NCBI RefSeq assembly: GCF_028473145.1
Contig: NZ_CP092370.1
Coordinates: forward strand, 1,736,001-1,800,000
Direction of reading: 5' to 3'
DNA from: Flavobacterium sp. CBA20B-1
GTDB taxonomy: Bacteria; Bacteroidota; Bacteroidia; Flavobacteriales; Flavobacteriaceae
DNA length: 64,000 nt
This document shows, one piece after another, positions 1 through 64,000 of this stretch (positions are counted from its first letter, which is position 1; the number at the start of each line of letters is the position of its first letter). The notes under the pieces were generated by a model that did no database searches, was not told the origin of the DNA, and saw nothing but the letters and a program-made list of their open reading frames with translations. A program made the translations under genes and the position numbers.

Positions 1-1
1 A

Positions 2-100
2 GGTGGCGGTGGTTATATTCAAATAAATCAACTTTCTGAAAAATTAATACAGCAATACGAAGAACGTATTAAAGAAAAAGACGAAATGATTAAGGATTAA
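2..100 (+). CDS. C-terminal end of an unidentified protein (partial)
   Basis: An open frame enters from the left edge and ends at a TAA at 98-100. The 32 visible residues begin with a Gly-rich stretch (GGGGYIQIN) and then form a charged helix rich in Glu, Lys and Gln (QLSEKLIQQYEERIKEKDE). Such short coiled-coil tails are common at the end of flavobacterial XRE-type regulators, but no DNA-binding domain is visible, so the product is not named. It converges on the flippase-like gene that ends at 121. Confidence 0.5.
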   Translation, partial: GGGGYIQINQLSEKLIQQYEERIKEKDEMIKD

Positions 101-120
101 AAAAAACGGTTGGCTTAAAT

Positions 121-1080
121 TTACTTATTCTTATTAACAATCGGCAACAATAAAAAAGACAAACCACCTAAAACAATTACCAAAACGGTTTGTGTGGTCC
201 ATAAAATCCAGCCGAAAGCAGTTCCTGCGGTTAACGAGATGCCGTAAAGTGCTAATATTTTTGCAATAAGTAATGGAAATGCTCCAAAACCTCCGTTGGT
301 AAAACTAATGGTTAAACTGCCCACTACAAATGCAACCATTACAATTCCTAACGATATTTCGCTGGTTTCAGGCAAGGCTTTTGTTCCAAAATAAAAGGTG
401 AGTACAAAACCAATCCAAATAATGAGTGTGTGAATAAGAAACGGGATACGGTGCGGCATTTTAAAGATGCTCAACATACCTTCGACCAATCCGGTAATTT
501 TTTTGCGTATAAAAACAAAGATTTTCCAATTGGATGTATAAAGCAAATACAAACCAATAATTGCAACTATTGCAAGAACACCACCAATAACAACCAATTG
601 CTTAACTGGAATTTGCTGTGCAATAAAACCGGTTAGCTGTTTGTATTGCAACAGCAATGCGGTGGCCACAAAAAGCAAGAGAAAAACCAAATCTATGATG
701 CGCTCTGCAATGATGGTTCCAAAACCTTTATCGAACGGAATGTTATCGTATTTCTGCAAAACAGCTGCCCGAGATAGTTCGCCCGAGCGGGGAATCGTCA
801 AGTTTAACAAGTATCCAACAGAAATCGCCATAAAATTATTCCAAAAACCCGATTGATAACCCATGTACTGCAAACTATACTTCCACCGATAAGCACGCGA
901 TGCATGGCTGATTTTCATAAAAAGCAACGACAAACCAATGTAAAGATAATCGGCAGATGCAAAATAGCTTTTCATTTCGGTGATTTGTGCAGGCGTAAAT
1001 TGGTTGTAGGCGTAATAAACCAAAAAAACTCCCAGCAAAAGTGGGAGTGAAATATTTAGTATTTTTTTTAGCGACTTCAA
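121..1080 (-). CDS. Lysylphosphatidylglycerol synthase TM region / flippase-like family protein
   Basis: A 319-residue integral membrane protein with about eight hydrophobic segments. The NLTIPRSGELSRAAVL stretch near residue 95 and the GGFGAFPLLIAK stretch near residue 262 match the conserved loops of the UPF0104/AglD/MprF N-terminal membrane domain family. Those relatives flip or transfer lipid-linked groups across the inner membrane; the substrate here is unknown. The gene starts 4 bp after the panD stop, so it is probably the last gene of the panC-panD operon. The family call is good, the function is open. Confidence 0.8.
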   Translation of the reverse strand: MKSLKKILNISLPLLLGVFLVYYAYNQFTPAQITEMKSYFASADYLYIGLSLLFMKISHASRAYRWKYSLQYMGYQSGFWNNFMAISVGYLLNLTIPRSGELSRAAVLQKYDNIPFDKGFGTIIAERIIDLVFLLLFVATALLLQYKQLTGFIAQQIPVKQLVVIGGVLAIVAIIGLYLLYTSNWKIFVFIRKKITGLVEGMLSIFKMPHRIPFLIHTLIIWIGFVLTFYFGTKALPETSEISLGIVMVAFVVGSLTISFTNGGFGAFPLLIAKILALYGISLTAGTAFGWILWTTQTVLVIVLGGLSFLLLPIVNKNK

Positions 1081-1084
1081 GCGT

Positions 1085-1435
1085 TTATTTCAGTGAATTA
1101 TTTTCTTCGTTTGGAAAAATAACCCAAGGTTTAAACGTTTTGGCGTCTTCAAAAGGCATCAAGGCATAGGTGATTACAATAATAATATCGTCTTTTTGCA
1201 CCCGGCGCGCTGCAGGTCCGTTGAGTGTAATTTCGCCGCTGTTTCTTGAACCAGGAATGGCATAGGTTTCAAAACGTTCGCCATTATTAATGTTCACAAT
1301 GGTTACTTTTTCACCTTCAATAATGTTTGCAGCTTCCATTAAAGCAATATCAATCGTAATACTGCCAATATAATTCAAATCGGCACCTGTTACTTTAACA
1401 CGGTGGATTTTAGATTTTAAAACTTCTATTTGCAT
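1085..1435 (-). CDS. panD: Aspartate 1-decarboxylase
   Basis: Makes beta-alanine from L-aspartate for pantothenate (vitamin B5) synthesis. The 116-residue length is typical. The self-cleavage site is visible as Gly24-Ser25 in [10 protein letters not shown], where Ser25 becomes the catalytic pyruvoyl group, and the [14 protein letters not shown] stretch is also conserved. The enzyme works with PanC, whose gene lies upstream on the same strand. An IS982 element now separates the two genes, so transcription from the panC promoter has to cross the insertion or be replaced by an IS-borne promoter. Confidence 0.95.
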
Positions 1436-1462
1436 GGCGCAAAGTTATAAATTTTTAATTTA

Positions 1463-2438
1463 ACCCCTGGTGCATTATTAAACGAGATTAATTTTTAGGT
1501 TGTTAATATTTCTATTAAACACAAATTTATTCAAATATTGAATAGTTGTCAGTGTTGTAATTTTAGCCAGAATTCTTGTTTTAAATCCTTCAAAGGTCTT
1601 TGCGTAATTTCTTCTAATCATAAATTGGTCACACAATTGTGAGAACAGAGTTTCAATTCTTTTTCTATATTTTTTGAAATGATAAAATTGAGGTTTATAA
1701 CCTTTTTGATTTTTTCTTTTCGGAGTTTCTAATTGGATATTGACCTGGTTAAATAAATCAAGTTGAATGGTTTGTGAAAGATAACCTTTATCTCCAAATA
1801 AAACACAATCAGACATTTGCTTTCTTATATCCTGCAAATAATGAATATCGTGGACAGAGGCAGGAGATAAATCAAAACTTTGAAAAACACCAGAAATTGA
1901 GCAAACAGCGTGTAATTTATAGCCATAAAAATGTAAATTTTGTGAAGCACAAAATCCCTTGTTGGGAATGGCATAATCGACCTCCTTACATATTTTACTT
2001 CTGGAAGAACGTGCTATTTTACACACTTCCAAGGGCATACTATCGACCACAAAATAGTTTTCAAACTCATTAAATTTTTTTACCATTTTCATTCTGATTT
2101 CTTCGATAAATGGAAATAATTTTCTTTTTCTTCTGTTGTAAACACTTCGCTCAATTTTAGATTCAATTTCAAAACCCTTAATTTCTCTAAATAGCTGATG
2201 TTCAGAATCAATCGATTTAAATTCTGACAAGATTATTAAACTAATTAATTCAATATCAGATAGTTTAGGCTTTATTGGTTTAAAATATAAATTCTCTTTT
2301 TCCGAAATTTTCCGCAATTCCTTCAAAATTAATTTGTAACTTGCTTCTAAGTTGCTCATGATTGTATTTGATTGTCAGTCAATACAATATACTACTTTTT
2401 TGTATCTTGAGCAACTTTTTATATAATGCACTACGGGT
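1463..2438 (-). mobile_element. IS982-family insertion sequence, complete, between panC and panD
   Basis: A 976-bp element. Its left end reads ACCCCTGGTGCATTAT and its right end, reverse-complemented, reads ACCCGTAGTGCATTAT, a terminal inverted repeat with two mismatches. A 7-bp direct repeat TAATTTA flanks it at 1456-1462 and 2439-2445, which fits the target duplication range of the family. Its last base (2438) serves as the third base of the panC stop codon, so PanC remains intact. One full-length transposase gene is inside. Confidence 0.9.
1478..2359 (-). CDS. IS982-family transposase
   Basis: A 293-residue DDE transposase, about the full length for the family. Candidate catalytic residues are Asp106 in FVVDSMPLEV, Asp190 in VLFGDKGYLS and Glu236 in KRIETLFSQL. 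The HFYGYKLHAVCSISG stretch before the second Asp is typical of IS982. The frame is uninterrupted, so the element may still be active. It is read in the same direction as panC and panD. Confidence 0.93.
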   Translation of the reverse strand: MSNLEASYKLILKELRKISEKENLYFKPIKPKLSDIELISLIILSEFKSIDSEHQLFREIKGFEIESKIERSVYNRRKRKLFPFIEEIRMKMVKKFNEFENYFVVDSMPLEVCKIARSSRSKICKEVDYAIPNKGFCASQNLHFYGYKLHAVCSISGVFQSFDLSPASVHDIHYLQDIRKQMSDCVLFGDKGYLSQTIQLDLFNQVNIQLETPKRKNQKGYKPQFYHFKKYRKRIETLFSQLCDQFMIRRNYAKTFEGFKTRILAKITTLTTIQYLNKFVFNRNINNLKINLV

Positions 2439-3286
2439 TAATTTAATGCAATGTTATCAATTAATCGAATACCTTCAACATGCACCACAATAAAAGCTCG
2501 ATATTTTGTATGGGCGGTTTTCTGGGTAGCGGTTTTTAGTGAAACTTCATCTGCTATCACAAAATATTCCAAGTCAAAATCAGCTTCGTTGGCAAAAGTT
2601 TCTTTTACAAATTGTTCGGCTTGCACAATATCTTTTTCAACAAAGAGTTTTTTTGCAGTCTGGAGTGTTTTATAAATCACCGCCGCTTTTTCTTTGGCTT
2701 GGGCAGACAATCGTTCGTTTCTTGAGCTCATTGCCAAACCATTTGCTTCGCGATAAATGGGGCAACCAATCACGTTGATATCCATCATGTTTTTTGCAAC
2801 CATTTTGCGGATGATTTGCAACTGCTGAAAATCTTTCTCGCCAAAGTAAGCATTGTTGGGCTGCACAATTTCAAACAATTTCTTCACAATGGTTCCCACG
2901 CCGTTAAAATGTCCCGGGCGGTTGCTGCCTTCCATTTCATTGTCTAAACCATCATAATCAAAACTTTTGGCTACGGTATTTCCTTCATAAATATCATCAA
3001 CACTAGGTGCGTAAACAATAATTTTATCCGACAATGTTTCTAAAAGCGCCACATCTCTGTCTAAAGTTCGGGGATATTTTGCCAAATCTTCGGCATTGTT
3101 GAATTGGGTGGGATTAACAAAAATACTAACCACTGTCACATCGTTTTCGGACAAAGCTTGTTGCAATAAAGACAAATGCCCTTTGTGCAAAGCACCCATT
3201 GTGGGAACAAAACCAATTGTTTGCAACGCTTGTTTTAAGGGTTGCAAGTACTGTGATAACTGGCTTTGTGCATGAAATACCTTCAT
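2438..3286 (-). CDS. panC: Pantothenate synthetase
   Basis: Joins pantoate and beta-alanine using ATP. It is 282 residues, the usual length. The ATP-binding HIGH-type signature is in PTMGALHKGH (residues 29-38), followed by SIFVNPTQF, the pantoate-binding region around FYGEKDFQQL and the KMSKS-type SSRNERLS motif. The stop codon TAA overlaps the end of the downstream IS982 by one base without changing the protein. A TAATTTTG box at 3309-3316 (minus strand) lies at the right distance to be its promoter. Confidence 0.95.
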   Translation of the reverse strand: MKVFHAQSQLSQYLQPLKQALQTIGFVPTMGALHKGHLSLLQQALSENDVTVVSIFVNPTQFNNAEDLAKYPRTLDRDVALLETLSDKIIVYAPSVDDIYEGNTVAKSFDYDGLDNEMEGSNRPGHFNGVGTIVKKLFEIVQPNNAYFGEKDFQQLQIIRKMVAKNMMDINVIGCPIYREANGLAMSSRNERLSAQAKEKAAVIYKTLQTAKKLFVEKDIVQAEQFVKETFANEADFDLEYFVIADEVSLKTATQKTAHTKYRAFIVVHVEGIRLIDNIALN

Positions 3287-3308
3287 GGTTTAAAAAGTTT
3301 AGTGCTTG

Positions 3309-3357
3309 CAAAATTAGCACAATCCTTAACATCGTAACACATTTTTTCGTAATTTTG
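3309..3357. promoter_or_regulatory. Divergent promoter region between panC and the glycogen synthase-like gene
   Basis: Two Bacteroidetes -7 boxes (consensus TAnnTTTG) point away from each other. TAATTTTG is at 3309-3316 on the minus strand, 23 bp before panC. TAATTTTG is at 3350-3357 on the plus strand, 36 bp before the gene starting at 3394. No clear -33 TTTG box was found for either, so this is a sequence-pattern call only. Confidence 0.5.
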
Positions 3358-3393
3358 CTTTTTAAAAAGCATTTTAAATTTAATTAAAGAAGA

Positions 3394-4197
3394 ATGAAAG
3401 ACAAGAGGATATTATATGTATCATCTGAAGTAGTGCCTTATTTACCTGAAAATGAAGTTTCGCAAGCTTCGTTCGACACTCCAAAAATGATTAATGATTT
3501 AGGCGGGCAAATCCGTATTTTTATGCCAAGATACGGTAGCATCAATGAAAGAAGACATCAATTGCACGAAGTGATTAGGCTTTCGGGTATGAATTTGGTT
3601 ATTAATGACATGGATATGCCTTTAATTATTAAAGTTGCTTCGATACCAAAAGAACGCATTCAGGTTTATTTTATTGATAACGATGATTATTTTAAACGCA
3701 AAGGTACTTTTGGCGATGAAGAGGACACATTGTATGAGGATAACGATGAACGCGCAATTTTCTTTGTGAAAGGTGTTGTTGAAACCATTAAAAAGTTAAA
3801 TTGGGTACCCGATGTGATACATGTACAAGGGTGGATGGCATCTCTATTGCCGCTTTATATGAAAAAATATTATAATGATGAGGATATCTTCACCGATACA
3901 AAAATCATTACATCTGTTTTTTCATCTGGATTTGAAGGCAAATTATCAAAAAACATGTTTGAAAAAGTGGCTTTTGATGAATTTAACAAGAAAGATATTA
4001 CTGCCTTAAAGGATGCAACTTACACCAATATCATGAAAAATGCTATTGACCACTCTGATGGTATTGTGATTTCTTCAGAAGACATTTCAGAAGATTTAAC
4101 AAATTATATACAAAGTTCAAATAAACCTTTCTTACCTTTCAACGCAAAAGAAAAAATGAAGGATTTTTATCCCGAATTTTATCTTCAAAAGGTTTAA
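3394..4197 (+). CDS. Glycogen/starch synthase N-terminal-domain protein (short form)
   Basis: A 267-residue protein resembling the N-terminal Rossmann half of GT5 glycogen synthases: ILYVSSEVVPYLPENEVSQ at the start corresponds to the ADP-glucose-binding N-terminus, and PDVIHVQGWMASLLPLYMK to the conserved HxHDW-type region (HVQGW here). A full glycogen synthase is about 480 residues, and the C-terminal ADP-sugar-binding half is absent. From memory, this short form next to panC is normal in flavobacteria and not a local truncation. It lies 12 bp before the DUF4270 gene. Catalytic activity is doubtful, and a structural or regulatory role is possible. Confidence 0.75.
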   Translation: MKDKRILYVSSEVVPYLPENEVSQASFDTPKMINDLGGQIRIFMPRYGSINERRHQLHEVIRLSGMNLVINDMDMPLIIKVASIPKERIQVYFIDNDDYFKRKGTFGDEEDTLYEDNDERAIFFVKGVVETIKKLNWVPDVIHVQGWMASLLPLYMKKYYNDEDIFTDTKIITSVFSSGFEGKLSKNMFEKVAFDEFNKKDITALKDATYTNIMKNAIDHSDGIVISSEDISEDLTNYIQSSNKPFLPFNAKEKMKDFYPEFYLQKV

Positions 4198-4209
4198 TTT
4201 AGTGCATTT

Positions 4210-5814
4210 ATGAGAAGAAAATCGATCGCGCAATTTGTAGTACTTTCGGTACTATCTGTTACGGCAATCTCGTGCGAGCAAGACTTTACCGAAATGGGAG
4301 CTGAAGTTATAGACAGCGACCAATTTGGTTTTGAAAAATACCTTGTTCAAAATATTGAAACTACAAACAGCGAAGCAGGTATTGCCAACACCCGCAATTT
4401 GCCTGTAAACAATTTAGGCGTTTACACTCACAGTGCATTTGGAAAAACAACAGCACACTTTGTAACGCAAATTGAAATGAAAAACAACAGCGATTTAACA
4501 TCGTTTGGTGAAAATCTGGTGCTGGATTCGGTGTATGTATATATTCCGTTTACCAGTTCAGTTTCTGCAACCGATTCTGATGGCAACCGTTCGTTTAATG
4601 TTTCAGATGTGTATGGCAATGGTAAATTCACCTTGAATGTTTACGAAAACGGATACTTTCTGCGAACAACCGACCCGAATAATAATTTTGACACACAATT
4701 TTATTATGCTGACGAAAAAAATATATTTGATCAAAATAAAAAAGGATTAGCTGGAAGCAATCGTTTGAACAATTCTACCAATACAGCACAAAATACCGAA
4801 TTTGCTTTTAACAAAAACGAGATTAAACTGTATGCGTATAATGCAGACGGAACCCCACAAATGGTGGATGGTAAGCAAAAAGTAAAAGAACGTTTAGCGC
4901 CAGGGGTTTGGTTAGATCTCGACAAAAATTATTTTCAAGAAAAATTCTTTGCAAACAATAAATACAAATCCTTATTAAATAACGGACTTTTAAAAGAATA
5001 TTTCCGTGGGTTGTATTTTGAAGTGGAAGATAATTTCAGCCAAAACGCATTGGCACAATTAAACTTAAGCCGCGGAAAAGTAGTTTTTGTTTATAAACAA
5101 GACGGTGAAATAGACGCCAACACCAATCAACCAAAACGCGAACGCAAAACCTATGAATTCCGTATTGGTTATGATGATAAACAATCTACTCCGATAACAG
5201 CAACTACTGTGAATTTATTAGAAAACAATTTCGATCTAGACAATAATTCGGTAGGAAATCTGTGGATAAAAGGCGGCGGAAACAGCACATTTGCAACTCT
5301 TTCATTATTTGGAAACGACGCTGATGGTAGCGGAAAAGCAGATGAATTAGAAACCATTATCAACAATAAATGGTTGGTGAATCAGGCATTGCTCACCTTA
5401 TATGTGGATCATTCTGCAATGGGATTAGATACCATCGCAGTACCTAAACAATTGTATTTGTATGATTACAAAAACAACAAAGTAATTGCCGATTATTTAA
5501 GCGATACATCAACTACAGGAAAACCAATTTTTGGTGGATTCTTAAACAAAACAAACAAATCGGTACACAAATACCAATTTAGAATAACAGATCACATCAA
5601 CAATTTAATAACAAAAGATTCTACCAATGTACCTTTAGGATTGGTTGTTGCAAGCGATATTTCGTTAACAGCAATGAATCCATTAAAAGCTACAACAAAA
5701 ACAATACCCTTAACCGCTACTATGAATCCGTTTGGAACAATTATTCACGGGCCAAATGCATCAAACAGCGATTTAAAAATGAGATTGGAAATTTATTACA
5801 CTAAAGAAAATTAA
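4210..5814 (+). CDS. DUF4270 family outer-membrane lipoprotein
   Basis: A 534-residue predicted lipoprotein. The signal peptide ends in a lipobox (TAISC) with Cys22 as the lipidated residue. The mature part is rich in Asn, Thr and aromatic beta-strand patterns as in DUF4270, a Bacteroidetes family of unknown function. It sits between the glycogen synthase-like gene (12 bp upstream) and glmS (2 bp downstream), so the three are almost certainly co-transcribed. The link to glmS suggests a cell-envelope role, but this is inference. Confidence 0.8.
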   Translation: MRRKSIAQFVVLSVLSVTAISCEQDFTEMGAEVIDSDQFGFEKYLVQNIETTNSEAGIANTRNLPVNNLGVYTHSAFGKTTAHFVTQIEMKNNSDLTSFGENLVLDSVYVYIPFTSSVSATDSDGNRSFNVSDVYGNGKFTLNVYENGYFLRTTDPNNNFDTQFYYADEKNIFDQNKKGLAGSNRLNNSTNTAQNTEFAFNKNEIKLYAYNADGTPQMVDGKQKVKERLAPGVWLDLDKNYFQEKFFANNKYKSLLNNGLLKEYFRGLYFEVEDNFSQNALAQLNLSRGKVVFVYKQDGEIDANTNQPKRERKTYEFRIGYDDKQSTPITATTVNLLENNFDLDNNSVGNLWIKGGGNSTFATLSLFGNDADGSGKADELETIINNKWLVNQALLTLYVDHSAMGLDTIAVPKQLYLYDYKNNKVIADYLSDTSTTGKPIFGGFLNKTNKSVHKYQFRITDHINNLITKDSTNVPLGLVVASDISLTAMNPLKATTKTIPLTATMNPFGTIIHGPNASNSDLKMRLEIYYTKEN

Positions 5815-5816
5815 TT

Positions 5817-7664
5817 ATGTGTGGCATTGTAGGTTATATAGGCACAAAAGATGCTTATCCAATAATAATAAAAGGTTTAAAGCGATTGGAATACCGCGGA
5901 TATGATAGTGCCGGAGTGGCATTGTTTAACGGCGAACAATTCATAGCAAGCAAAACCAAAGGCAAAGTTTCTGATTTGGAAGAAAGAGCCCAAGCAGAAA
6001 ACACTCTAAAAGGGTCAATGGGAATTGGTCATACACGTTGGGCAACACACGGCGTGCCAAACGATGTAAACTCTCATCCTCACTTTTCAAACTCAGGCGA
6101 GTTGGTGATTATTCACAATGGTATCATTGAAAATTATGAGCCATTAAAACAAGAATTAATCAATCGTGGTTATACCTTTAAATCGGATACCGACACCGAA
6201 GTTTTGGTGAATCTTATCGAAGATATTCAAAGAAACAAAGGCTTAAAGTTAGGGAAAGCCGTGCAAGTAGCATTGAATCAAGTGATTGGTGCCTATGCAA
6301 TTTGTGTGATGGATATTAAAAAGCCCAATGAAATTGTAGCAGCTCGTTTGGGCAGTCCATTGGCAATTGGTATTGGCGAAGGGGAATATTTTGTGGCATC
6401 TGATGCTTCTCCGTTTATTGAATACACCAACAATGCGATTTATTTGAAAGACGAAGAAATGGCAATTATTCGCTTACACAAACCTATCAAAATCCGAAAA
6501 ATTAAGTCAGACAGCGAAGTAAGCCCTTATATTCAAGAGTTGCAATTGAACCTAGAGCAAATTGAAAAAGGAGGTTACGATCATTTCATGTTAAAAGAAA
6601 TTTACGAACAACCACAAGTTATTCGTGACACGTTCCGCGGGCGTTTACTAAGCGACCAAGGATTGATCAAAATGGCAGGAATTGAAGATAACTTAGCAAA
6701 ATTCATCAACGCAAAACGCATTATTATTGTGGCTTGCGGCACATCATGGCACGCTGCACAAGTCGCAGAATACATGATCGAAGAATTTGCACGCATCCCT
6801 GTGGAAGTGGAATATGCATCAGAATTTAGATACCGAAACCCTATCATCCATACAGACGATGTGGTACTTGCCATTTCACAATCGGGTGAAACAGCTGATA
6901 CATTGGCTGCTATAAAATTAGCTAAAGAAAAAGGGGCGTTTGTATTTGGTGTTTGTAACGTAGTTGGATCGTCTATTTCGCGTGAAACACATGCAGGTGC
7001 TTACACACACGCCGGTCCTGAAATTGGTGTGGCGTCAACAAAAGCTTTCACTACACAAATTACCGTTTTGGCTTTAATTGCATTGCGCTTGGCAAAAGCA
7101 AAAGGAACCATGTCGCAACCCGATTATTTAAGAAACTTAATAGAATTAGAACTGATTCCTGAAAAAGTACAAGAAGCTTTGCTGGAAAATGATCGCATTT
7201 TGGAAATTGCACATATCTATAAAGATGCAGCCAATTGCTTATTTTTAGGTCGCGGTTTCAACTTCCCCGTAGCTTTAGAAGGTGCTTTAAAGTTAAAGGA
7301 AATTTCATACATTCATGCAGAAGGATATCCAGCTGCCGAAATGAAACACGGACCAATTGCCTTGATCGATGAAAACATGCCGGTTATTGTAATTGCGCCA
7401 CAGCAAAACCACTACGATAAAGTGGTGAGTAATATTCAAGAAATAAAAGCCCGCAGCGGAAAAATCATTGCATTGGTATCAAAAGGTGATCAACAAGTTC
7501 GCAATTTAGCAGATCACATCATTGAAATGCCTCATTCAACCGAGGCTTTAACTTCAATTATTGCGACTATTCCATTACAATTACTATCGTATCACGTAGC
7601 TGTTTTACGCGGTACCAACGTAGATCAACCTAGAAATTTAGCCAAATCGGTTACTGTTGAATAA
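5817..7664 (+). CDS. glmS: Glutamine--fructose-6-phosphate aminotransferase (isomerizing)
   Basis: Makes glucosamine-6-phosphate from fructose-6-phosphate and glutamine, the first step toward UDP-GlcNAc for peptidoglycan and LPS. It is 615 residues, full length. The class II glutamine amidotransferase nucleophile is Cys2 (MCGIVGYIG). HTRWATHG is the conserved loop near residue 75. Two SIS sugar-phosphate domains follow (CGTSWHAA near 305, SQSGETADT near 354), and the C-terminus ends in the conserved AKSVTVE. It is the last gene of the operon; a strong hairpin follows at 7774. No glmS ribozyme is visible in the 2-bp upstream gap. Confidence 0.97.
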   Translation: MCGIVGYIGTKDAYPIIIKGLKRLEYRGYDSAGVALFNGEQFIASKTKGKVSDLEERAQAENTLKGSMGIGHTRWATHGVPNDVNSHPHFSNSGELVIIHNGIIENYEPLKQELINRGYTFKSDTDTEVLVNLIEDIQRNKGLKLGKAVQVALNQVIGAYAICVMDIKKPNEIVAARLGSPLAIGIGEGEYFVASDASPFIEYTNNAIYLKDEEMAIIRLHKPIKIRKIKSDSEVSPYIQELQLNLEQIEKGGYDHFMLKEIYEQPQVIRDTFRGRLLSDQGLIKMAGIEDNLAKFINAKRIIIVACGTSWHAAQVAEYMIEEFARIPVEVEYASEFRYRNPIIHTDDVVLAISQSGETADTLAAIKLAKEKGAFVFGVCNVVGSSISRETHAGAYTHAGPEIGVASTKAFTTQITVLALIALRLAKAKGTMSQPDYLRNLIELELIPEKVQEALLENDRILEIAHIYKDAANCLFLGRGFNFPVALEGALKLKEISYIHAEGYPAAEMKHGPIALIDENMPVIVIAPQQNHYDKVVSNIQEIKARSGKIIALVSKGDQQVRNLADHIIEMPHSTEALTSIIATIPLQLLSYHVAVLRGTNVDQPRNLAKSVTVE

Positions 7665-7773
7665 AATAAAAAAAAACTTGTTTTTTATTAAAAAACTTTT
7701 TACCTTTACAAAAGAAGCTTATCTCTTCCCAAAAGAATAAGTTTTTTCATAAGTGTTTTTTTTGGTTAATATT

Positions 7774-7812
7774 AAGTGGATTTGTCTTTGGCAAATCCAC
7801 TTTCTTATTTTG
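7774..7812 (+). terminator. Rho-independent terminator after glmS
   Basis: An 11-bp perfect stem (AAGTGGATTTG / CAAATCCACTT) with a 7-base loop is followed by TTCTTATTTTG. It lies 110 bp after the glmS stop. The stem could serve either direction, but the gene on the right also ends here from the other side (7896), so it may be bidirectional. Confidence 0.75.
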
Positions 7813-7895
7813 TTTGGGTGGTGAAATTTAGTAATGCGTAATGTTTATGCATCAGAAACTGAGAAACACCTTTATTGACGCATTGCTTCACAACT

Positions 7896-8090
7896 CTAAA
7901 TCATCATAGACCCACAAATTCCTAAGCCAATCAACATATATAAACCAGCCAAAATAAACAGCACTTTGGCTGCTTTGGGCGATTTGCTTTTTACAATTAC
8001 GCCAATAAGGGCAAGTACAATGGGCGGACCAAACATTACCATGAATATTATGGCAACAAGTCCATCTAGGTTTGCTTCTAAAAAGGTCAT
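7896..8090 (-). CDS. Small two-helix membrane protein
   Basis: A 64-residue protein with two predicted transmembrane segments, roughly residues 10-33 and 42-62, joined by a basic KSKSPKAAK loop. No family was recognised. Its start lies 3 bp after the stop of the radical SAM gene, so it is the third gene of the Lgt-like / radical SAM operon and may be an accessory membrane subunit. The length and clean spacing argue that it is a real gene. Confidence 0.6.
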   Translation of the reverse strand: MTFLEANLDGLVAIIFMVMFGPPIVLALIGVIVKSKSPKAAKVLFILAGLYMLIGLGICGSMMI

Positions 8091-8093
8091 CTT

Positions 8094-9491
8094 CTATAAT
8101 TTTGTTTCGTTTTGTAATGCTTTTAATCGTTCAATTTTATCATCTCTATAAAAAAGATTCATGGTTTCAAAGGGAATGATGGTATTATCCTTATTTACGA
8201 TATGAACACATGATTTTTTTATGGCTCTCACATCAAAATTATGGGCGTCTATAAACTGCATAATAATGATTCTAAACAAATTGTCATAGCCAAGATTGGG
8301 TGCTTCTACAAACGGCAAACAACAAAGCAATTGGTGCAACTTATCAGATGCTTTGTCGGTAGAAGTTCCGGTACTAAAAATTTCAAACATTTTTTGATGC
8401 AGCGCTTCATCTTGCTCATATACAATCGTGTTTTTACTGTTGTCTAGTAAATCGGTGGGGTTGATATAGCGGGTGAGCGGTATGTTGTTTCCCTCTAGTT
8501 TCAGCACATATCCCATGGCCAAAGCATCTGGATTACACGGCACAGGAATGATATCATCTGGACTAAAAATGGTTGATTGTTCTAATATTTTTCTTCTAAC
8601 CTCGGTGAGCGTAATTCGGTCGGTTTCATGGTTGAAATTATCCAATCTACCCGCAATTTGTGTGGGTTGAAATGTGACGCCTCTCACACATTGTTGTTGA
8701 AGTGCATAGTCAATTATTTCGCCCATTTCATCATCGTTCAATCCTTTTTGAAGGGTGACAACCAAGGTGGTAGAAAGGTTGAGCTCATTGAGATGTTCCA
8801 AAGCTTTTTCTCGGATTTTCTTTAAATTGGCACCCCGCAATTGGTATAAGGCTTCTTCTTTGAACGAATCAAATTGCAAGTAAATTTCAAAGTCGGGTGC
8901 ATAGGATTTTAGTCGTTTGGCAAAATCAAAATCTTTGGCAATTAAAAGTCCATTGGTGTTTACCATCAGGTGTTTAATGGGCAAGGATTTAGCATAATCC
9001 AAAATTTCAAAAAATTGAGGATGTAGTGTTGGTTCGCCTCCGCTTATTTGCACCACATCTGGCTCTTTTTCATTGGCAACAATGGTGTCTAACATGGTTT
9101 TAACTTCCGCTAGGGTCCTATGCCTTCCGTATGTGGGTGATGAACCCGCATAGCAAGTGGGACAGGTTAAATTGCAACGGTCCGTAATTTCAATAATCGT
9201 TAGACAAGAGTGCTGCTCATGGTCTGGGCAAAGACCGCAATCATACGGGCAACCATAATGCGTTTTGGTATTGAATTTATATGGCGTTTCTGAAGGCTTG
9301 TTATAGTTTCTGATGTTTTTATAATAGGCAATATCGTCTGCAATGAGCACGCGCGAATTTCCATGTTCTGGACATCTTTTGAGCATATACACCTTTTCAT
9401 CTTCAAAGACAATTTTGGCATCAATGCGTTTTAAACATTCAGGACACAAACTGATGGTATAATCGTAATAAGTATATTTTCTAGTAGGCAT
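8094..9491 (-). CDS. Radical SAM protein of the Tes / MJ0619 type
   Basis: A 465-residue protein with the radical SAM cluster motif CNLTCPTC (CxxxCxxC, residues 108-115). It is preceded by a cysteine-rich N-terminus (SLCPECL, KRCPEHG, GCPYDCGLCPDH) and followed by QISGGEPTLHP. The C-terminal part contains FIDAHNFDVRAIKKSCVHIV and a later IPFETMN. This arrangement matches the family of archaeal tetraether lipid synthase (Tes) and MJ0619, not ordinary MoaA-like proteins. Those enzymes use two SAM molecules to couple or methylate unactivated carbons. The gene overlaps the Lgt-like gene by 11 bp, implying translational coupling and a lipid-related substrate. The exact reaction is unknown. Confidence 0.75.
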   Translation of the reverse strand: MPTRKYTYYDYTISLCPECLKRIDAKIVFEDEKVYMLKRCPEHGNSRVLIADDIAYYKNIRNYNKPSETPYKFNTKTHYGCPYDCGLCPDHEQHSCLTIIEITDRCNLTCPTCYAGSSPTYGRHRTLAEVKTMLDTIVANEKEPDVVQISGGEPTLHPQFFEILDYAKSLPIKHLMVNTNGLLIAKDFDFAKRLKSYAPDFEIYLQFDSFKEEALYQLRGANLKKIREKALEHLNELNLSTTLVVTLQKGLNDDEMGEIIDYALQQQCVRGVTFQPTQIAGRLDNFNHETDRITLTEVRRKILEQSTIFSPDDIIPVPCNPDALAMGYVLKLEGNNIPLTRYINPTDLLDNSKNTIVYEQDEALHQKMFEIFSTGTSTDKASDKLHQLLCCLPFVEAPNLGYDNLFRIIIMQFIDAHNFDVRAIKKSCVHIVNKDNTIIPFETMNLFYRDDKIERLKALQNETKL

Positions 9492-10224
9492 TTTTAATTA
9501 ATTTTTTTAAGGTTGCTGCATAATAAATCCAGCAAATGATACAAAGCCATTGAATGCTGCTGAGACCAAATACATAGAACACATTGGGTTTCAGGAATTC
9601 AATTCCAAAGCGAAATCCAAAGTAGGCAATCATAAATAATTGGAATAATAATCCGTTTTTTCTTTTCGTAAAATAGGAAATTTTTTGGAGGAAAAAGACC
9701 AAAAATAGCAAGAAAATAATTTCATACAAAGCAATTGGATGCCGAGACAAACCATCGCCTAAATTCATTCCCAAAAAGAAATGAGTTTCTTTGCCATAGG
9801 TAAATTCGTTGGTTCCGCTCAAAAAACAACCAATTCGGCCAATGATAATTCCCAAAATGATGGGATAGGTAAACAAATCGCCCGATGATTTTTTTTCATG
9901 AATGATTTTCTTTGCCAATTCCACGCCCAAAAGTCCGCCAAACAAACCGCCCATAATGGTTTTTGTATTCAGCAATTGCAATAGATTATCGGGACTGATG
10001 GGAATCATAGGATTTTCTAAAAACCCGAAAAATCTTGACCCCAAAAAAGCACCAAAAATTGCCCCTAAAATGATAGACAGTCGGTTTTTGCTAGAGATGC
10101 TATCCGGTTTGTGTTTGCGCAAATAAACATAATATCTGAACGCTATAAAAAACGCCAGATACTCCAGGATTAGATGCACATTGAGTTTTATCCCAAAAAC
10201 GGTGGGTTCAAAAGGTAAGGTCAA
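9481..10224 (-). CDS. Prolipoprotein diacylglyceryl transferase (Lgt)-like membrane protein
   Basis: A 247-residue multi-pass membrane protein with Lgt hallmarks: LGAIFGAFLGSRFFGFLENP near residue 55, GGLFGGLLGVELAKK near 92, GRIGCFLSG near 128 and RHPIALYEIIF near 160, the latter matching the HPxQLYE region with its conserved Glu. The usual Asn after GRIG in true Lgt (GRIGNF) is Cys here, so the substrate may not be a lipobox protein. It starts with TTG and no better ATG is present. It is the first gene of an operon with the Tes-like radical SAM protein, and is probably a paralogue of a housekeeping Lgt elsewhere. Confidence 0.75.
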   Translation of the reverse strand: MTLPFEPTVFGIKLNVHLILEYLAFFIAFRYYVYLRKHKPDSISSKNRLSIILGAIFGAFLGSRFFGFLENPMIPISPDNLLQLLNTKTIMGGLFGGLLGVELAKKIIHEKKSSGDLFTYPIILGIIIGRIGCFLSGTNEFTYGKETHFFLGMNLGDGLSRHPIALYEIIFLLFLVFFLQKISYFTKRKNGLLFQLFMIAYFGFRFGIEFLKPNVFYVFGLSSIQWLCIICWIYYAATLKKLIKNAY

Positions 10225-10430
10225 TAGTTTTATTTGAATTATATTTTACTAAAATAACATAAAAAATTGAATGGATAGGAAGTTTTTTTAGGCTTTATTT
10301 TTACAAAAACTCCGTTTTATTATCAAACAAAAAATCTGGAATACGCTGCTTTAATAAAGCATTTGATTTTTTAAAAAAAAGCATATTTAGTTATTGCTAT
10401 TCCGAAAAGAGAATATCAACTGACATATTT

Positions 10431-11672
10431 TTATAGTTTAGTTTTGTTTCCTTTTCCGTCAAGTTTATATTCAATTCCGTTTTCAATAAGCAATCCTTTT
10501 GTTTTTTCGGAGTTCTTTTCTTGACTGTGTTTTACGTCAATTGCGATGATTTTCCCATTAAAATCCTTCTTGATATCGTCAACTACAGAATGACCGAAGA
10601 TTATTTTTTTAGCTTGATAAAATAAAAGAATCTGGTCTAATTCTTTTTCGGTTATTTTATCATAATATTTGTAATCCATTGCAAATCCTCGATACCAAAA
10701 TATCCCTTCTGGTCCTATCAGAAAATTTGCCAGATCGTCATTCTCTGGCTCGTTATATAAATCCTTATTCCAATGATTTCTAGCAATTTCATTAATTTTA
10801 GTAATAGTAGGTTTAAATTTTAAAATTTTAGGACTTAATCCAGCATGAACAAAAATATAATCTCCAATTTTTTCAATACCATTTTTGGAATGTAACCATT
10901 TTCCAAGTTCTGTTTCGGTGGAATACATAAATTTAACTGCATTTTTATAATTTTCGTTATTATAAATAAGTTGAGCAATTTTCACATACTTTCTATCATT
11001 ATACTTATAACGTCCTTGAAAATTTAACAATTCGTGATTTCCCAAAATATAATGAACTTTACCTCCTTTTTTTTCTGCTTGTTCTTCCAATTTGTAAATC
11101 AACCAAAGAACTGGAACAACGTTGTTTCCTCGATCTACAAAATCACCCACTAAAACTAAATGTCCGCTTCCGAATATCCAATTAAATTTTTTGTCAATAA
11201 CTTGATTATTTTGCAAAAAACTTGAAAATCCGTTAAAGTTTCCTTCTATGTCTGATATTGCAATTAATTTTTCAGGAGTTTTATAGTGATGAGAATTTCG
11301 TGTAATAGAATCTCTTTTTTTGAAATAAAATGTATCTAAATCATTGTTATTTACTTGAACGAGAATAGAATCTGAATCTTTAAAAGATGTTTTAAGTACA
11401 TTATTGATTGAATCAACTCGATAAATTGATGAGTTTACTAAATAAGGCCCATCGATTCCGTTAAGTTCATATTTTTCTTGTTGGTTAAGAAATATTCCAA
11501 AATCTCTGTCTTTTTGAAAGAGAGCCCTTAATCCAGACCAATTGTCATAGGTTCCATCTTGATGTTCCACACGAAACCCAATAACCAAAAGTAAAAGAAA
11601 GACGAAACCAATAAAAATTAGGATCCCGCGAAATATGAATTTTAAAATTTTCTTTATTGACAGTTGTTTCAT
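10431..11672 (-). CDS. Membrane-anchored calcineurin-like metallophosphoesterase
   Basis: The start was taken at the ATG at 11672, which gives a basic N-terminus followed by one membrane anchor (about residues 14-34). The upstream in-frame 20 residues look noncoding. Metal-binding motifs are in order: SDIEGNF (in place of the usual DxH), VGDFVDRGN (GDxxDRG), ILGNHELLN (GNHE), FVHAGLSP and FGHSVVDD. These define a PPP/YfcE-type phosphoesterase, probably acting on phosphoproteins or nucleotides outside the inner membrane. The first His ligand is replaced by Glu, which is seen in some PPP-like subfamilies. The gene stands alone. Confidence 0.82.
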   Translation of the reverse strand: MKQLSIKKILKFIFRGILIFIGFVFLLLLVIGFRVEHQDGTYDNWSGLRALFQKDRDFGIFLNQQEKYELNGIDGPYLVNSSIYRVDSINNVLKTSFKDSDSILVQVNNNDLDTFYFKKRDSITRNSHHYKTPEKLIAISDIEGNFNGFSSFLQNNQVIDKKFNWIFGSGHLVLVGDFVDRGNNVVPVLWLIYKLEEQAEKKGGKVHYILGNHELLNFQGRYKYNDRKYVKIAQLIYNNENYKNAVKFMYSTETELGKWLHSKNGIEKIGDYIFVHAGLSPKILKFKPTITKINEIARNHWNKDLYNEPENDDLANFLIGPEGIFWYRGFAMDYKYYDKITEKELDQILLFYQAKKIIFGHSVVDDIKKDFNGKIIAIDVKHSQEKNSEKTKGLLIENGIEYKLDGKGNKTKL

Positions 11673-11770
11673 TAATATGCAAAGATTTACAAATTGGTTT
11701 TTTCTAGAGCATTTGGCTAGAAAATTACCCAAGAGTGGTCAGCTGGTTTTTTGATTATGAGGACGAAATT

Positions 11771-12283
11771 TTACTCTTTTGGGTTAAGTATTTCAAAGTC
11801 ATACAACGCAATTAAGTCTATTTTGTGCGCCCAAATTTCTTGCGTGTCAGTTCCTGGGAAAGCTCCAACAATGCTTGTATTTTCAAACTCATCATTAAAA
11901 TAATATTTTATATCAGCTTTATACATTAATGGAACATCTAGGTTATTTCTTATCTTGAGAAGTGTTTTGTAATCACTATCTTCTTTTCCATCATTATAAT
12001 ATGCTCCAACAAACAGAATATCGACTGTATTTTTTTGGGGATTTTCAGAAAAAACTTTGTCTTGTTTGTCAAAGGAATACATCTCTTCATAAGGTTCACT
12101 ACTTATGATTCTATATTCAAATTTGTTTTTAGAAGTTTCCTTTAATTAAAGCGTTAATTTAGTCCACAATGGAATGGTGTATGCACCATATTCGGTGGGT
12201 AATTCTTGAATTTTACTCTCTGTTTCTTGAGCAAAAACAAATTGAGTAGCCAAAAACAGTAGTAAATACAAACGTGCTTTCAT
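11771..12283 (-). pseudogene. Secreted hypothetical protein interrupted by an in-frame stop
   Basis: From the ATG at 12283 the frame encodes a signal peptide (MKARLYLLLFLATQFVFAQ) and about 25 more residues, then hits TAA at 12146-12148. The same frame continues open without a shift through LKETSKNKFEYRIISSEPY to a stop at 11771. The two parts look like one protein of about 170 residues split by a single nonsense codon. The downstream part has no recognised domain. It could instead be a separate gene starting at the ATG at 12082, but the continuous frame argues for one gene. Confidence 0.6.
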
Positions 12284-12388
12284 GAGGTATTTATTAAAAC
12301 TTAAACTTAATTACAAAAATCTGCTATTTCTAAAAAAAGGCAGCTACAATATAAAGTTAAATATAACGAAAATTTTTTACCCTTACAT

Positions 12389-12520
12389 TTAAACCAAAGT
12401 AACCCATTTGTCGTTATGGATTTCAGCTATGATTTGTATTTGTTTATTTTCCCTGAGTAAGTTGAATAATTTATTAAAATCTGTTTTTAAGGCGTATTTG
12501 GGATCTGCTTCATGCTGTTC
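12389..12520 (-). other. Open C-terminal fragment after the hypothetical gene, in a shifted frame
   Basis: After the TGA of the 12519-13223 gene, a frame shifted by one base is open for about 45 codons and reads like protein (KTDFNKLFNLLRENKQIQII, ending DKWVTLV). It has no start of its own. It may be the lost C-terminus of the upstream gene after a one-base change in the AAA at the end of that gene, or the relic of another gene. Confidence 0.35.
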
Positions 12521-13223
12521 AGCCTTTGTAATTCATTGGTTTCACATTCATAACTTTCATCCACTCACGTACCTTTAAAGGTTTCCAGTGTGTGTTTGTA
12601 TAAACACTATAAATATAATCATATAATTCATTGGTTAAGAAAATCAATCGGCCGTCATTTCCACCACCTACTAAATATAACCTTTCATTAATCCCTTGCT
12701 TCTCTGCTTCTTCATTTACTATTTGGGCAAATTGCATTACTGCTTCACCCCAACCATATCCTCTGAAATTTTTAAAAATGATATATTCAGATTCATTAAT
12801 AGTTATTCTATGATTTAACCATTTTTTTTCGTCATTCCATTCCTCTATGTGGTCAGTAACATTTATTTTCAGTCCAATTTTGTCAAAAGTTGGTCTAACA
12901 TGTTCCAAAAGATCTGTAAATCCACCCTCCTCGTAAACTGCTTCTCCATCGCAGGAATAATATCTATAATCAAGAGGAACTCCTGTTTCGTTGTCCCAAA
13001 TAGTAACTAATTCATTATTTGGATCAAAATTTTCGATTAAGTCGGTTTTTAAATGGTCGATATTATTCTCTTCAGCATATTTATAATATCCTAATTTTTC
13101 TAATTTTGCAACAAATTCCGTTGCCGAAACTCTCTCAGTAGAGATTTCTTTACTTTTTGTATTTAAAGTTCTGAGAACAATAAATATAATTATTATTCCA
13201 AATATTAAGCTCCATTTTTCCAT
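12519..13223 (-). CDS. Hypothetical membrane-anchored protein
   Basis: The ATG at 13223 was chosen instead of the GTG at 13241; it gives 234 residues with an N-terminal membrane segment (WSLIFGIIIIFIVLRTL). The soluble part is acidic and contains a Gly-rich GYGWGEAVMQFAQ stretch and LVGGGNDGRLIFLTNELYDY near the end. No family was recognised. The last codons overlap a shifted open frame downstream, so the C-terminus may be truncated. It lies just outside the left edge of the cassette-like array. Confidence 0.55.
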   Translation of the reverse strand: MEKWSLIFGIIIIFIVLRTLNTKSKEISTERVSATEFVAKLEKLGYYKYAEENNIDHLKTDLIENFDPNNELVTIWDNETGVPLDYRYYSCDGEAVYEEGGFTDLLEHVRPTFDKIGLKINVTDHIEEWNDEKKWLNHRITINESEYIIFKNFRGYGWGEAVMQFAQIVNEEAEKQGINERLYLVGGGNDGRLIFLTNELYDYIYSVYTNTHWKPLKVREWMKVMNVKPMNYKG

Positions 13224-13247
13224 TTGGTTAAAACATTTCACCTATAG

Positions 13248-13412
13248 CACCACTCAAAAATAGAAAAAATATAACTTGCTTTATGCTCGGATGAAAAAAA
13301 ATGCCTTTTCAAAATAGTTTTCAAAAAATAAACCTCGCTTAATAAGGCTTTAAACGAGGTTGGATATTCAATGTGTTTTCTGAAAAATGGAGGTTGTGCA
13401 AGGGTTGCAGAT
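13248..13412. repeat. 165-bp direct repeat, copy 1 (left array edge)
   Basis: Nearly the same sequence recurs at 15419-15588, with a few substitutions and indels. It contains an imperfect hairpin (AACCTCG ... CGAGGTT around 13335-13362) and ends in GCAGATGTTATACG, comparable to GCAGATGTTGGCGG at the second copy. The second copy is the body of an attC-like site, so this one is probably a decayed site marking the end of the array. Confidence 0.6.
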
Positions 13413-13437
13413 GTTATACGTTCGTTTTTTATTTTCC

Positions 13438-14139
13438 TCAAGCTCTTTCATAAATATATTGTGCTATCGATATTTTGTCTGCAAAATCTCGGTCAATATC
13501 GGCAAAGTGAAAAAATCCTTTTTCTAAACATTGAGATTTTTCTTTTATCCATAATTTTAAATTTCCAACAGAATCGTCATCAAAATCCCGAAACTCTTTT
13601 TTCTTGTTTTTTAAGTCGTTGTAATAGTTAAGTACTAAATCGACAAAATTTGAAAAACTATTGTCGGAAAAACTGATTGTCCAACGGTTTAGTAATTGCT
13701 CAATGTTGTTTGTTAATTTGTAAATTTCGGTAAAAACCTCTTTGTCAAAATATTTTTTTCGTTTAACTACGTCTGTCCACCAAGCCAATAAGAATTGCTT
13801 AATTGAAGTTTTTTCGGTTTCTGCCCATTCTTGCCATTTCCCATATTCAAGTTTTCCAAGTACTACGAAAGTGTCAAAAACAAAATCAGTAGTTGCTAAA
13901 AGTTCGAATATTCTCGGTAAGTAATGCTTAAAGTCATTTGTATCGCCCCAAGTTGTAATTGCCTTAAAAGCATACCTTGAAAGGTCGTCTTCAACTAAAT
14001 CTCGTAATTGTTTGGAATGGAATTTTTCTTTGTCAGAATCAGAAACACAGCAAGGACAACCTTCAATTGTCGATCTAAAAGGGTAAATCGAAAAAGTAGT
14101 GTATAGATTTTCAATAGCTATTTTCAGTTCTTCTGTCAT
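13438..14139 (-). CDS. Hypothetical protein (cassette cargo)
   Basis: A 233-residue soluble, mostly helical protein with many aromatic residues. A CPCC motif (EGCPCCVSDSDK, residues 27-38) near the N-terminus could bind metal. No signal peptide and no recognised family. It is the leftmost complete gene of the array, and its stop lies just beside the 165-bp repeat. Function unknown. Confidence 0.6.
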   Translation of the reverse strand: MTEELKIAIENLYTTFSIYPFRSTIEGCPCCVSDSDKEKFHSKQLRDLVEDDLSRYAFKAITTWGDTNDFKHYLPRIFELLATTDFVFDTFVVLGKLEYGKWQEWAETEKTSIKQFLLAWWTDVVKRKKYFDKEVFTEIYKLTNNIEQLLNRWTISFSDNSFSNFVDLVLNYYNDLKNKKKEFRDFDDDSVGNLKLWIKEKSQCLEKGFFHFADIDRDFADKISIAQYIYERA

Positions 14140-14196
14140 TTTTTTGGTATCTTTGTTTAAGCACGTCGCTACGCTTTTCGGGCTTTGATTTCGGGC

Positions 14197-14279
14197 GGCT
14201 AACTAGCACGAAACCGTCAATCTGTACTGAACTAGATGAAGCACAAAACTTCATTTAACCACTGCAGGCTTTGTTAGCA
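14197..14279 (-). repeat. attC-like site a (short, weak)
   Basis: The outer boxes are GGCTAAC (14197-14203) and GTTAGCA (14273-14279), an inverted pair 83 bp apart. The right box GTTAGC matches the left box GGCTAAC of site b, the other end of the same cassette. The internal arms are poor, so this is the least certain site. Confidence 0.4.
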
Positions 14280-14286
14280 AGCATTT

Positions 14287-15282
14287 TTACTTTAATTTTT
14301 TTATAAATCCATAAGTTGGAACAGGCGTTTTTCCGTTTGGTATTTCGCTAAATGCCTTGTAAAAAACATAGTCCTTGTTCTTTTCAATTCCATTAAAAGC
14401 TTTGATAATCTCTGAATGAACTTTTTCATACTCTGCGTTGGTTTGCACCGTATCTTTTAAGTCTAAGTTGGTCACATACTCAATCATCGGGAAATATCCT
14501 TCTTCAGTTCCTTGTGGATAGATTGACAAGATTTGTGGTTTTGAGTCAATTGCTTCAAGGGTCATTGGAAATTTATATTTAGAGTTTACTTCTTTCATTA
14601 CTTTTTCATAAAACCCTTTCATTTCCTCTTCTTTTTGATATTGCCAAAAATTATTGGCGGGATTTGCCACTCTTGAGCTTAGAAACATATTGTTCGCAGC
14701 ATTAATCAAATATCCATTTTCATGTTCTACTTTGGCTTCAGAGTACAATTCAGGGGCAGTTTTGTCATTGACTTTGTATTGTCCGAAATGAAGGATATTG
14801 AGCTTCCAACCATCGGGATACTTTCCATAAATGTTGGTAACAATAAATTCGTCAAGACCGCTTTTGGAAATTAAAAGGGAAATAAACATTTCTTCGTTTA
14901 AGGCTTGATAATTTATAGAATAGTCATTTAGTCCGCTAACTCCTGAAATAACAGTATTTCCAATCCCTGTAGTTGAATTCTTTGTATGAAATTGATTTAA
15001 AACTTTATAGTCAGTCGTAGTAATCACGCCACTTGCTTGTTCAAGCAATTGACCAATGTTATCACCACTTTTTTCTAATAACTTATCTGACATCATTGAT
15101 TTCAGAAGTTCAATATTATTTGTAGTAACGGCCTCCAAAACTTTTATGTCTAACGTTTCAATTTCATTTTTTAGACTTTGTTCAATGTTTTCGTCTTTCC
15201 AAATTCCTGTAGTTCCAACGTTACAGCTTTGAAGTACAAAGACTGTTATAATTGTCAAAAGGATTGTTTTTATTCTTATCAT
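14287..15282 (-). CDS. Hypothetical lipoprotein
   Basis: 331 residues with a lipoprotein signal peptide (IITVFVLQSC, Cys20 as the lipidated residue). The following 100 residues contain an NTF2/SnoaL-like pattern (VLEAVTTNNIELLKSMMS) as found in small ligand-binding domains, but this is only suggestive. A later part is rich in Asn and aromatic residues. The gene is the sole cargo of the cassette between sites a and b. Confidence 0.6.
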   Translation of the reverse strand: MIRIKTILLTIITVFVLQSCNVGTTGIWKDENIEQSLKNEIETLDIKVLEAVTTNNIELLKSMMSDKLLEKSGDNIGQLLEQASGVITTTDYKVLNQFHTKNSTTGIGNTVISGVSGLNDYSINYQALNEEMFISLLISKSGLDEFIVTNIYGKYPDGWKLNILHFGQYKVNDKTAPELYSEAKVEHENGYLINAANNMFLSSRVANPANNFWQYQKEEEMKGFYEKVMKEVNSKYKFPMTLEAIDSKPQILSIYPQGTEEGYFPMIEYVTNLDLKDTVQTNAEYEKVHSEIIKAFNGIEKNKDYVFYKAFSEIPNGKTPVPTYGFIKKLK

Positions 15283-15300
15283 TTTGTTCTTTTAAATGGT

Positions 15301-15590
15301 GGCTAACTGCTTTCGGCTTCGCGATGTTGGGAAATTAAAAATGCAAATACCCAATAAAATTTCAATGCTTAAATTTAGCACTATACCAACCATTTTACAA
15401 AACCGCATACACCTGTTTCACCACTCAAAAATAGAAAAAAATATCTTGCTTTATGCTCGGATGAAAATAAAATGCCTTTTCAAAATACTTTTCAAATAAT
15501 AAACCTCGCTTAATAAGGCTTTAAACGAGGTTGGATATTCTATGTGTTTTCTGAAAAATGGAGGTTGTGCACGGGTTGCAGATGTTGGCG
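15301..15590 (-). repeat. attC-like site b, containing copy 2 of the 165-bp repeat
   Basis: The left box is GGCTAAC (15301-15307) and the right box GTTGGCG (15584-15590). The repeat copy spans 15419-15588, with the AACCTCG/CGAGGTT hairpin inside. At 290 bp it is longer than the main class of sites in the array. Its left box matches the right box of site a. Confidence 0.5.
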
Positions 15591-15613
15591 GTAGTTTTCA
15601 GCGTGTAGTTGTT

Positions 15614-16054
15614 TTATCGCCCATATTTTTCCTTTAGTTCGAGTTTTTTAATTCGAGAGGTTATTGCTCCTTCTTTTCTTTCGAAGATATGAGTAAGTTC
15701 TTTTACTTTTTTACCTTCACAAAATAGCAATTCAAGTTTTTCATCATCTTCTTCTGTCCAAGGTTGATAGGCATTTTGGGGTGTTGCTCTAATTTTTTCT
15801 ATTGAATATTTTTTTTCTTCAGTCTTTGGTTGTTGAAGTTCTTTAAACTTCAATAGTGCATTTCTAAACGTATCCACAAAATCCTTTAAATCTTCTTCAA
15901 AAATCATAACTCTATGATGTTCCGAAGTATTGTCAGTTTTTTTCTTTTCTGAAATAGTTAGATACAAGTCTGCTTGTTCACTCTTTTTTATGTCAAAAAA
16001 GTAGGTTCGTTTTCCTTTTACTATTTTATCTGTATGTAATTTATTTTTGTTCAT
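15614..16054 (-). CDS. DUF3276 (PUR-alpha-like) protein with a C-terminal HTH
   Basis: 146 residues. The N-terminal half (GKRTYFFDIKKSEQADLYLT, followed by a HRVMIFEEDLKDF stretch) matches DUF3276, the bacterial PUR-alpha-like single-stranded nucleic-acid-binding fold found across Bacteroidetes. The C-terminal half (PWTEEDDEKLELLFCEGKKV onward) looks like a Myb/SANT-type helix-turn-helix. It probably binds nucleic acid. The ATG overlaps the stop of the upstream gene by 4 bp (ATGA), so the two genes form a two-gene cassette. Confidence 0.75.
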   Translation of the reverse strand: MNKNKLHTDKIVKGKRTYFFDIKKSEQADLYLTISEKKKTDNTSEHHRVMIFEEDLKDFVDTFRNALLKFKELQQPKTEEKKYSIEKIRATPQNAYQPWTEEDDEKLELLFCEGKKVKELTHIFERKEGAITSRIKKLELKEKYGR

Positions 16055-16623
16055 TTTGATAAATCTTCAATACATTGCTCTCTGATTTTCCAAAGCTCAT
16101 CGAGAGCGTAATTTATATTGTTGTTTTCATTGAGCCAATTTATTAAATAATCTTTATGTATTTGAACTTTAATATGGTTAATCTCATTTGGCTGGATTTC
16201 TGTTTCAAAGAGTAAGTCATTTACGAAGTCTGCTGATGAAGAATTTTGTTTAGTAAAATCAAAAATTTCATTTTCGTACTTCAAATAATTGTGTGCTTCC
16301 GGTATATACTTCAGCTTATTTTTTAACAAAGTCTTTCCAACTTTTGGCGTATTATGAGGATTCATCTTGAAAATTCCAAGTATCAGTTGAATGTTTTTAA
16401 AATCATTTTCATTTGCTAACTGTTTTAATACAGCGTGTTTGGTGCTACAAGTTCCTTTTTTCTCTATGAAAATGCTTTTTAAATCTTCTTTGTTTGAATT
16501 TCTTCCGTAACTCAAATTTTGAATATATTCAGTGGCTCGGTGAAATGTTAAGATATTTTGTCTTAAAAATGCTCTTGAGATTTCTCCGTGTGGTTTTATG
16601 TCAAAATTTGGAAGTTTTTTCAT
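16051..16623 (-). CDS. Putative transglutaminase-like (papain-fold) protein
   Basis: The start was moved to the ATG at 16623, because the longer open frame upstream runs through the attC-like site c. The 190-residue product contains EKKGTCSTKHAVLKQLA with Cys59, then EAHNYLKYENEIFDFT, the Cys/His/Asp order expected for a transglutaminase-like fold (bacterial relatives have GTCxxKH). The active role is unknown. It overlaps the DUF3276 gene by 4 bp, implying coupled translation within one cassette. Confidence 0.55.
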   Translation of the reverse strand: MKKLPNFDIKPHGEISRAFLRQNILTFHRATEYIQNLSYGRNSNKEDLKSIFIEKKGTCSTKHAVLKQLANENDFKNIQLILGIFKMNPHNTPKVGKTLLKNKLKYIPEAHNYLKYENEIFDFTKQNSSSADFVNDLLFETEIQPNEINHIKVQIHKDYLINWLNENNNINYALDELWKIREQCIEDLSK

Positions 16624-16646
16624 AGATGTTTGTTGCTTTAAAATGA

Positions 16647-16781
16647 CAGTAACGTTTTGCATGTATGAGTAGTTACGTGGTTTTGCACTAATCCGCCGTG
16701 GCGGAACACACCAAACTGAAAATCCTCGCGGATTTTCAGAAGTAGGCGACAAGTAGCAATTACTTATAGCTATTGTTGGGT
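16647..16781 (-). repeat. attC-like site c (135 bp)
   Basis: The left box is CAGTAAC (16647-16653) and the right box GTTGGGT (16775-16781). The arms GTATGAGTAGTTAC and CAATTACTTATAGC are largely complementary. Site k has the same arms (GAGTAGTTGCGTGG / AATTACTTATAGCC), so c and k belong to one site family. Confidence 0.6.
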
Positions 16782-16897
16782 TATCGTTTTTTTAATATTC
16801 CTTCGGTTATTATTTCAGTTTTTTCATAAAATGGATTGTAAAAATCAGGCTTCCATTCACCGTTTCTAAAGATGTAGGAAGAGTATTCATATCCCAT
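16781..16897 (-). CDS. Small ORF or read-through tail after the 16913 gene
   Basis: 38 codons starting at the ATG at 16897, in the same frame as the upstream gene and separated from it by a single TAA plus five codons. The product (MGYEYSSYIFRNGEWKPDFY and onward) reads like real protein. It is either a tiny separate gene or the C-terminus of the upstream gene cut off by a nonsense mutation. The stop codon touches the right box of site c. Confidence 0.4.
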   Translation of the reverse strand: MGYEYSSYIFRNGEWKPDFYNPFYEKTEIITEGILKKR

Positions 16898-16912
16898 TTC
16901 TCGTTTAATCTT

Positions 16913-17245
16913 TTACCCCCTTTTGTTAAATAACCAACTGATTTCAAAAATCAAGTTATCTCCTTCGTTTGGCTGGTATTCAAAATCAAAACAATTCTCT
17001 ATGTTTAATTCACCAAGTATAAAATTTTCAGTTAATTCATTAATCAGATTTTGAGAAGGCATAATCATCAAACCATCCATTCCGTTCCATTCTGCTCCTA
17101 AAAATCTATTTAATTTCCACTTGATAACTTTCAAGAATTCTTTTTTGCCTAAACGACTTATTTCATCAGAATAAAGCCCTTGAATTTTGTTAGTGTTCAA
17201 ATCTGAACAAGTACATAGTTCCAATTTTTCTGTTCGGTTACACAT
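16913..17245 (-). CDS. Hypothetical small protein (cassette cargo)
   Basis: A 110-residue soluble protein with no recognised domain. It has a CTCSD motif near residue 11 and an acidic FEYQPNEGDNLIFEISWLF end. The frame continues past its TAA into a further protein-like stretch (16781-16897), so the gene may be truncated. It is the only cargo between sites c and d. Confidence 0.5.
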   Translation of the reverse strand: MCNRTEKLELCTCSDLNTNKIQGLYSDEISRLGKKEFLKVIKWKLNRFLGAEWNGMDGLMIMPSQNLINELTENFILGELNIENCFDFEYQPNEGDNLIFEISWLFNKRG

Positions 17246-17260
17246 AGTTTTTCAAATGAT

Positions 17261-17391
17261 ATACAACCGTCTCGGCTATGAGCAGTAGCAGCTTACAAGC
17301 CACTAAACTGTCCAATAGCACCGACCTTTGTTTTATGTTTATACTTTCGTTTTTGCACTGTCCGCCTGCTTGTTTATAGCCGTTGTTGTAG
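17261..17391 (-). repeat. attC-like site d (131 bp)
   Basis: The left box is ATACAAC (17261-17267) and the right box GTTGTAG (17385-17391). The arms TCGGCTATGAGCAGTAGC and GCCTGCTTGTTTATAGCC pair imperfectly. The last codons and stop of the neighbouring DUF6933 gene lie in the right box, as often seen at the end of integron cassette genes. Confidence 0.6.
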
Positions 17392-17901
17392 ATAGGCTTT
17401 TATTATTTCGTTCATTACTTCTTTCGGATATTTCCATTCCAAAATTTTATTTGGAGAACTATTCAATCCGCTATTTATTTTTCTAAATGGCAGATTTTCG
17501 TAGCCTCCATATTCCATTTTCCAATGGTCGATGCTGAACATACAATTATTCAGAGAACCATTCGCACTTCGGTCATTATTGGTCTCGCACAGTTTTATTT
17601 CTCCAATTATTTCTCTCAAAGTTCCGTACTCGATTTCAATTCCGTCGTGTTTGAGTTGGGAATGAAGCGTTTTTGTGAAAATTCCGGTGATGTTATTCAG
17701 TTCAGATGTTTTGATGTCCGAAAGAATAAGTAAATATTTGGTCAGCTTATTTACAATCAGCCAACATTTTTTTCTATCAACGTAAAAAATAGTCGCAACC
17801 CATTCGCCCAAAAATTTGTTTTCAGGTTCATCTTTTTCAACAATCGATTTTGCAATTGTTTTTTCAAGTTTTCGGGTTGTATAAACTTGGGTAAAATTCA
17901 T
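17374..17901 (-). CDS. DUF6933-like protein
   Basis: 175 residues. The pattern VYTTRKLEKTIAKSI, then WVATIFYVDRKKCWLIVNKL, then YLLILSDIKTSELNNITGIF resembles DUF6933, a family of unknown function found in scattered bacteria and mobile regions. No catalytic motif is visible. It is the sole cargo between sites d and e, and its C-terminus runs into site d. The family call rests on memory of the pattern. Confidence 0.55.
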   Translation of the reverse strand: MNFTQVYTTRKLEKTIAKSIVEKDEPENKFLGEWVATIFYVDRKKCWLIVNKLTKYLLILSDIKTSELNNITGIFTKTLHSQLKHDGIEIEYGTLREIIGEIKLCETNNDRSANGSLNNCMFSIDHWKMEYGGYENLPFRKINSGLNSSPNKILEWKYPKEVMNEIIKAYLQQRL

Positions 17902-17936
17902 TTAGTTTATTTTTTAGCGCAATTTGGGCAGCTTAT

Positions 17937-18066
17937 GCACAACGGTCTTGTATATGAAAAGTAGCGGATTTTATGCACTAAATTTTCGGTTTATAACTGA
18001 CCTTTATTTATTCATTTTGTTTCGATTAAGCGATTAAACCGCTATTTTTTATATACGTTGTTGTAC
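17937..18066 (-). repeat. attC-like site e (130 bp)
   Basis: The left box is GCACAAC (17937-17943) and the right box GTTGTAC (18060-18066). The arms TTGTATATGAAAAGTAGCGG and CCGCTATTTTTTATATACG are complementary with mismatches. It is about 85% alike to site f by eye. Its right box GTTGTACAC is the exact complement of GTGTACAAC at site f, the two ends of the restriction-modification cassette. Confidence 0.75.
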
Positions 18067-18183
18067 ACTGGCTTTTTTCCATTCGCTTGGTTTTCAGCGT
18101 TGGCAAAGACATACTCTTTTGCAATTTTTGGCTTGAGCTTTGGCTGTAGCGAATTGCAAATGTGTATGGCTTTAAGCGTTGGC

Positions 18184-19185
18184 TTAATCATCAACTATTC
18201 CTCTAGTTTGATTCGCAATTTTTATATTCCCAATGTTCGGTCGAAGTGTATGATTTTCGGGTATTTGAATTTTATCAAAAGCAAGTTTTTCAAATTTTCT
18301 AATTCCAGAGTCAAGTCCGACTTTTTCTAAGTATTCCATTTTACTTTCATTAATTAGAATATCCAATTGTTCGTCAAAATATATTAGTGAACGGTCGTAA
18401 GCTGTATGATGTAAAGCACAAAGACTTATTCCGTTGTCAATTTCATCTGTACCTAATTCGTGAGAGTGTGGTACAATATGAGCAGCTTCAATTAATTCCA
18501 AACCTATTCCGCACATTGCACACTTGTTATTGTAGGCATCATAAACTTTAATTCTAAAATTTGGGTCTCTCTTTTGTCTAGCGTGAGTGATTGTAAGAAC
18601 ACCTTCTGAAGTATCAAATTCACCATCTGCATTTTGATTGTTAAGATTATCAGATTGTTCTACAAGATTTTTTAATTCTAAATCCGATAGTAAATGAATT
18701 GAATTCAAGTTCTCTAGATATAAACCTAAATAGTCAGGAATAAAGCTAATTACAGATTGTCCATTATTGTCTCGGTAAGCTGCGATTTTTTGAATTTTAG
18801 CAAGTTTTTGAACTGAAAATCTTGAATATAATGAGATTGTTTGTCTTTGGTTGAACCTATCTCTCATCATAAAAGGATTCCAAGCCGTAAAAACTTTTTC
18901 GTCAGCAAAATATCCCAAAACAATAACGTCATTTCCTGAATTTAATGCTGTGTTGAAATTTTGTGATTTCGCAACTTGGATTCGGCATTCATCTTGATTT
19001 CCTCTACCATCACCAGATTCGTGAACGTTTTTAATTAAAACGTAATATGTTTTCTTATTTATTGAAAATCTGTAAGGATTATTCCCATCAATAAACGCAA
19101 CGTTGTCCGAGTAAAGTCTTAAACTATCAATAAGAAGATACCTCAGGTCTTTTCTGTCTAGAATTATTGTGTCTCTTACACTCAT
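18184..19185 (-). CDS. HNH restriction endonuclease
   Basis: 333 residues. The C-terminal half carries a zinc-bound HNH nuclease: NNKCAMCGIGLELIEAAHIV, then GISLCALHHTAYD, with CxxC and CxxH zinc ligands and the catalytic AAHI His. The N-terminal half is a separate domain with no known family that probably recognises DNA. It overlaps the preceding methyltransferase by 59 bp in another frame. Together with two cytosine methyltransferases and a controller gene it forms a restriction-modification system on one cassette. The 117 bp between site e and its stop hold no gene. Confidence 0.85.
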   Translation of the reverse strand: MSVRDTIILDRKDLRYLLIDSLRLYSDNVAFIDGNNPYRFSINKKTYYVLIKNVHESGDGRGNQDECRIQVAKSQNFNTALNSGNDVIVLGYFADEKVFTAWNPFMMRDRFNQRQTISLYSRFSVQKLAKIQKIAAYRDNNGQSVISFIPDYLGLYLENLNSIHLLSDLELKNLVEQSDNLNNQNADGEFDTSEGVLTITHARQKRDPNFRIKVYDAYNNKCAMCGIGLELIEAAHIVPHSHELGTDEIDNGISLCALHHTAYDRSLIYFDEQLDILINESKMEYLEKVGLDSGIRKFEKLAFDKIQIPENHTLRPNIGNIKIANQTRGIVDD

Positions 19186-20224
19186 AATTATTAAAATATT
19201 GTAGTATTAGTTGTTCAGCAAACACATTGGCAAGTTTTGGAGGAACAGCATTACCAACCTGTCTCCATTGCTCTCTATAATTGCCTAAAAAAATATGTTT
19301 ATCCTCAAATGATTGAATACGCTTAATTTCTTGAATTCTTAAGAATCTATTTTTCCAGTGGAAAGGTCCCATATTGTTAGAGTGACTTGCTTGAATTGTC
19401 CAAGATGGTCTATCTGGGGATAATTTCAGCAAAAATGACCAATAGCGTGAACGCCATTTAAAAATTGGGGTTGGATGACCTCTTTCTTTTGTGAAAAATA
19501 AATAATTGTCACCTGGCGGAACTAATTTTAAAAGGTCTTTGTGTTTAGAGCCTGCTTGCATTTTTTCATCTTCTGGCAAGTCAAAATCAATATCACTTAA
19601 AATGTCTCCACAAGTTACCCAAGGAAGTGTTTCTGTAATTGGTTTTTCTGGGTTAGAATGAGTTGGATTAGGGTATTTGAAATCCTCTAATTCCTTTTTG
19701 ACTCCAATACAGATAAATCTTTGTCTTGTTTGAGCAACTCCATAATCTGCTGCATTAACAACTTTATGAAATATTTTATAGCCTAACCTTTCGCTTTCTT
19801 CTTCAACTAATTCAAGAGCCGCTTTGTGAGGTTTAAAAACAAAACCGTGTACATTTTCAAAGAAAAAGAATTTTGGTTCTAATTCTTCAACTGCACGGAA
19901 ATAATTAGATACAGTTGTAAAACCGTCAATATCATCAATTCCTCTATCTTTTTCGGTTCTATAAAATCTAGATTTAGAGAAAGGAGGACAAGGTGGACCA
20001 CCGACCAAACCATCAATTTCTTTATGCCTTCTTTTTATTGCTTTAAAGTCAATGTTTACAATATCATCACAAACTACTTCGCAATCATTGAAGTTTACTT
20101 TCAATGATTCACACGCTCTATCCCAAATATCAGACGCAAAAACTGTCTGAAAACCAGCTTTTTCAAAACCAAAGTCAATACCGCCTACACCCGAAAATAT
20201 ACTTACAATTTTAGGTTTTGTCAT
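19127..20224 (-). CDS. DNA (cytosine-5)-methyltransferase, second of the pair
   Basis: 365 residues with all main C5-methyltransferase motifs: IFSGVGGIDFGFE (I, SAM binding), GGPPCPPFSKS (IV, with the catalytic Cys in PCP where most enzymes have PCQ), FFFENVHGF (VI), QTRQRFICIG (VIII) and QVGNAVPPKLA (X). It methylates one strand or site of the system's target to protect host DNA. It overlaps the first methyltransferase by 4 bp and the endonuclease by 59 bp, implying tight co-expression. Two distinct methyltransferases suggest an asymmetric recognition sequence. Confidence 0.93.
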   Translation of the reverse strand: MTKPKIVSIFSGVGGIDFGFEKAGFQTVFASDIWDRACESLKVNFNDCEVVCDDIVNIDFKAIKRRHKEIDGLVGGPPCPPFSKSRFYRTEKDRGIDDIDGFTTVSNYFRAVEELEPKFFFFENVHGFVFKPHKAALELVEEESERLGYKIFHKVVNAADYGVAQTRQRFICIGVKKELEDFKYPNPTHSNPEKPITETLPWVTCGDILSDIDFDLPEDEKMQAGSKHKDLLKLVPPGDNYLFFTKERGHPTPIFKWRSRYWSFLLKLSPDRPSWTIQASHSNNMGPFHWKNRFLRIQEIKRIQSFEDKHIFLGNYREQWRQVGNAVPPKLANVFAEQLILQYFNNYECKRHNNSRQKRPEVSSY

Positions 20225-21432
20225 ATGTTTGAAATTAAGTGCTTAACAATCGCCTCTCCTAATAAAGATGGAACTGCGTTACCAATTTGCTTTTGTATTG
20301 AACGTCTTGTGCCAACAAAATGATAGTCTTCAGGAAAAGTTTGTAATGCTGCAATTTCAGGTACTCTTAACCTTCTGTTATTCCAATGAAAAGGACCAAC
20401 CCAAGGACCAGGCTGAGCGGCAATAGTCCAAGAAGGTAAATTTGGATGTAATTTTAGTAGAAAACTCCAAAATCTTTTATTCGCTTCAAATTTAGGATTT
20501 GGATGTCCGTCTCTTTCGGTTAATGCAAAGTAATTTTTACCAGGTGGAATTTGTTTTAGTTCTTCATCATAAGTTTTACCTGCTGTACTTTCTTCAGGCT
20601 CAAAATATTTATCATCATCAAACTTTCCAATCCAATCAATTACTCGTTCATATGGTTTCAAGTCTTTATTTAAAAGTAATTCTTTCTCTGAACCGTGTGT
20701 TTTAGTTGGTTCACCAATGATGCCATTTTTTGAAGCGATAAAAAATACTCGTTTTCTTTTTTGAGGTACACCAAAATCAAGAGCGTTGGCTCTGTAAATA
20801 ATGTATTTGTAACCTAACTTTTCTATCGCTTCTTCTAAATCTTGAACAGCTTGTTTGTTTTTAGGATGGAGTAAACTTTCAACATTTTCAAGAATAAAAC
20901 CGTCTGGACCCAATTCATCAATCATTCGTAAATAATTACCAATCATATTTCTTGGGTCTTCGCTTCCTAGTCTGTTTTTATGGGTAACCCAATAGCCAGC
21001 TTTAGAAAAAGGTTGACAAGGTGGACCTCCTACTAGAATTAGTTTCTCAGGATTATTTTCTTTAATTATTTTAGAATAATCTAAAGCACCCATTTCTTTG
21101 ATGTCTTTGTGAAAATGTGTTGAGTGTGAAAAGTATTTGTTTCTCTTCATTGTTGCAACACTGTCTCTATCAAAGTCTAAACTTGAAATTACTTTACTAC
21201 CTGCCAATTGTGAACCAACGTCTAAACCACCAGCACCAGAAAAGAATCCAATAGTTTGAATCTTACTATCAATTATCTGCTCAAGTTTATCATTGACTGT
21301 GTAACCACGTTTGTCATATTTAATTCCTAGAAACTCATCTTTCTTTATTTTGAATTCACTTTCAAATAACCTCAATTGAGGTTCTTCTAATAGTGATAAA
21401 ACTTCTCTTTCTAACTTGTAAGTTGCTAGCAT
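20221..21432 (-). CDS. DNA (cytosine-5)-methyltransferase, first of the pair
   Basis: 403 residues with a roughly 55-residue N-terminal extension, then motif I (IGFFSGAGGLDVGSQ), motif IV (GGPPCQPFSKAG, catalytic Cys), motif VI (LENVESLL), motif VIII (QKRKRVFFIA) and motif X (QIGNAVPSLLG). It shares the overall layout and a near-identical mid-region (RFWSFLLKLHPNLPSWTI against RYWSFLLKLSPDRPSWTI) with the second methyltransferase, so the two arose by duplication. It lies 4 bp after the controller gene stop. Confidence 0.93.
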   Translation of the reverse strand: MLATYKLEREVLSLLEEPQLRLFESEFKIKKDEFLGIKYDKRGYTVNDKLEQIIDSKIQTIGFFSGAGGLDVGSQLAGSKVISSLDFDRDSVATMKRNKYFSHSTHFHKDIKEMGALDYSKIIKENNPEKLILVGGPPCQPFSKAGYWVTHKNRLGSEDPRNMIGNYLRMIDELGPDGFILENVESLLHPKNKQAVQDLEEAIEKLGYKYIIYRANALDFGVPQKRKRVFFIASKNGIIGEPTKTHGSEKELLLNKDLKPYERVIDWIGKFDDDKYFEPEESTAGKTYDEELKQIPPGKNYFALTERDGHPNPKFEANKRFWSFLLKLHPNLPSWTIAAQPGPWVGPFHWNNRRLRVPEIAALQTFPEDYHFVGTRRSIQKQIGNAVPSLLGEAIVKHLISNI

Positions 21433-21436
21433 ATAT

Positions 21437-21640
21437 TTAACTCTTTTTTTCTAAAGACTCAACAAGTAAATCTTTAGCTTCAATATTTAATATTTCTCCA
21501 ATTTTGTATAAATCTTCAATACTTGGTTGCCTTCTGTTTTGAACATAGGAGTTTACCATATTGTAACTCTTCCCTAGTTTTTCAGCTAGCCAAGTTTGCT
21601 TTATACCTTTTTCATCTAAAACTTCTTTAATCCGATTCAT
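21437..21640 (-). CDS. XRE-family HTH regulator, probable restriction-modification controller
   Basis: The ATG at 21640 was chosen instead of the upstream TTG; the product is 67 residues. A helix-turn-helix is clear (KQTWLAEKLGKSYNMVNSYV) and is followed by the family's RRQPSIEDLYKIGEILNIEA. Small XRE proteins placed first in restriction-modification operons are C proteins that delay the nuclease until methylation is complete. Here it precedes both methyltransferases and the HNH nuclease. No operator palindrome was identified upstream. Confidence 0.8.
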   Translation of the reverse strand: MNRIKEVLDEKGIKQTWLAEKLGKSYNMVNSYVQNRRQPSIEDLYKIGEILNIEAKDLLVESLEKKS

Positions 21641-21812
21641 TTCAGAATGTTTTCTATTTCTCAAATATACAATGATATTTTATTATCTCACTAGATGAGC
21701 TAAATATTTATCAACAATTTTGGGTGGTGGGAAAAGGCAAGCTCTTTTTGTTTTGTGAGGTACGAGCAAAATAAAATGTGCTTGACTGTGCGGTTGGCTT
21801 TTCAGAGCTTGT

Positions 21813-21943
21813 GTACAACGGTTGGGTATTGCCGAAGGCGGGGGATTTTGTGCACTAATTTTCGGATTATAACTGACCTTTAATTTATTCATTTTCTTTC
21901 GTTTAAGCTATTAAACCGCTATTTTTTATATACGTTGTTGGCG
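21813..21943 (-). repeat. attC-like site f (131 bp)
   Basis: The left box is GTACAAC (21813-21819) and the right box GTTGGCG (21937-21943). It shares most of its right half with site e (AAACCGCTATTTTTTATATA). The left arm has drifted. Its right box GTTGGCGGTA is the exact complement of TACCGCCAAC at site g, the other end of the next cassette. Confidence 0.75.
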
Positions 21944-21951
21944 GTAGTTTT

Positions 21952-22251
21952 TTAATATCCTCTTGGATATGTTGTCATTACAGGAATTCGAACATATTCT
22001 CCGTTCCCACCAAAATCATAAAACGCATTACTTTTACCATTAATCGCTTCAAGATTTACGTCTAGATATCCACTTACGTCTACTGTATTATCCACGTCAA
22101 CGCTCCCTGATACATCAATGTATCCACCTTTAACATATACATTCTGCTTTGTCGGAATAACTCCCGCATTTTGAAGCACAACTGCCCAAATTCCAATTGT
22201 TATTACAATTAAAATGGCTTTAAGTGAAATGTTTTTTGATTTAGTTTCCAT
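21952..22251 (-). CDS. Small membrane-anchored hypothetical protein
   Basis: 99 residues. One N-terminal membrane anchor (AILIVITIGIWAVVLQNAGV) is followed by a beta-strand-like repeat with alternating VDVSG / VDVDN units (YIDVSGSVDVDNTVDVSGYL). It lies 5 bp after the HEPN/Abi-like gene, so it is the second gene of that cassette and possibly its partner. No family was recognised. Confidence 0.6.
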   Translation of the reverse strand: METKSKNISLKAILIVITIGIWAVVLQNAGVIPTKQNVYVKGGYIDVSGSVDVDNTVDVSGYLDVNLEAINGKSNAFYDFGGNGEYVRIPVMTTYPRGY

Positions 22252-22256
22252 AATAT

Positions 22257-22997
22257 TTAGATAAAATTTAGAATTAGTCTTACGATTGAATTTACATTAT
22301 CTCTTATGTAAATAGCTGTCCATTTTTCTGCCCTATTTCCGCTATGTGAATCGCTAAAATTGTTTCGTGCATTGGCAACAGCATTTGTAATTGTCGATAT
22401 TAAAACAATGACTTGTTCTGGGTATTCTATGCTATTAGCGTCAAGTTCAGTTTTTATATAGTTTCTAACTTGAACTGCCATTGGTGTTAATTCGTTTAGG
22501 TGTATTTGAGTCGGGATTTTTTCACGAATAAATGATTTATAAAATCCCTCCAAGCAAGTGTATGAAAGAGTCAATGCTAATTCATAATTCCTTGAGTTAA
22601 TTGCATTATCTATTCTTTCAAGATATTCAATGAGTCTTTCCGCATTCCATAAATTTGCTGGTATAACTGCCTGTGAAACTTCTATCTGGTTATCAGGTTC
22701 TATAAAATCTCGAATTGTTGCAGTTCTTTCAGGTTCTAAATGACCAATTACTCCGAGTATTGAATTAACAATCTGAACTCTGTCGTTTTCGGGTTGTTCC
22801 ATTAGCAGATCAAAATAGTAATCTCTTCTGCTTGTACTTTTGTTATCAGCTCTACGTTGTTCAATATAGTTAGTGTATGAGGGTACATTGTAATTGACCT
22901 CTCTTATCGTATTAAGAAATCTTGTGCCTCCAAAATATGTTTCTCCTTGAGTATTTATTAATTCAAAAAGTCTATTAAATATCTGAATCCAATTCAT
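22257..22997 (-). CDS. Putative HEPN / abortive-infection C-terminal-domain protein
   Basis: 246 residues, all helical. The C-terminal half contains LSYTCLEGFYKSFIREKIP, then VANARNNFSDSHSG, an R-x6-H motif at the position expected in Abi_C and other HEPN ribonuclease-like domains. The N-terminal half is unrecognised. HEPN proteins of this type act in phage defence by cutting RNA; here that is inference. It shares a cassette with a small membrane protein, beside a restriction-modification cassette, which fits a defence role. Confidence 0.55.
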   Translation of the reverse strand: MNWIQIFNRLFELINTQGETYFGGTRFLNTIREVNYNVPSYTNYIEQRRADNKSTSRRDYYFDLLMEQPENDRVQIVNSILGVIGHLEPERTATIRDFIEPDNQIEVSQAVIPANLWNAERLIEYLERIDNAINSRNYELALTLSYTCLEGFYKSFIREKIPTQIHLNELTPMAVQVRNYIKTELDANSIEYPEQVIVLISTITNAVANARNNFSDSHSGNRAEKWTAIYIRDNVNSIVRLILNFI

Positions 22998-23021
22998 TTA
23001 GGCTTTCTTTTTTTTAATTAC

Positions 23022-23153
23022 CGCCAACGGTGAAGTATAAGCGTAGTGCGGGATTACGAAGCCGACACTTTCCATTTTGCCGATAAGTTTGTTAATAGTT
23101 CATAAGTTCAAATTTAGCTCTTTCGCCCGCATTATGCTTATACAATGTTGAAC
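23022..23153 (-). repeat. attC-like site g (132 bp), disrupted at its right box by element 1
   Basis: The left box is CGCCAAC (23022-23028) and the right box GTTGAAC (23147-23153). The arms AAGTATAAGCGTAGTGCGGG and CCCGCATTATGCTTATA are strongly complementary. The right box G at 23147 is followed by the 2.39-kb element. The original box (TTGGCAGTAG) resumes at 25538 and pairs with ACTGCCAAC at site h. Confidence 0.75.
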
Positions 23154-23272
23154 TAAACCTCCGGTAGCTTTCGTTGCGATGATATTCGTATCTTAGTATT
23201 TATTAACGATTAAATAATTGATACTATGGTAACTAAAAAAAATCTCCGGAGGAATTAAGAGCGAACAAATAT

Positions 23273-24175
23273 TTGAATCGCGCTTGTAGTGAAATTAATG
23301 GTTTTTCTGAACTTCTGCAACGTTTTGAGCGTAATATTTCTATTTTAGGACGAAGTAAACGCACTTTCGAAAATTATTCTCGCCATGTTGCTGCAATGGC
23401 CTTACATTTTGGCTGTTTACCAACCGAATTAGATCCTGAACAGGTTAAAGATTACCTCTTTGAACTCCAACAACGCTCTAAATCTCCTTCACAATCGTAT
23501 TTTAAACACACCGTTTACGGACTTCGATTTCTACTAAAGACCGAAAATCTTCCGTATGATTATCTTCATTTACCGGCAATTCCTAAAGAAAAAAAACTTC
23601 CTGTTATTTTAAGTCGTCATGAGATTTGGAAACTGCTTCAACATGCCGATTTGCTCAAACATCGCATTTTAATTGGTTTGATTTATAGCTGTGGATTGCG
23701 CTGTATGGAAGTGAGAAACATCGAACTCAAACATCTCGATTTCGATAGAAAATTACTACATATTGTTCAAAGTAAAGGGAAGAAAGATCGTTATGTTCCA
23801 CTTTCTGATCATATTATTCGAGGGATTAAAAAGTATATTTCGGTCGAACATCCTACCACCTTTTTATTTACCGGAAACACCAAAGATGCCAAAGGTTTTG
23901 ATTCGCGTTATAGTCAGCGTGGGGTTCAATGGGTGATAAAATCGGTTTGTAAAAAGGCCGGAATTTTAAAAGATGTGCACACCCATACATTGCGTCACAG
24001 CTACGCTACGCATTTGCTCGAAGATGGTGTAAATATTCTGCAAGTTCAGAAATTGATGGGACATGAACGTATTGAAACTACGATGGAATACTTACATGTT
24101 TGTCAGCTCGAAAACCAAAAAGTACACAGTCCAATTGATACCGTTTTTGCGCTATGCAGCCGCAATGGGAAGTAG
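23273..24175 (+). CDS. Tyrosine recombinase of element 1
   Basis: 300 residues from the TTG at 23273. It has a SAM-like N-terminal DNA-binding domain (about 11-90) and a catalytic domain with Arg143 (SCGLRCMEVR), Lys in SKGKKDRYV, His238 and Arg241 (HTLRHSYATH), His264 (LMGHERI) and Tyr273 (TTMEYLHV). There is no ATG in frame. An ATG at 23226 behind an A8 run (23235-23242) would join this frame by a -1 shift and add about 15 natural-looking residues. A strong CGGAGGA site at 23247-23253 precedes the TTG. Its 3' end overlaps the transposase by 22 bp. It probably mediates insertion at attC-like cores. Confidence 0.85.
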   Translation: MNRACSEINGFSELLQRFERNISILGRSKRTFENYSRHVAAMALHFGCLPTELDPEQVKDYLFELQQRSKSPSQSYFKHTVYGLRFLLKTENLPYDYLHLPAIPKEKKLPVILSRHEIWKLLQHADLLKHRILIGLIYSCGLRCMEVRNIELKHLDFDRKLLHIVQSKGKKDRYVPLSDHIIRGIKKYISVEHPTTFLFTGNTKDAKGFDSRYSQRGVQWVIKSVCKKAGILKDVHTHTLRHSYATHLLEDGVNILQVQKLMGHERIETTMEYLHVCQLENQKVHSPIDTVFALCSRNGK

Positions 24176-25251
24176 CCGATGTGCTCAAAAAAGTCGATTT
24201 GTCTAACCAAAACTTTACGGTTCATCAAGAAAAAACACTTCGAGCATTGACTTTATGCAGAACTGCTGCTTTGGGCGGACATGTAGATGCTTGTGATACT
24301 TGCGGAAACATCAGCATTAGCTACAACAGTTGCCGAAACAGACATTGTCCGAAATGTCAAGGTCATAAACGTGAAGAATGGATTCAGGCGCGCGAACAAG
24401 ATTTATTGCCTTGTTCGTATTATCATGTGGTTTTTACCCTTCCAGATTCGCTTAATGGATTAACGATTCATCAGCCACAATTGATGTATAAAATCTTGTT
24501 TGATTCGGTTTGGTCAACATTAAATCAATTCGGAAAAAGGGAAAGATTGCAACTAGGAATGATTGGAATTTTGCATACTTGGGGACAAAATCTGAGTTTG
24601 CATCCGCATATTCATTGCATTATTCCTGGAGGTGGAATTGATGCAAACGGTAAATGGAAACGCAAGATAAAAACCGATAAATACTTGTTTTGTGTGAAAG
24701 CATTGAGTAAGGTTTTTCGAGCAAAATTTGTGGCCTCCATGCGTAAAGAAAGTTTAGGAAATCAAGCGTTGTACAATCAATTATTCGAAAAGAATTGGGT
24801 GGTTTATGCCAAACGTCCTTTTGGTGGACCAAAACAAGTGATTGAATATTTAGGTAGATACACACACAAAGTAGCTATTAGCAATCATCGGATTAAAAAC
24901 GTAACCAATCACGAAGTTACCATTGCATACAAAGATTATAAAGACGGTAGTAAAACCAAGCAACTCACCTTAAAAAATGAAGAGTTTGTTCGCAGATTTA
25001 GTTTGCATATTTTACCCAAACGCTTTGTTCGGATTAGGCATTATGGCATTTTAAGTAGTAGTTGGAAACGCGGAAAACTCCAACAATTACAAGAGCATTT
25101 AAATGTTGTAAGACCCGAAATCGAAATCAAAACACAACATAGAAAATGTTTTTGTTGTAAAATTGGAAATCTGGTTACGTTGCATGTTTTTGGGCAAAGA
25201 GGGCCGCCAAAAGTATATCTTATCGAAAATACACTTGCTTCTGTGAATTAA
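24154..25251 (+). CDS. IS91-family (HUH, rolling-circle) transposase of element 1
   Basis: 365 residues. An N-terminal zinc finger (CDTCG at 47-51, then CRNRHCPKC at 60-68) is followed by the HUH motif in SLHPHIHCIIPGGG near residue 150. The catalytic Tyr region is EYLGRYTHKVAISNHRI. These features define the IS91/ISCR Y-transposases. It differs from copy 2 mainly in a tight patch (WSTLNQFGKRERLQLGM here) and in one Ile/Met change, while flanking sequence is essentially identical. The frame is complete. Confidence 0.92.
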   Translation: MQPQWEVADVLKKVDLSNQNFTVHQEKTLRALTLCRTAALGGHVDACDTCGNISISYNSCRNRHCPKCQGHKREEWIQAREQDLLPCSYYHVVFTLPDSLNGLTIHQPQLMYKILFDSVWSTLNQFGKRERLQLGMIGILHTWGQNLSLHPHIHCIIPGGGIDANGKWKRKIKTDKYLFCVKALSKVFRAKFVASMRKESLGNQALYNQLFEKNWVVYAKRPFGGPKQVIEYLGRYTHKVAISNHRIKNVTNHEVTIAYKDYKDGSKTKQLTLKNEEFVRRFSLHILPKRFVRIRHYGILSSSWKRGKLQQLQEHLNVVRPEIEIKTQHRKCFCCKIGNLVTLHVFGQRGPPKVYLIENTLASVN

Positions 25252-25589
25252 CTTTTACGGGTAAGGGAACTTGTGTTTCATCGTTAAAAAAAGAAAGTGA
25301 AAAAGGTTGAAACAGTACAAGTTCAAACACAAAAAAAGCAGTAATGGCAAAATTACTGCTGGTATATTTTAAAGCTACACTTCGAAAACTCCATAATACA
25401 TAAAGCTACTCCGGTGAGCCTGCCCTGAGTTTATCGAAGGGTTCAACGGGCTTTACTTCACTTGTTTATTATTTGTTTTGGTGTTCAGTGATTTTCAATT
25501 CATCTCATGCCCTCCGGGCAAGACGAAAGCTTAGTTATTGGCAGTAGTTTTTTTCTATTTTTAATTTTTTAACTGTGTTATTTATAATT

Positions 25590-26096
25590 TTAGTAATTGC
25601 AATTTGAGATTTTGTATTTATAATAAAAAAATACCATCCCTGCTTTATAGGTTAGATTTTGATTGTTATATCCAATTTCTATTGAAATTTGCTCACCTAA
25701 TTGATCTAATTTTTCATTATTACCACAACTCCAATAAAAACCTCTAATTAATTCTTCTACTCCTGCGTCATCATTTTTAATATCATAAGAACCGTTCTCT
25801 GTAAAAACTGTATTCTTAAACTTTTTAGGTAGTAAATCATATCTATTTTTCCAAATAGTAGGTAATTCCGATACTGAATAAGTTTTCAAATCTTGTTTTA
25901 GTATTTCATTTAGGTCTTCTTGTGATGTATTTTTAGTTTCATTTTTAGTTGGTTCAGTTTTTTTCGAACTTTCTAAATTATTCTTTTCCGAGATAGTATT
26001 TATAAAAGGTTCTTGTTTCTTCTTTAGCTCAAGTTCTTTTTCCCTGAGTTCAAGTTCTTTTTCCCTGAGTTCAAGTTCTTTTTCTTCCAATTCCAA
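25590..26096 (-). CDS. Coiled-coil lipoprotein with a 7-residue repeat, start codon unclear
   Basis: The frame shown begins at a TTG (26096), but it continues open upstream to about 26190 and there encodes a lipoprotein signal (YLNIFLIFIVFFSC). No ATG, GTG or TTG lies before that signal, so the start is either a rare codon or mutated. After the lipid anchor there are repeats of REKELEL (a 21-bp DNA repeat near 26035-26085), forming a coiled coil, then a globular C-terminal domain of unknown family with EELIRGFYWSCGNNEKLDQL. It lies in the same cassette as the 26183 gene. Confidence 0.5.
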   Translation of the reverse strand: MELEEKELELREKELELREKELELKKKQEPFINTISEKNNLESSKKTEPTKNETKNTSQEDLNEILKQDLKTYSVSELPTIWKNRYDLLPKKFKNTVFTENGSYDIKNDDAGVEELIRGFYWSCGNNEKLDQLGEQISIEIGYNNQNLTYKAGMVFFYYKYKISNCNY

Positions 26097-26182
26097 TTCT
26101 TTTTGCGTGGATTTATTGTTATCACAAGAAAAGAAAACAATGAAAATTAAGAAAATATTTAAATATTTCTTATTGTTTGTTT

Positions 26183-26605
26183 TTAATCCAAGCTATATAA
26201 GTTATAGACCCATTTCATATCATTGAAATCAACGTATAATTGATTTCGTCCATTTTGACTATTCAGTTTTACCAGACGAACTCTACAAGTCAACCCATCT
26301 TTGTTGACACAATAAAAAGACCAAGTATCATCACCGTCAGAGTCGGTAGTTTTTCCCTCATCTTCAGCGACATCATAAACTTGAGTTTCTTTAGAATATA
26401 TTGTAAACCTGTCCTTGTCAATGTCCATCACAACTAAAATTGAAGTCTCTTCCCATTCTGACCAATCACTCCATTGATAGTCATTTACTTTAGTCATAAA
26501 TGCAACAGAAGTTGTTTTCAATTTGTACACTTGACCATATGTCAAATTTGTCATCAGGATAATTAACCCTAAAAGAAGGATAGATTTCAAATTTCTTGAC
26601 TTCAT
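26183..26605 (-). CDS. Secreted hypothetical protein
   Basis: 140 residues with a signal peptide (SILLLGLIILMTNLTYGQ). The mature part is a short beta-rich domain with WSDWSEWEETSILVVMDIDK, then a DSDGDDTWSFYCVNKDGLTC stretch with two Cys that could form a disulfide. No family was recognised. It is the first gene of the cassette between site h and element 1, and is followed directly by the lipoprotein gene, whose frame starts inside its stop region. Confidence 0.6.
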   Translation of the reverse strand: MKSRNLKSILLLGLIILMTNLTYGQVYKLKTTSVAFMTKVNDYQWSDWSEWEETSILVVMDIDKDRFTIYSKETQVYDVAEDEGKTTDSDGDDTWSFYCVNKDGLTCRVRLVKLNSQNGRNQLYVDFNDMKWVYNLYSLD

Positions 26606-26631
26606 ACTTGTCTTTTTTTATTTTAAATTAC

Positions 26632-26761
26632 TGCCAACGGCTTAAATATGCGTAGTGCGGGATTTCGAGGCACTTTACTATCAAACCGCTATGTTGTTTA
26701 TTAAATGCTTTAATGTTCAAATTTACCAAATCGCCCGCATTACGTATATTTTTTGTTATGC
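26632..26761 (-). repeat. attC-like site h (130 bp)
   Basis: The left box is TGCCAAC (26632-26638) and the right box GTTATGC (26755-26761). The arms TATGCGTAGTGCGGG and CCCGCATTACGTATA are strongly complementary. Its right box GTTATGCGTA pairs with TACGCACAAC at site i with one mismatch. Confidence 0.75.
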
Positions 26762-26768
26762 GTAGTTT

Positions 26769-27947
26769 TCATTCGAACTTATATATTTTAATAGTTCCAT
26801 TTTCGTGATTTGAACGATAATTCCCTATAGCCACAATATTCCCTGTACCATTTAAGATAGTATTTAGCCCTTCCAATGTACTTCCTATCTGTTGCCATTT
26901 ATTGTTTTTGAGTTTATATGTTTTAACATAGCCATTTTTGTGGGTTGAGCTTGTAGATGAAGTAACTGAAATGATATTTCCATCATGGTTTATACTTATT
27001 CTATGACCAAAATAATCGTATTTATTCTCGCCTGTGATTTCCCCACCTATTTGTTCAAATTCAGTATCCATAATTTTGTAAATCATAACTTTTCCCAATG
27101 CTACTTTTTCATCAGTTCTATAGTCAGGAAAGCCTAATAATAGGTATTGTCCATTACCACTCAAAGAAAGATTGACAACATCAAAAATATTTTGTTTCTC
27201 TACTTTCAAAGTTTGTGTTTTTTCAAATGAACCATTTGAGATTTTATGAATTTCAAATATTGCATAATGCTTGTCTTTAATTGATATCGAATAGTTAATT
27301 GCTATTATTTTACCATCATTACTAAAGTTTAAATTTTTACTAATTGAATTAGGAACATTAACTGTAATTGTTTTAGCTAACCTTTCCATGTTGTTACCAT
27401 TTTTATGAAAAACTAATACTTCTTCATAATTGTATTGGCCCTCCATTTGGTTATTGCTTTGTTGTGCTGTGACGACTGCACTTACTGACGAATTAGTTTT
27501 GAAAGACAATCCTAAATGGTCATTGTTTTTTTTACCAATTAGACTGTCCCGATATATCCAGTTATTATCTTGTTTTTCTAAAAAATGTATTACCCCATTT
27601 TGGATGGAATCACCATTCTTCTGACTCTCTGAAATTAGAATGAGATTACCAGTTTCATTTATGCTTAAATGATCCCCAAAAGAACTGTTTTTTGATTTGC
27701 TGACTATTGTGTTTGCGACTTGAATCCATTTACTGTTTTTGAGTTCAAATACTTTTACAAATTTTGGCCTGTCAGAATAAGTTACAGCAATAGTATTTCC
27801 TTGTAAATTTAAATCATAATTTAGCCCAATTCTATTTAAACGTCCGTCACCTAATATATCTTCTCCAATTTGAACCCAATCCTGGCTCAAACAACTATAA
27901 AACGAGAATGAAACCATTAATAATAAACTCAATCTAATTTTTTTCAT
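26769..27947 (-). CDS. Secreted beta-propeller-like lipoprotein (FG-GAP-type repeats)
   Basis: 392 residues with a lipoprotein-type signal (MVSFSFYSC, Cys19). The rest consists of about six repeats with the pattern W.QIG..I.G, FG..ISIN..GN.I.VTS, for example YFGHRISINHDGNIISVTSS, which fits FG-GAP/WD-type beta-propellers that present a binding surface outside the cell. Binding partner unknown. It is the sole cargo of the cassette between sites h and i. Confidence 0.65.
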   Translation of the reverse strand: MKKIRLSLLLMVSFSFYSCLSQDWVQIGEDILGDGRLNRIGLNYDLNLQGNTIAVTYSDRPKFVKVFELKNSKWIQVANTIVSKSKNSSFGDHLSINETGNLILISESQKNGDSIQNGVIHFLEKQDNNWIYRDSLIGKKNNDHLGLSFKTNSSVSAVVTAQQSNNQMEGQYNYEEVLVFHKNGNNMERLAKTITVNVPNSISKNLNFSNDGKIIAINYSISIKDKHYAIFEIHKISNGSFEKTQTLKVEKQNIFDVVNLSLSGNGQYLLLGFPDYRTDEKVALGKVMIYKIMDTEFEQIGGEITGENKYDYFGHRISINHDGNIISVTSSTSSTHKNGYVKTYKLKNNKWQQIGSTLEGLNTILNGTGNIVAIGNYRSNHENGTIKIYKFE

Positions 27948-27961
27948 CTTTTTCTAATTAC

Positions 27962-28146
27962 GCACAACGGTCTGGGCTATACGTAGTGCGGGATTTGAAG
28001 ACTGAAAGTTTCAAATCGGCACGAAGTAGAGCGTAGCCGTTGAATATTTTAAATTTTCAATAAATATACAAAAGGCGAAGCGAATTACAAGACGAAAATT
28101 TCAAATTTCACACTTAATCCCGCATTATGTATAGCCTTTGTTGAAC
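27962..28146 (-). repeat. attC-like site i (185 bp), disrupted at its right box by element 2
   Basis: The left box is GCACAAC (27962-27968) and the right box GTTGAAC (28140-28146). The arms GGGCTATACGTAGTGCGGGA and TCCCGCATTATGTATAGCC are near-perfect complements. It is longer than most sites because of extra central sequence. The right box G at 28140 abuts element 2. Confidence 0.75.
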
Positions 28147-28265
28147 TAAACCTCCGGTAGCTTTCGTTGCGATGATATTCGTATCTTAGTATTTATTAAC
28201 GATTAAATAATTGATACTATGGTAACTAAAAAAAATCTCCGGAGGAATTAAGAGCGAACAAATAT

Positions 28266-29168
28266 TTGAATCGCGCTTGTAGTGAAATTAATGGTTTTTC
28301 TGAACTTCTGCAACGTTTTGAGCGTAATATTTCTATTTTAGGACGAAGTAAACGCACTTTCGAAAATTATTCTCGCCATGTTGCTGCAATGGCCTTACAT
28401 TTTGGCTGTTTACCAACCGAATTAGATCCTGAACAGGTTAAAGATTACCTCTTTGAACTCCAACAACGCTCTAAATCTCCTTCACAATCGTATTTTAAAC
28501 ACACCGTTTACGGACTTCGATTTCTACTAAAGACCGAAAATCTTCCGTATGATTATCTTCATTTACCGGCAATTCCTAAAGAAAAAAAACTTCCTGTTAT
28601 TTTAAGTCGTCATGAGATTTGGAAACTGCTTCAACATGCCGATTTGCTCAAACATCGCATTTTAATTGGTTTGATTTATAGCTGTGGATTGCGCTGTATG
28701 GAAGTGAGAAACATCGAACTCAAACATCTCGATTTCGATAGAAAATTACTACATATTGTTCAAAGTAAAGGGAAGAAAGATCGTTATGTTCCACTTTCTG
28801 ATCATATTATTCGAGGGATTAAAAAGTATATTTCGGTCGAACATCCTACCACCTTTTTATTTACCGGAAACACCAAAGATGCCAAAGGTTTTGATTCGCG
28901 TTATAGTCAGCGTGGGGTTCAATGGGTCATAAAATCGGTTTGTAAAAAGGCCGGAATTTTAAAAGATGTGCACACCCATACATTGCGTCACAGCTACGCT
29001 ACGCATTTGCTCGAAGATGGTGTAAATATTCTGCAAGTTCAGAAATTGATGGGACATGAACGTATTGAAACTACGATGGAATACTTACATGTTTGTCAGC
29101 TCGAAAACCAAAAAGTACACAGTCCAATTGATACCGTTTTTGCGCTATGCAGCCGCAATGGGAAGTAG
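28266..29168 (+). CDS. Tyrosine recombinase of element 2
   Basis: The 300-residue product is identical to the copy 1 recombinase, including the catalytic Arg143, His238, Arg241, His264 and Tyr273, the TTG start and the upstream ATG with its A8 run. At DNA level at least one silent change is visible (GGGTCATAAAA at 28924 against GGGTGATAAAA at 23931). It is probably functional and overlaps the transposase gene by 22 bp. Confidence 0.85.
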   Translation: MNRACSEINGFSELLQRFERNISILGRSKRTFENYSRHVAAMALHFGCLPTELDPEQVKDYLFELQQRSKSPSQSYFKHTVYGLRFLLKTENLPYDYLHLPAIPKEKKLPVILSRHEIWKLLQHADLLKHRILIGLIYSCGLRCMEVRNIELKHLDFDRKLLHIVQSKGKKDRYVPLSDHIIRGIKKYISVEHPTTFLFTGNTKDAKGFDSRYSQRGVQWVIKSVCKKAGILKDVHTHTLRHSYATHLLEDGVNILQVQKLMGHERIETTMEYLHVCQLENQKVHSPIDTVFALCSRNGK

Positions 29169-30244
29169 CCGATGTGCTCAAAAAAGTCGATTTGTCTAAC
29201 CAAAACTTTACGGTTCATCAAGAAAAAACACTTCGAGCATTGACTTTATGCAGAACTGCTGCTTTGGGCGGACATGTAGATGCTTGTGATACTTGCGGAA
29301 ACATCAGCATTAGCTACAACAGTTGCCGAAACAGACATTGTCCGAAATGTCAAGGTCATAAACGTGAAGAATGGATTCAGGCGCGCGAACAAGATTTATT
29401 GCCTTGTTCGTATTATCATGTGGTTTTTACCCTTCCAGATTCGCTTAATGGATTAACGATTCATCAGCCACAATTGATGTATAAAATCTTGTTTGATTCG
29501 GTTTGGGCAACGCTTTCTCAGTTCGGAAAAACTGAAAATATGCATTTAGGAATGATTGGAATTTTGCATACTTGGGGACAAAATCTGAGTTTGCATCCGC
29601 ATATTCATTGCATTATTCCTGGAGGTGGAATTGATGCAAACGGTAAATGGAAACGCAAGATAAAAACCGATAAATACTTGTTTTGTGTAAAAGCATTGAG
29701 TAAGGTTTTTCGAGCAAAATTTGTGGCCTCCATGCGTAAAGAAAGTTTAGGAAATCAAGCGTTGTACAATCAATTATTCGAAAAGAATTGGGTGGTTTAT
29801 GCCAAACGTCCTTTTGGTGGACCAAAACAAGTGATTGAATATTTAGGTAGATACACACACAAAGTAGCTATTAGCAATCATCGGATTAAAAACGTAACCA
29901 ATCACGAAGTTACCATGGCATACAAAGATTATAAAGACGGTAGTAAAACCAAGCAACTCACCTTAAAAAATGAAGAGTTTGTTCGCAGATTTAGTTTGCA
30001 TATTTTACCCAAACGCTTTGTTCGGATTAGGCATTATGGCATTTTAAGTAGTAGTTGGAAACGCGGAAAACTCCAACAATTACAAGAGCATTTAAATGTT
30101 GTAAGACCCGAAATCGAAATCAAAACACAACATAGAAAATGTTTTTGTTGTAAAATTGGAAATCTGGTTACGTTGCATGTTTTTGGGCAAAGAGGGCCGC
30201 CAAAAGTATATCTTATCGAAAATACACTTGCTTCTGTGAATTAA
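29147..30244 (+). CDS. IS91-family (HUH) transposase of element 2
   Basis: 365 residues with the same zinc finger, HPHIH motif and Tyr region as copy 1. It differs in the patch WATLSQFGKTENMHLGM (around 29505-29555) and in having Met instead of Ile in EVTMAYKDYK. The clustering of differences in an otherwise near-identical gene suggests that one copy received this segment from a third, diverged element. Confidence 0.92.
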   Translation: MQPQWEVADVLKKVDLSNQNFTVHQEKTLRALTLCRTAALGGHVDACDTCGNISISYNSCRNRHCPKCQGHKREEWIQAREQDLLPCSYYHVVFTLPDSLNGLTIHQPQLMYKILFDSVWATLSQFGKTENMHLGMIGILHTWGQNLSLHPHIHCIIPGGGIDANGKWKRKIKTDKYLFCVKALSKVFRAKFVASMRKESLGNQALYNQLFEKNWVVYAKRPFGGPKQVIEYLGRYTHKVAISNHRIKNVTNHEVTMAYKDYKDGSKTKQLTLKNEEFVRRFSLHILPKRFVRIRHYGILSSSWKRGKLQQLQEHLNVVRPEIEIKTQHRKCFCCKIGNLVTLHVFGQRGPPKVYLIENTLASVN

Positions 30245-30546
30245 CTTTTACGGGTAAGGGAACTTGTGTTTCATCGTTAAAAAAAGAAAGTGAAAAAGGT
30301 TGAAACAGTACAAGTTCAAACACAAAAAAAGCAGTAATGGCAAAATTACTGCTGGTATATTTTAAAGCTACACTTCGAAAACTCCCTAATACATAAAGCT
30401 ACTCCGGTGAGCCTGCCCTGAGTTTATCGAAGGGTTCAACGGGCTTTACTTCACTTGTTTATTATTTGTTTTGGTGTTCAGTGATTTTCAATTCATCTCA
30501 TGCCCTCCGGGCAAGACGAAAGCTTAGTTATTAGAAGTTTTATTAT

Positions 30547-31752
30547 TTATCGTATCAACTTTATAAAAGCGTCTCCTCTGTCACTAGAACTTCTCATATA
30601 CAGAGATTTTTCTTTTTTTCTCGGTATGTCAAACTCGATTAATCCTGCTTCACAATAATAAAGCAAAGAGTTTTCGTCTTTAAATTCAATGTTTGAAACA
30701 GGAATATTTGTTAGTTGAAATTCCTCTATTTTTTTTCCTGTCTTTAAGTCTAATTTGAAAATCACACCTTTTTCAGTATAGCCCCACAAAAAACCTTTAT
30801 TCTCCGTAATGTATTCAATTTTATCATTATTGAATTCTGTTTTCCAGTTTAATATTCCATTTTCTGTTTTTAGAGAATAAACAGCTGTTTTTTCACTACC
30901 TTTTGTTCCGAAGTATATATTGTCTGTATGACAAAAAATCCGCTCTTTAATATTATGTTGATTTTCAGGTAATTCATATTCCCAAAGAATATCCAAGTTA
31001 TAGGGTTTCATTGCATATAAAGTTCTGCTCTCGTCTGAAATAAAAATATTTTTATTGTCGGTTACGGGCTTTCCATACATGGCTTTTTTAAACCCTCTTT
31101 TGTACAGTGCTTTTCCTGTTTGGGCATCAAAACTATAAAAATAAGGGGCACTTTGTGTGAATACCTTATTGTCAAAAAATAAAACAGGAATGTGATTATA
31201 AGGGTAGTCTAATTTATAATTCCAAATCAATCCACCATCTTTAATGTCAAGTGCATAAATGTTGCTATTGTCGTTTTGAGTAGTTATGTAAAGTTGGTTA
31301 TCAATGATTGTTGGAATTTGATTTTTAATGATAATTCCCTCTTTGATATTACCTAAACGCGTTTTCCAAAATGCTTTGCCTGTTTGGTTATTAAGTGCAT
31401 AAATTTCCCCATTAATGAAAGGAACATAAACAATTCCGTCTTTAAGTGTCAGTTTATTTCCAGACATTGTCCTATCGGGATCGGTTGCTTGTGCCTTCCA
31501 ATTAATTTTTTCTGTACTCAAATTGTAAGAAATTAGTGTTCCATCCAAATCATAAATTAGGATAGAGCTTGTGTCTAAAGGTATTTTTTTTATTTGAGCA
31601 ATAGAATTATTAAAAACCATATCTTCCATAGTCAATATTTGATTATTTGAATATGAATTTTTATCACTTTGAGGTGCAGGATTTGGTGCTTGTGCCAATA
31701 ACTGACACGACACTACCATAAAGAATAGAAAAGTTGAAATTGTTCTTTGCAT
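30547..31752 (-). CDS. Secreted PQQ-binding-like beta-propeller protein
   Basis: The ATG at 31752 was taken as the start, because the extra upstream residues come from the 158-bp repeat. The signal peptide is ISTFLFFMVVSCQLLAQ. The mature protein shows repeats of the PQQ/BamB type (YALNNQTGKAFWKTRLGN, YALDIKDGGLIWNYKL, YSLKTENGILNWKTEF), forming a seven- or eight-bladed propeller. Such proteins bind partners or cofactors outside the cytoplasm; the role here is unknown. It is the sole gene of the cassette between element 2 and site j. Confidence 0.75.
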   Translation of the reverse strand: MQRTISTFLFFMVVSCQLLAQAPNPAPQSDKNSYSNNQILTMEDMVFNNSIAQIKKIPLDTSSILIYDLDGTLISYNLSTEKINWKAQATDPDRTMSGNKLTLKDGIVYVPFINGEIYALNNQTGKAFWKTRLGNIKEGIIIKNQIPTIIDNQLYITTQNDNSNIYALDIKDGGLIWNYKLDYPYNHIPVLFFDNKVFTQSAPYFYSFDAQTGKALYKRGFKKAMYGKPVTDNKNIFISDESRTLYAMKPYNLDILWEYELPENQHNIKERIFCHTDNIYFGTKGSEKTAVYSLKTENGILNWKTEFNNDKIEYITENKGFLWGYTEKGVIFKLDLKTGKKIEEFQLTNIPVSNIEFKDENSLLYYCEAGLIEFDIPRKKEKSLYMRSSSDRGDAFIKLIR

Positions 31753-31774
31753 AATGTGGGTTTTTAAAATTTCT

Positions 31775-32063
31775 GCATAACGGGGCGGCGGCTTTGCGAA
31801 GTTCTTTTTCCGAGCTTGCTCGGGGAAAGGATTTAGCAAAACCGCATGATGTGCGAAGTTCGCGAAGCGACAAGCGCATCGTGCGGTGCAGGCGTCGCCC
31901 CGATGTAGCGAAAGGAGCGTAAGCGGATTTCGCTACATCGGTATCGGCTATGCGTAGTGCGGGATTTCAAGGTACTTACCTTTCAATTTAGCACTTCGTT
32001 TATTTAATGTAATCACCTTCATTTCAGCACTTTCGCCCGCATTACGTATAGCCATTGTTGGGC
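31775..32063 (-). repeat. attC-like site j (289 bp = 131 bp + 158-bp insert)
   Basis: The left box is GCATAAC (31775-31781) and the right box GTTGGGC (32057-32063). The arms GGCTATGCGTAGTGCGGG and CCCGCATTACGTATAGCC are almost fully complementary. The 158-bp repeat sits directly after the left box. The right box GTTGGGCGTT pairs with GACGCCCAAC at site k. Confidence 0.8.
31782..31939. repeat. 158-bp GC-rich hairpin element, copy 1
   Basis: Three copies of identical length lie at 31782, 34184 and 36202, always right after the AAC of a site's left box and in the same orientation. Each contains a 12-bp perfect stem GATGTAGCGAAA / TTTCGCTACATC, the near-palindrome ACCGCATGATGTGC / GCGCATCGTGCGGT and GGGGCG...CGCCCC ends. 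It is far richer in GC than its surroundings and carries no convincing gene. Confidence 0.85.
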
Positions 32064-32068
32064 GTTCG

Positions 32069-34132
32069 TTATTCTTTTTCCGCATATTTTATTGTCAATT
32101 CATCTTCTGAATCAAAAATTGTCAATGCGTGTTTTATCTTCTCAAATTTTCCAATATTGTCAATGTTTCCTTCAATGAAATAAGTATCATTTATTGCAAC
32201 TGCTTGTCTTGGATTTCCTTCTTTTGGATTTTTAGTTAAGGTTATTTTCTCCGCCAAGTCTGTTGTAAAAAATGTCTCTGGCTGTAAGTCAAAAAGTTGT
32301 TTAAATACTTCTACATATAATTTAGCAACTTGATTAACTTCTATTTTTTGGTCGAAGAAGATAGCATACTCCAATTTTTTATGTTTTGGGTCTTCTGCTT
32401 CAAAAATGTTTACTTCATTGTTTTCATCTCTTTCTTCTAATTCGATTTCTGGCATTTGCCAAATTTTCAAAAATCGTTCTGCAAGAAGGTCAAAGCGTCT
32501 TTCTATTTCTGCTTTATCCCATTTGTCTGAAATTGACAAATACTTATTAAGCCACAAGCGACTGTCTTTATATCCTGCATTTTCTAAATCTCTTTTAAAT
32601 ACGAACGGTTTGTTTCCAAGTTTTCCATTGTTACCCGATAATGTCAAATTACCAATTGTGTTCAAATAGGTTTCTTTGATTAAATTGTATTCATCTGCTC
32701 CTAAATCCACTTTCCATTTCGGGTCAGGGTTTTGAGGGAAAATATGTTCTATGGTTATATCTGTATTTCCTTCAATTATTACTGGTTCGTTATTTTCAAA
32801 ATTCTCAAGTCGTTCAAGAAGGTAAGTTCTGTTTTTGGATTTTATGTTGTAAACATCTTTTAGTTTAAGGCTTTCAATAACTTCTTTGTTTTTTGGAAAA
32901 CGTTGTGAGCCTGGTCTTTTTAGTAACCATTTTTGCAAGGACAACAAATAGTCGTTTTTATCCACTTTTTCGTAAAGCGTCATAAATATTTTGTTCAAAG
33001 CGTTTGTTGGCAAACCGACTATAAATCTTCTCCAAGCAAAGGATTGTATGAAATCCAAAACTTTTATAAAAGTTGACTTGTCAATTATGTTTTCTGAATA
33101 GTCTTCATAAACTTTCATTAAAAACGGATAAGCCACATTTATTTCAAGCCTGTTTATATATTCAAGTTGTAATCTTATGTCTTTGTCCGTCTCGTTTTTT
33201 GGATTAAGAAGTTTATTATAAAACTTAACAAGCGATTTTATTGGTGAAAGATTGGTTTCTAATTCTTGTAAGTCAGTTGTTGGAAACTTTGCTTTAAACT
33301 CCAAATAAACTTTGCTTTTGTTAGGGATTTTGTTGTTTACTAAAGTCAAATAATCTCTAATAAAATCAGAAACTTTGCTTGTATTCAAGGTTTCATCTTT
33401 TGCGAGTTTCTCAATGATTTCCCAATAGTTGTTATAAATCTTGTTTTGGTCTCTACGATTGAGCCCCATCAAAATATAGTTTCTAATTAAGTCTGCTTGT
33501 GATAATTCAAGACCTGTTGAGTTTAAACTTTCAAAAATTCTTTGAGGGTCGTCTTTTTCTCTATCAAGCGAAATTTCTACAAACATCAGTTTTGAAAGTC
33601 CTTTCAAGACGAACTCAAAATTTTCTTCAGTTATCCTGCTTTTAAAGTAGTTGAAATTATCTATTACTTTAGAAAAGTCGCTAAATTCTTCGTCTTTGTC
33701 GCTTCTCAAAAGGTATTTTATTGCTTTGTCGTTATTTTCTGTTGGTCGAAGTTTTAACTTTTCTTCTTCGGGTGCAAACTTGTTTGTGAGATATGTTTCT
33801 GAAATTTCGGCTTCAAGTCCTTTGTCTCCAATTTCAATTGCCAAACGATAAAGAGCCAAATAAATTAAAGTCAAAGTAGTCAATCTTTGCTGTCCGTCAA
33901 TTACAGTCAGTTCTTTAATTCGTGAAGAAGTGTAAACATCATCGTGAACGTAAACAACACTACCAATGAAGTGAGCATTCATTTTGCTACTTGTTCCGAC
34001 CTCCAAAATGTCATCTAAAAGTTGTTTGCACTGACTTGTCGACCAATCGTAATTTCTTTGGTAAACTGGAATTACAAATTGTGTCTTATTTGAAGATAAA
34101 AAGTCTTCTACTTTCGTTTCGTTTGCTTTCAT
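32069..34132 (-). CDS. DUF262 and DUF1524 (GmrSD-like) protein
   Basis: 687 residues. The DUF262 domain is at the N-terminus, with VYQRNYDWS near residue 20 and the nucleotide-binding/hydrolysis motif VIDGQQRLTTL near 78. The central region is helical, and the DUF1524 HNH-like nuclease motif TIEHIFPQNPDPKW lies near 465, followed by NTIGNLTLSGNNGKLGN. This is the single-chain layout of GmrSD-type restriction enzymes, which cut modified phage DNA. Substrate specificity is unknown. It is the only gene of the cassette between sites j and k. Confidence 0.85.
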   Translation of the reverse strand: MKANETKVEDFLSSNKTQFVIPVYQRNYDWSTSQCKQLLDDILEVGTSSKMNAHFIGSVVYVHDDVYTSSRIKELTVIDGQQRLTTLTLIYLALYRLAIEIGDKGLEAEISETYLTNKFAPEEEKLKLRPTENNDKAIKYLLRSDKDEEFSDFSKVIDNFNYFKSRITEENFEFVLKGLSKLMFVEISLDREKDDPQRIFESLNSTGLELSQADLIRNYILMGLNRRDQNKIYNNYWEIIEKLAKDETLNTSKVSDFIRDYLTLVNNKIPNKSKVYLEFKAKFPTTDLQELETNLSPIKSLVKFYNKLLNPKNETDKDIRLQLEYINRLEINVAYPFLMKVYEDYSENIIDKSTFIKVLDFIQSFAWRRFIVGLPTNALNKIFMTLYEKVDKNDYLLSLQKWLLKRPGSQRFPKNKEVIESLKLKDVYNIKSKNRTYLLERLENFENNEPVIIEGNTDITIEHIFPQNPDPKWKVDLGADEYNLIKETYLNTIGNLTLSGNNGKLGNKPFVFKRDLENAGYKDSRLWLNKYLSISDKWDKAEIERRFDLLAERFLKIWQMPEIELEERDENNEVNIFEAEDPKHKKLEYAIFFDQKIEVNQVAKLYVEVFKQLFDLQPETFFTTDLAEKITLTKNPKEGNPRQAVAINDTYFIEGNIDNIGKFEKIKHALTIFDSEDELTIKYAEKE

Positions 34133-34176
34133 TTATTCAATTCTGTTCAATGTTTGTTCGGGTTCTCTCTAATGAC

Positions 34177-34465
34177 GCCCAACGGGGCGGCGGCTTTGCG
34201 AAGTTCTTTATCCGAGCTTGCTCGGGGAAAGGATTTTGCAAAACCGCATGATGTACGAAGTTCGCGAAGCGACAAGCGCATCGTGCGGTGCAGGCGTCGC
34301 CCCGATGTAGCGAAAGGAGCGTAAGCGGATTTCGCTACATCGGTATCGGCTATGAGTAGTTGCGTGGGGTAGCACTTAACTTTGCAAGTACACACCAAAC
34401 TGAAAATCCGCGAGGATTTTCAGAATTAGGCGAGAACAAGCAATTACTTATAGCCATTGTTGTGC
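34177..34465 (-). repeat. attC-like site k (289 bp = 131 bp + 158-bp insert)
   Basis: The left box is GCCCAAC (34177-34183) and the right box GTTGTGC (34459-34465). The arms GGCTATGAGTAGTTGCG and CAATTACTTATAGCC are complementary with mismatches. The 158-bp repeat follows the left box. The right box GTTGTGCGT pairs exactly with ACGCACAAC at site l. Confidence 0.8.
34184..34341. repeat. 158-bp GC-rich hairpin element, copy 2
   Basis: Same length and position relative to the left box as copies 1 and 3. A handful of single-base differences are visible (for example TTTATCC for TTTTTCC, GATTTTGC for GATTTAGC, GTACGAAG for GTGCGAAG). These small changes show that the copies are not a very recent triplication. 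Confidence 0.85.
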
Positions 34466-34473
34466 GTTCGTTT

Positions 34474-35349
34474 TTATTCTTCTTTAAATATATTTTTATA
34501 GTGTTCAACGTGATGGGGAAATTCCTCTTCGTAAAACGGGTAACTTATTCCCAAAATTGAGATTTCATAACCTTCATCTTTCATTCCTGTAATTGCATTT
34601 CCAGCAACTCCTTTTATTACAAGTCCGTCTTGCCTGAATACTTTTAGTTCTGATATAACTTGAGTATCAATAAATTCAAATTCTGGGTCGTCAGTATTTA
34701 TTACAATATTATTTTTCAAGCAATACTCTTTAAAGAATTTGTATGGACTTTCAATTCCGTTAAATTCAATTTGTCCGAAGGCAACACCCATTGGTGCATC
34801 TGCTTTTTCGAGTCTTGAAGTTCCAATTTCTTTGTCTTCCAAAACTATATTGTAGGTTCTCTTACAACTGTTTAGTACCTTTTCGTTGTAAAAATCTAAA
34901 TAATAGTCAGAAGCAAGGCATTCGAATGTCTCATCTTTAAAAAAGAATATGAAATGTTTTCTGTCCGAATTATTATTCTGAATTCTTTCAATTGGATTTG
35001 GTAATTTTCTATCTAATCCACTTTTGATTTCATAGAATTCTCCCCATTCTAATTCCGTTGGCTTAATTCTGTACTGACCATAGTAAAAACCTTCGTCATT
35101 GCAAGTGTTCAGAGAATATTCAGCACAGTTTTTAAATCGAATTTTAACTTTGTCGCCTTCTTGATACTTGTTGAATTGAAAATGATTGAGATAAATATCC
35201 ATTATTAAGTCAATTCCGTCCACTTTCAATTCAATTTCTGGTGAAACAGGGTCAGCATTCCAATCCTTTGTTATTTGGATATAGTCAATTTTTCGAGTTG
35301 GAATTTCCTCTGTCTTTTTTGTTCCAAATATTTTATTTATCCAACTCAA
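34474..35349 (-). CDS. Hypothetical protein (cassette cargo)
   Basis: A 291-residue soluble protein with no signal peptide. The sequence is mixed alpha/beta, rich in Glu, Lys and aromatics, with KHFIFFFKDETFECLASDYY in the middle and GVAGNAITGMKDEGYEISIL near the end. No family was recognised. It is the sole gene of the cassette between sites k and l. Confidence 0.6.
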   Translation of the reverse strand: MSWINKIFGTKKTEEIPTRKIDYIQITKDWNADPVSPEIELKVDGIDLIMDIYLNHFQFNKYQEGDKVKIRFKNCAEYSLNTCNDEGFYYGQYRIKPTELEWGEFYEIKSGLDRKLPNPIERIQNNNSDRKHFIFFFKDETFECLASDYYLDFYNEKVLNSCKRTYNIVLEDKEIGTSRLEKADAPMGVAFGQIEFNGIESPYKFFKEYCLKNNIVINTDDPEFEFIDTQVISELKVFRQDGLVIKGVAGNAITGMKDEGYEISILGISYPFYEEEFPHHVEHYKNIFKEE

Positions 35350-35380
35350 TTTCGTTTGTTTTCGGGTTTTCTTAAATGAC

Positions 35381-35571
35381 GCACAACGGTAAAGTATAAA
35401 CGCAGTAGCGGAGTAGGGAAATCGAAACTTTCAACTTTACACAAACATAAGCTACTTGCATATTCATTTGCTAAATTTACAAAAAGGAAATTAATTTGCA
35501 AGTAGCGACAAAGAATGCACTCACGTTGAATTTGACACTTAACCTGCTATTGCGTTTATACATTGTTGGGT
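35381..35571 (-). repeat. attC-like site l (191 bp)
   Basis: The left box is GCACAAC (35381-35387) and the right box GTTGGGT (35565-35571). The arms GTATAAACGCAGTAGC and CTGCTATTGCGTTTATAC are complementary. Its right box GTTGGGTGTA is the complement of TACACCCAAC at the terminal half-site m. Confidence 0.75.
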
Positions 35572-35580
35572 GTAGTTTTT

Positions 35581-35880
35581 TTATTCAGTCAATCTATTTT
35601 TCAAATCCATTCGTTCGTGTAAAATTCTGATTACCTCAATTTTATTTTCCGAAAGTGATTGGTAAAATATAATGTGTTTTCCGGATTTTAGTCCGTGTAA
35701 GTTTTTACTTATTCCATAATATTCTTTTCCAACTTCTGGATTTTCTCCAATTCCATTACAAGCAATTTTTATTGTCGCATAATATTTATCCGCTTGTTTT
35801 TCAGACCATTTTTCATAAGTATAGTCCCAAATGTCGTTCAAATCATCAATGGCTTCTTGTCTTAATATTACTTTAGCCAT
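35581..35880 (-). CDS. RelE/ParE-family toxin
   Basis: 99 residues with the ParE fold signature: RQEAIDDLNDIWDYTYEKWS at the N-terminus, then GKEYYGISKNLHGLKSGKHI and the C-terminal IEVIRILHERMD. ParE toxins poison DNA gyrase and RelE toxins cut mRNA; ParE fits better because the partner is a ParD-type antitoxin. It overlaps the antitoxin gene by 8 bp. The pair is the cargo of the outermost cassette. Toxin-antitoxin pairs in cassette arrays are known to stabilise them against loss. Confidence 0.87.
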   Translation of the reverse strand: MAKVILRQEAIDDLNDIWDYTYEKWSEKQADKYYATIKIACNGIGENPEVGKEYYGISKNLHGLKSGKHIIFYQSLSENKIEVIRILHERMDLKNRLTE

Positions 35881-36121
35881 TTTTTCGTTTTTCAGCTTTT
35901 AGCCTTTTTAGATTTTCATCAAAGTCAAAGTCTTCAACTAAAGGACTATTCAATCCTTCTTGAATTGCATTTCTTAATGCGATTACTTTGCTTTCTTCAT
36001 TTTCCAATAGTCGAAGTCCAGCTCTTATAACCTCGCTTACATTTTTATAACGTCCAGCAGAAATCTGAGTTTGTACAAACTGATCAAAATAATTTCCGAG
36101 CGATATTGATGTATTTTTCAT
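35873..36121 (-). CDS. ParD-family antitoxin
   Basis: 82 residues. MKNTSISLGNYFDQFVQTQI and GRYKNVSEVIRAGLRLLE match the ParD/CopG ribbon-helix-helix domain. The C-terminal half (VEDFDFDENLKRLKAEKRK) would wrap the toxin. The antitoxin comes first in the operon, as usual, and likely represses it. An AT-rich stretch with a palindrome-like TACCAAATTTTGGTA at 36143-36157 lies just upstream and could be its operator. Confidence 0.88.
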   Translation of the reverse strand: MKNTSISLGNYFDQFVQTQISAGRYKNVSEVIRAGLRLLENEESKVIALRNAIQEGLNSPLVEDFDFDENLKRLKAEKRKNG

Positions 36122-36142
36122 TTCATTTTAATTTTACTCAAA

Positions 36143-36157
36143 TATACCAAATTTTGG
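36143..36157. promoter_or_regulatory. Palindrome upstream of parD-type gene (putative operator)
   Basis: TACCAAATTTTGGTA is a near-perfect palindrome 22 bp upstream of the antitoxin start. ParD-type antitoxins bind palindromes overlapping their own promoters, so autoregulation here is plausible but inferred. Confidence 0.5.
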
Positions 36158-36194
36158 TAAAATAGTCAAATTTTTAGATTTTCGCTCAAATTAC

Positions 36195-36359
36195 ACCCAA
36201 CGGGGCGGCGGCTTTGCGAAGTTCTTTTTCCGAGCTTGCTCGGGGAAAGGATTTAGCAAAACCGCATGATGTGCGAAGTTCGCGAAGCGACAAGCGCATC
36301 GTGCGGTGCAGGCGTCGCCCCGATGTAGCGAAAGGAGCGTAAGCGGATTTCGCTACATC
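36195..36359 (-). repeat. Terminal half-site m with 158-bp hairpin element, copy 3
   Basis: The box ACCCAAC (36195-36201) is followed at once by the third copy of the 158-bp repeat (36202-36359). Then sequence changes abruptly to AT-rich DNA (CAAATATATACGAAAG) upstream of ssb. No right arm or right box exists. This marks the right end of the array. No attI-like site or integrase is seen next to it. Confidence 0.7.
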
Positions 36360-36545
36360 ACAAATATATACGAAAGTTTCTTAATTAACAAAAAATAAAA
36401 TATAAACACACAAACAACTGTAAATAAACAGCATAATCGACAACAAACATTTACAATCGACTACAAATGTTTAACAACCGAATAAAATTTGCAAGCTGTT
36501 GCAACTTTGTACCAAATCATTATTTAATCATAAATTTTATACGCC

Positions 36546-36869
36546 ATGAGTACATTACGCAACAACGTTCGCTTAATCGGGAGAGTAGGCAACACACCAG
36601 AAACCAAAACTTTTGACAATGGTACAAAAGTAATCTTATCGCTTGCAACCAGCGATTATTATTACAACGATAAAAAAGAAAAAGTGGAAACCACCCAATG
36701 GCACAACATCGTTGCATGGGGCAAAACCGCTGAACTGATTCAAAAATATGTTGAAAAAGGTAAAGAAATTGCCGTGGAGGGTAAACTTACTTATCGCACT
36801 TATGAGGATAAAGAGGGCATCAAGCGCAGCATTACCGAAATTGTAATCAGTGAAGTGCTGTTTTTCTAA
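36546..36869 (+). CDS. ssb: Single-stranded DNA-binding protein (short)
   Basis: 107 residues, an OB fold of the SSB family: LRNNVRLIGRVGNTPETKTF, then WHNIVAWGKTAELIQKYVEKG and GKLTYRTYEDKEGIKRSITE. It lacks the long linker and acidic DDIPF tip of the main bacterial SSB, like other short Bacteroidetes SSBs. It binds single-stranded DNA in repair or competence. It sits immediately outside the cassette-like array; integron recombination uses folded single-stranded DNA, but any link is only suggestive. A weak CAACTTTG box is near 36501. Confidence 0.9.
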   Translation: MSTLRNNVRLIGRVGNTPETKTFDNGTKVILSLATSDYYYNDKKEKVETTQWHNIVAWGKTAELIQKYVEKGKEIAVEGKLTYRTYEDKEGIKRSITEIVISEVLFF

Positions 36870-37106
36870 AATCAAAATCCTTAGGGTTTTATAGCATTTC
36901 CACAGATGCACAGATGATTACGAATGAATGCGCGCTACTTATAAAGCGATGCATCTTATAGAATACATCGTATTCAAAATCTGTGAAAATTTCATTGGGA
37001 ATACATTCATTTTAAAACTAAATCAGTATATCTGTGGTAAAAACAAATCACTGCATATCATCGTGTTAAAAATTATTTAGGTCATACCCTAAGGTTAAAA
37101 ACCAAA
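36870..37106. other. Intergenic stretch without visible genes
   Basis: Together with the following terminator and promoter this makes about 460 bp between ssb and the receptor gene. It holds scattered CACAGAT/ATCTGTG words but no open frame, tRNA-like fold or repeat that I can support. Confidence 0.5.
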
Positions 37107-37139
37107 AGAAAATCCCTCTAATCGGGATTTTCTTTTTTT
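37107..37139 (+). terminator. Rho-independent terminator
   Basis: A perfect 10-bp stem AGAAAATCCC / GGGATTTTCT with a 7-base loop is followed by a run of T. It is 240 bp after ssb and before the receptor gene, insulating that gene from upstream transcription. What transcript it ends is unclear. Confidence 0.75.
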
Positions 37140-37286
37140 ATCTAAATTTGCCTCAAAGCCTGTGATGCTGCTCGCAATCAATGCTTTAAAAAACACCACA
37201 CACTCCTACCCTTTTGTTGTACAGAAATCATACTATTTTCTTGGTAAATCAAATGAAAAATTTCCTTTCAAAAAAATTATTTTTAT

Positions 37287-37316
37287 TTGTTTTAAATAAA
37301 AACAATAGTACTTTTG
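37287..37316 (+). promoter_or_regulatory. Bacteroidetes-type promoter of the TonB receptor gene
   Basis: TTG at 37287-37289 and TACTTTTG at 37309-37316 with a 19-bp spacer match the TTG-N19-TAnnTTTG consensus. The ATG follows at 37334. Its position supports the downstream start over the longer open frame beginning at 37214. Confidence 0.65.
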
Positions 37317-37333
37317 CATCAAATTTTTTAAAG

Positions 37334-39502
37334 ATGAAAAGATTATTACTCCTTATTCCTGCAGTTACAGTGGCTTTTGACGGGAATGCTCAACAAACCG
37401 ATTCTATCAAATCTGACAACTTAGAGGAATTAATCATTGAGGCATATATTCAAAAAAGTGTTCATTCGGCAAACAAAATGCCTTTGAAAGACATTGAAAA
37501 TCCACAGGTTTATAATGTAATCAACAAAAATATTTTAAAACAACAAGCGGCTACTACTTTTAGCGATGCTTTGAAAAATGCTACGGGTGTTTCGCGTCTT
37601 TGGGAATCTACCGGGCGTGGTTCAGACGGTGCAGAGTTTTATACCATGCGTGGTTTTTCTACGCAGCCGCGCTTGCTAAACGGTATGCCGAGTTTTACCA
37701 ATGGAAGTTTAGACCCTGCAAATGTGGAAAGCATCGAAGTAATCAAAGGTCCTTCGGGAACCATGTATGGTGGCAATATTGTGTCTTATGGTGGGTTGAT
37801 TAATATCACTACTAAAAAGCCTTACGAAACTTTTGGTGGCGAAATGGGATATATCAATGGCTCCTACGGATTAAACCGCGTGACTGCCGATATTAACACG
37901 CCTTTGAATAAACAAACTTTTTTGCGTTTAAACACTGCGTACCAATACCGCAACTCGTTTCAAGATGCCGGTTTTAGTAAATCGCTGTTCTTTGCACCAT
38001 CGTTAAAATTTGTAGCAAACGACCGACTAACTTTCTTTGTGAATACCGAAATTAAAAATTCAGAAGCTGCTAATGCGCCCATGATCTTTTTAAGCCGATA
38101 CAGTCCGTTGTCGTTTGAATCGATCGATTTATTCGAGCAAAACTATAAAAACTCCTACACCAGCAACGATTTAACCATTAAAAACCCTACGTTTAATTTT
38201 CAAGCATACGCGGTGTATCAATTGGCTGAAAACTGGACATCGACTACTATTTTTTCTAAAAACAATGCTAAAACCAGCGGTTACTACCAATATTTGTGGG
38301 ATGCTGCCAACGGAGACGAATTCACTCGTTTCATAACAAAAGGGGAAGCACAAACCAACACCACGGGTATTCAACAAAATTTTGTAGGAACTTATACTAT
38401 TGGTTCGGTTAAAAACAAATTGGTTGCCGGTTTAGATTACTTTCAACGAAAATTCTCTGTAGGCGGAACTGGTTGGGCTTCGTTTGGAACGGTTTCTTTG
38501 ATAAATCAAACAGATACAATGATCGATGCCAACGATAATGCGCAACAAACCATGTTGACGACACCGCATGTTGATGCTGCATTAGTAGGAACATCGGCAG
38601 CACTACAATCTGCAGAAACCAAGATTTATAGTGCTTACGCATCCAACGTCATTGAATTTTTACCGAATTTATCGGCAATGTTGAGTTTACGTGTGGATCA
38701 TTTTACAGGAAAACCAACTGCTTATTCCACAGAAGAAATTAAAGGAAAAACTACCTTATCACCCAAATTAGGAATTGTTTACCAACCTATTAAAGACCAA
38801 TTATCAGTATTTGGAAACTATATGAACGGTTTTCAATACTTAGATGCTGCTGCGGTTGATATCACAGATAATGAAGGAAATGTAACCGGAAGAGAAGTAC
38901 GCTTTTTTGACCCAGAACAAGCCAATCAATGGGAAATTGGGGCAAAAGCAAGCTTAATAAAAGACCGTTTATCGGTTACAGCAAGTTACTACGACATTAA
39001 AGTAAAAAACAAATTAATGGGCAATGGTATTGATGCCACCCAAGCAGGCGAAGTGCAAAGCAAAGGTTTTGAAGTAAGTGTATTGGGAAGCCCGATTGAT
39101 GGTTTAAACATTATTGCTGGTTACAGCCACAACAATAATGAAGTGATTAAAGATGCAGAAGATTCGGGTTATTTAGGTTTAAGAACCGAAGAAGCAGGTC
39201 CTGAAAATTTATTTAACTTTTGGGCAAACTATACCATTCAGCAAGGTGCGTTACAACATTTTGGTTTAGGTTTTGGTGCTAATTCTGCAAGCGAATTATT
39301 AACGCTTAATCGCGCAAACATTGGCACATTTGCTTTGCCGGGCTATACGGTTTTCAATGCTGCTTTATCATACAACACTGAAAATTACAGCGCTGTTTTA
39401 AAAGTGGACAACCTTACCAATGAAAAATATTTTATAGGCTGGTCAACCATCAACCCACAATTGGCACGCTCTATTTCGTTAGGTTTAAACTATAAATTCT
39501 AA
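37334..39502 (+). CDS. TonB-dependent siderophore receptor
   Basis: The start ATG at 37334 gives a 722-residue outer-membrane protein with a signal peptide (LLLLIPAVTVAFDGNAQ). The plug domain includes FSDALKNATGVSRLWEST, YTMRGFSTQP and VESIEVIKGPSGTMYGG, followed by INITTKKP and a 22-strand barrel ending in ...ISLGLNYKF. The plug pattern is that of ferric-siderophore receptors. The next gene, a PepSY membrane protein, starts on the stop codon (TAATG), so the two form an iron-uptake operon. Fur control is likely but no box was verified. Confidence 0.9.
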   Translation: MKRLLLLIPAVTVAFDGNAQQTDSIKSDNLEELIIEAYIQKSVHSANKMPLKDIENPQVYNVINKNILKQQAATTFSDALKNATGVSRLWESTGRGSDGAEFYTMRGFSTQPRLLNGMPSFTNGSLDPANVESIEVIKGPSGTMYGGNIVSYGGLINITTKKPYETFGGEMGYINGSYGLNRVTADINTPLNKQTFLRLNTAYQYRNSFQDAGFSKSLFFAPSLKFVANDRLTFFVNTEIKNSEAANAPMIFLSRYSPLSFESIDLFEQNYKNSYTSNDLTIKNPTFNFQAYAVYQLAENWTSTTIFSKNNAKTSGYYQYLWDAANGDEFTRFITKGEAQTNTTGIQQNFVGTYTIGSVKNKLVAGLDYFQRKFSVGGTGWASFGTVSLINQTDTMIDANDNAQQTMLTTPHVDAALVGTSAALQSAETKIYSAYASNVIEFLPNLSAMLSLRVDHFTGKPTAYSTEEIKGKTTLSPKLGIVYQPIKDQLSVFGNYMNGFQYLDAAAVDITDNEGNVTGREVRFFDPEQANQWEIGAKASLIKDRLSVTASYYDIKVKNKLMGNGIDATQAGEVQSKGFEVSVLGSPIDGLNIIAGYSHNNNEVIKDAEDSGYLGLRTEEAGPENLFNFWANYTIQQGALQHFGLGFGANSASELLTLNRANIGTFALPGYTVFNAALSYNTENYSAVLKVDNLTNEKYFIGWSTINPQLARSISLGLNYKF

Positions 39503-40728
39503 TGACTAAAAAGAAAGACAAAAAGCCCAAAAGCAAATTCAAGAAATTAATAGGCAAGTTGCACCTTTGGTTCGGCTTGCTTATTGGTGCTATTGTATTT
39601 TTTATTTCTATTACTGGTGCATTATATGTTTTTAAAGATGAAATCGAAGGGTTACAACGCAAAGAATATGTACAGCATCATGAACCCAACCATCAAAACA
39701 AAGAAAAACTTCCGCTAAAGCAATTAGAAAACTTGGTGCAACAACAAGTGCAGGAACAATACCCAATTCACTGGGTAAATATTCCGATAGATCGTGCGCT
39801 GTCATACCAATTTTATTATTTTGAACGAAACGAACACGCTTGGAACTATTTCGATGAATATCCTGTGTACAAAGTGGCGTATGTAAATCCCTACAACGGA
39901 AAAGTTTTGCAGGTGTATGATGAAAAAAACAGTTTTTTCAACATTGTGAAAATGTTGCATTGGAGTTTTCTGTTGAATTCTGATTGGGGAAAATGGGTTA
40001 CGGGAATTCCTGTATTGATTTTTGTTTTTATGCTGATTTCGGGCATCATTCTATGGTGGCCAAAAAACAAATCGGCTCGCAAACAACGCTTCTGGTTCAA
40101 ATGGAAAAACGTGAAAAGCTGGAAACGAAAAAACTATGACCTGCACAATATTATTGGTTTTTATACTTCGTTTTTTGCGCTTATTTTTTCGATTACCGGC
40201 TTGTTTTACGCGTTCTTTTTCATTCAAGCAATGATTTATGTGGTTTTTTCGGGCGGAAAAACCCAATATCCCGACTTTTCGCACATTACCACCACAGCAC
40301 CTGCATCGTTGAGAACCGATACCACTTTAGATAAAATCGCCCAAAAGGTAGAAGAACTATACCCTGATGCGTATATGTTTGCCTTAGATTTAGGTCATGA
40401 GCATATAGACGATCACGAACATCCCAACTTTGAAGTATTTGTGCGTCATTTATCTTATTCTTACCATAAAAACAGTAATTTAATTTTCGATGAAAATTCT
40501 GGTGAATTGCTTCATACCCGCAACCCTGAAGACAAAAATTTTGGTGAAAAAATGGTAAATGCCAATTATGATATTCATGTGGGTGCTATTTTTGGTTGGC
40601 CCACAAAAATCATTGCTTTCATTGTAAGTTTGCTTTGTGCCAGCTTGCCTGTTACGGGTTTTATGATTTGGTATGGCCGCAATAAAAAGAAAAACAACAC
40701 TAAAAAAGTGCACAGCAAAACCATCTAA
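39502..40728 (+). CDS. PepSY-associated membrane protein (siderophore-iron reductase type)
   Basis: 408 residues with four membrane segments (LWFGLLIGAIVFFISITGAL near 25, about 170, about 215 and about 375) and PepSY-type periplasmic regions. KLHLWFGL, KMLHWSFLL and YDLHNIIGFY provide the conserved His residues that bind heme in this family. Relatives next to TonB receptors reduce or release iron from imported siderophores in the periplasm. Translation is coupled to the receptor by TAATG. A hairpin at 40750-40786 could terminate the transcript. Confidence 0.85.
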   Translation: MTKKKDKKPKSKFKKLIGKLHLWFGLLIGAIVFFISITGALYVFKDEIEGLQRKEYVQHHEPNHQNKEKLPLKQLENLVQQQVQEQYPIHWVNIPIDRALSYQFYYFERNEHAWNYFDEYPVYKVAYVNPYNGKVLQVYDEKNSFFNIVKMLHWSFLLNSDWGKWVTGIPVLIFVFMLISGIILWWPKNKSARKQRFWFKWKNVKSWKRKNYDLHNIIGFYTSFFALIFSITGLFYAFFFIQAMIYVVFSGGKTQYPDFSHITTTAPASLRTDTTLDKIAQKVEELYPDAYMFALDLGHEHIDDHEHPNFEVFVRHLSYSYHKNSNLIFDENSGELLHTRNPEDKNFGEKMVNANYDIHVGAIFGWPTKIIAFIVSLLCASLPVTGFMIWYGRNKKKNNTKKVHSKTI

Positions 40729-40764
40729 CCAAACCCTAATTAATCTTTTAAAGCGATTTTTTCA

Positions 40765-40793
40765 TTGTTATGTGAAGAATCGCTTTATTTTTG
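40765..40793 (+). promoter_or_regulatory. Bacteroidetes-type promoter before the 40813 gene
   Basis: TTG at 40765-40767 and TATTTTTG at 40786-40793 with an 18-bp spacer match the consensus. The ATG is 20 bp downstream. The -7 box overlaps the 3' arm of the AAGCGATT/AATCGCTT hairpin that may terminate the upstream operon. Confidence 0.6.
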
Positions 40794-40812
40794 TAGTTTA
40801 ATTTTTTGAGCT

Positions 40813-43620
40813 ATGAAAAAAATACAATCCATACTTGCTTTGGTCTTTTTGCTGTTATCAATCCACAGTTTTGCACAAAACATTCAACTGAAAGGAAAGG
40901 TTACCAACGAAAAAAAAGAACCAATTACCGATTTAACGGTGTATCTATCCAAAGTAAAAGATTCTACATTAATCCAATATGCTACTACCGATGCTTTGGG
41001 CAGTTTTGCTATGGATTTAAAAGCGGTGGAAGAACCCTCTTTCCTCACTTTTTCAATCATTGGTTTTAAGGATAAAATCGAAAAATTTGACCAATTAAAT
41101 CAATCAAAAGATTTAGGAGAAATCGTAATGACAACCGATTCGGACTTGCTTTCGGAAATTGTGATTGTGACCGATGCTCCGATTCGGGTAAAAAACGATA
41201 CATTGGAATTCAACGCTTCATCGTTTAAAGTACGCCCAGATGCCAATGTGGAAGCATTGCTGAAAGAATTACCTGGCGTAGAAATTGATGCCAACAAAAA
41301 AATAACGGTAAACGGAAAAGAAGTAAGCCAAATTTTGGTAAACGGCAAACCATTTTTTAATACCGACGGAAGCATTGCCTTGCAAAATTTACCTGCCGAT
41401 TTAATTAAAAAAGTTCAAGTTACCGACTTTAAAACCAAAAGTGAAGAATTTTCGGGCAGAAAAGCAAAAAGCGACAACGCCAGCATTAACCTTACCATAG
41501 ACGATGATAAAAACAAAGGTTTAATGGCGAAATTAAGTGCAGGTATAGGAAGCATTATTGATGACAGCAACCGATACGAAAGCAGCGGTTTGATTAATTA
41601 TTTTCAAGGAAATCGGAAAATTTCGGTTTTAGCATCGAGCAACAACATCAATTCTGAAGGTTTTTCTATGGATGAATTGTTTGATAATATGGGCGGCGGT
41701 CGCAGTCAGTTTTTAAGTTTTGGAAGTCGTTCAGGCGGTCCATTTGGCTTTGGAAGCGGCACCGGAATTACACGAACCCACATGGCTGGTTTTAACTATT
41801 CAGATCAATTTTTTGAAGATTTGGAAACCAATGCCAGTTATTATTTTAAAGATACCCAAAACAAAAACAACAACCGCTCACGTGTTATCAATTTGTTGCC
41901 CGATGGCGATTTTATCACCGAATCGGTATCACAACGTTTAAACAACAACACCAACCACAATGCAGATCTTCGGTTAGAATATAAACTAAACCCTAGTACT
42001 AAAATATTTGTGAGCCCGGTTATCACGGCAAACACCAATGAATTGGCATCAAACAGCACCTCAGCATCTACCGACGGCGAGGGAAATTTATTGAATGAAA
42101 ACACCGAAAAATCGTTTTCAACAACCGATAGTTTCACTTTTAAAAACGCAATAGAATTCAACAAAAAGTTTAATGACAAAGGAAAAAACCTCAGCGTAAC
42201 GCTCGAAAACGACCATTCTAAAACAACCGGCTTGGGCAATACCAACTCTGCAACGCTGTTTTATCAAGACGAACGCCCAAATGATATTCGTAACCAAGAA
42301 GAACAATCGAGAAGCACTGATGATATATATAGTATCACCACAGAATATTCTCAACCTATTAGCGAAAAAGCGTTTATTGATTTTGGTTACACCTTTGAAC
42401 ACAACAACCAAACAGACCGACTGAACACGTTTAATTTTAACGAAAGCACCAATACTTTTACCGATTTTAACGACCGATTGTCTAATGAAACCCATACCAA
42501 TATTGTAACCAATACACCTTATGTGGGCATGAACTTTAATTCAGACAAAATAGATTGGTTTGTGAATTCTGGAGTGAATATCGCCAATTTCAACGCATCT
42601 GCTTTTTATATGAACAACAATTATTCGGTAGATAGAAAATTTGTAGCACCTTACATTCGCAGTAATTTTAGATACAAATTAGACAAAAGCAAAAATTTTA
42701 ATGTGGGATACAACTACAATGTAAACAACCCCAATGCAACCCAAATTTTGCCTTACGAACGCTTAAACGATCCTTTGCAAACCTTTATTGGAAATGAAAA
42801 TTTAGATCAGGTGCGCTATCACTCGTTGCGTTTAGGTTTTAGAAATTACAATTTTCAATTGCGCTCGGGATGGAGTGTTTTTCTAAACGGAAGCTATTAC
42901 GACTCACAAATTGTTTCGTTTACGCTTTTCGATGAAAACCGCAAGCGTACCACTACTTATGAAAACGTTGCGGGTGCTTTTAACGCCAATTTGTTTTTTC
43001 ATTGGAACAAATCGCACAAATTCAACGAACACACCATTCGCTACGGAACAGGCACGCAACTTTCGTTAGACAAACAAAAGGGGTTTGCAAACGGCGTGTT
43101 GTATGATGCAAACGGTTTCACATTTACGCCAAACATCTATGGTTCTTGGGATTACGGCGAATTGTTTACCATAGCTCCTTCTTACAATGTATCGTTTAAC
43201 AACACCAAATACACCAATTTTCAACTGCAAGAAACAAGTTTTGTGCGCCACAATTTAATGTTGCAAACAACGACCTATTGGCCTGAAAATTTCACTTGGG
43301 GAAATGATTTCAGCTACACGTACAACAGCAATATTGCACCAGGTTTTCAAAGAGATTTCTTTTTGTGGAACACTGCCATTTCGTATACATTCTTGAATAA
43401 AGCATTAACTGCAAAAGTGAAAGTGTACGATTTGTTGAATCAGAATATCGGAACATCAAGAACTATTAGCCCCACAGCAATTATCGATCAGGAAAATACC
43501 GTTTTAGAACGATACGTAATGTTTTCGGTCACATGGAAATTCAACCAGTTTGGAAATTCATCAAACAACAGAAATCGCGGCAGTCGCATGATGATGCCAG
43601 GCAGAATGCGGGAATTGTAA
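40813..43620 (+). CDS. Outer-membrane beta-barrel protein with N-terminal carboxypeptidase-like domain (paralogue 1)
   Basis: 935 residues. Signal peptide to SFAQ, a CarboxypepD_reg-like domain (KGKVTNEKKEPITDLTVYLS), a TonB-plug-like region (LLKELPGVEIDANKKITVNG, ILVNGKPFF), then a long barrel and a Gly/Arg/Met-rich tail. It matches the OMP_b-brl_3 / TonB-receptor-like family of Bacteroidetes, whose substrates are usually unknown. The downstream gene at 43733 is a clear paralogue from a tandem duplication. A terminator separates them, so each has its own transcript. Confidence 0.85.
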   Translation: MKKIQSILALVFLLLSIHSFAQNIQLKGKVTNEKKEPITDLTVYLSKVKDSTLIQYATTDALGSFAMDLKAVEEPSFLTFSIIGFKDKIEKFDQLNQSKDLGEIVMTTDSDLLSEIVIVTDAPIRVKNDTLEFNASSFKVRPDANVEALLKELPGVEIDANKKITVNGKEVSQILVNGKPFFNTDGSIALQNLPADLIKKVQVTDFKTKSEEFSGRKAKSDNASINLTIDDDKNKGLMAKLSAGIGSIIDDSNRYESSGLINYFQGNRKISVLASSNNINSEGFSMDELFDNMGGGRSQFLSFGSRSGGPFGFGSGTGITRTHMAGFNYSDQFFEDLETNASYYFKDTQNKNNNRSRVINLLPDGDFITESVSQRLNNNTNHNADLRLEYKLNPSTKIFVSPVITANTNELASNSTSASTDGEGNLLNENTEKSFSTTDSFTFKNAIEFNKKFNDKGKNLSVTLENDHSKTTGLGNTNSATLFYQDERPNDIRNQEEQSRSTDDIYSITTEYSQPISEKAFIDFGYTFEHNNQTDRLNTFNFNESTNTFTDFNDRLSNETHTNIVTNTPYVGMNFNSDKIDWFVNSGVNIANFNASAFYMNNNYSVDRKFVAPYIRSNFRYKLDKSKNFNVGYNYNVNNPNATQILPYERLNDPLQTFIGNENLDQVRYHSLRLGFRNYNFQLRSGWSVFLNGSYYDSQIVSFTLFDENRKRTTTYENVAGAFNANLFFHWNKSHKFNEHTIRYGTGTQLSLDKQKGFANGVLYDANGFTFTPNIYGSWDYGELFTIAPSYNVSFNNTKYTNFQLQETSFVRHNLMLQTTTYWPENFTWGNDFSYTYNSNIAPGFQRDFFLWNTAISYTFLNKALTAKVKVYDLLNQNIGTSRTISPTAIIDQENTVLERYVMFSVTWKFNQFGNSSNNRNRGSRMMMPGRMREL

Positions 43621-43645
43621 ATTAATCCGTATCTTTAAAAATGTT

Positions 43646-43680
43646 AAAAGTGTGTGAAAATATTTCGCACACTTTTTTTT
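43646..43680 (+). terminator. Rho-independent terminator between the barrel paralogues
   Basis: A stem of about 14 bp (AAAGTGTGTGAAA / TTTCGCACACTTT, one G-T pair) with a 3-base loop, followed by T8. It sits 26 bp after the first paralogue. Confidence 0.85.
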
Positions 43681-43732
43681 GCACACTTTTTTTAACACTT
43701 TTGCGTTAACTCTACATTTAATTGAAACATTT

Positions 43733-46507
43733 ATGAAACATCTTTTAGCCATTTGCGCCCTCTTGTGTAGTACGTTTTTATATGCACAAAAAATAGAAGT
43801 AAAAGGAAAAATCACCACCGTTGAAAAAAAACCCATTGAAGCAGCAACGGTTTACCTATCCACTGTAAAAGATTCCACTTTAATTGATTATACCATTACC
43901 GATATTTCGGGCGATTTTTCAATTCCGATAAAAAAAACAAACGAACCTCTTTTCTTAACGGTTTCCTATTTGGGCTACGAAGATTATGCTAAAAAATTAG
44001 AAGATTTAAAAGAATCTTTGAATTTAGGAACCATTTCGTTGCAAACCGCCAGCGATGTGTTAGATGAATTGGTAATTACAACCGATGCCGCACCCATTCG
44101 GGTAAAAAAAGACACCTTAGAGTTCAATGCTGCTTCATTCAAAGTGCGACCAGATGCTACTGTAAAAGAGCTTTTGGAGCAGTTACCTGGTGTGGAGGTA
44201 GATGTGGACGGTAAAATAAAGGTAAACGGCAAGGAAGTGAACAATGTTCTAGTAAACGGAAAACCATTTTTTGGTGCCGATGGAAAAGTAGCTATTGAAA
44301 ATTTACCGAAAGACATCATTAATAAAGTACAAATTACCGATACCAAAACCAAAGAAGAAAAAATTACAGGCTCTAAAGCCACAAGCGACTCCAAAACCAT
44401 TAATCTTACCATTGATGAAGACAAAAACAAAGGTCTTTTTGGTAGATTTATTGCCGGATATGGAACAGATGACCGGTACGAATCATCGCTCTTATTCAAT
44501 TATTTTAAAAATGATTTTAAGATTAGCGTTTTGGGTTCGTCTAACAATATCAATTCTCAAGGTTTTTCAACCAACGAAATCATGGATAATATGTCGGGTG
44601 GCAGAAACAGTTACTCTACATGGAGCGACGATGGATCGTTCTCTATCAACGGTTTCGCTTTTGGTGGTCAGAAAGGAATCAGCCAAACCGATATGATTGG
44701 GGTAAACTACAGCGATAATTGGGGCAAAAAAAATAAAGTGAGTATGAACTATCTTTTTAACGAGGTAGAAAACAACAACGAAAACAAATCTCGCATTGAA
44801 AATCTGCTTCCCAATAATAAATTTGTTACCGAATCTACATCCGACCTTAAATCGAAATCGGCCAACCACACCTTCAATTACGATATTGAAATGGAATTGG
44901 ATTCTCTAACAACACTTACAATAGTTCCTATTTTAAAAAGAGGCATCAGCACCAATCGAACCAATAGCGCAAGCGAAACTAGAAATGAATTGGGTGCCCT
45001 TTTAAACCAATCAAATAGCAAAGATTTTTTAAACGTGGATACTTACAGTTTTGAAAACGAATTGCTAATTGCACGCCGATTTAAAAGAAAAGGAAGAAGC
45101 ATTAGTTTAGGTTTAGAAAACAGAAACACGAACAACGAAACCTATCAGTTAAAGAATTCAGCGGCTCTTTTCTTTCAATCACAAGCTGCAGATGATATTC
45201 GAAACCAAGAAATACAGTCCACAAAACATACCGATGAATATACCATTAACGCCGTTTACCGAGAGCCTATTAACAACACTCAATCCTTAATATTCAGATA
45301 TACATCAACTTGGACAAACGAATATCAAGGCAGAGGTACTTTTGATTTTAATAATATGAGCAATGACTTTTCTGTTTTTAACGATTTACTTTCGTTTTCA
45401 AATAGTTTAAAAGGTACACGAGTGGCTCCTAGTGTTGGCTATCAAATCAATACGGATAAAGTGTGGTTTAATTTATCGGCAGGAACTACTTTTAACAACT
45501 ACGATGTATCTTCCTTTTATAACAACGTTCATTATTTAAACAACAGATTTGATATTTTGCCAAAAATCAATGCAAGTACCAGTATCGAAGTTGGAAAATC
45601 AAAACGAGTTTATGCCAATTATTCTTACAACGAAAGCAGCCCTTTTTTAAATCAATTGTTAGAATACGAAGATTTATCCAATCCGTTATTTATATCAAAA
45701 GGAAACAAAGATTTGCAAACTTCCCAAGAACATAGTATCTATCTTAATTTCAACAACTATGATTGGCAATCCCGATCGGGTTATTATGCATATGCCGGAG
45801 GTTCCTATAACCCACGCTCAACGGGAACTACGCAATCGTTTGATGAAAATTTCGTGGCGAGATCGAGCTTCATAAATGTATATGACACCTATAATTATTG
45901 GTCGGGAATTAGTTATAACAAAAGTTATAATTTAACCGATAAAAACAAATTGTCTATAAGTGCGGGGTTCAATGTAGATGGTGATTTGAACAAAGGATCT
46001 TTAAACGAAGTGGCTTACACAGCAAATAGAACCAGTTTTGGTCCAAGAGTGAATGTCACTTTAGATTTTGATAAGAAATTAACCATTCAACCCAGCTATA
46101 CCTATAGCATTGACAAAACCAATTATAAGAATTTCACCATTGATCAAGCCAATTTTTTCAGGCACAAAGCAGGTTTAATGATTACGTCATACATGCCTAA
46201 AAATGTTGTCTTTGGAAGCGATGTAATGTACCAATACAACTCTAACCTTTCCAGCGCTTTCAGAAAAGATTTCTTGCTTTGGAATGCCAGTTTAGGTTAC
46301 AACTTTTTTAACGAACGTTTTTTGGCGAAAGTAAAAGTATATGATATTTTAAATCAAAACCAAAGCATTCGAAGAATTGTTTCACCAACAACTATTTCAG
46401 ACACGCAAGACACCATTTTAAGACAATATGTAATGTTTTCTTTAACCTACAAACTGGAACGATTTGCAGGAAAAAAGAAAAGCAACCACTTCATAATTGA
46501 AGAGTGA
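43733..46507 (+). CDS. Outer-membrane beta-barrel protein with N-terminal carboxypeptidase-like domain (paralogue 2)
   Basis: The ATG at 43733 was chosen because it begins the signal peptide (HLLAICALLCSTFLYAQ); the longer frame from 43679 starts inside the terminator. 924 residues with the same domain order as the previous gene: KGKITTVEKKPIEAATVYLS, then LLEQLPGVEVDVDGKIKVNG, VLVNGKPFFGADGKVAIENL and a barrel ending with RFAGKKK. High similarity in the plug and divergence in the barrel loops suggest specialisation for different ligands. It ends at a bidirectional terminator. Confidence 0.85.
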   Translation: MKHLLAICALLCSTFLYAQKIEVKGKITTVEKKPIEAATVYLSTVKDSTLIDYTITDISGDFSIPIKKTNEPLFLTVSYLGYEDYAKKLEDLKESLNLGTISLQTASDVLDELVITTDAAPIRVKKDTLEFNAASFKVRPDATVKELLEQLPGVEVDVDGKIKVNGKEVNNVLVNGKPFFGADGKVAIENLPKDIINKVQITDTKTKEEKITGSKATSDSKTINLTIDEDKNKGLFGRFIAGYGTDDRYESSLLFNYFKNDFKISVLGSSNNINSQGFSTNEIMDNMSGGRNSYSTWSDDGSFSINGFAFGGQKGISQTDMIGVNYSDNWGKKNKVSMNYLFNEVENNNENKSRIENLLPNNKFVTESTSDLKSKSANHTFNYDIEMELDSLTTLTIVPILKRGISTNRTNSASETRNELGALLNQSNSKDFLNVDTYSFENELLIARRFKRKGRSISLGLENRNTNNETYQLKNSAALFFQSQAADDIRNQEIQSTKHTDEYTINAVYREPINNTQSLIFRYTSTWTNEYQGRGTFDFNNMSNDFSVFNDLLSFSNSLKGTRVAPSVGYQINTDKVWFNLSAGTTFNNYDVSSFYNNVHYLNNRFDILPKINASTSIEVGKSKRVYANYSYNESSPFLNQLLEYEDLSNPLFISKGNKDLQTSQEHSIYLNFNNYDWQSRSGYYAYAGGSYNPRSTGTTQSFDENFVARSSFINVYDTYNYWSGISYNKSYNLTDKNKLSISAGFNVDGDLNKGSLNEVAYTANRTSFGPRVNVTLDFDKKLTIQPSYTYSIDKTNYKNFTIDQANFFRHKAGLMITSYMPKNVVFGSDVMYQYNSNLSSAFRKDFLLWNASLGYNFFNERFLAKVKVYDILNQNQSIRRIVSPTTISDTQDTILRQYVMFSLTYKLERFAGKKKSNHFIIEE

Positions 46508-46520
46508 TAAAGCAAAATTG

Positions 46521-46562
46521 AAAAAGCCCCAAAAAGTAAGTTACTCTTTGGGGCTTTTTTTT
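46521..46562. terminator. Bidirectional terminator
   Basis: AAAAAGCCCCAAA pairs with TTTGGGGCTTTTT around a roughly 14-base loop and serves both the barrel gene (+) and hemL (-), which converge here. Confidence 0.88.
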
Positions 46563-47841
46563 ATATTGTGGCTTCGTTGATTGCTTGTATGGTTTCGTCT
46601 AAATCTTCATACGATAACGCATCGGTAATAAACCAAGTTTCATAGCTTGATGGTGCAATATAAATACCGCGCTCTAACAAATCGTGAAAGAATTTTCTAA
46701 ATTCAGGTGTATCGGCTTTTGAAGCATCTTCGTAATTTTCAACATGGTTTTCACAGAAGAAAATCGAAATCATAGAACCTACCCTATTTATAGTGAACGT
46801 TTTGTTGTTGGCTGTTAAAACCTTACGAATACCCGTTTCTAAATACGCTGTTTTTGCTTCTAATCTGTTGAATAATTCGGTATCGTTATTAATTGCCTGC
46901 AACATCGCTAAACCAGCCGCCATTGCCAACGGATTTCCCGATAATGTTCCTGCTTGATAAACCGGTCCAACTGGTGCCAAATAATCCATAATTTCTGCGC
47001 GGGCAGCAAATGCACCAACAGGCAAACCGCCACCAATTACTTTTCCAAAGCAAACAATATCTGCTTGTACGTTAAACAACTCTTGTGCGCCACCTTTTGC
47101 CAAGCGAAAACCCGTCATCACTTCATCAAAAATCAACAACGTTCCGTTTTTATCGCAAATCGCTCTTAATTCTTGAAGAAAATTATTCACAGGCGGCACA
47201 CAGCCCATATTTCCTGCAACCGGTTCAATGATAATCGCTGCAATTTCATTTTTATTGGCCTCAAACAATTCCTTTACAGAATTCAAATCGTTGAAATTTG
47301 CCAACAAAGTATCTTGTGCAGTTCCTTTGGTAACTCCAGGGCTTGAAGGCACGCCAAATGTTGATAAACCACTGCCTGCCGCTATTAAAAACGAATCGGA
47401 ATGTCCGTGATAACAACCGCGAAATTTGATGATTTTTTCTCGTTTAGTATATCCTCTTGCCAAGCGAACCGCACTCATACATGCTTCGGTTCCCGAGTTT
47501 ACAAATCGAATTTTATCGATATTCGGCACCATTGAAACAGCCAGTTTAGCAATTTCAGTTTCAATGGCGGTAGGCGTACCAAACGATGTGCCCAACTTGG
47601 TTTTTTCAATCACCGCATCAACAACTGGTTGGTATGCATGACCCAAAATCATTGGTCCCCACGAGTTGATGTAATCTATATAGCGTTTATCGTCTTCATC
47701 AAAAAGATACGCGCCAATGGCTTTTTTAATAAAAATGGGCGTTCCTCCTACCGATTTAAACGCACGAACGGGAGAATTAACTCCTCCCGGTATATATTTT
47801 ATTGCTTCAACGAATAATTCGCTGCTACGTTTGTATAACAT
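46561..47841 (-). CDS. hemL: Glutamate-1-semialdehyde 2,1-aminomutase
   Basis: Converts glutamate-1-semialdehyde to 5-aminolevulinate, the committed precursor of heme, using PLP. 426 residues, full length. Motifs: [11 protein letters not shown] at the N-terminus, [22 protein letters not shown] stretch ([16 protein letters not shown]), [11 protein letters not shown] and [15 protein letters not shown], then [17 protein letters not shown] with the PLP-binding Lys. It is the last gene of a four-gene minus-strand operon, 12 bp after the glucosaminidase gene. Confidence 0.97.
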
Positions 47842-47853
47842 TTATATGATTTT

Positions 47854-48771
47854 TTATTGAATTCTTATAGTTTGTCCAACCGATATGGTGTTGCTAGACA
47901 AGTTATTGATACGTTTTATTTCATCTACAGACGAGTTGAACTTTTGACAAATGCCATACAACGTATCCCCTGCTTGCACAGTGTAAGTTTGTGCTTGACC
48001 TATGAATTTTGTTGCTACAATTTCTTCTGCTTTTTTTACAGCAAACGCGTGGTTTACACCTAAAACTTTTTGATCAAACTCATACAGTTTGTAGCGTTCA
48101 ATAATATCTATTAATTTTTGTGGATAACGGGGATCGGTTGCGTATCCGGCTTTTTTCAAACCATTTGCCCACGCATGATAGTCGCTTTTATCTAATGTGA
48201 ACAAATTTTTGTAGTACACTCTATTGGCTAAAAACTCTGAATGGTCGTTGTACGAATCCATTGCCGAGGCATATTTTCTAAAACATTCATTGGCTTTATC
48301 GTCAGAGTGTGAAACGGTTTCGCCTGTCCATTCTTCTTTGCATTTAATTCCAAAATGGTTATTGGCAGTTCGGCACAATGTTCCATTTCCTGAACCCGAT
48401 TCTAAAATACCTTGTGCCAGTTTTATACTTGCAGGAATTCCGTAAATTTTCATACTTTGCATGGCGGCATCGGCATACAAATTAATATAATCTTCGATGG
48501 TGTTTTTTGAAACATGGATCTTAGAAGTGGCAACTAATGTTTCGTTTTGCTGTTTTTCAAGTAATGGTTTTGCAGGTTTTGCAGGTTTGGTTTCCGCTAT
48601 GGGTGCTTGTTCTTTTTTAACCTCTGATCGGGTTTTCACCACCACCTTTTTCTTTTTATCATCACCATTTCCGTATTCTTTGGCAATCTTTTCTCTTACT
48701 TTGGTTGAATGTGCTGCGTTGCAACTCATTAAAATCAATCCTGTAAATAGTACAGATAAAACTTTCTTCAT
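47854..48771 (-). CDS. Peptidoglycan hydrolase lipoprotein: glucosaminidase plus LysM
   Basis: 305 residues. Lipoprotein signal (LFTGLILMSC, Cys17), a Lys-rich linker, a Flgj/Mannosyl-glycoprotein endo-beta-N-acetylglucosaminidase domain (KLAQGILESGSGNGTLC, NNHFGIKCK, Glu catalytic residue in ILESG, GYATDPRYPQKL) and a C-terminal LysM domain (YTVQAGDTLYGICQKFNSSV). It cuts peptidoglycan glycan strands at the cell envelope. It overlaps the upstream PLP enzyme gene by 4 bp. Confidence 0.92.
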   Translation of the reverse strand: MKKVLSVLFTGLILMSCNAAHSTKVREKIAKEYGNGDDKKKKVVVKTRSEVKKEQAPIAETKPAKPAKPLLEKQQNETLVATSKIHVSKNTIEDYINLYADAAMQSMKIYGIPASIKLAQGILESGSGNGTLCRTANNHFGIKCKEEWTGETVSHSDDKANECFRKYASAMDSYNDHSEFLANRVYYKNLFTLDKSDYHAWANGLKKAGYATDPRYPQKLIDIIERYKLYEFDQKVLGVNHAFAVKKAEEIVATKFIGQAQTYTVQAGDTLYGICQKFNSSVDEIKRINNLSSNTISVGQTIRIQ

Positions 48772-49652
48772 ATTTCAGCGATATTAGATTGAAGTCCTTG
48801 CAAACCTCCCGTATGAATTATTAATATTTTTGAATCAGATTTAAAATAACCTTTTGATATTAAATCGATTACACCAAAAAATACTTTCGATGTATAAACA
48901 GGATCCAAAGATATTAAATATTTTTTAAAAAATTGTTTCATAAACTGTTTCAAATCATCATTTATCTTTGCGTAACCTCCAAAATGATAATCAGTTACCA
49001 AATTCCACTGGCTGTTTTTGGCGTGTTTTTTTATATCTTCTTGTAAAAAATCGCCTTTTAAAGCCGGAAACCCAATGGCTTTTTGATGCGGTTGTAAACT
49101 GTTGATGATGCCCGAAATGGTTCCACCTGTCCCTACGGCACAACAAATAATATCGAACATTTTATCTTCTGAAGTTAAAATTTCTTCACAGCCTTTTACC
49201 GCCAAATCATTGGTGCCACCTTCCGGAATCAAGTAAAAATCTCCGTATTTTTGCTTCAAATCTGCCAGATAAGCCCCGTTATTTTTCTCGCGATATTGTG
49301 TTCGGGTTACAAATTGAAACTGCATGCCGTCTTTTTCAGCTTTTTTTAATGTAGGGTTTTTGGTATATTTTTCTTGCAATTCTTCGCCACGAATCACGCC
49401 AATGGTTTCAAAGCCAAAATCACGCCCAGCTGCCGCAACAGCTGCAATGTGGTTAGAATACGCTCCGCCAAAAGTTAGCAACTTTGTAAAACCCAAACGT
49501 TTTGCTTCTTCCAAATTATATTTCAGCTTGCGGAATTTATTGCCCGATATTTCAGTGTGCAATACATCTTCTCTTTTCACATAAACCTCGATCCCAAAAT
49601 TATTCGGAATAGTTATTTTTTGGTTAAAAGATGCTTGTTGTGGCTGTATCAT
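48768..49652 (-). CDS. PLP-dependent ACC deaminase / D-cysteine desulfhydrase family enzyme
   Basis: 294 residues, fold type II. The PLP Lys lies in SGNKFRKLKYNLEEA, the Ser/Asn loop is GGAYSNHIAAVAAAG, EGGTNDLAVKG follows and CCAVGTGGTISGII is the phosphate-binding Gly loop. The family includes 1-aminocyclopropane-1-carboxylate deaminase and D-cysteine desulfhydrase; the specificity cannot be told from the motifs, and D-cysteine activity is the more common in this group. It overlaps both neighbours by 4 bp. Confidence 0.87.
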   Translation of the reverse strand: MIQPQQASFNQKITIPNNFGIEVYVKREDVLHTEISGNKFRKLKYNLEEAKRLGFTKLLTFGGAYSNHIAAVAAAGRDFGFETIGVIRGEELQEKYTKNPTLKKAEKDGMQFQFVTRTQYREKNNGAYLADLKQKYGDFYLIPEGGTNDLAVKGCEEILTSEDKMFDIICCAVGTGGTISGIINSLQPHQKAIGFPALKGDFLQEDIKKHAKNSQWNLVTDYHFGGYAKINDDLKQFMKQFFKKYLISLDPVYTSKVFFGVIDLISKGYFKSDSKILIIHTGGLQGLQSNIAEI

Positions 49653-49975
49653 AAATAATTTAAAAAAGAAAAGAATTTTCGGTTGGCAAGATAATCTGCA
49701 TTCGATTCGTTTGCATAAGCTTCTCGTTCAAAAGAGATGTTTCGGTACGCATGTCTTCGATTTCTAAACTGAATCAATCTGATAAAAAATTCAAATCCAT
49801 ACCAGATAAAAAAAGGAAGAATCAATAATTCTATCTGCTGGCGCAAATGTATCTTTTCGTGATTTACAAAGGTTTTATGTGTACGAAGATATTTTTCGCG
49901 CGCAAAAATAAACGGATAAACAGTGATCCCTGAAAAACCCTTTGGCACCCAAAATTTAGAAATGATTAATCGCAT
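49649..49975 (-). CDS. Small membrane protein with an HExxH motif
   Basis: 108 residues. NHEKIHLRQQIELL (about residues 38-51) contains HEKIH, the HExxH zinc signature, followed by an aromatic membrane segment (LILPFFIWYGFEFFIRLI) and FEREAYANESNADYL, with Glu residues suitable as a third ligand. This looks like a reduced M48/BlaR1-type gluzincin core. Proteolysis is not shown, but the arrangement is unlikely to be chance. It is the first gene of the hemL operon and overlaps the next gene by 4 bp. Confidence 0.6.
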   Translation of the reverse strand: MRLIISKFWVPKGFSGITVYPFIFAREKYLRTHKTFVNHEKIHLRQQIELLILPFFIWYGFEFFIRLIQFRNRRHAYRNISFEREAYANESNADYLANRKFFSFLNYL

Positions 49976-50163
49976 AGGGCAAATTTATTATTTTTTGTGA
50001 GATGATGGATGTATGGCGATGGATGTTTAATGAATTGATAAACATAGTTATTTTAGTTTCAATTGAAAACCGCTTAAATCACTAAAATCAAACCAATTTA
50101 TTAATTACCAAACATCTATCACACCCTCGGGAAAAACAAAAAATATTCACTAATTTTGTAATC

Positions 50164-52329
50164 ATGAAGAAAGAGTTAATTGAAGGTGAAGATTACTATC
50201 TTTCGGATAAAGGTTTCAGAATTTTTACCGAAAAATATCTTTTAAATCGCGGGCACTGCTGCATGAGTGGATGCAAACACTGCCCTTACGGATTTAGTAA
50301 ATTAATCGATCAAATTAAGAAAAAAACAAAACCAAGAACTATGACGTTTCAAGAAGAAATTCTTCAGGGAATTCCGGCACAATTGCCACCAAAAGCATTA
50401 TACGACGCTACCATTAATCACGCACCAAAGCGTAAAGAAATATTATCGGCAGAAGAAAAAACACTGGCATTACGCAATGCTTTGCGCTATTTTGAACCGC
50501 AACATCACAAAACGCTGATTCCCGAATTTAAGGAAGAATTAGAAAAATACGGTAGAATTTACATGTACCGTTTTCGTCCGAAATACCGCATGTACGCTCG
50601 AGATATCAACGAATATCCAGGAAAATCATTGCAGGCAAAAGCCATACAAATGATGATTCAGAACAATCTGGATTATGCCGTGGCACAACATCCACATGAA
50701 TTAATTACATATGGTGGTAACGGAGGCGTTTTTAGCAATTGGGCGCAATACTTGTTAACCATGAAATATTTGGGCGAAATGACCGATGAGCAAACCTTGG
50801 TTATGTATTCTGGTCATCCAATGGGCTTATTTCCATCGCACAAAAATGCACCAAGAGTAGTGGTTACCAACGGTATGATGATTCCTAACTATTCTAAACC
50901 CGACGATTGGGAAAAATTCAACGCTTTGGGCGTAACGCAATACGGACAAATGACTGCCGGGTCATACATGTACATTGGTCCGCAAGGAATTGTGCACGGA
51001 ACCACAATTACGGTTTTGAACGGTTTCAGAAAAATTGGTAAAGAACCAAAAGGCAACTTGTTTGTAACATCTGGATTGGGCGGAATGAGTGGTGCGCAAC
51101 CAAAAGCCGGAACTATTGCTGGCTGCATCACGGTTTGTGCCGAAGTAAATCCAAAAATAACGAAAATTCGTCACAGCCAAGGTTGGATTCATGAAATTAT
51201 TGAAGATTTAGACCAATTAGTCGACCGTGTTCGCAAAGCACAAGCGGCTAAAGAAGTTGTTTCTATCGCATATTTAGGAAATGTGGTGGATGTTTGGGAA
51301 AAATTTGATCAAGAAAACATACATATCGATTTAGGATCGGATCAAACTTCCCTGCATAATCCTTGGTCGGGTGGCTATTATCCCGTGGGAGTTTCGTTTG
51401 AAGAAGCCAATAAAATGATGGCCGAAGAACCTGATTTATTCAAAGGAAAAGTACAAGAAACGTTGCGCAGACACGCAGCAGCCATCAACAAACACACCGC
51501 AAAAGGCACCTACTTTTTCGATTACGGAAATGCCTTTTTACTAGAAGCTTCGCGTGCCGGAGCCGATGTAATGAATCCAAACGCAACTTTGGGTCGTGAG
51601 TTTAAATATCCATCGTATGTACAAGATATCATGGGTCCCATGTGTTTTGATTACGGTTTTGGCCCATTCCGTTGGGTGTGTGCAAGCAACAATCCAGAAG
51701 ATTTGAAAAAAACCGACGATATTGCTTGTGAAGTTTTAGAAGAAATGATTAAAACCTCGCCAGCTGAAATCCAACAGCAAATGAAAGACAATATTCAATG
51801 GATTCGCGGTGCACAAGAAAACAAATTGGTGGTGGGTTCGCAAGCACGTATTTTATATGCCGATGCCGAAGGAAGAACCAATATTGCCAAAGCGTTTAAC
51901 GATGCTATTAAAGCAGGAAAAATTGGTCCGGTTGTTTTAGGTCGCGATCATCATGATGTGTCTGGAACCGATTCTCCTTATCGTGAAACTTCAAATATTT
52001 ACGACGGTTCTCGATTTACAGCCGATATGGCAATTCACAACGTGATTGGCGACAGTTTCCGTGGGGCAACTTGGGTTTCAATCCACAACGGTGGTGGTGT
52101 TGGCTGGGGCGAAGTAATCAACGGTGGTTTTGGTATGCTTCTTGATGGTACTTCAGAAGCAGAACAACGCCTCAAATCGATGCTTTTCTGGGATGTAAAC
52201 AATGGTATATCTCGCAGAAGCTGGGCACGCAACGAAGGCGCTGTTTTTGCAATTAAACGTGCAATGGAAGCGGAACCTTTATTAAAAGTTACATTGCCCA
52301 ATTTAGTTGATGACAACCTATTAAATTAA
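50164..52329 (+). CDS. hutU: Urocanate hydratase with an N-terminal DUF5522-like extension
   Basis: Residues 60-721 form urocanate hydratase, which adds water to urocanate in histidine breakdown using bound NAD: AQHPHELITYGGNGGVFSNW, MYSGHPMGLFPS, TSGLGGMSGAQPKAG and SDQTSLHNPWSGGYYPVG are all present. Residues 1-59 (YLLNRGHCCMSGCKHCPYGF, with Cys32, 33, 37 and 40) resemble DUF5522, usually a separate small protein encoded just upstream. Here the two are in one frame with Met60 at 50341 as the usual start. Either a fusion or an overlapping pair. A TAATTTTG box at 50151-50158 lies only 6 bp before the ATG. Confidence 0.9.
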   Translation: MKKELIEGEDYYLSDKGFRIFTEKYLLNRGHCCMSGCKHCPYGFSKLIDQIKKKTKPRTMTFQEEILQGIPAQLPPKALYDATINHAPKRKEILSAEEKTLALRNALRYFEPQHHKTLIPEFKEELEKYGRIYMYRFRPKYRMYARDINEYPGKSLQAKAIQMMIQNNLDYAVAQHPHELITYGGNGGVFSNWAQYLLTMKYLGEMTDEQTLVMYSGHPMGLFPSHKNAPRVVVTNGMMIPNYSKPDDWEKFNALGVTQYGQMTAGSYMYIGPQGIVHGTTITVLNGFRKIGKEPKGNLFVTSGLGGMSGAQPKAGTIAGCITVCAEVNPKITKIRHSQGWIHEIIEDLDQLVDRVRKAQAAKEVVSIAYLGNVVDVWEKFDQENIHIDLGSDQTSLHNPWSGGYYPVGVSFEEANKMMAEEPDLFKGKVQETLRRHAAAINKHTAKGTYFFDYGNAFLLEASRAGADVMNPNATLGREFKYPSYVQDIMGPMCFDYGFGPFRWVCASNNPEDLKKTDDIACEVLEEMIKTSPAEIQQQMKDNIQWIRGAQENKLVVGSQARILYADAEGRTNIAKAFNDAIKAGKIGPVVLGRDHHDVSGTDSPYRETSNIYDGSRFTADMAIHNVIGDSFRGATWVSIHNGGGVGWGEVINGGFGMLLDGTSEAEQRLKSMLFWDVNNGISRRSWARNEGAVFAIKRAMEAEPLLKVTLPNLVDDNLLN

Positions 52330-52335
52330 GATATT

Positions 52336-52869
52336 ATGAAACTATTAAAACTTTTACCCGCACTCTTGTTGTTTGTACTGGCATCTTGCAGTTCTGTTCA
52401 TGTACAAACCGATTATGACAACACTGTGAATTTCAGCACATTTAAGACTTATGCTTATATGAAAAGCGGTGTTGATAAAATGAATATTTCCGATTTAGAC
52501 AAGAAGCGTATCTTGAAAGCAATTGATGAAGAAATGGCCATAAAAGGATTCACTAAAAGTGAAAATCCCGATTTGCTGATTAATTTGTTTACCGATGCAA
52601 AACAGATTGTAAACGTAAACAGTTTCTACGGAGGCTGGGGTTACGGAATGTACCGCCCGTGGGGATGGAATCCGTGGATGATGGGTCCGGGTTATCAATC
52701 GGTATCTACATCAACCCAAGGAATTTTGTATATTGATGTTTTAAAAGCTGACAATAAGGAGTTAATCTGGCAAGGAAAAGGAACTGGTTATCTAACCCAT
52801 AAACAAAGCAAAAAAGAAGAACGCATCAAAGAATTTGTGTCAAAAGTTTTAGAAACGTTTCCGAGATAA
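52336..52869 (+). CDS. DUF4136 lipoprotein
   Basis: 177 residues. Lipoprotein signal ending LFVLASCSS (Cys18 as the lipidated residue). The domain starts with VQTDYDNTVNFSTFKTYAY, continues with KSENPDLLINLFTDAKQ, and a Gly/Trp-rich loop (YGGWGYGMYRPWGWNPWMM) precedes LYIDVLKADNKELIWQGKG. These match DUF4136, an outer-membrane family of unknown role. It starts 6 bp after hutU and ends at a terminator, so both are probably one transcript. Confidence 0.88.
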   Translation: MKLLKLLPALLLFVLASCSSVHVQTDYDNTVNFSTFKTYAYMKSGVDKMNISDLDKKRILKAIDEEMAIKGFTKSENPDLLINLFTDAKQIVNVNSFYGGWGYGMYRPWGWNPWMMGPGYQSVSTSTQGILYIDVLKADNKELIWQGKGTGYLTHKQSKKEERIKEFVSKVLETFPR

Positions 52870-52879
52870 AACTCATATA

Positions 52880-52916
52880 AAAAAGCCTCGAAAAATAAAA
52901 TTTCGAGGCTTTTTTA
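52880..52916. terminator. Bidirectional terminator
   Basis: AAAAGCCTCGAAA pairs with TTTCGAGGCTTTT and T-runs lie on both sides. It ends the DUF4136 gene (+) and the saccharopine dehydrogenase-like gene (-). Confidence 0.88.
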
Positions 52917-52926
52917 TACCATTTGC

Positions 52927-54285
52927 TTACATTCCGCCGTCATAAGGAACTTCTTTTTCTTGAAAAATAATTCCAAAGGTTTCTAATTCTTTTAAAACAG
53001 GTTCGTAAACTTCTTTTGTAATAGGCATTTGCACACCCGGTGTGGTGATTTCGCCGTTCAATATTTTTAAGGTTATGATTCCAACGGGCAAACCTACTGT
53101 TTTTGCCATTCCTGTTAATACCGCATCTTCGCCCAAACATACCATGGTAGCATCTATTTGAAGCGTTTCGGCAACATTAGGCATGGTGTAGCCAAACTTG
53201 TGATACATTACAATCATGTCTTTATCATCGGGTTGCAAGGTCCATTTTTCTGCAAGAATTTTTTCAATAACCTGCGCCGGAGTGGCATTTTTCAATCCTA
53301 CCTTTTTATCGTTATTAAACAAATCCAAAGCTACAAACTTGTCCCAAACCGTATCGTCTTGTTCCACATTTAAAGTCAAACGGAACTTCACTTCCACAGA
53401 ATCCGTCGGATGGTAGTACAAAAATGAATTGATAAACTCGCGATAGGTCATGTTTTCTGAATCTTCAATCGTGTAGGTATCATCTGTCACGCCCAACTGC
53501 ACCAACATATTCCACGCACGCGAAAAACCTACCCTGCGCATGGTTCCTCTATAAATGGTATGTGCTTTCTCTAAACCATAAGCTTCGCGATAACCTAAAG
53601 AATCGCGGTTTGCATAGGCTTCAAATCGGCCAAAACCTTCGATTTCTAAAAATTCGGTACGTTTAAAAATACGTTGATAGGGTATATATTTATAAGTACC
53701 TTGTTGCAAAAACTTTGCAGCACCACCTTGTCCGGCAACCACCACATTACGAGGGTTCCACGAAAATTTGTATTTCCATACATTATCATCTGATTCTGGA
53801 GCAACCAAACCACCGCAAAAACTTTCAAAATGTACCGGATTGCCGCCTTTTTCACGAATCTCGTCTAAAACTTTCATGGCACTCATGTGGTCAATCCCGG
53901 GATCTAATCCACATTCGTTCATAAAAATCAACCCTTTTGCTTTCACCTCGGCATCCATTTCCTTTAATTCATTTGAAATATAAGAAGCCGTTACCAAATG
54001 CTTCCCGTAAGTTAAACAATCGGCTGCGATGATTGGGTGCAAAAAAGCAGGCATCATAGAAATAACCACGTCGGCTTTTTCGATTAATTTGGTACGTTCT
54101 GTATCGTTATTAAGATCTAAAGAAACGGCAAATGCATTGGGGTTGTCTGCAATCTTTGCTTGGATCGATACAATGCTTTGATCGGCAATATAAAGTTTAA
54201 ATTGATGGGTTTCTGTGCGTTCTAATAAATATTTAATTAAGGAAGATGTGGATCTACCCGAACCAAACAACAATATATTTTTCAT
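52927..54285 (-). CDS. Saccharopine dehydrogenase family protein
   Basis: 452 residues. The N-terminus is a Rossmann fold (ILLFGSGRSTSSLIKYLLER). The middle has FMNECGLDPGIDHMSAMKVL, the conserved GLDPGIDHM stretch of saccharopine reductases and dehydrogenases, and CGGLVAPESDDNVWKYKFSW. Those enzymes act on saccharopine in lysine metabolism; the real substrate in flavobacteria is uncertain, but lysine breakdown is likely. It is a single gene between a terminator and the DUF423 promoter region. Confidence 0.85.
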   Translation of the reverse strand: MKNILLFGSGRSTSSLIKYLLERTETHQFKLYIADQSIVSIQAKIADNPNAFAVSLDLNNDTERTKLIEKADVVISMMPAFLHPIIAADCLTYGKHLVTASYISNELKEMDAEVKAKGLIFMNECGLDPGIDHMSAMKVLDEIREKGGNPVHFESFCGGLVAPESDDNVWKYKFSWNPRNVVVAGQGGAAKFLQQGTYKYIPYQRIFKRTEFLEIEGFGRFEAYANRDSLGYREAYGLEKAHTIYRGTMRRVGFSRAWNMLVQLGVTDDTYTIEDSENMTYREFINSFLYYHPTDSVEVKFRLTLNVEQDDTVWDKFVALDLFNNDKKVGLKNATPAQVIEKILAEKWTLQPDDKDMIVMYHKFGYTMPNVAETLQIDATMVCLGEDAVLTGMAKTVGLPVGIITLKILNGEITTPGVQMPITKEVYEPVLKELETFGIIFQEKEVPYDGGM

Positions 54286-54380
54286 TAATTATGATTTTTA
54301 TCGTGCTAAAAGTACTAAAAAACCATTGAACAGAAAACCGCTTTATCAATAAAAAGTGTACATTTGAAAAAAATACTAAA

Positions 54381-54770
54381 ATGACTAAAAAATTAGTAAC
54401 TTTAGCTACTTTTTTTGGATTTGTAGCGATAATATTAGGAGCTTTTGGCGCTCATGGTTTAAAAAAAGTTTTATCGGCAGAACAGTTGGTAAGTTTTGAA
54501 ACTGGTGTGCGCTACCAAATGTATCACGCTTTATTTTTGCTACTTATTGCACAATTAAACGTGCTAACCGAAAAAAACAAACGCACCATTGGAATTTTTA
54601 CCACCATTGGCATTTTTTTGTTTTCAGGATCGATATTTTTGCTTGCCACACAGCAATTATCAGGTATTAATTTTAGCTTTTTAGGTCCTATCACTCCCGT
54701 TGGTGGTTTATTTTTAATTGTAAGTTGGTTTCTCACTGCTTTTTATTCAATGAAACAAAAAAGCAATTAA
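54381..54770 (+). CDS. DUF423 membrane protein
   Basis: 129 residues with four membrane helices. GFVAIILGAFGAHGLKKVLS and ETGVRYQMYHALFLLLIA are the signatures of DUF423 (YgdD-like), inner-membrane proteins of unknown function. It stands alone, 33 bp before the pckA frame. Confidence 0.9.
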   Translation: MTKKLVTLATFFGFVAIILGAFGAHGLKKVLSAEQLVSFETGVRYQMYHALFLLLIAQLNVLTEKNKRTIGIFTTIGIFLFSGSIFLLATQQLSGINFSFLGPITPVGGLFLIVSWFLTAFYSMKQKSN

Positions 54771-54794
54771 TAAAAAAAATTATAAATTTATTAG

Positions 54795-54802
54795 TAAGTT
54801 TG
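54795..54802 (+). promoter_or_regulatory. -7 box of the pckA promoter
   Basis: TAAGTTTG matches TAnnTTTG. It ends one base before an ATG at 54804, so transcription would begin inside or after that codon. This favours the ATG at 54834 as the true start of pckA. Confidence 0.5.
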
Positions 54803-54833
54803 TATGCAAATTAAAACAACACAAGATTTAAAC

Positions 54834-56447
54834 ATGAAGGTTTCAAAATCAATCGATTTAGATAAGTACGGAATACAAAATGTAGCAGAAATAATTTACA
54901 ACCCTTCGTATGACGAATTATTTAAAGCAGAAACAAACCCCAATTTAAAAGGTTTTGAACGCGGGCAGGTATCAGAACTTGGCGCTGTAAACGTAATGAC
55001 TGGTGATTTTACAGGTCGTTCTCCTAAAGATAAATATATTGTAAAAGATGCGGTGACAGAAAACACTATTTGGTGGACTTCTGACAATGCTAAAAACGAC
55101 AACAAACCTATTTCGCAAGATACTTGGGAAGCATTAAAACAAAATGCTGTGACTGAGTTATCAGGTAAAAAACTATATGTGGTTGATGCTTTTTGCGGTG
55201 CCAACGAAGACACTCGTTTAAAAGTACGTTTCATTATGGAAGTGGCTTGGCAAGCACATTTTGTAAAAAATATGTTTATTCGCCCAACAGAAGCTGAATT
55301 AGAAAACTTTGGCGAGCCTGATTTTGTGGTAATCAATGCATCTAAAACTTCGTTTAAAGATTACAAAGCACACAACTTAAATTCTGAAGTTTACATTGCA
55401 TTCAACTTAACCGAAAAAATGCAGTTAATTGGCGGTACTTGGTACGGTGGTGAAATGAAAAAAGGGATGTTCTCTATGATGAACTACTACTTGCCATTAC
55501 AAGGAATTGCTTCCATGCACTGCTCTGCAAACAAAGGAAAAGAGGGAGATGTGGCAGTTTTCTTTGGTTTATCTGGAACAGGAAAAACCACTTTATCAAC
55601 AGATCCAAAGCGTGAATTGATTGGTGATGACGAACACGGATGGGATAATGACGGTGTTTTTAACTTTGAAGGCGGATGTTATGCCAAAACAATCGATTTA
55701 AGCAAAGAACACGAACCAGAAATTTTTGCAGCTATTAAACGTGATGCATTATTAGAAAATGTAACACTTGACGCAGAAGGAAAAATTGATTTCAAAGACG
55801 GATCTGTAACACAAAACACTCGTGTTTCGTATCCAATAGATCATATAGAAAATATTGTAAAACCGGTTTCTAAAGCAGGTCACGCTAAAAAAGTAATCTT
55901 CTTAACTGCAGATGCTTTTGGAGTGATGCCTCCGGTTTCTAAATTAACACCTGAACAAACAAAATACTATTTCTTATCAGGGTTTACAGCAAAATTAGCA
56001 GGAACAGAACGTGGCGTTACACAGCCAGAGCCTACTTTTTCGGCTTGTTTTGGTAAAGCATTCTTAAGCTTGCACCCAACAAAATACGGTGAAGAATTGG
56101 TTAAGAAAATGGAAGAGCACAACGCTACAGCTTACATGGTGAACACTGGTTGGAACGGTACCGGAAAACGTATTTCTATTAAAGATACTCGTGCTATTAT
56201 CGATCGTATTTTAGATGGATCTATCGAAAATGCAGAAACTACCATTGTTCCGATTTTCAATTTAGCAGTTCCAACAGCTTTAGAAGGTGTTGATACCAAC
56301 ATTTTAGACCCACGAAACACGTATGCAGATGCAAGTGAATGGGAAACGAAAGCTACCGATTTAGCGCAATTGTTCGTAACAAATTTCGAAAACTATACAG
56401 ATAACGAAGAAGGAAAATCATTGGTTGCGGCGGGTCCACAATTATAA
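54834..56447 (+). CDS. pckA: Phosphoenolpyruvate carboxykinase (ATP)
   Basis: Makes phosphoenolpyruvate from oxaloacetate and ATP, the first step of gluconeogenesis. The ATG at 54834 is chosen on promoter position, giving 537 residues, close to the 540 of E. coli. Motifs: [27 protein letters not shown], the P-loop [13 protein letters not shown], and [20 protein letters not shown] (metal-binding kinase-2). ATP use, not GTP, is indicated by this PckA-type arrangement. A terminator follows. Confidence 0.97.
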
Positions 56448-56467
56448 ACTTCATTCAAATTTTAAAT

Positions 56468-56498
56468 AAAAAGCTCAACAATTGTTGGGCTTTTTTTA
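56468..56498 (+). terminator. Terminator after pckA
   Basis: AAAAAGCTCAACAATTGTTGGGCTTTTTTT folds into a long stem with one G-T pair, followed by T7, 20 bp after the pckA stop. (The palindrome spans 56468-56498.). Confidence 0.85.
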
Positions 56499-56548
56499 TA
56501 TTAAATCATTTCTTAATCTACATTAACGGTTCTCTATTGCTATTGTTC

Positions 56549-56556
56549 TACATTTG
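56549..56556 (+). promoter_or_regulatory. -7 box of the yceI-type gene
   Basis: TACATTTG matches TAnnTTTG, 26 bp before the ATG at 56583. No clear -33 box. Confidence 0.45.
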
Positions 56557-56582
56557 TTTTACACAAAATTAAAAAGCAGATA

Positions 56583-57155
56583 ATGAAAAAGATAGCCCTA
56601 TTTTTTGTTGCAACTCTATTTTCGGTAGCATCATTTGCACAAACAAAATATAATGTTGATGCATACCATTCGTTCTTGAATTTTTCGGTTGGTCATTTAG
56701 GAATTTCGTTTGTAGATGGCAAAATGGATAAATACCAAGGTTCTTTAGAAATGAAGAATGAAGATATTACTTCTGCAAAATTCAATTTCACAATCGATGC
56801 AAGCTCAGTAAACACAGGTGTTGATGCTCGCGACAATCATTTACGTTCGGCAGATTTCTTCAATACCGCAAAATATAACGATATTAAATTTGTATCAACA
56901 TCGGTTAAAAAAGATGGTAAAAACTACAAATTAAACGGAAACTTAACCATTAAAGATGTTACAAAGCCCGTTACTTTCGATTTGGTTTACGGCGGTTTAT
57001 TGAAAGATGACGGCCAAGGTAACCAAAAAGTAGGCTTTCAAGCTACTACAACAATAGACCGAACGGCATTTAACATCAATTATGACCCTACAGGTATGGG
57101 TATTGCAAAAGAAGTAAAATTCATTGTTCATTTAGAATTCACTAAAGCAAAATAA
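56583..57155 (+). CDS. YceI family periplasmic protein
   Basis: 190 residues with a signal peptide (FFVATLFSVASFAQ). The lipocalin-like fold shows YNVDAYHSFLNFSVGHLGIS, DVTKPVTFDLVYGG and DRTAFNINYDPTGMG, all typical of YceI, which binds polyisoprenoid or amphiphilic lipids in the periplasm. Its physiological role is unclear; relatives respond to alkaline or osmotic stress. It ends with a hairpin at 57200. Confidence 0.93.
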   Translation: MKKIALFFVATLFSVASFAQTKYNVDAYHSFLNFSVGHLGISFVDGKMDKYQGSLEMKNEDITSAKFNFTIDASSVNTGVDARDNHLRSADFFNTAKYNDIKFVSTSVKKDGKNYKLNGNLTIKDVTKPVTFDLVYGGLLKDDGQGNQKVGFQATTTIDRTAFNINYDPTGMGIAKEVKFIVHLEFTKAK

Positions 57156-57199
57156 TTTTTTCATAGTAAGTAAATAAATAAGTAAACAACAAACAACCA

Positions 57200-57233
57200 G
57201 AAAACGCATCAAGCAATTGATGCGTTTTTTATT
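57200..57233 (+). terminator. Terminator after the YceI gene (duplicated at 61303)
   Basis: AAAACGCATCAA / TTGATGCGTTTT stem with a 4-base loop (GCAA), then a T-run. The same 31 bases recur at 61303-61333 in the same orientation, flanking the accessory patch between. Confidence 0.85.
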
Positions 57234-57334
57234 TGGATATTATATTATATTATATTATACTTGTTAAATATTAATTCAAAATTAAAAAAGTATAAAAAAA
57301 CATTTTTAATTATGTGCAGTTTATTACTGTCTAA

Positions 57335-57910
57335 TTCTTTATTTCTTGTTCCAATGAAGAACAAACAACAAGTGTTGACCAAGCAAAAGTAGAGTTTGTA
57401 ACGCAGTCAAAAAACAGTGGAGTTACAAAAGCTGCTTATCGATTATTAACCCCAGAAGAAAAGTATTTTATTTGGAATGAAAGGATTGATTATATTATAG
57501 CGAATGAAGATTTAACAACAGAACAAACTGCTTTTATGAATGAATTGAAAGTTGATCTAAACAGTAATGTCTTTTTACATAACTCAACAGATAATATTTC
57601 ATTTAAAAGTAAATATGATAATAGTAAATTAGAAATTTTTCATCCTATACAGGGCTATTACTATTTTGGAACATTAGCTAGTATGGTAGATAATGGAGAA
57701 TGGTCATCAATATCTGCAGAAGGTGCAGCAAGTTTTTATGATAGTTTAGTTTTTTCTCCTGGCGATCCTAATGATGGAAACTATTGTACATGTAATCAAG
57801 GTTCAATAGTTAACCCTGATTGCGAAACAGACTGTCCATCAGGTGAACAAACGAATGATTGTGGATTTCTTTGGCTTTGGGTATGTGATGGGTATATGCC
57901 TGTAATATAA
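57335..57910 (+). pseudogene. Fulvocin C-like cysteine-rich lipoprotein, 5' end broken
   Basis: The frame is open from 57335 and begins FFISCSNEEQTTS, clearly the end of a lipoprotein signal, but a TAA (57332-57334) interrupts the signal and no start codon precedes it in frame. The body has YRLLTPEEKYFIWNERID, and the C-terminus carries six Cys: NYCTCNQGS..CETDC..NDCGFLWLWVCDGY. This matches the Bacteroidetes family annotated as bacteriocin fulvocin C-related. If read from the ATG at 57536 only the last 124 residues would be made. Either a pseudogene or a sequence error; next to DUF1573 and thioredoxin-like genes. Confidence 0.6.
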
Positions 57911-57920
57911 TATACATAAA

Positions 57921-58315
57921 ATGATAAAATTATTTTTAAATATTTTCTTTGTACTATTTTCATGTGTGTTTTTTATTAGCTGTAAAGAGGAATCGAAAAA
58001 AATAAAAAAACTGAGATTTTTACAAATAAAGAAATAAATCTAGGAACTGTATCTAAAGAAGATACAGTTCTCTTTAATATAGAAGTTGTTAACCCTATGA
58101 ATGAAGATTTAATTATAAAAAAAACATCATCAAATTGCGGTTGTACTTTAGTGAATATTAAAGATAGTATAATTAAACCAAATAATAAAACACAATTAAA
58201 AATGGAATTTATTCCAGGTTTAAATAGAAAAGGGAATCTGTCACAAGCAATTGTAGTAGAAACTAATACGGCGGAATCTCTCCATGAAATTATTATTAAA
58301 GCTAATGTAGAATGA
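57921..58315 (+). pseudogene. DUF1573 lipoprotein with a frameshift in an A-run
   Basis: From the ATG at 57921 there is a lipoprotein signal (VLFSCVFFISCKEE). Near 58005-58012 (ATAAAAAAACTG) the frame must slip by one base to join the long downstream frame TEIFTNKEINLGTVSKEDTV, which runs to 58315. That part contains IKKTSSNCGCTLVNIKDSII, the DUF1573 Cys motif. One extra A in the A7 run would restore a single 131-residue protein; a -1 ribosomal shift would do the same. It overlaps the following gene by 4 bp, which implies that it is meant to be translated. Confidence 0.65.
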
Positions 58316-59166
58316 AACAATTTTCAAAACCTCAATTTATACTATTAAGTATTGTTGTATTAATTGTAATGATTGGTTCAGGGTCTTTTTTACATACATT
58401 GTATAGGTTGTTTTTAACAAGTGTATTTTTCTTGTTATCATCGTTTTTTTTATTTAGTAAATCGCCTTTTTCTAAAAAAACAACCTCAATAATTATTTTC
58501 CTACCTATATTATTGCTATATACAAGTATGTATATTTATGACTTGTTTTATGACGAAGGTTTTATTGGAAAGCCATTTTTTTGGAATTATTTATTGGTTG
58601 CGGTTTTGGTATACGTAAATAATGTTTATAAGATTTCTAAAACTAAAATAATTGCTTTTTTTATACCTTTCTGTCTAGTTTTAACAGCTTATGTATATTA
58701 TTCAAGGACAGAGAACGAAAAAAATAAAATTGAAACTTCACAATTAAAAAGGGTTACTTTTTTAGACGAAAAAGGGAATGAAGTTCCATTAAATTCTTTT
58801 CAAGGAAAATTAACTTTATTTGAATTTTGGACTACTTCATGTGCTCAATGCCCTGAAAGTATTTCTAAATTTCACGAGTTAGCAGAACAATATAAATCAA
58901 ACAAAAACATTGATTTTAAAGTTGTTAATATTAATTTAGGTAAGCGCCATAATGAAAAAATATTTAAAAAAATAGAGTCAAGTATTACTTTAGAAAAGCT
59001 ATATGCAAGCGAATTAATTTTCAAACAACTGAATTTTAATGTAGCACCGACTGTACTAGTTATAGATCCGCAAGGTAAAATTGTTTATTTTGGTTATCCA
59101 AACTTCAAAAAACTAACTCGGAATTATTTACCAAACATCATTGAAGAAGAGTTAACTAAAATGTAA
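58312..59166 (+). CDS. Membrane-anchored thioredoxin-like (TlpA-type) protein
   Basis: 284 residues. Four or five membrane helices fill residues 8-138, then a periplasmic thioredoxin-like domain follows: NSFQGKLTLFEFWTTSCAQC (active-site CAQC), KVVNINLG, and FNVAPTVLVIDPQGKIVYFG with the cis-Pro loop. It could form or reduce disulfides in the neighbouring six-Cys lipoprotein. It overlaps the DUF1573 gene by 4 bp. The IS1182 element begins right after its stop. Confidence 0.8.
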   Translation: MKQFSKPQFILLSIVVLIVMIGSGSFLHTLYRLFLTSVFFLLSSFFLFSKSPFSKKTTSIIIFLPILLLYTSMYIYDLFYDEGFIGKPFFWNYLLVAVLVYVNNVYKISKTKIIAFFIPFCLVLTAYVYYSRTENEKNKIETSQLKRVTFLDEKGNEVPLNSFQGKLTLFEFWTTSCAQCPESISKFHELAEQYKSNKNIDFKVVNINLGKRHNEKIFKKIESSITLEKLYASELIFKQLNFNVAPTVLVIDPQGKIVYFGYPNFKKLTRNYLPNIIEEELTKM

Positions 59167-59167
59167 C

Positions 59168-60965
59168 AAAAAGAAGCTGTCCGAAAAGTCGGACAGCTTT
59201 TTTTTGTTGTATTTTTTCTCCAAAATAATTATCTTAGAGTTGCACAAAAAACCAACAATGGCTAAGGTAGTTTTTAAAAATCAAACAGGCAATAGTCCTG
59301 AACTTTTTCCGATTAATATTTTTGATAAAATCCCTAATAATCACCCTGTTCGATTAATCGAAGAGGTCGTTAACTCGTTGGATATTAGCAATATAATTAA
59401 GTTGTACAAAGGAGGTGGTACCTCTGCATATCATCCAAGAATGATGATTAAAGTGTTGTTTTACAGCTATTTGTCAAACGTTTATTCTTGCCGGAAAATA
59501 GCTAAAGCACTCACCGAAAACATCTATTTCATGTACATTTCGGGCAACTCTACGCCTGATTTCCGAACCATTAACGACTTTCGAGGGAAAATATTAAAAA
59601 ATCATATTCAACAACTATTTGCCGAAGTAGTGAAAATGCTGGTTGAAATGGGCTATGTAAGTCTTGATATTCAGTACATTGATGGAACAAAAATCGAAGC
59701 CAAATCGAATCGTTATACTTTTGTTTGGAGAGGTTCGATTGAAAAATACAAGGAAAAATTAGAAGTTAAAATCAACACGATTCTTTCAGATATCGAAAGT
59801 GCTATTCAGTCTGATAATCAAGAAATTAACAAAGAAGAATTACCTAAAAGCATCAATTCGGAAGAACTTCGGGAGAAGCTATCGATCTTGAATAAAAAGC
59901 TGAAAGAACCCACTAAAAAACAGGCAAAAGAGCTACAAAAACTTCAGGATGAGCATCTTCCAAAATTAGAAAAATACGAAAAAGACCTAGAAACTTTAGG
60001 CGATAGGAATTCTTACAGCAAAACCGACCCTGACGCTACTTTTATGCGGATGAAGGAAGATCACATGAAAAACGGACAGCTTAAACCGGCTTATAATACG
60101 CAGATTTCAACTGAAAATCAGTTTATTACCCACGTTTCCATCCATCAAAAACCGGGGGATACCACGACTTTGGAATCGCATCTTGATGGTTTTGAAAATC
60201 TCTATGGAAAACAAAGCAAAGATGTGGTTGCCGATGCAGGTTATGGAAGCGAAGAAAATTACGAAATGCTTGAAAATAAAAGCATTAAAGCCTACGTGAA
60301 GTACAATTATTTTCACAAAGAAGCGAAACGGACGATGAAAAATAATCCGTTTTTGGTTCAGAATTTATTCTACAACAAAGAACAAGATTTTTACGTTTGT
60401 CCGATGGGTCAACGAATGGAAAATGTTGGCAAAGGAAAACGAATTTCGAGCAACGGACACGAATCGCAAGTGTCTTATTATCAGGCAAAAAACTGTAATA
60501 ATTGTCCGCTTCGAGAGCAATGCTTCAATGCAAAAGGTAATCGCAGAATAGAAGTCAATCACCGGTTGAATGAGCTTAAAGAAAAGGCTCGAAATTTATT
60601 AACGAGCGAGAAAGGGCTGGAACATCGCAGTAAACGCCCTATAGAAGTAGAGGCTGTTTTTGGGCAACTCAAGCACAATAATGATTTTAATAGATTTACA
60701 TTCAAAGGCTTAGAGAAAGTAGAATTAGAATTTCTACTGATGGCTCTTGGACATAATTTTAGAAAAATGGTGGCTGTAGCAGTTGCGGGAAGAAAAACGG
60801 TATTCAAACGCCGTATTTTTGGTTCTAAACTTGTCATTTTTGTCGAATTTAGATGCTATCAGCGGTCTTTATTTCAAAAAAAGCAAGAAATTAACTTTAG
60901 TGATGATGTTGAAAAGTTAGTAGTATAACAAAGAGGCTATCCTTTTTGGACAGCCTCTTTTTTTT
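59168..60965 (+). mobile_element. IS1182-family insertion sequence
   Basis: About 1.8 kb. The left end reads AAAAAGAAGCTGTCC and the right end, reverse-complemented, AAAAAGAGGCTGTCC, an inverted repeat with one mismatch. Each end also folds on itself (GCTGTCCGAAAAGTCGGACAGC at 59175; GGCTATCC/GGACAGCC at 60935), which can act as terminators. A clear target duplication was not found. It holds one complete transposase gene. Confidence 0.8.
59258..60928 (+). CDS. IS1182-family transposase
   Basis: The ATG at 59258 was chosen (MAKVVFKNQTGNSPELFPIN); the longer frame starts inside the terminal hairpin. 556 residues with PVRLIEEVVNSLDIS, the first catalytic Asp in IQYIDGTKIEAKSNRYTFVW, the second in VVADAGYGSEENY, and Glu in EVEAVFGQLKHNNDFNRF. 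CPMGQRM, CNNCPLREQC is a zinc-ribbon-like insertion common in the family. The frame is intact, so the element may be active. Confidence 0.92.
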   Translation: MAKVVFKNQTGNSPELFPINIFDKIPNNHPVRLIEEVVNSLDISNIIKLYKGGGTSAYHPRMMIKVLFYSYLSNVYSCRKIAKALTENIYFMYISGNSTPDFRTINDFRGKILKNHIQQLFAEVVKMLVEMGYVSLDIQYIDGTKIEAKSNRYTFVWRGSIEKYKEKLEVKINTILSDIESAIQSDNQEINKEELPKSINSEELREKLSILNKKLKEPTKKQAKELQKLQDEHLPKLEKYEKDLETLGDRNSYSKTDPDATFMRMKEDHMKNGQLKPAYNTQISTENQFITHVSIHQKPGDTTTLESHLDGFENLYGKQSKDVVADAGYGSEENYEMLENKSIKAYVKYNYFHKEAKRTMKNNPFLVQNLFYNKEQDFYVCPMGQRMENVGKGKRISSNGHESQVSYYQAKNCNNCPLREQCFNAKGNRRIEVNHRLNELKEKARNLLTSEKGLEHRSKRPIEVEAVFGQLKHNNDFNRFTFKGLEKVELEFLLMALGHNFRKMVAVAVAGRKTVFKRRIFGSKLVIFVEFRCYQRSLFQKKQEINFSDDVEKLVV

Positions 60966-61001
60966 ATATCTAAAAGCTATAAACTAAAAGTTTACAACTC
61001 A

Positions 61002-61314
61002 TTAATCATTCAATTTTAAAACAGCCATAAATGCCGATTGTAGTATTTCTACGTTACCAACCTGGCGCATACTTTTTTTCCTGCTTTTTGTTTTTCTAAC
61101 AATTTACGTTTACGCAAAATATCAGCACCATAACATTATGCAGTAACATCCTATCGCAACGCTTTAATGGTTTCACGCACAATAATTTTCGCTCAAATGA
61201 CAACCTTAATAGGAATATCGAATTGCTGACGAGGGATCAATTCACGCAGTTTTTCGCACATTTTTTTAGATAGGATACGCATTATCTTCGTGAATTAAGG
61301 CTGAAAACGCATCA
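61002..61314 (-). pseudogene. lepA: Degenerate 3' fragment of lepA (elongation factor 4)
   Basis: The minus strand reads, with stops and shifts, SALIHEDNAYP, CEKLRELIPRQQFDIPI, AKIIVRETIKALR, DVTA, CYGADILRKRKLLEKQKAGK and, one frame over, MRQVGNVEILQSAFMAVLKL ending ND-stop at 61002. This is the conserved LepA C-terminus. Lys codons have become stops in at least two places, and one or more frameshifts are present, so it is dead. It is a stray duplicate of a housekeeping gene presumably intact elsewhere. Confidence 0.85.
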
Positions 61315-61336
61315 AGCAATTGATGCGTTTTTTTTC
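61303..61336. terminator. Hairpin identical to the YceI-gene terminator
   Basis: The same 31 bases as at 57200-57230, here followed by T8 on the plus strand. On the minus strand it follows the thioredoxin-like gene that ends at 61341, without a strong T-run beyond the stem on that side. It overlaps the 5' end of the lepA fragment. Confidence 0.7.
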
Positions 61337-61340
61337 TTCT

Positions 61341-61888
61341 TTATTCCCTAGGTAACTCGCGCATATTTTTAACAAAGACACCGTTTTCAAAAAAGAATAA
61401 ATTCCCTATTGTTTTATCTTTTGCATATCTGTCTAGACCTTGTAATTCATTTTCAAAATAAGAAACATAGCTTCTAAAGCGAGATTCTTTAAAGTAATGA
61501 CTATCTATAACATATAATTGCGAATCATATATTTCTTGCAAAGTATAATCTAAATTGGCATAACTTACCATTACCAGAAAAAGTTTGTAATTGTTTTTTT
61601 GAGCCCAATTCTCATAAACATATAAAGGTTTACAAAACTCAGACGAGCAACCACTTGCAAATGTATAAACCAATGCTTTAGGATATTTTTTTATTTCAGT
61701 GCGTAATTCAACTGGATTAATAACAAAAATGCGGTTTTTTCTACAGGTTGGTTGGGTTTAAAAGAAACAATCATTGCTTTGTGTTGTTCTTTTAAATTAT
61801 TATAATCGTCTGAAAAGCCGTTTACGATAATCAATCCGCATGAATTCAGAACGAATAAAAAAGGCAATAAATGAAAAAATTTTTTCAT
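61341..61888 (-). pseudogene. Thioredoxin-like lipoprotein split by a one-base shift in an A-run
   Basis: From the ATG at 61888 the product starts with a lipoprotein signal (FFHLLPFLFVLNSC). After KPNQPVEK the frame runs out (stop at 61691), while the frame one base over continues as NRIFVINPVELRTEIKKYPK and ALVYTFASGCSSEFCKPL to 61341. The junction is the A6 run at about 61733-61738; one extra A would join the halves into one protein of about 182 residues. The second half is thioredoxin-like, with SGCSSEFC at the active-site position (CxxxxC, not CxxC). Confidence 0.6.
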
Positions 61889-61955
61889 ATAACTGTTTGA
61901 TTGTTTCCTCAAATATATAAAAATGACTTTTTCAATAAACCCGAAAAAAAACACC

Positions 61956-63530
61956 TTATTGCAAGGTGTTTATTTTTTGTATCATGGGGTCTTGTTGTAA
62001 AATCCAGTGGTAATATGCATTATCGTCGTATAATTGGTACACGTATTCGGCAACCAAGTAAAACATGATATTGTTTTTATGACGGTCTAAGTTAAATGTA
62101 AGTCCACTTGCTTTTAAATGTGCTTTTAACTCATTAAAATATTTTGGATTGTTGTAGATACGCTCTGCTAACTGTTTGGGCGATAGTTTTTCCAAAACAG
62201 CACGTTCTTTTTCGATTTGTTCGAAAACGTAGTAGCTTACCAACGATGTTTTCATTAAAAGCTGTATAGCATCTTCCCCGTGTTTGTTTTTTAACGGCAC
62301 AAAAACATCTGGAACAATACCACCACCTCCAAACACAACTCTGCCTTTTATTGTTTTAAATTTAAGGCTGTCTGCTAAATGAATACTGTCTTTGGAATAC
62401 AACTCACCTGATTTGAAACGGTTGCTTAGATCGCTATTGTATTCATCTAGTCCATCGTTGTAGGGTTTTTGAATCGATCTACCTGAAGGCGTGTAATAAC
62501 GCGCTGTGGTCAACCGAACGGCAGATCCGTCGCCTAAATACATTTCGCGTTGCACCAATCCTTTTCCATAAGAACGTCGGCCAACGATTGTTCCCCGGTC
62601 GTTATCTTGAATGGCTCCGGCAATAATTTCGCTTGCAGATGCCGAATTTTCATTGATAAGAATATATAGTTTTTTATTAGTAAACAGCCCTTTGTTTGAT
62701 GCTTTGGTAATTTTTACATTACCTTTTTTGTTTACTGTTTTCACAATGATTTCGTTTCCGTCTAAGAAATCATCAGCAATTTGGATAGCCGGTTCCATAT
62801 ACCCGCCGCCGTTTTCGCGCAGGTCTAGCACCAACTCATTAATCCCTTGATTCAACAATGATTGCAAGCCGTTTTTAAATTCGGAATAGGTGGTTTCTGA
62901 AAATCGGTTTATTTTAATATAGCCCGTTTCGCTATCAATTTTTATAGCAGTATCCACGCTTTTTAGAGGCACTTCACCCCTTGCAATTTCAACATCAAAG
63001 GTTTTATTGGTAGATTTTCTATAAACTTTTAAAAGTGCTTTTGTGCCGGCATTTCCTTTTAAGAGGTTTACGATAGAATCGTTGGAAAGACCTTGATTGA
63101 ACAATTGCACCTTTTCGGCATATAGAATTCGGTCGCCCGGTTTTAGCCCTGCTTTGTCTGAAGGACCGCCTGGCAAAGGTTTTACAACTGCCAATGTATC
63201 GTTTAAAATATGGTAATTAATTCCGATACCTACAAAGGAACCTTTCATCACGTTTTGAACCTCATCAAATTCTGATTTTGAAATATAGGTAGAGTGTGGG
63301 TCTAATTGCGAAAGGATATTGTTAACCGTCATATCGATAATGGAATCGGTATTTACGTTGTCCACATATTCCTGCTCAATCAAGTCGATAAGTTTGTTTA
63401 GCTTCACGCGCCCTTTTTCTTCTTTAACAGAAAAGGGGGCACCGTTTTTAGCAAAAAATCCGCCTAAAACAATACCGGCTGCCAAGGAACCCATTGTTAT
63501 TAAAGGCCATAAATAATTTTTCTTACTCAT
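61956..63530 (-). CDS. C-terminal processing peptidase (S41 family)
   Basis: 524 residues. One N-terminal membrane anchor (LITMGSLAAGIVLGGFFA), a PDZ domain (GSFVGIGINYHILNDTLAVV, GPSDKAGLKPGDRIL) and the S41 protease domain. The catalytic Ser is in NENSASASEIIAGAIQDNDR and the Lys in GRRSYGKGLVQ. It degrades or trims envelope proteins in the periplasm. The C-terminal region (LSPKQLAERIYNNPKYFNE) is as in other Bacteroidetes CtpA. It overlaps the dCMP deaminase gene by 8 bp. Confidence 0.95.
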   Translation of the reverse strand: MSKKNYLWPLITMGSLAAGIVLGGFFAKNGAPFSVKEEKGRVKLNKLIDLIEQEYVDNVNTDSIIDMTVNNILSQLDPHSTYISKSEFDEVQNVMKGSFVGIGINYHILNDTLAVVKPLPGGPSDKAGLKPGDRILYAEKVQLFNQGLSNDSIVNLLKGNAGTKALLKVYRKSTNKTFDVEIARGEVPLKSVDTAIKIDSETGYIKINRFSETTYSEFKNGLQSLLNQGINELVLDLRENGGGYMEPAIQIADDFLDGNEIIVKTVNKKGNVKITKASNKGLFTNKKLYILINENSASASEIIAGAIQDNDRGTIVGRRSYGKGLVQREMYLGDGSAVRLTTARYYTPSGRSIQKPYNDGLDEYNSDLSNRFKSGELYSKDSIHLADSLKFKTIKGRVVFGGGGIVPDVFVPLKNKHGEDAIQLLMKTSLVSYYVFEQIEKERAVLEKLSPKQLAERIYNNPKYFNELKAHLKASGLTFNLDRHKNNIMFYLVAEYVYQLYDDNAYYHWILQQDPMIQKINTLQ

Positions 63531-63969
63531 ACAACAAAGAGCTTAAATCTTCTATCTGAACCACTTCCACTCCAGCTCTCTTTAAAAAATCGATACCAGC
63601 TAAATCTTTATAACTATTTTGATAAACCACACGCACAATACCTGCTTGGTGGATTAACTTGCTGCAGTCTTTGCAAGGACTCATTGTAATGTAAAGTGTT
63701 GCATTATCGCACGATTGCGTAGATTTGGCAACTTTTAGAATGGCGTTGGCTTCTGCATGTAGCACATACCATTTGGTGGTTCCTTCTTCGTCTTCACAAC
63801 AGTTCTCAAAACCCGATGGCGTACCGTTATATCCGTCGGATATAATCATTTTATCTTTAACGATAATGGCACCCACTTTTTTTCGCTGACAATAAGATAA
63901 CTGCCCCCACTCTTTTGCAATTTTTAAGTAGGCTTTGTCATACTTATTAAGCTTTGTTTGGTTTTTCAT
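63523..63969 (-). CDS. dCMP / cytidine deaminase family protein
   Basis: 148 residues. The zinc site is HAEANAILKV (His and catalytic Glu) with SPCKDCSKLI (two Cys ligands), as in ComE-type dCMP deaminases; DGYNGTPSGFENCCE is also typical. It supplies dUMP for thymidylate synthesis. The overlap with the CtpA gene points to an operon, whose promoter lies beyond or at the right edge. Confidence 0.93.
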   Translation of the reverse strand: MKNQTKLNKYDKAYLKIAKEWGQLSYCQRKKVGAIIVKDKMIISDGYNGTPSGFENCCEDEEGTTKWYVLHAEANAILKVAKSTQSCDNATLYITMSPCKDCSKLIHQAGIVRVVYQNSYKDLAGIDFLKRAGVEVVQIEDLSSLLYE

Positions 63970-64000
63970 ATATTGAAAAAAGGAACTATTTTGTTTTTTT

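Follow-up and report, generated by a model that had tools for sequence, protein, structure and literature searches.

Canonical integrons carry an integrase gene beside attI, attC sites in the order R''-L''...L'-R', R boxes that pair by cassette and attC sites in which the bottom strand more often folds better. The cassette-wise pairing of R' and R'' defines integron cassettes, and a domain specific to the integrase IntI is regarded as indispensable for recombining cassettes. Canonical attC sites are also used by group II introns, and some other elements target them as well. Under the definition taken from one report (PMC9668308), a CALIN consists of two or more attC sites that the standard model calls, spaced by under 4 kb, with no IntI.

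The window analyzed here, 64,000 nucleotides of the genome of Flavobacterium sp. CBA20B-1, holds a gene array that looks integron-like and whose likely enzyme lacks the part thought essential for integrons. From about 13.2 to 36.4 kb of the window, imperfect palindromes with the outer boxes NNNCAAC ... CCGTTGNNN lie between minus-strand genes; nine attC-like sites are strong, two are weak and two are decayed (the latter by eye only). Eleven sites, seven from the window and four from the host's array C, were aligned. In the named stem 83.4% of the cells pair, dropping to 34–39% when the partners are slid by 1–3 columns; shuffling the 3' letters among the sequences gave a mean of 71.6%, with none of 500 shuffles as high as the observed value. 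Two-sided changes occur in 13 of the 23 stem pairs. Covariance model R1, built from those 11 sites, found nine minus-strand sites in the window (E ≤ 2.2e-7), seven of them model-building sites. A further model, R2, adds two weak sites at 16646–16782 (E 0.0019) and 15306–15409 (E 0.0072), and candidate decayed sites near 14.2 and 13.3 kb were seen by eye only. As in attC, the sites share a conserved fold and are bounded by R'' and R' boxes; the boxes as listed mostly read GTTR followed by free letters, the strict core for comparison being GTTRRRY. The bottom strand was the better folder in 68/94 and 38/46 site-model matches, counted on the alignments as stored, among them one match on the opposite strand and one site entered twice. 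The features of the array, from its start, are the following.

36359–36375, minus: attI-like array start TTTCGTATATATTTGTG, containing TATATTTG at 36361–36368 (sequence match)
36201–36358, minus: 158-bp palindromic element at the G^TT of attI (sequence repeat)
35581–36121, minus: cassette 1, ParE toxin (35581–35880) and ParD antitoxin (35873–36121) (Pfam)
35380–35572, minus: attC-like site s13 (R1, 108.7 bits)
34474–35349, minus: cassette 2, one 291-aa protein (Pfam search: no family)
34183–34466, minus: attC-like site s12 (R1, 46.4 bits at 34334–34466) with a 158-bp element (34183–34340) at G^TT
32069–34132, minus: cassette 3, GmrSD-type nuclease (Pfam PF03235, PF07510; PADLOC models Orf5, HEC-06)
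31781–32064, minus: attC-like site s11 (R1, 94.3 bits at 31932–32064) with a 158-bp element (31781–31938) at G^TT
30547–31839, minus: cassette 4, beta-propeller (PQQ_2-like) protein (Pfam)
28143–30532, plus: IS91-family element in R'' of s10, with tyrosine recombinase (28266–29168) and Y2 transposase (29147–30244)
27961–28147, minus: attC-like site s10, R'' split by the IS91 element (R1, 114.2 bits)
26769–27947, minus: cassette 5, one 392-aa protein (Pfam search: no family)
26631–26762, minus: attC-like site s9 (R1, 93 bits)
25590–26605, minus: cassette 6, two proteins of 168 and 140 aa (Pfam search: no family)
23150–25539, plus: other copy of the IS91-family element, in R'' of s8
23021–23154, minus: attC-like site s8, R'' split by the IS91 element (R1, 116.2 bits)
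21952–22997, minus: cassette 7, two proteins of 246 and 99 aa (Pfam search: no family)
21812–21944, minus: attC-like site s7 (R1, 92.1 bits)
18184–21664, minus: cassette 8, restriction-modification set of an HTH protein, two C5 methylases and an HNH nuclease (Pfam, PADLOC)
17936–18067, minus: attC-like site s6 (R1, 115.5 bits)
17374–17901, minus: cassette 9, DUF6933 protein with a weak PADLOC PDC-S63 match (Pfam, PADLOC)
17260–17392, minus: attC-like site s5 (R1, 101.4 bits)
16913–17245, minus: cassette 10, 110-aa protein, no Pfam family (Pfam search)
16646–16782, minus: weak attC-like site s4 (R2, 28.5 bits, E 0.0019)
15306–15594, minus: weak attC-like site s3 (R2, 25.6 bits at 15306–15409, E 0.0072; right end by eye)
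14196–14280, minus: possible decayed site s2, GCTAAC...GTTAGC (by eye; below R1/R2 reporting)

The attC-like palindromes with outer boxes that an earlier note had described in this DNA are borne out by the stem pairing and the R1 sites, and the check that it proposed, a covariance model of the array's own sites, has found more of them in the host genome and in relatives. The array is real, but it starts further right than claimed, at the attI-like stretch; the run of sites is strong at nine of them and weak or decayed below 16.8 kb. The cassette genes are all on the minus strand as described, except that two IS91-family copies inside R'' boxes are on the plus strand. As to cargo, the ParDE pair, the GmrSD-type nuclease and the C5-methylase/HNH set were recovered, while for the HEPN/Abi proteins also claimed, searches at E ≤ 1e-3 with Pfam (20 proteins) or PADLOC (10 proteins) gave nothing. 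The long palindrome near the right end first given for the array is a separate 158-bp element, which has nine full copies in the host genome, three at attI and six at attC-like sites.

The R' box that opens a cassette matches the reverse complement of the R'' box that closes it at means of 5.71, 5.94, and 6.55 of 7 variable bases in three sets (n = 76, 32, and 101), whereas R' and R'' inside one site pair poorly, at 2.74 (n = 95), 2.93 (n = 42), and 2.68 (n = 138) of 7. None of 20,000 permutations reached the observed cassette-wise value in any of the three sets. The first set comprised 108 sites, 13 of them without a readable box, and excluded opposite-strand shadows, the weakest matches and the sites of loci L032, L034, L035, L051, and L054; the second comprised 45 of 46 sites (one opposite-strand shadow was left out), three lacking both boxes, and the third all 157 sites. 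In the window, R'' of s13 pairs 7/7 with R' at 36201. Since the R boxes pair by cassette and not within the site, the cassettes would once have been circles.

Cassettes shared with other genomes mark the same boundaries. Between two genera one cassette has 92% likeness, which ends at both of its edges; identity in shared cassettes is 92–94% at both inner edges and 51–53% just outside, against a background of 50%. Cassette 1 (ParDE) has an 83% DNA match in genome G416 that starts within 3 bases of G^TT, and cassette 2 a 90% match in G468 whose ends are the second T of G^TT on one side and 3 bases beyond R'' on the other. When the boundaries of 65 cassettes were surveyed in other genomes, 59 matches came up, mostly to IS91 elements or partial genes; the edges were clean only for c0 against G468, for c18 with L128 and at the start of c26. 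A match of c18 in Maribacter litopenaei (L186; same numbers in L107) stops short of the cassette edges. The edges of these shared cassettes, at G^TT and R'', support the cassette-array reading of the earlier note and are an indirect sign of cassette excision and integration; the outcome that the note named as refuting, genes in fixed order with no gain or loss at G^TT, did not arise. They keep the gene and the R boxes and not the palindrome, so the attC palindrome may, in this lineage, be exchanged separately from the gene.

The window array has no adjoining integrase of its own, and the IntI profile TIGR02249 found only tyrosine recombinases below its cut-off in the host genome. The observation that no integrase was in view thus stands for IntI, but another tyrosine recombinase occupies the intI position of a sister array. 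This divergent enzyme, TR (C1:1160504-1161634), adjoins array B, 0.6 Mb from the window array. It scores 202 bits against TIGR02249 (cut-off 265), and its alignment to IntI4 2a3v skips residues 205–245; the IntI-specific block is absent in the 15 TR-family rows shown and present in the 13 IntI rows shown. Lacking the IntI-specific insert, TR is outside the IntI family. It resembles Xer and archaeal XerA-like recombinases in exceeding the cut-off of NCBIfam NF040815 (223.2 vs. 220 bits) and in having 4a8e as its best solved relative by sequence; it differs from Xer in its extra N-terminal domain, its position next to cassette arrays and its place in the tree, where it groups with IntI apart from three Xer-like rows (support 100/99). 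The TR group is a separate one that, together with IntI and the IS91-linked recombinase, branches apart from Xer. Foldseek gave no match for the N-terminal domain at E ≤ 0.001, and a HARP-like identity for it was rejected, no HARP family being found by Pfam at E ≤ 10.

The host genome has three arrays, that of the window, B (L032), and C (L009), with an identical attI-like start in each. The start in the window resembles the attI motif adjoining the recombinase in relatives. The predicted first R' box was located in 47 of the 50 gaps searched, 27 of them exact; in 42 gaps it lies 53–183 bp from the TR start, in 40 of these behind a TATAT-like motif. The conserved attI adjoining TR coincides with the first cassette's predicted R' box in 40 of the 50 arrays tried. 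Conserved attI, cassette-wise R-box pairing and shared cassettes with box edges were all computed directly. A strict T/CATATTTG motif occurs in 10 of 42 attI contexts, and the attI-like stretch of the window has TATATTTG; the idea of a promoter at attI reading into the array is weakened by this low count of strict motifs.

Adjacency of an integrase gene, as at array B, is a feature of many relatives. In 80 named TR loci (kept of 95 found), all 157 sites lie upstream of TR, on its array-facing side, and point away; 45 of the 49 loci with at least 2 kb of upstream sequence have sites. Among 20 further TR loci, 11 have adjoining sites, and 4 of the remaining 9 are cut off by a contig edge. The sites with their pairing and their orientation, and the presence of TR beside arrays in many genomes, are likewise direct computations, and with TR standing where intI should be, beside the sister array and in many relatives, they support the earlier idea of a diverged integron class. 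TR relatives were found in 138 and sites in 214 of 295 Bacteroidia genomes, of which one has a canonical IntI over the cut-off; sites are present in 131/138 TR-positive vs. 83/157 TR-negative genomes (odds ratio 16.7). IntI was found in 105 of 395 genomes of the phylum sample. R2 gave no good match in eight stretches around seven IntI genes (best E 0.21). Among IntI-bearing genomes outside the class, 7/26 have R2 sites somewhere and 19/26 have none; with sites in those seven, this type of site also occurs beyond the class.

In these attC-like sites, group II introns and IS91-like elements share fixed junctions. The two IS91 copies of the window differ at 19 of 2390 bases; family profiles, run on the copy at 23150, gave NF033538 (420.3 bits), PF04986, and PF14319, indicating a Y2 transposase with a zinc-binding domain. 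These plus-strand insertions are like IS91 elements with an upstream tyrosine recombinase gene, and unlike them in entering at one point, the R'' of attC-like sites. The left-end junction is at GTTGAAC in all 10 distinct copies with the left end in view, L064 and L067 among them; the model search covered the other 8, each of which has an R2 site there. The IS91-linked recombinase resembles TR in its SPxD tail and in having no IntI insert. Use of the attC-like sites as an insertion target by the IS is the more likely account.

The whole is very probably an integron-type cassette array, whose folded attC sites and attI a dedicated TR, encoded beside the sister array, would recombine. In the mechanism proposed, TR made 0.6 Mb away would act on the window array in trans and recognize the folded attC sites and the attI site, with the single folded (bottom) strand as its substrate. 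It would cleave the R' box at CCG^TT, cassettes would be released, or captured, as circles, insertion would take place preferentially behind attI, and a promoter at attI may read into the array. We conclude, on sequence grounds, that the system is predicted to recombine and to function as an integron whose enzyme is of a lineage separate from IntI.

A canonical CALIN, the remnant of an IntI integron after loss of intI, would agree with attC-like sites in a window without IntI over the cut-off and with the frequency of IntI elsewhere in the phylum sample; like a CALIN, the window array has no integrase next to it. It is nonetheless an improbable account, as an attI-like start persists in the array and the genome has a TR at another place, arrays adjoin a different recombinase, IntI is in a single Bacteroidia genome while sites are in 214, and R2 had no good match around the IntI genes. 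Slightly less probable still is the view that cassette movement is the work of the IS91-linked tyrosine recombinase, with TR as a bystander. The shared GTTGAAC junction, the R2 sites at 8 of 10 copies and the SPxD tail without IntI insert would suit such a mover, but its copies are few and lie at R'' instead of the R' crossover, and array starts and attI are marked by TR, not by the IS recombinase. That the palindromes are REP/MITE-like repeats or terminators merely lying between genes, as imperfect palindromes between co-oriented genes and a 158-bp palindromic element repeated in the same places might suggest, is hardly credible. REP/MITE repeats move or are copied as units of their own, and their arms pair within one copy, while the outer boxes here pair by cassette and not by palindrome, which this alternative, named in the earlier note as a possible refutation, fails to explain; the sites near the 80 TR genes are all on one side and strand, and no Rfam family reached its gathering threshold in the window.

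The dedicated-TR reading leaves a system like canonical integrons in its integrase gene beside attI, in attC-like palindromes ordered R''-L''...L'-R', in cassette-wise R-box pairing and in a bottom strand more often better folded. It is unlike them in that TR forms its own group without the IntI-specific insert and, in one subgroup, points the same way as the array, in that the R boxes often pair over 9–10 bases, and in that R2 misses sites at the IntI loci tried. No description of such a system was found in the literature searched, preprints and most subscription papers being outside its scope. The Bacteroidia probably have their own undescribed integron lineage, with sites in 214 of 295 genomes and, as its enzyme, an IntI relative that lacks the domain held essential. 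If this is true, cassette capture via folded sites predates the IntI domain or arose twice. A recombinase without that domain makes the purpose of the domain and the origin of attC sites testable. If such arrays occur in most Bacteroidia, a large mobile gene pool, which here includes restriction systems and a toxin-antitoxin pair, may escape surveys based on IntI and on standard attC sites.

The earlier note had described palindromic sites separating minus-strand genes across about 13.2–36.4 kb of the window, a description borne out by inspection of the sequence. Aligned on the minus strand, these attC-like sites have a rough consensus of NNNNCAAC AAN, a stem with TATA and AATNGGG, a variable middle, then CCCNCANTNC and TATA, and NNNACC GTTGNNNN. 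The proposed stem pairing held in 83.4% of cells over 11 sites, compared with 34–39% for slid versions and 71.6% for shuffles. A search of the 3.04-Mb genome with a covariance model of 11 sites (R1; seven from the window, four from array C) gave three clusters, the strong sites of each lying on one strand:

Array A: window, R1 cluster
Array B: about 1.163–1.181 Mb, R1 cluster
Array C: 2.431–2.442 Mb, R1 cluster
Lone strong R1 site: 1.117 Mb, outside the three clusters

R1 found nine window sites at E≤2.2e-7, seven of which were model input, the fair test being the remaining two and the sites elsewhere.

Cassettes would be circles opened at G^TT, the presumed crossover point. The R' box at the start and the R'' box at the end of a circle so opened have one origin and should therefore pair; the two boxes of one array site come from different cassettes and thus should not. 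Pairing has been scored over the seven variable bases beyond GTT, for sites <6 kb apart, and an undetected intervening site would lower the cassette score. The first set (108 sites, 13 of them without both boxes) gave a cassette-wise mean of 5.71 of 7 (n = 76; 6 or 7 bases in 57) and a within-site mean of 2.74 (n = 95; 6 or 7 in three); the shuffled mean was 2.68, and none of 20000 shuffles reached the observed value. The second set gave 5.94 for cassettes (n = 32; 25 with 6 or 7) against 2.93 within sites (n = 42; none), and the third, from named genomes, 6.55 (n = 101; 94) against 2.68 (n = 138; six). Within the window, 6 or 7 bases pair in the cassettes ending at sites s13, s12, s11, s9, s7, and s6, five in that ending at s5, and two in those ending at s4 and s3. 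By eye, the host flank past the IS91 element matches the expected box at s8 and does not at s10.

Array B lies beside a gene for a divergent tyrosine recombinase (TR; protein P0004), of which residues 1–62, with a beta-beta-alpha-beta-beta pattern, gave no confident family or fold match. In the genus, 16 TR loci were examined, from 26 genomes partly picked because sites were present; in 13 of them the distance from TR to sites is about 3 kb at most, and one of the 13 has its site at E 0.023. In the class, sites adjoin TR in 11 of 20 further loci, drawn from the top 38 rows of a class-level TR ranking by passing over most matches near contig starts and, by no fixed rule, several others, with adjacent sites known before selection for a few. 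In four of the other nine the contig ends after about 1 kb or less on the side where sites are expected; in five it does not. A separate named-genome scan kept 80 of 95 TR loci, spanning Flavobacteriaceae, Chryseobacterium, Epilithonimonas, and Balneicella. On these a second model (R2; 94 input sites) found 157 sites over 52 loci. All 157 lie upstream of the TR gene, on the strand opposite to it, and this consistent placement shows that false R2 matches are rare there. Forty-nine of the named loci have 2 kb or more of sequence upstream of TR; R2 found sites in 45 of them and none in the other four, L133, L142, L145, and L164.

R1 sites (E≤0.001) occur in 66 of 121 genomes of the genus. Among 295 Bacteroidia genomes, R2 sites occur in 214 and TR, at E≤1e-50, in 138; sites are present in 131 of the 138 TR-positive versus 83 of the 157 TR-negative genomes (odds ratio 16.7). 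IntI exceeded the cut-off in one of the 295, whereas a phylum-wide sample had it in 105 of 395 genomes. The one genome of the 295 with a canonical IntI above the cut-off is G037.

The first cassette's R' has been predicted from the R'' of the TR-nearest detected site, and the gap to TR searched with one mismatch allowed. The box turned up in 47 of the 50 gaps searched (27 exact matches). In 42 of these its distance to the beginning of the TR match is 53–183 bp, and in 40 of the 42 it is preceded by a motif like CGTATATTTGTGTGTT. The same motif also begins arrays A, B, and C, so that A and C have an array-start site (attI) without an adjoining TR, on which TR could act in trans. The window motif contains TATATTTG, which agrees with the TAnnTTTG box of Bacteroidetes promoters. 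A promoter at attI is a guess, because strict T/CATATTTG is present in only 10 of 42 contexts.

Cassettes are shared across genomes. The window 291-aa cassette has a 90% copy in genome G468, with identity running from the second T of G^TT to three bases past R''; the 120 bases outside its edges are 50% and 46% identical, the random level. A transporter-like cassette is 92% alike in Paenimyroides aestuarii (G416) and Flavobacteriaceae bacterium NBU2973 (L128), both copies having TTGTGGTTA at the start and an identical R'' box at the end; identity is 92–94% just inside both edges and 51–53% just outside (random pairs, 50%), although the BLAST alignment continued for 54 bases in the half-site before the cassette. 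In this pair and in the ParDE pair (two pairs aligned) the copies have different palindromes behind R'', and none was seen after R'' in the G468 and G406 copies. It is as if the attC palindrome were swapped or lost separately from the gene. Homologous cassettes in L036 (G416), L128, L057, L059, and L062 retain gene and R'' box, with the palindrome differing or missing.

Other elements also use the sites:

Window 23150–25539: IS91-family element with tyrosine recombinase gene, at one fixed point in R''
Window 28143–30532: IS91-family element with tyrosine recombinase gene, at one fixed point in R''
L009 5466–8838: third IS91-family copy, with an additional 293-aa reading frame (L009 7860–8741)
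L033 10802–12763 and 13649–15600: group II introns (Rfam)
L036 8691–9343: group II intron (Rfam)
L035 near 4972: group II intron-like, by sequence likeness only
Window 36201–36358, 34183–34340, and 31781–31938, also L009, L032, and L033: 158-bp element

The three IS91-family copies of the host genome, over two arrays, lie inside R'' in the same orientation relative to the site. Ten distinct copies show their left end, which joins at GTTGAAC in every one; eight of them, those covered by the model search, have an R2 site there. The group II introns (RF02001), two in array B and one in G416, have CTTGTGTGTGCCC as their 5' junction at the R'' region, as does a sequence resembling them at 1.117 Mb. 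Canonical attC sites are targeted in a like manner by class C group II introns and by some insertion sequences. The 158-bp palindromic element lies at G^TT in nine full copies (three at attI, six at attC-like sites) and is perhaps a gene-less cassette, though its first bases are AT, not TT.

In the literature, Bacteroidota are counted among integron-bearing phyla (PMC8618304), and a program search is reported to have found no integrons in one Tenacibaculum genome (PMC10013915). No description of this system turned up in the literature library searched. The system behaves like an integron in clearly testable features, with catalysis inferred. The test for an IntI-type integrase, one defining integron feature, found none for it, and we therefore class it as integron-type but as a separate lineage, outside the IntI integrons.
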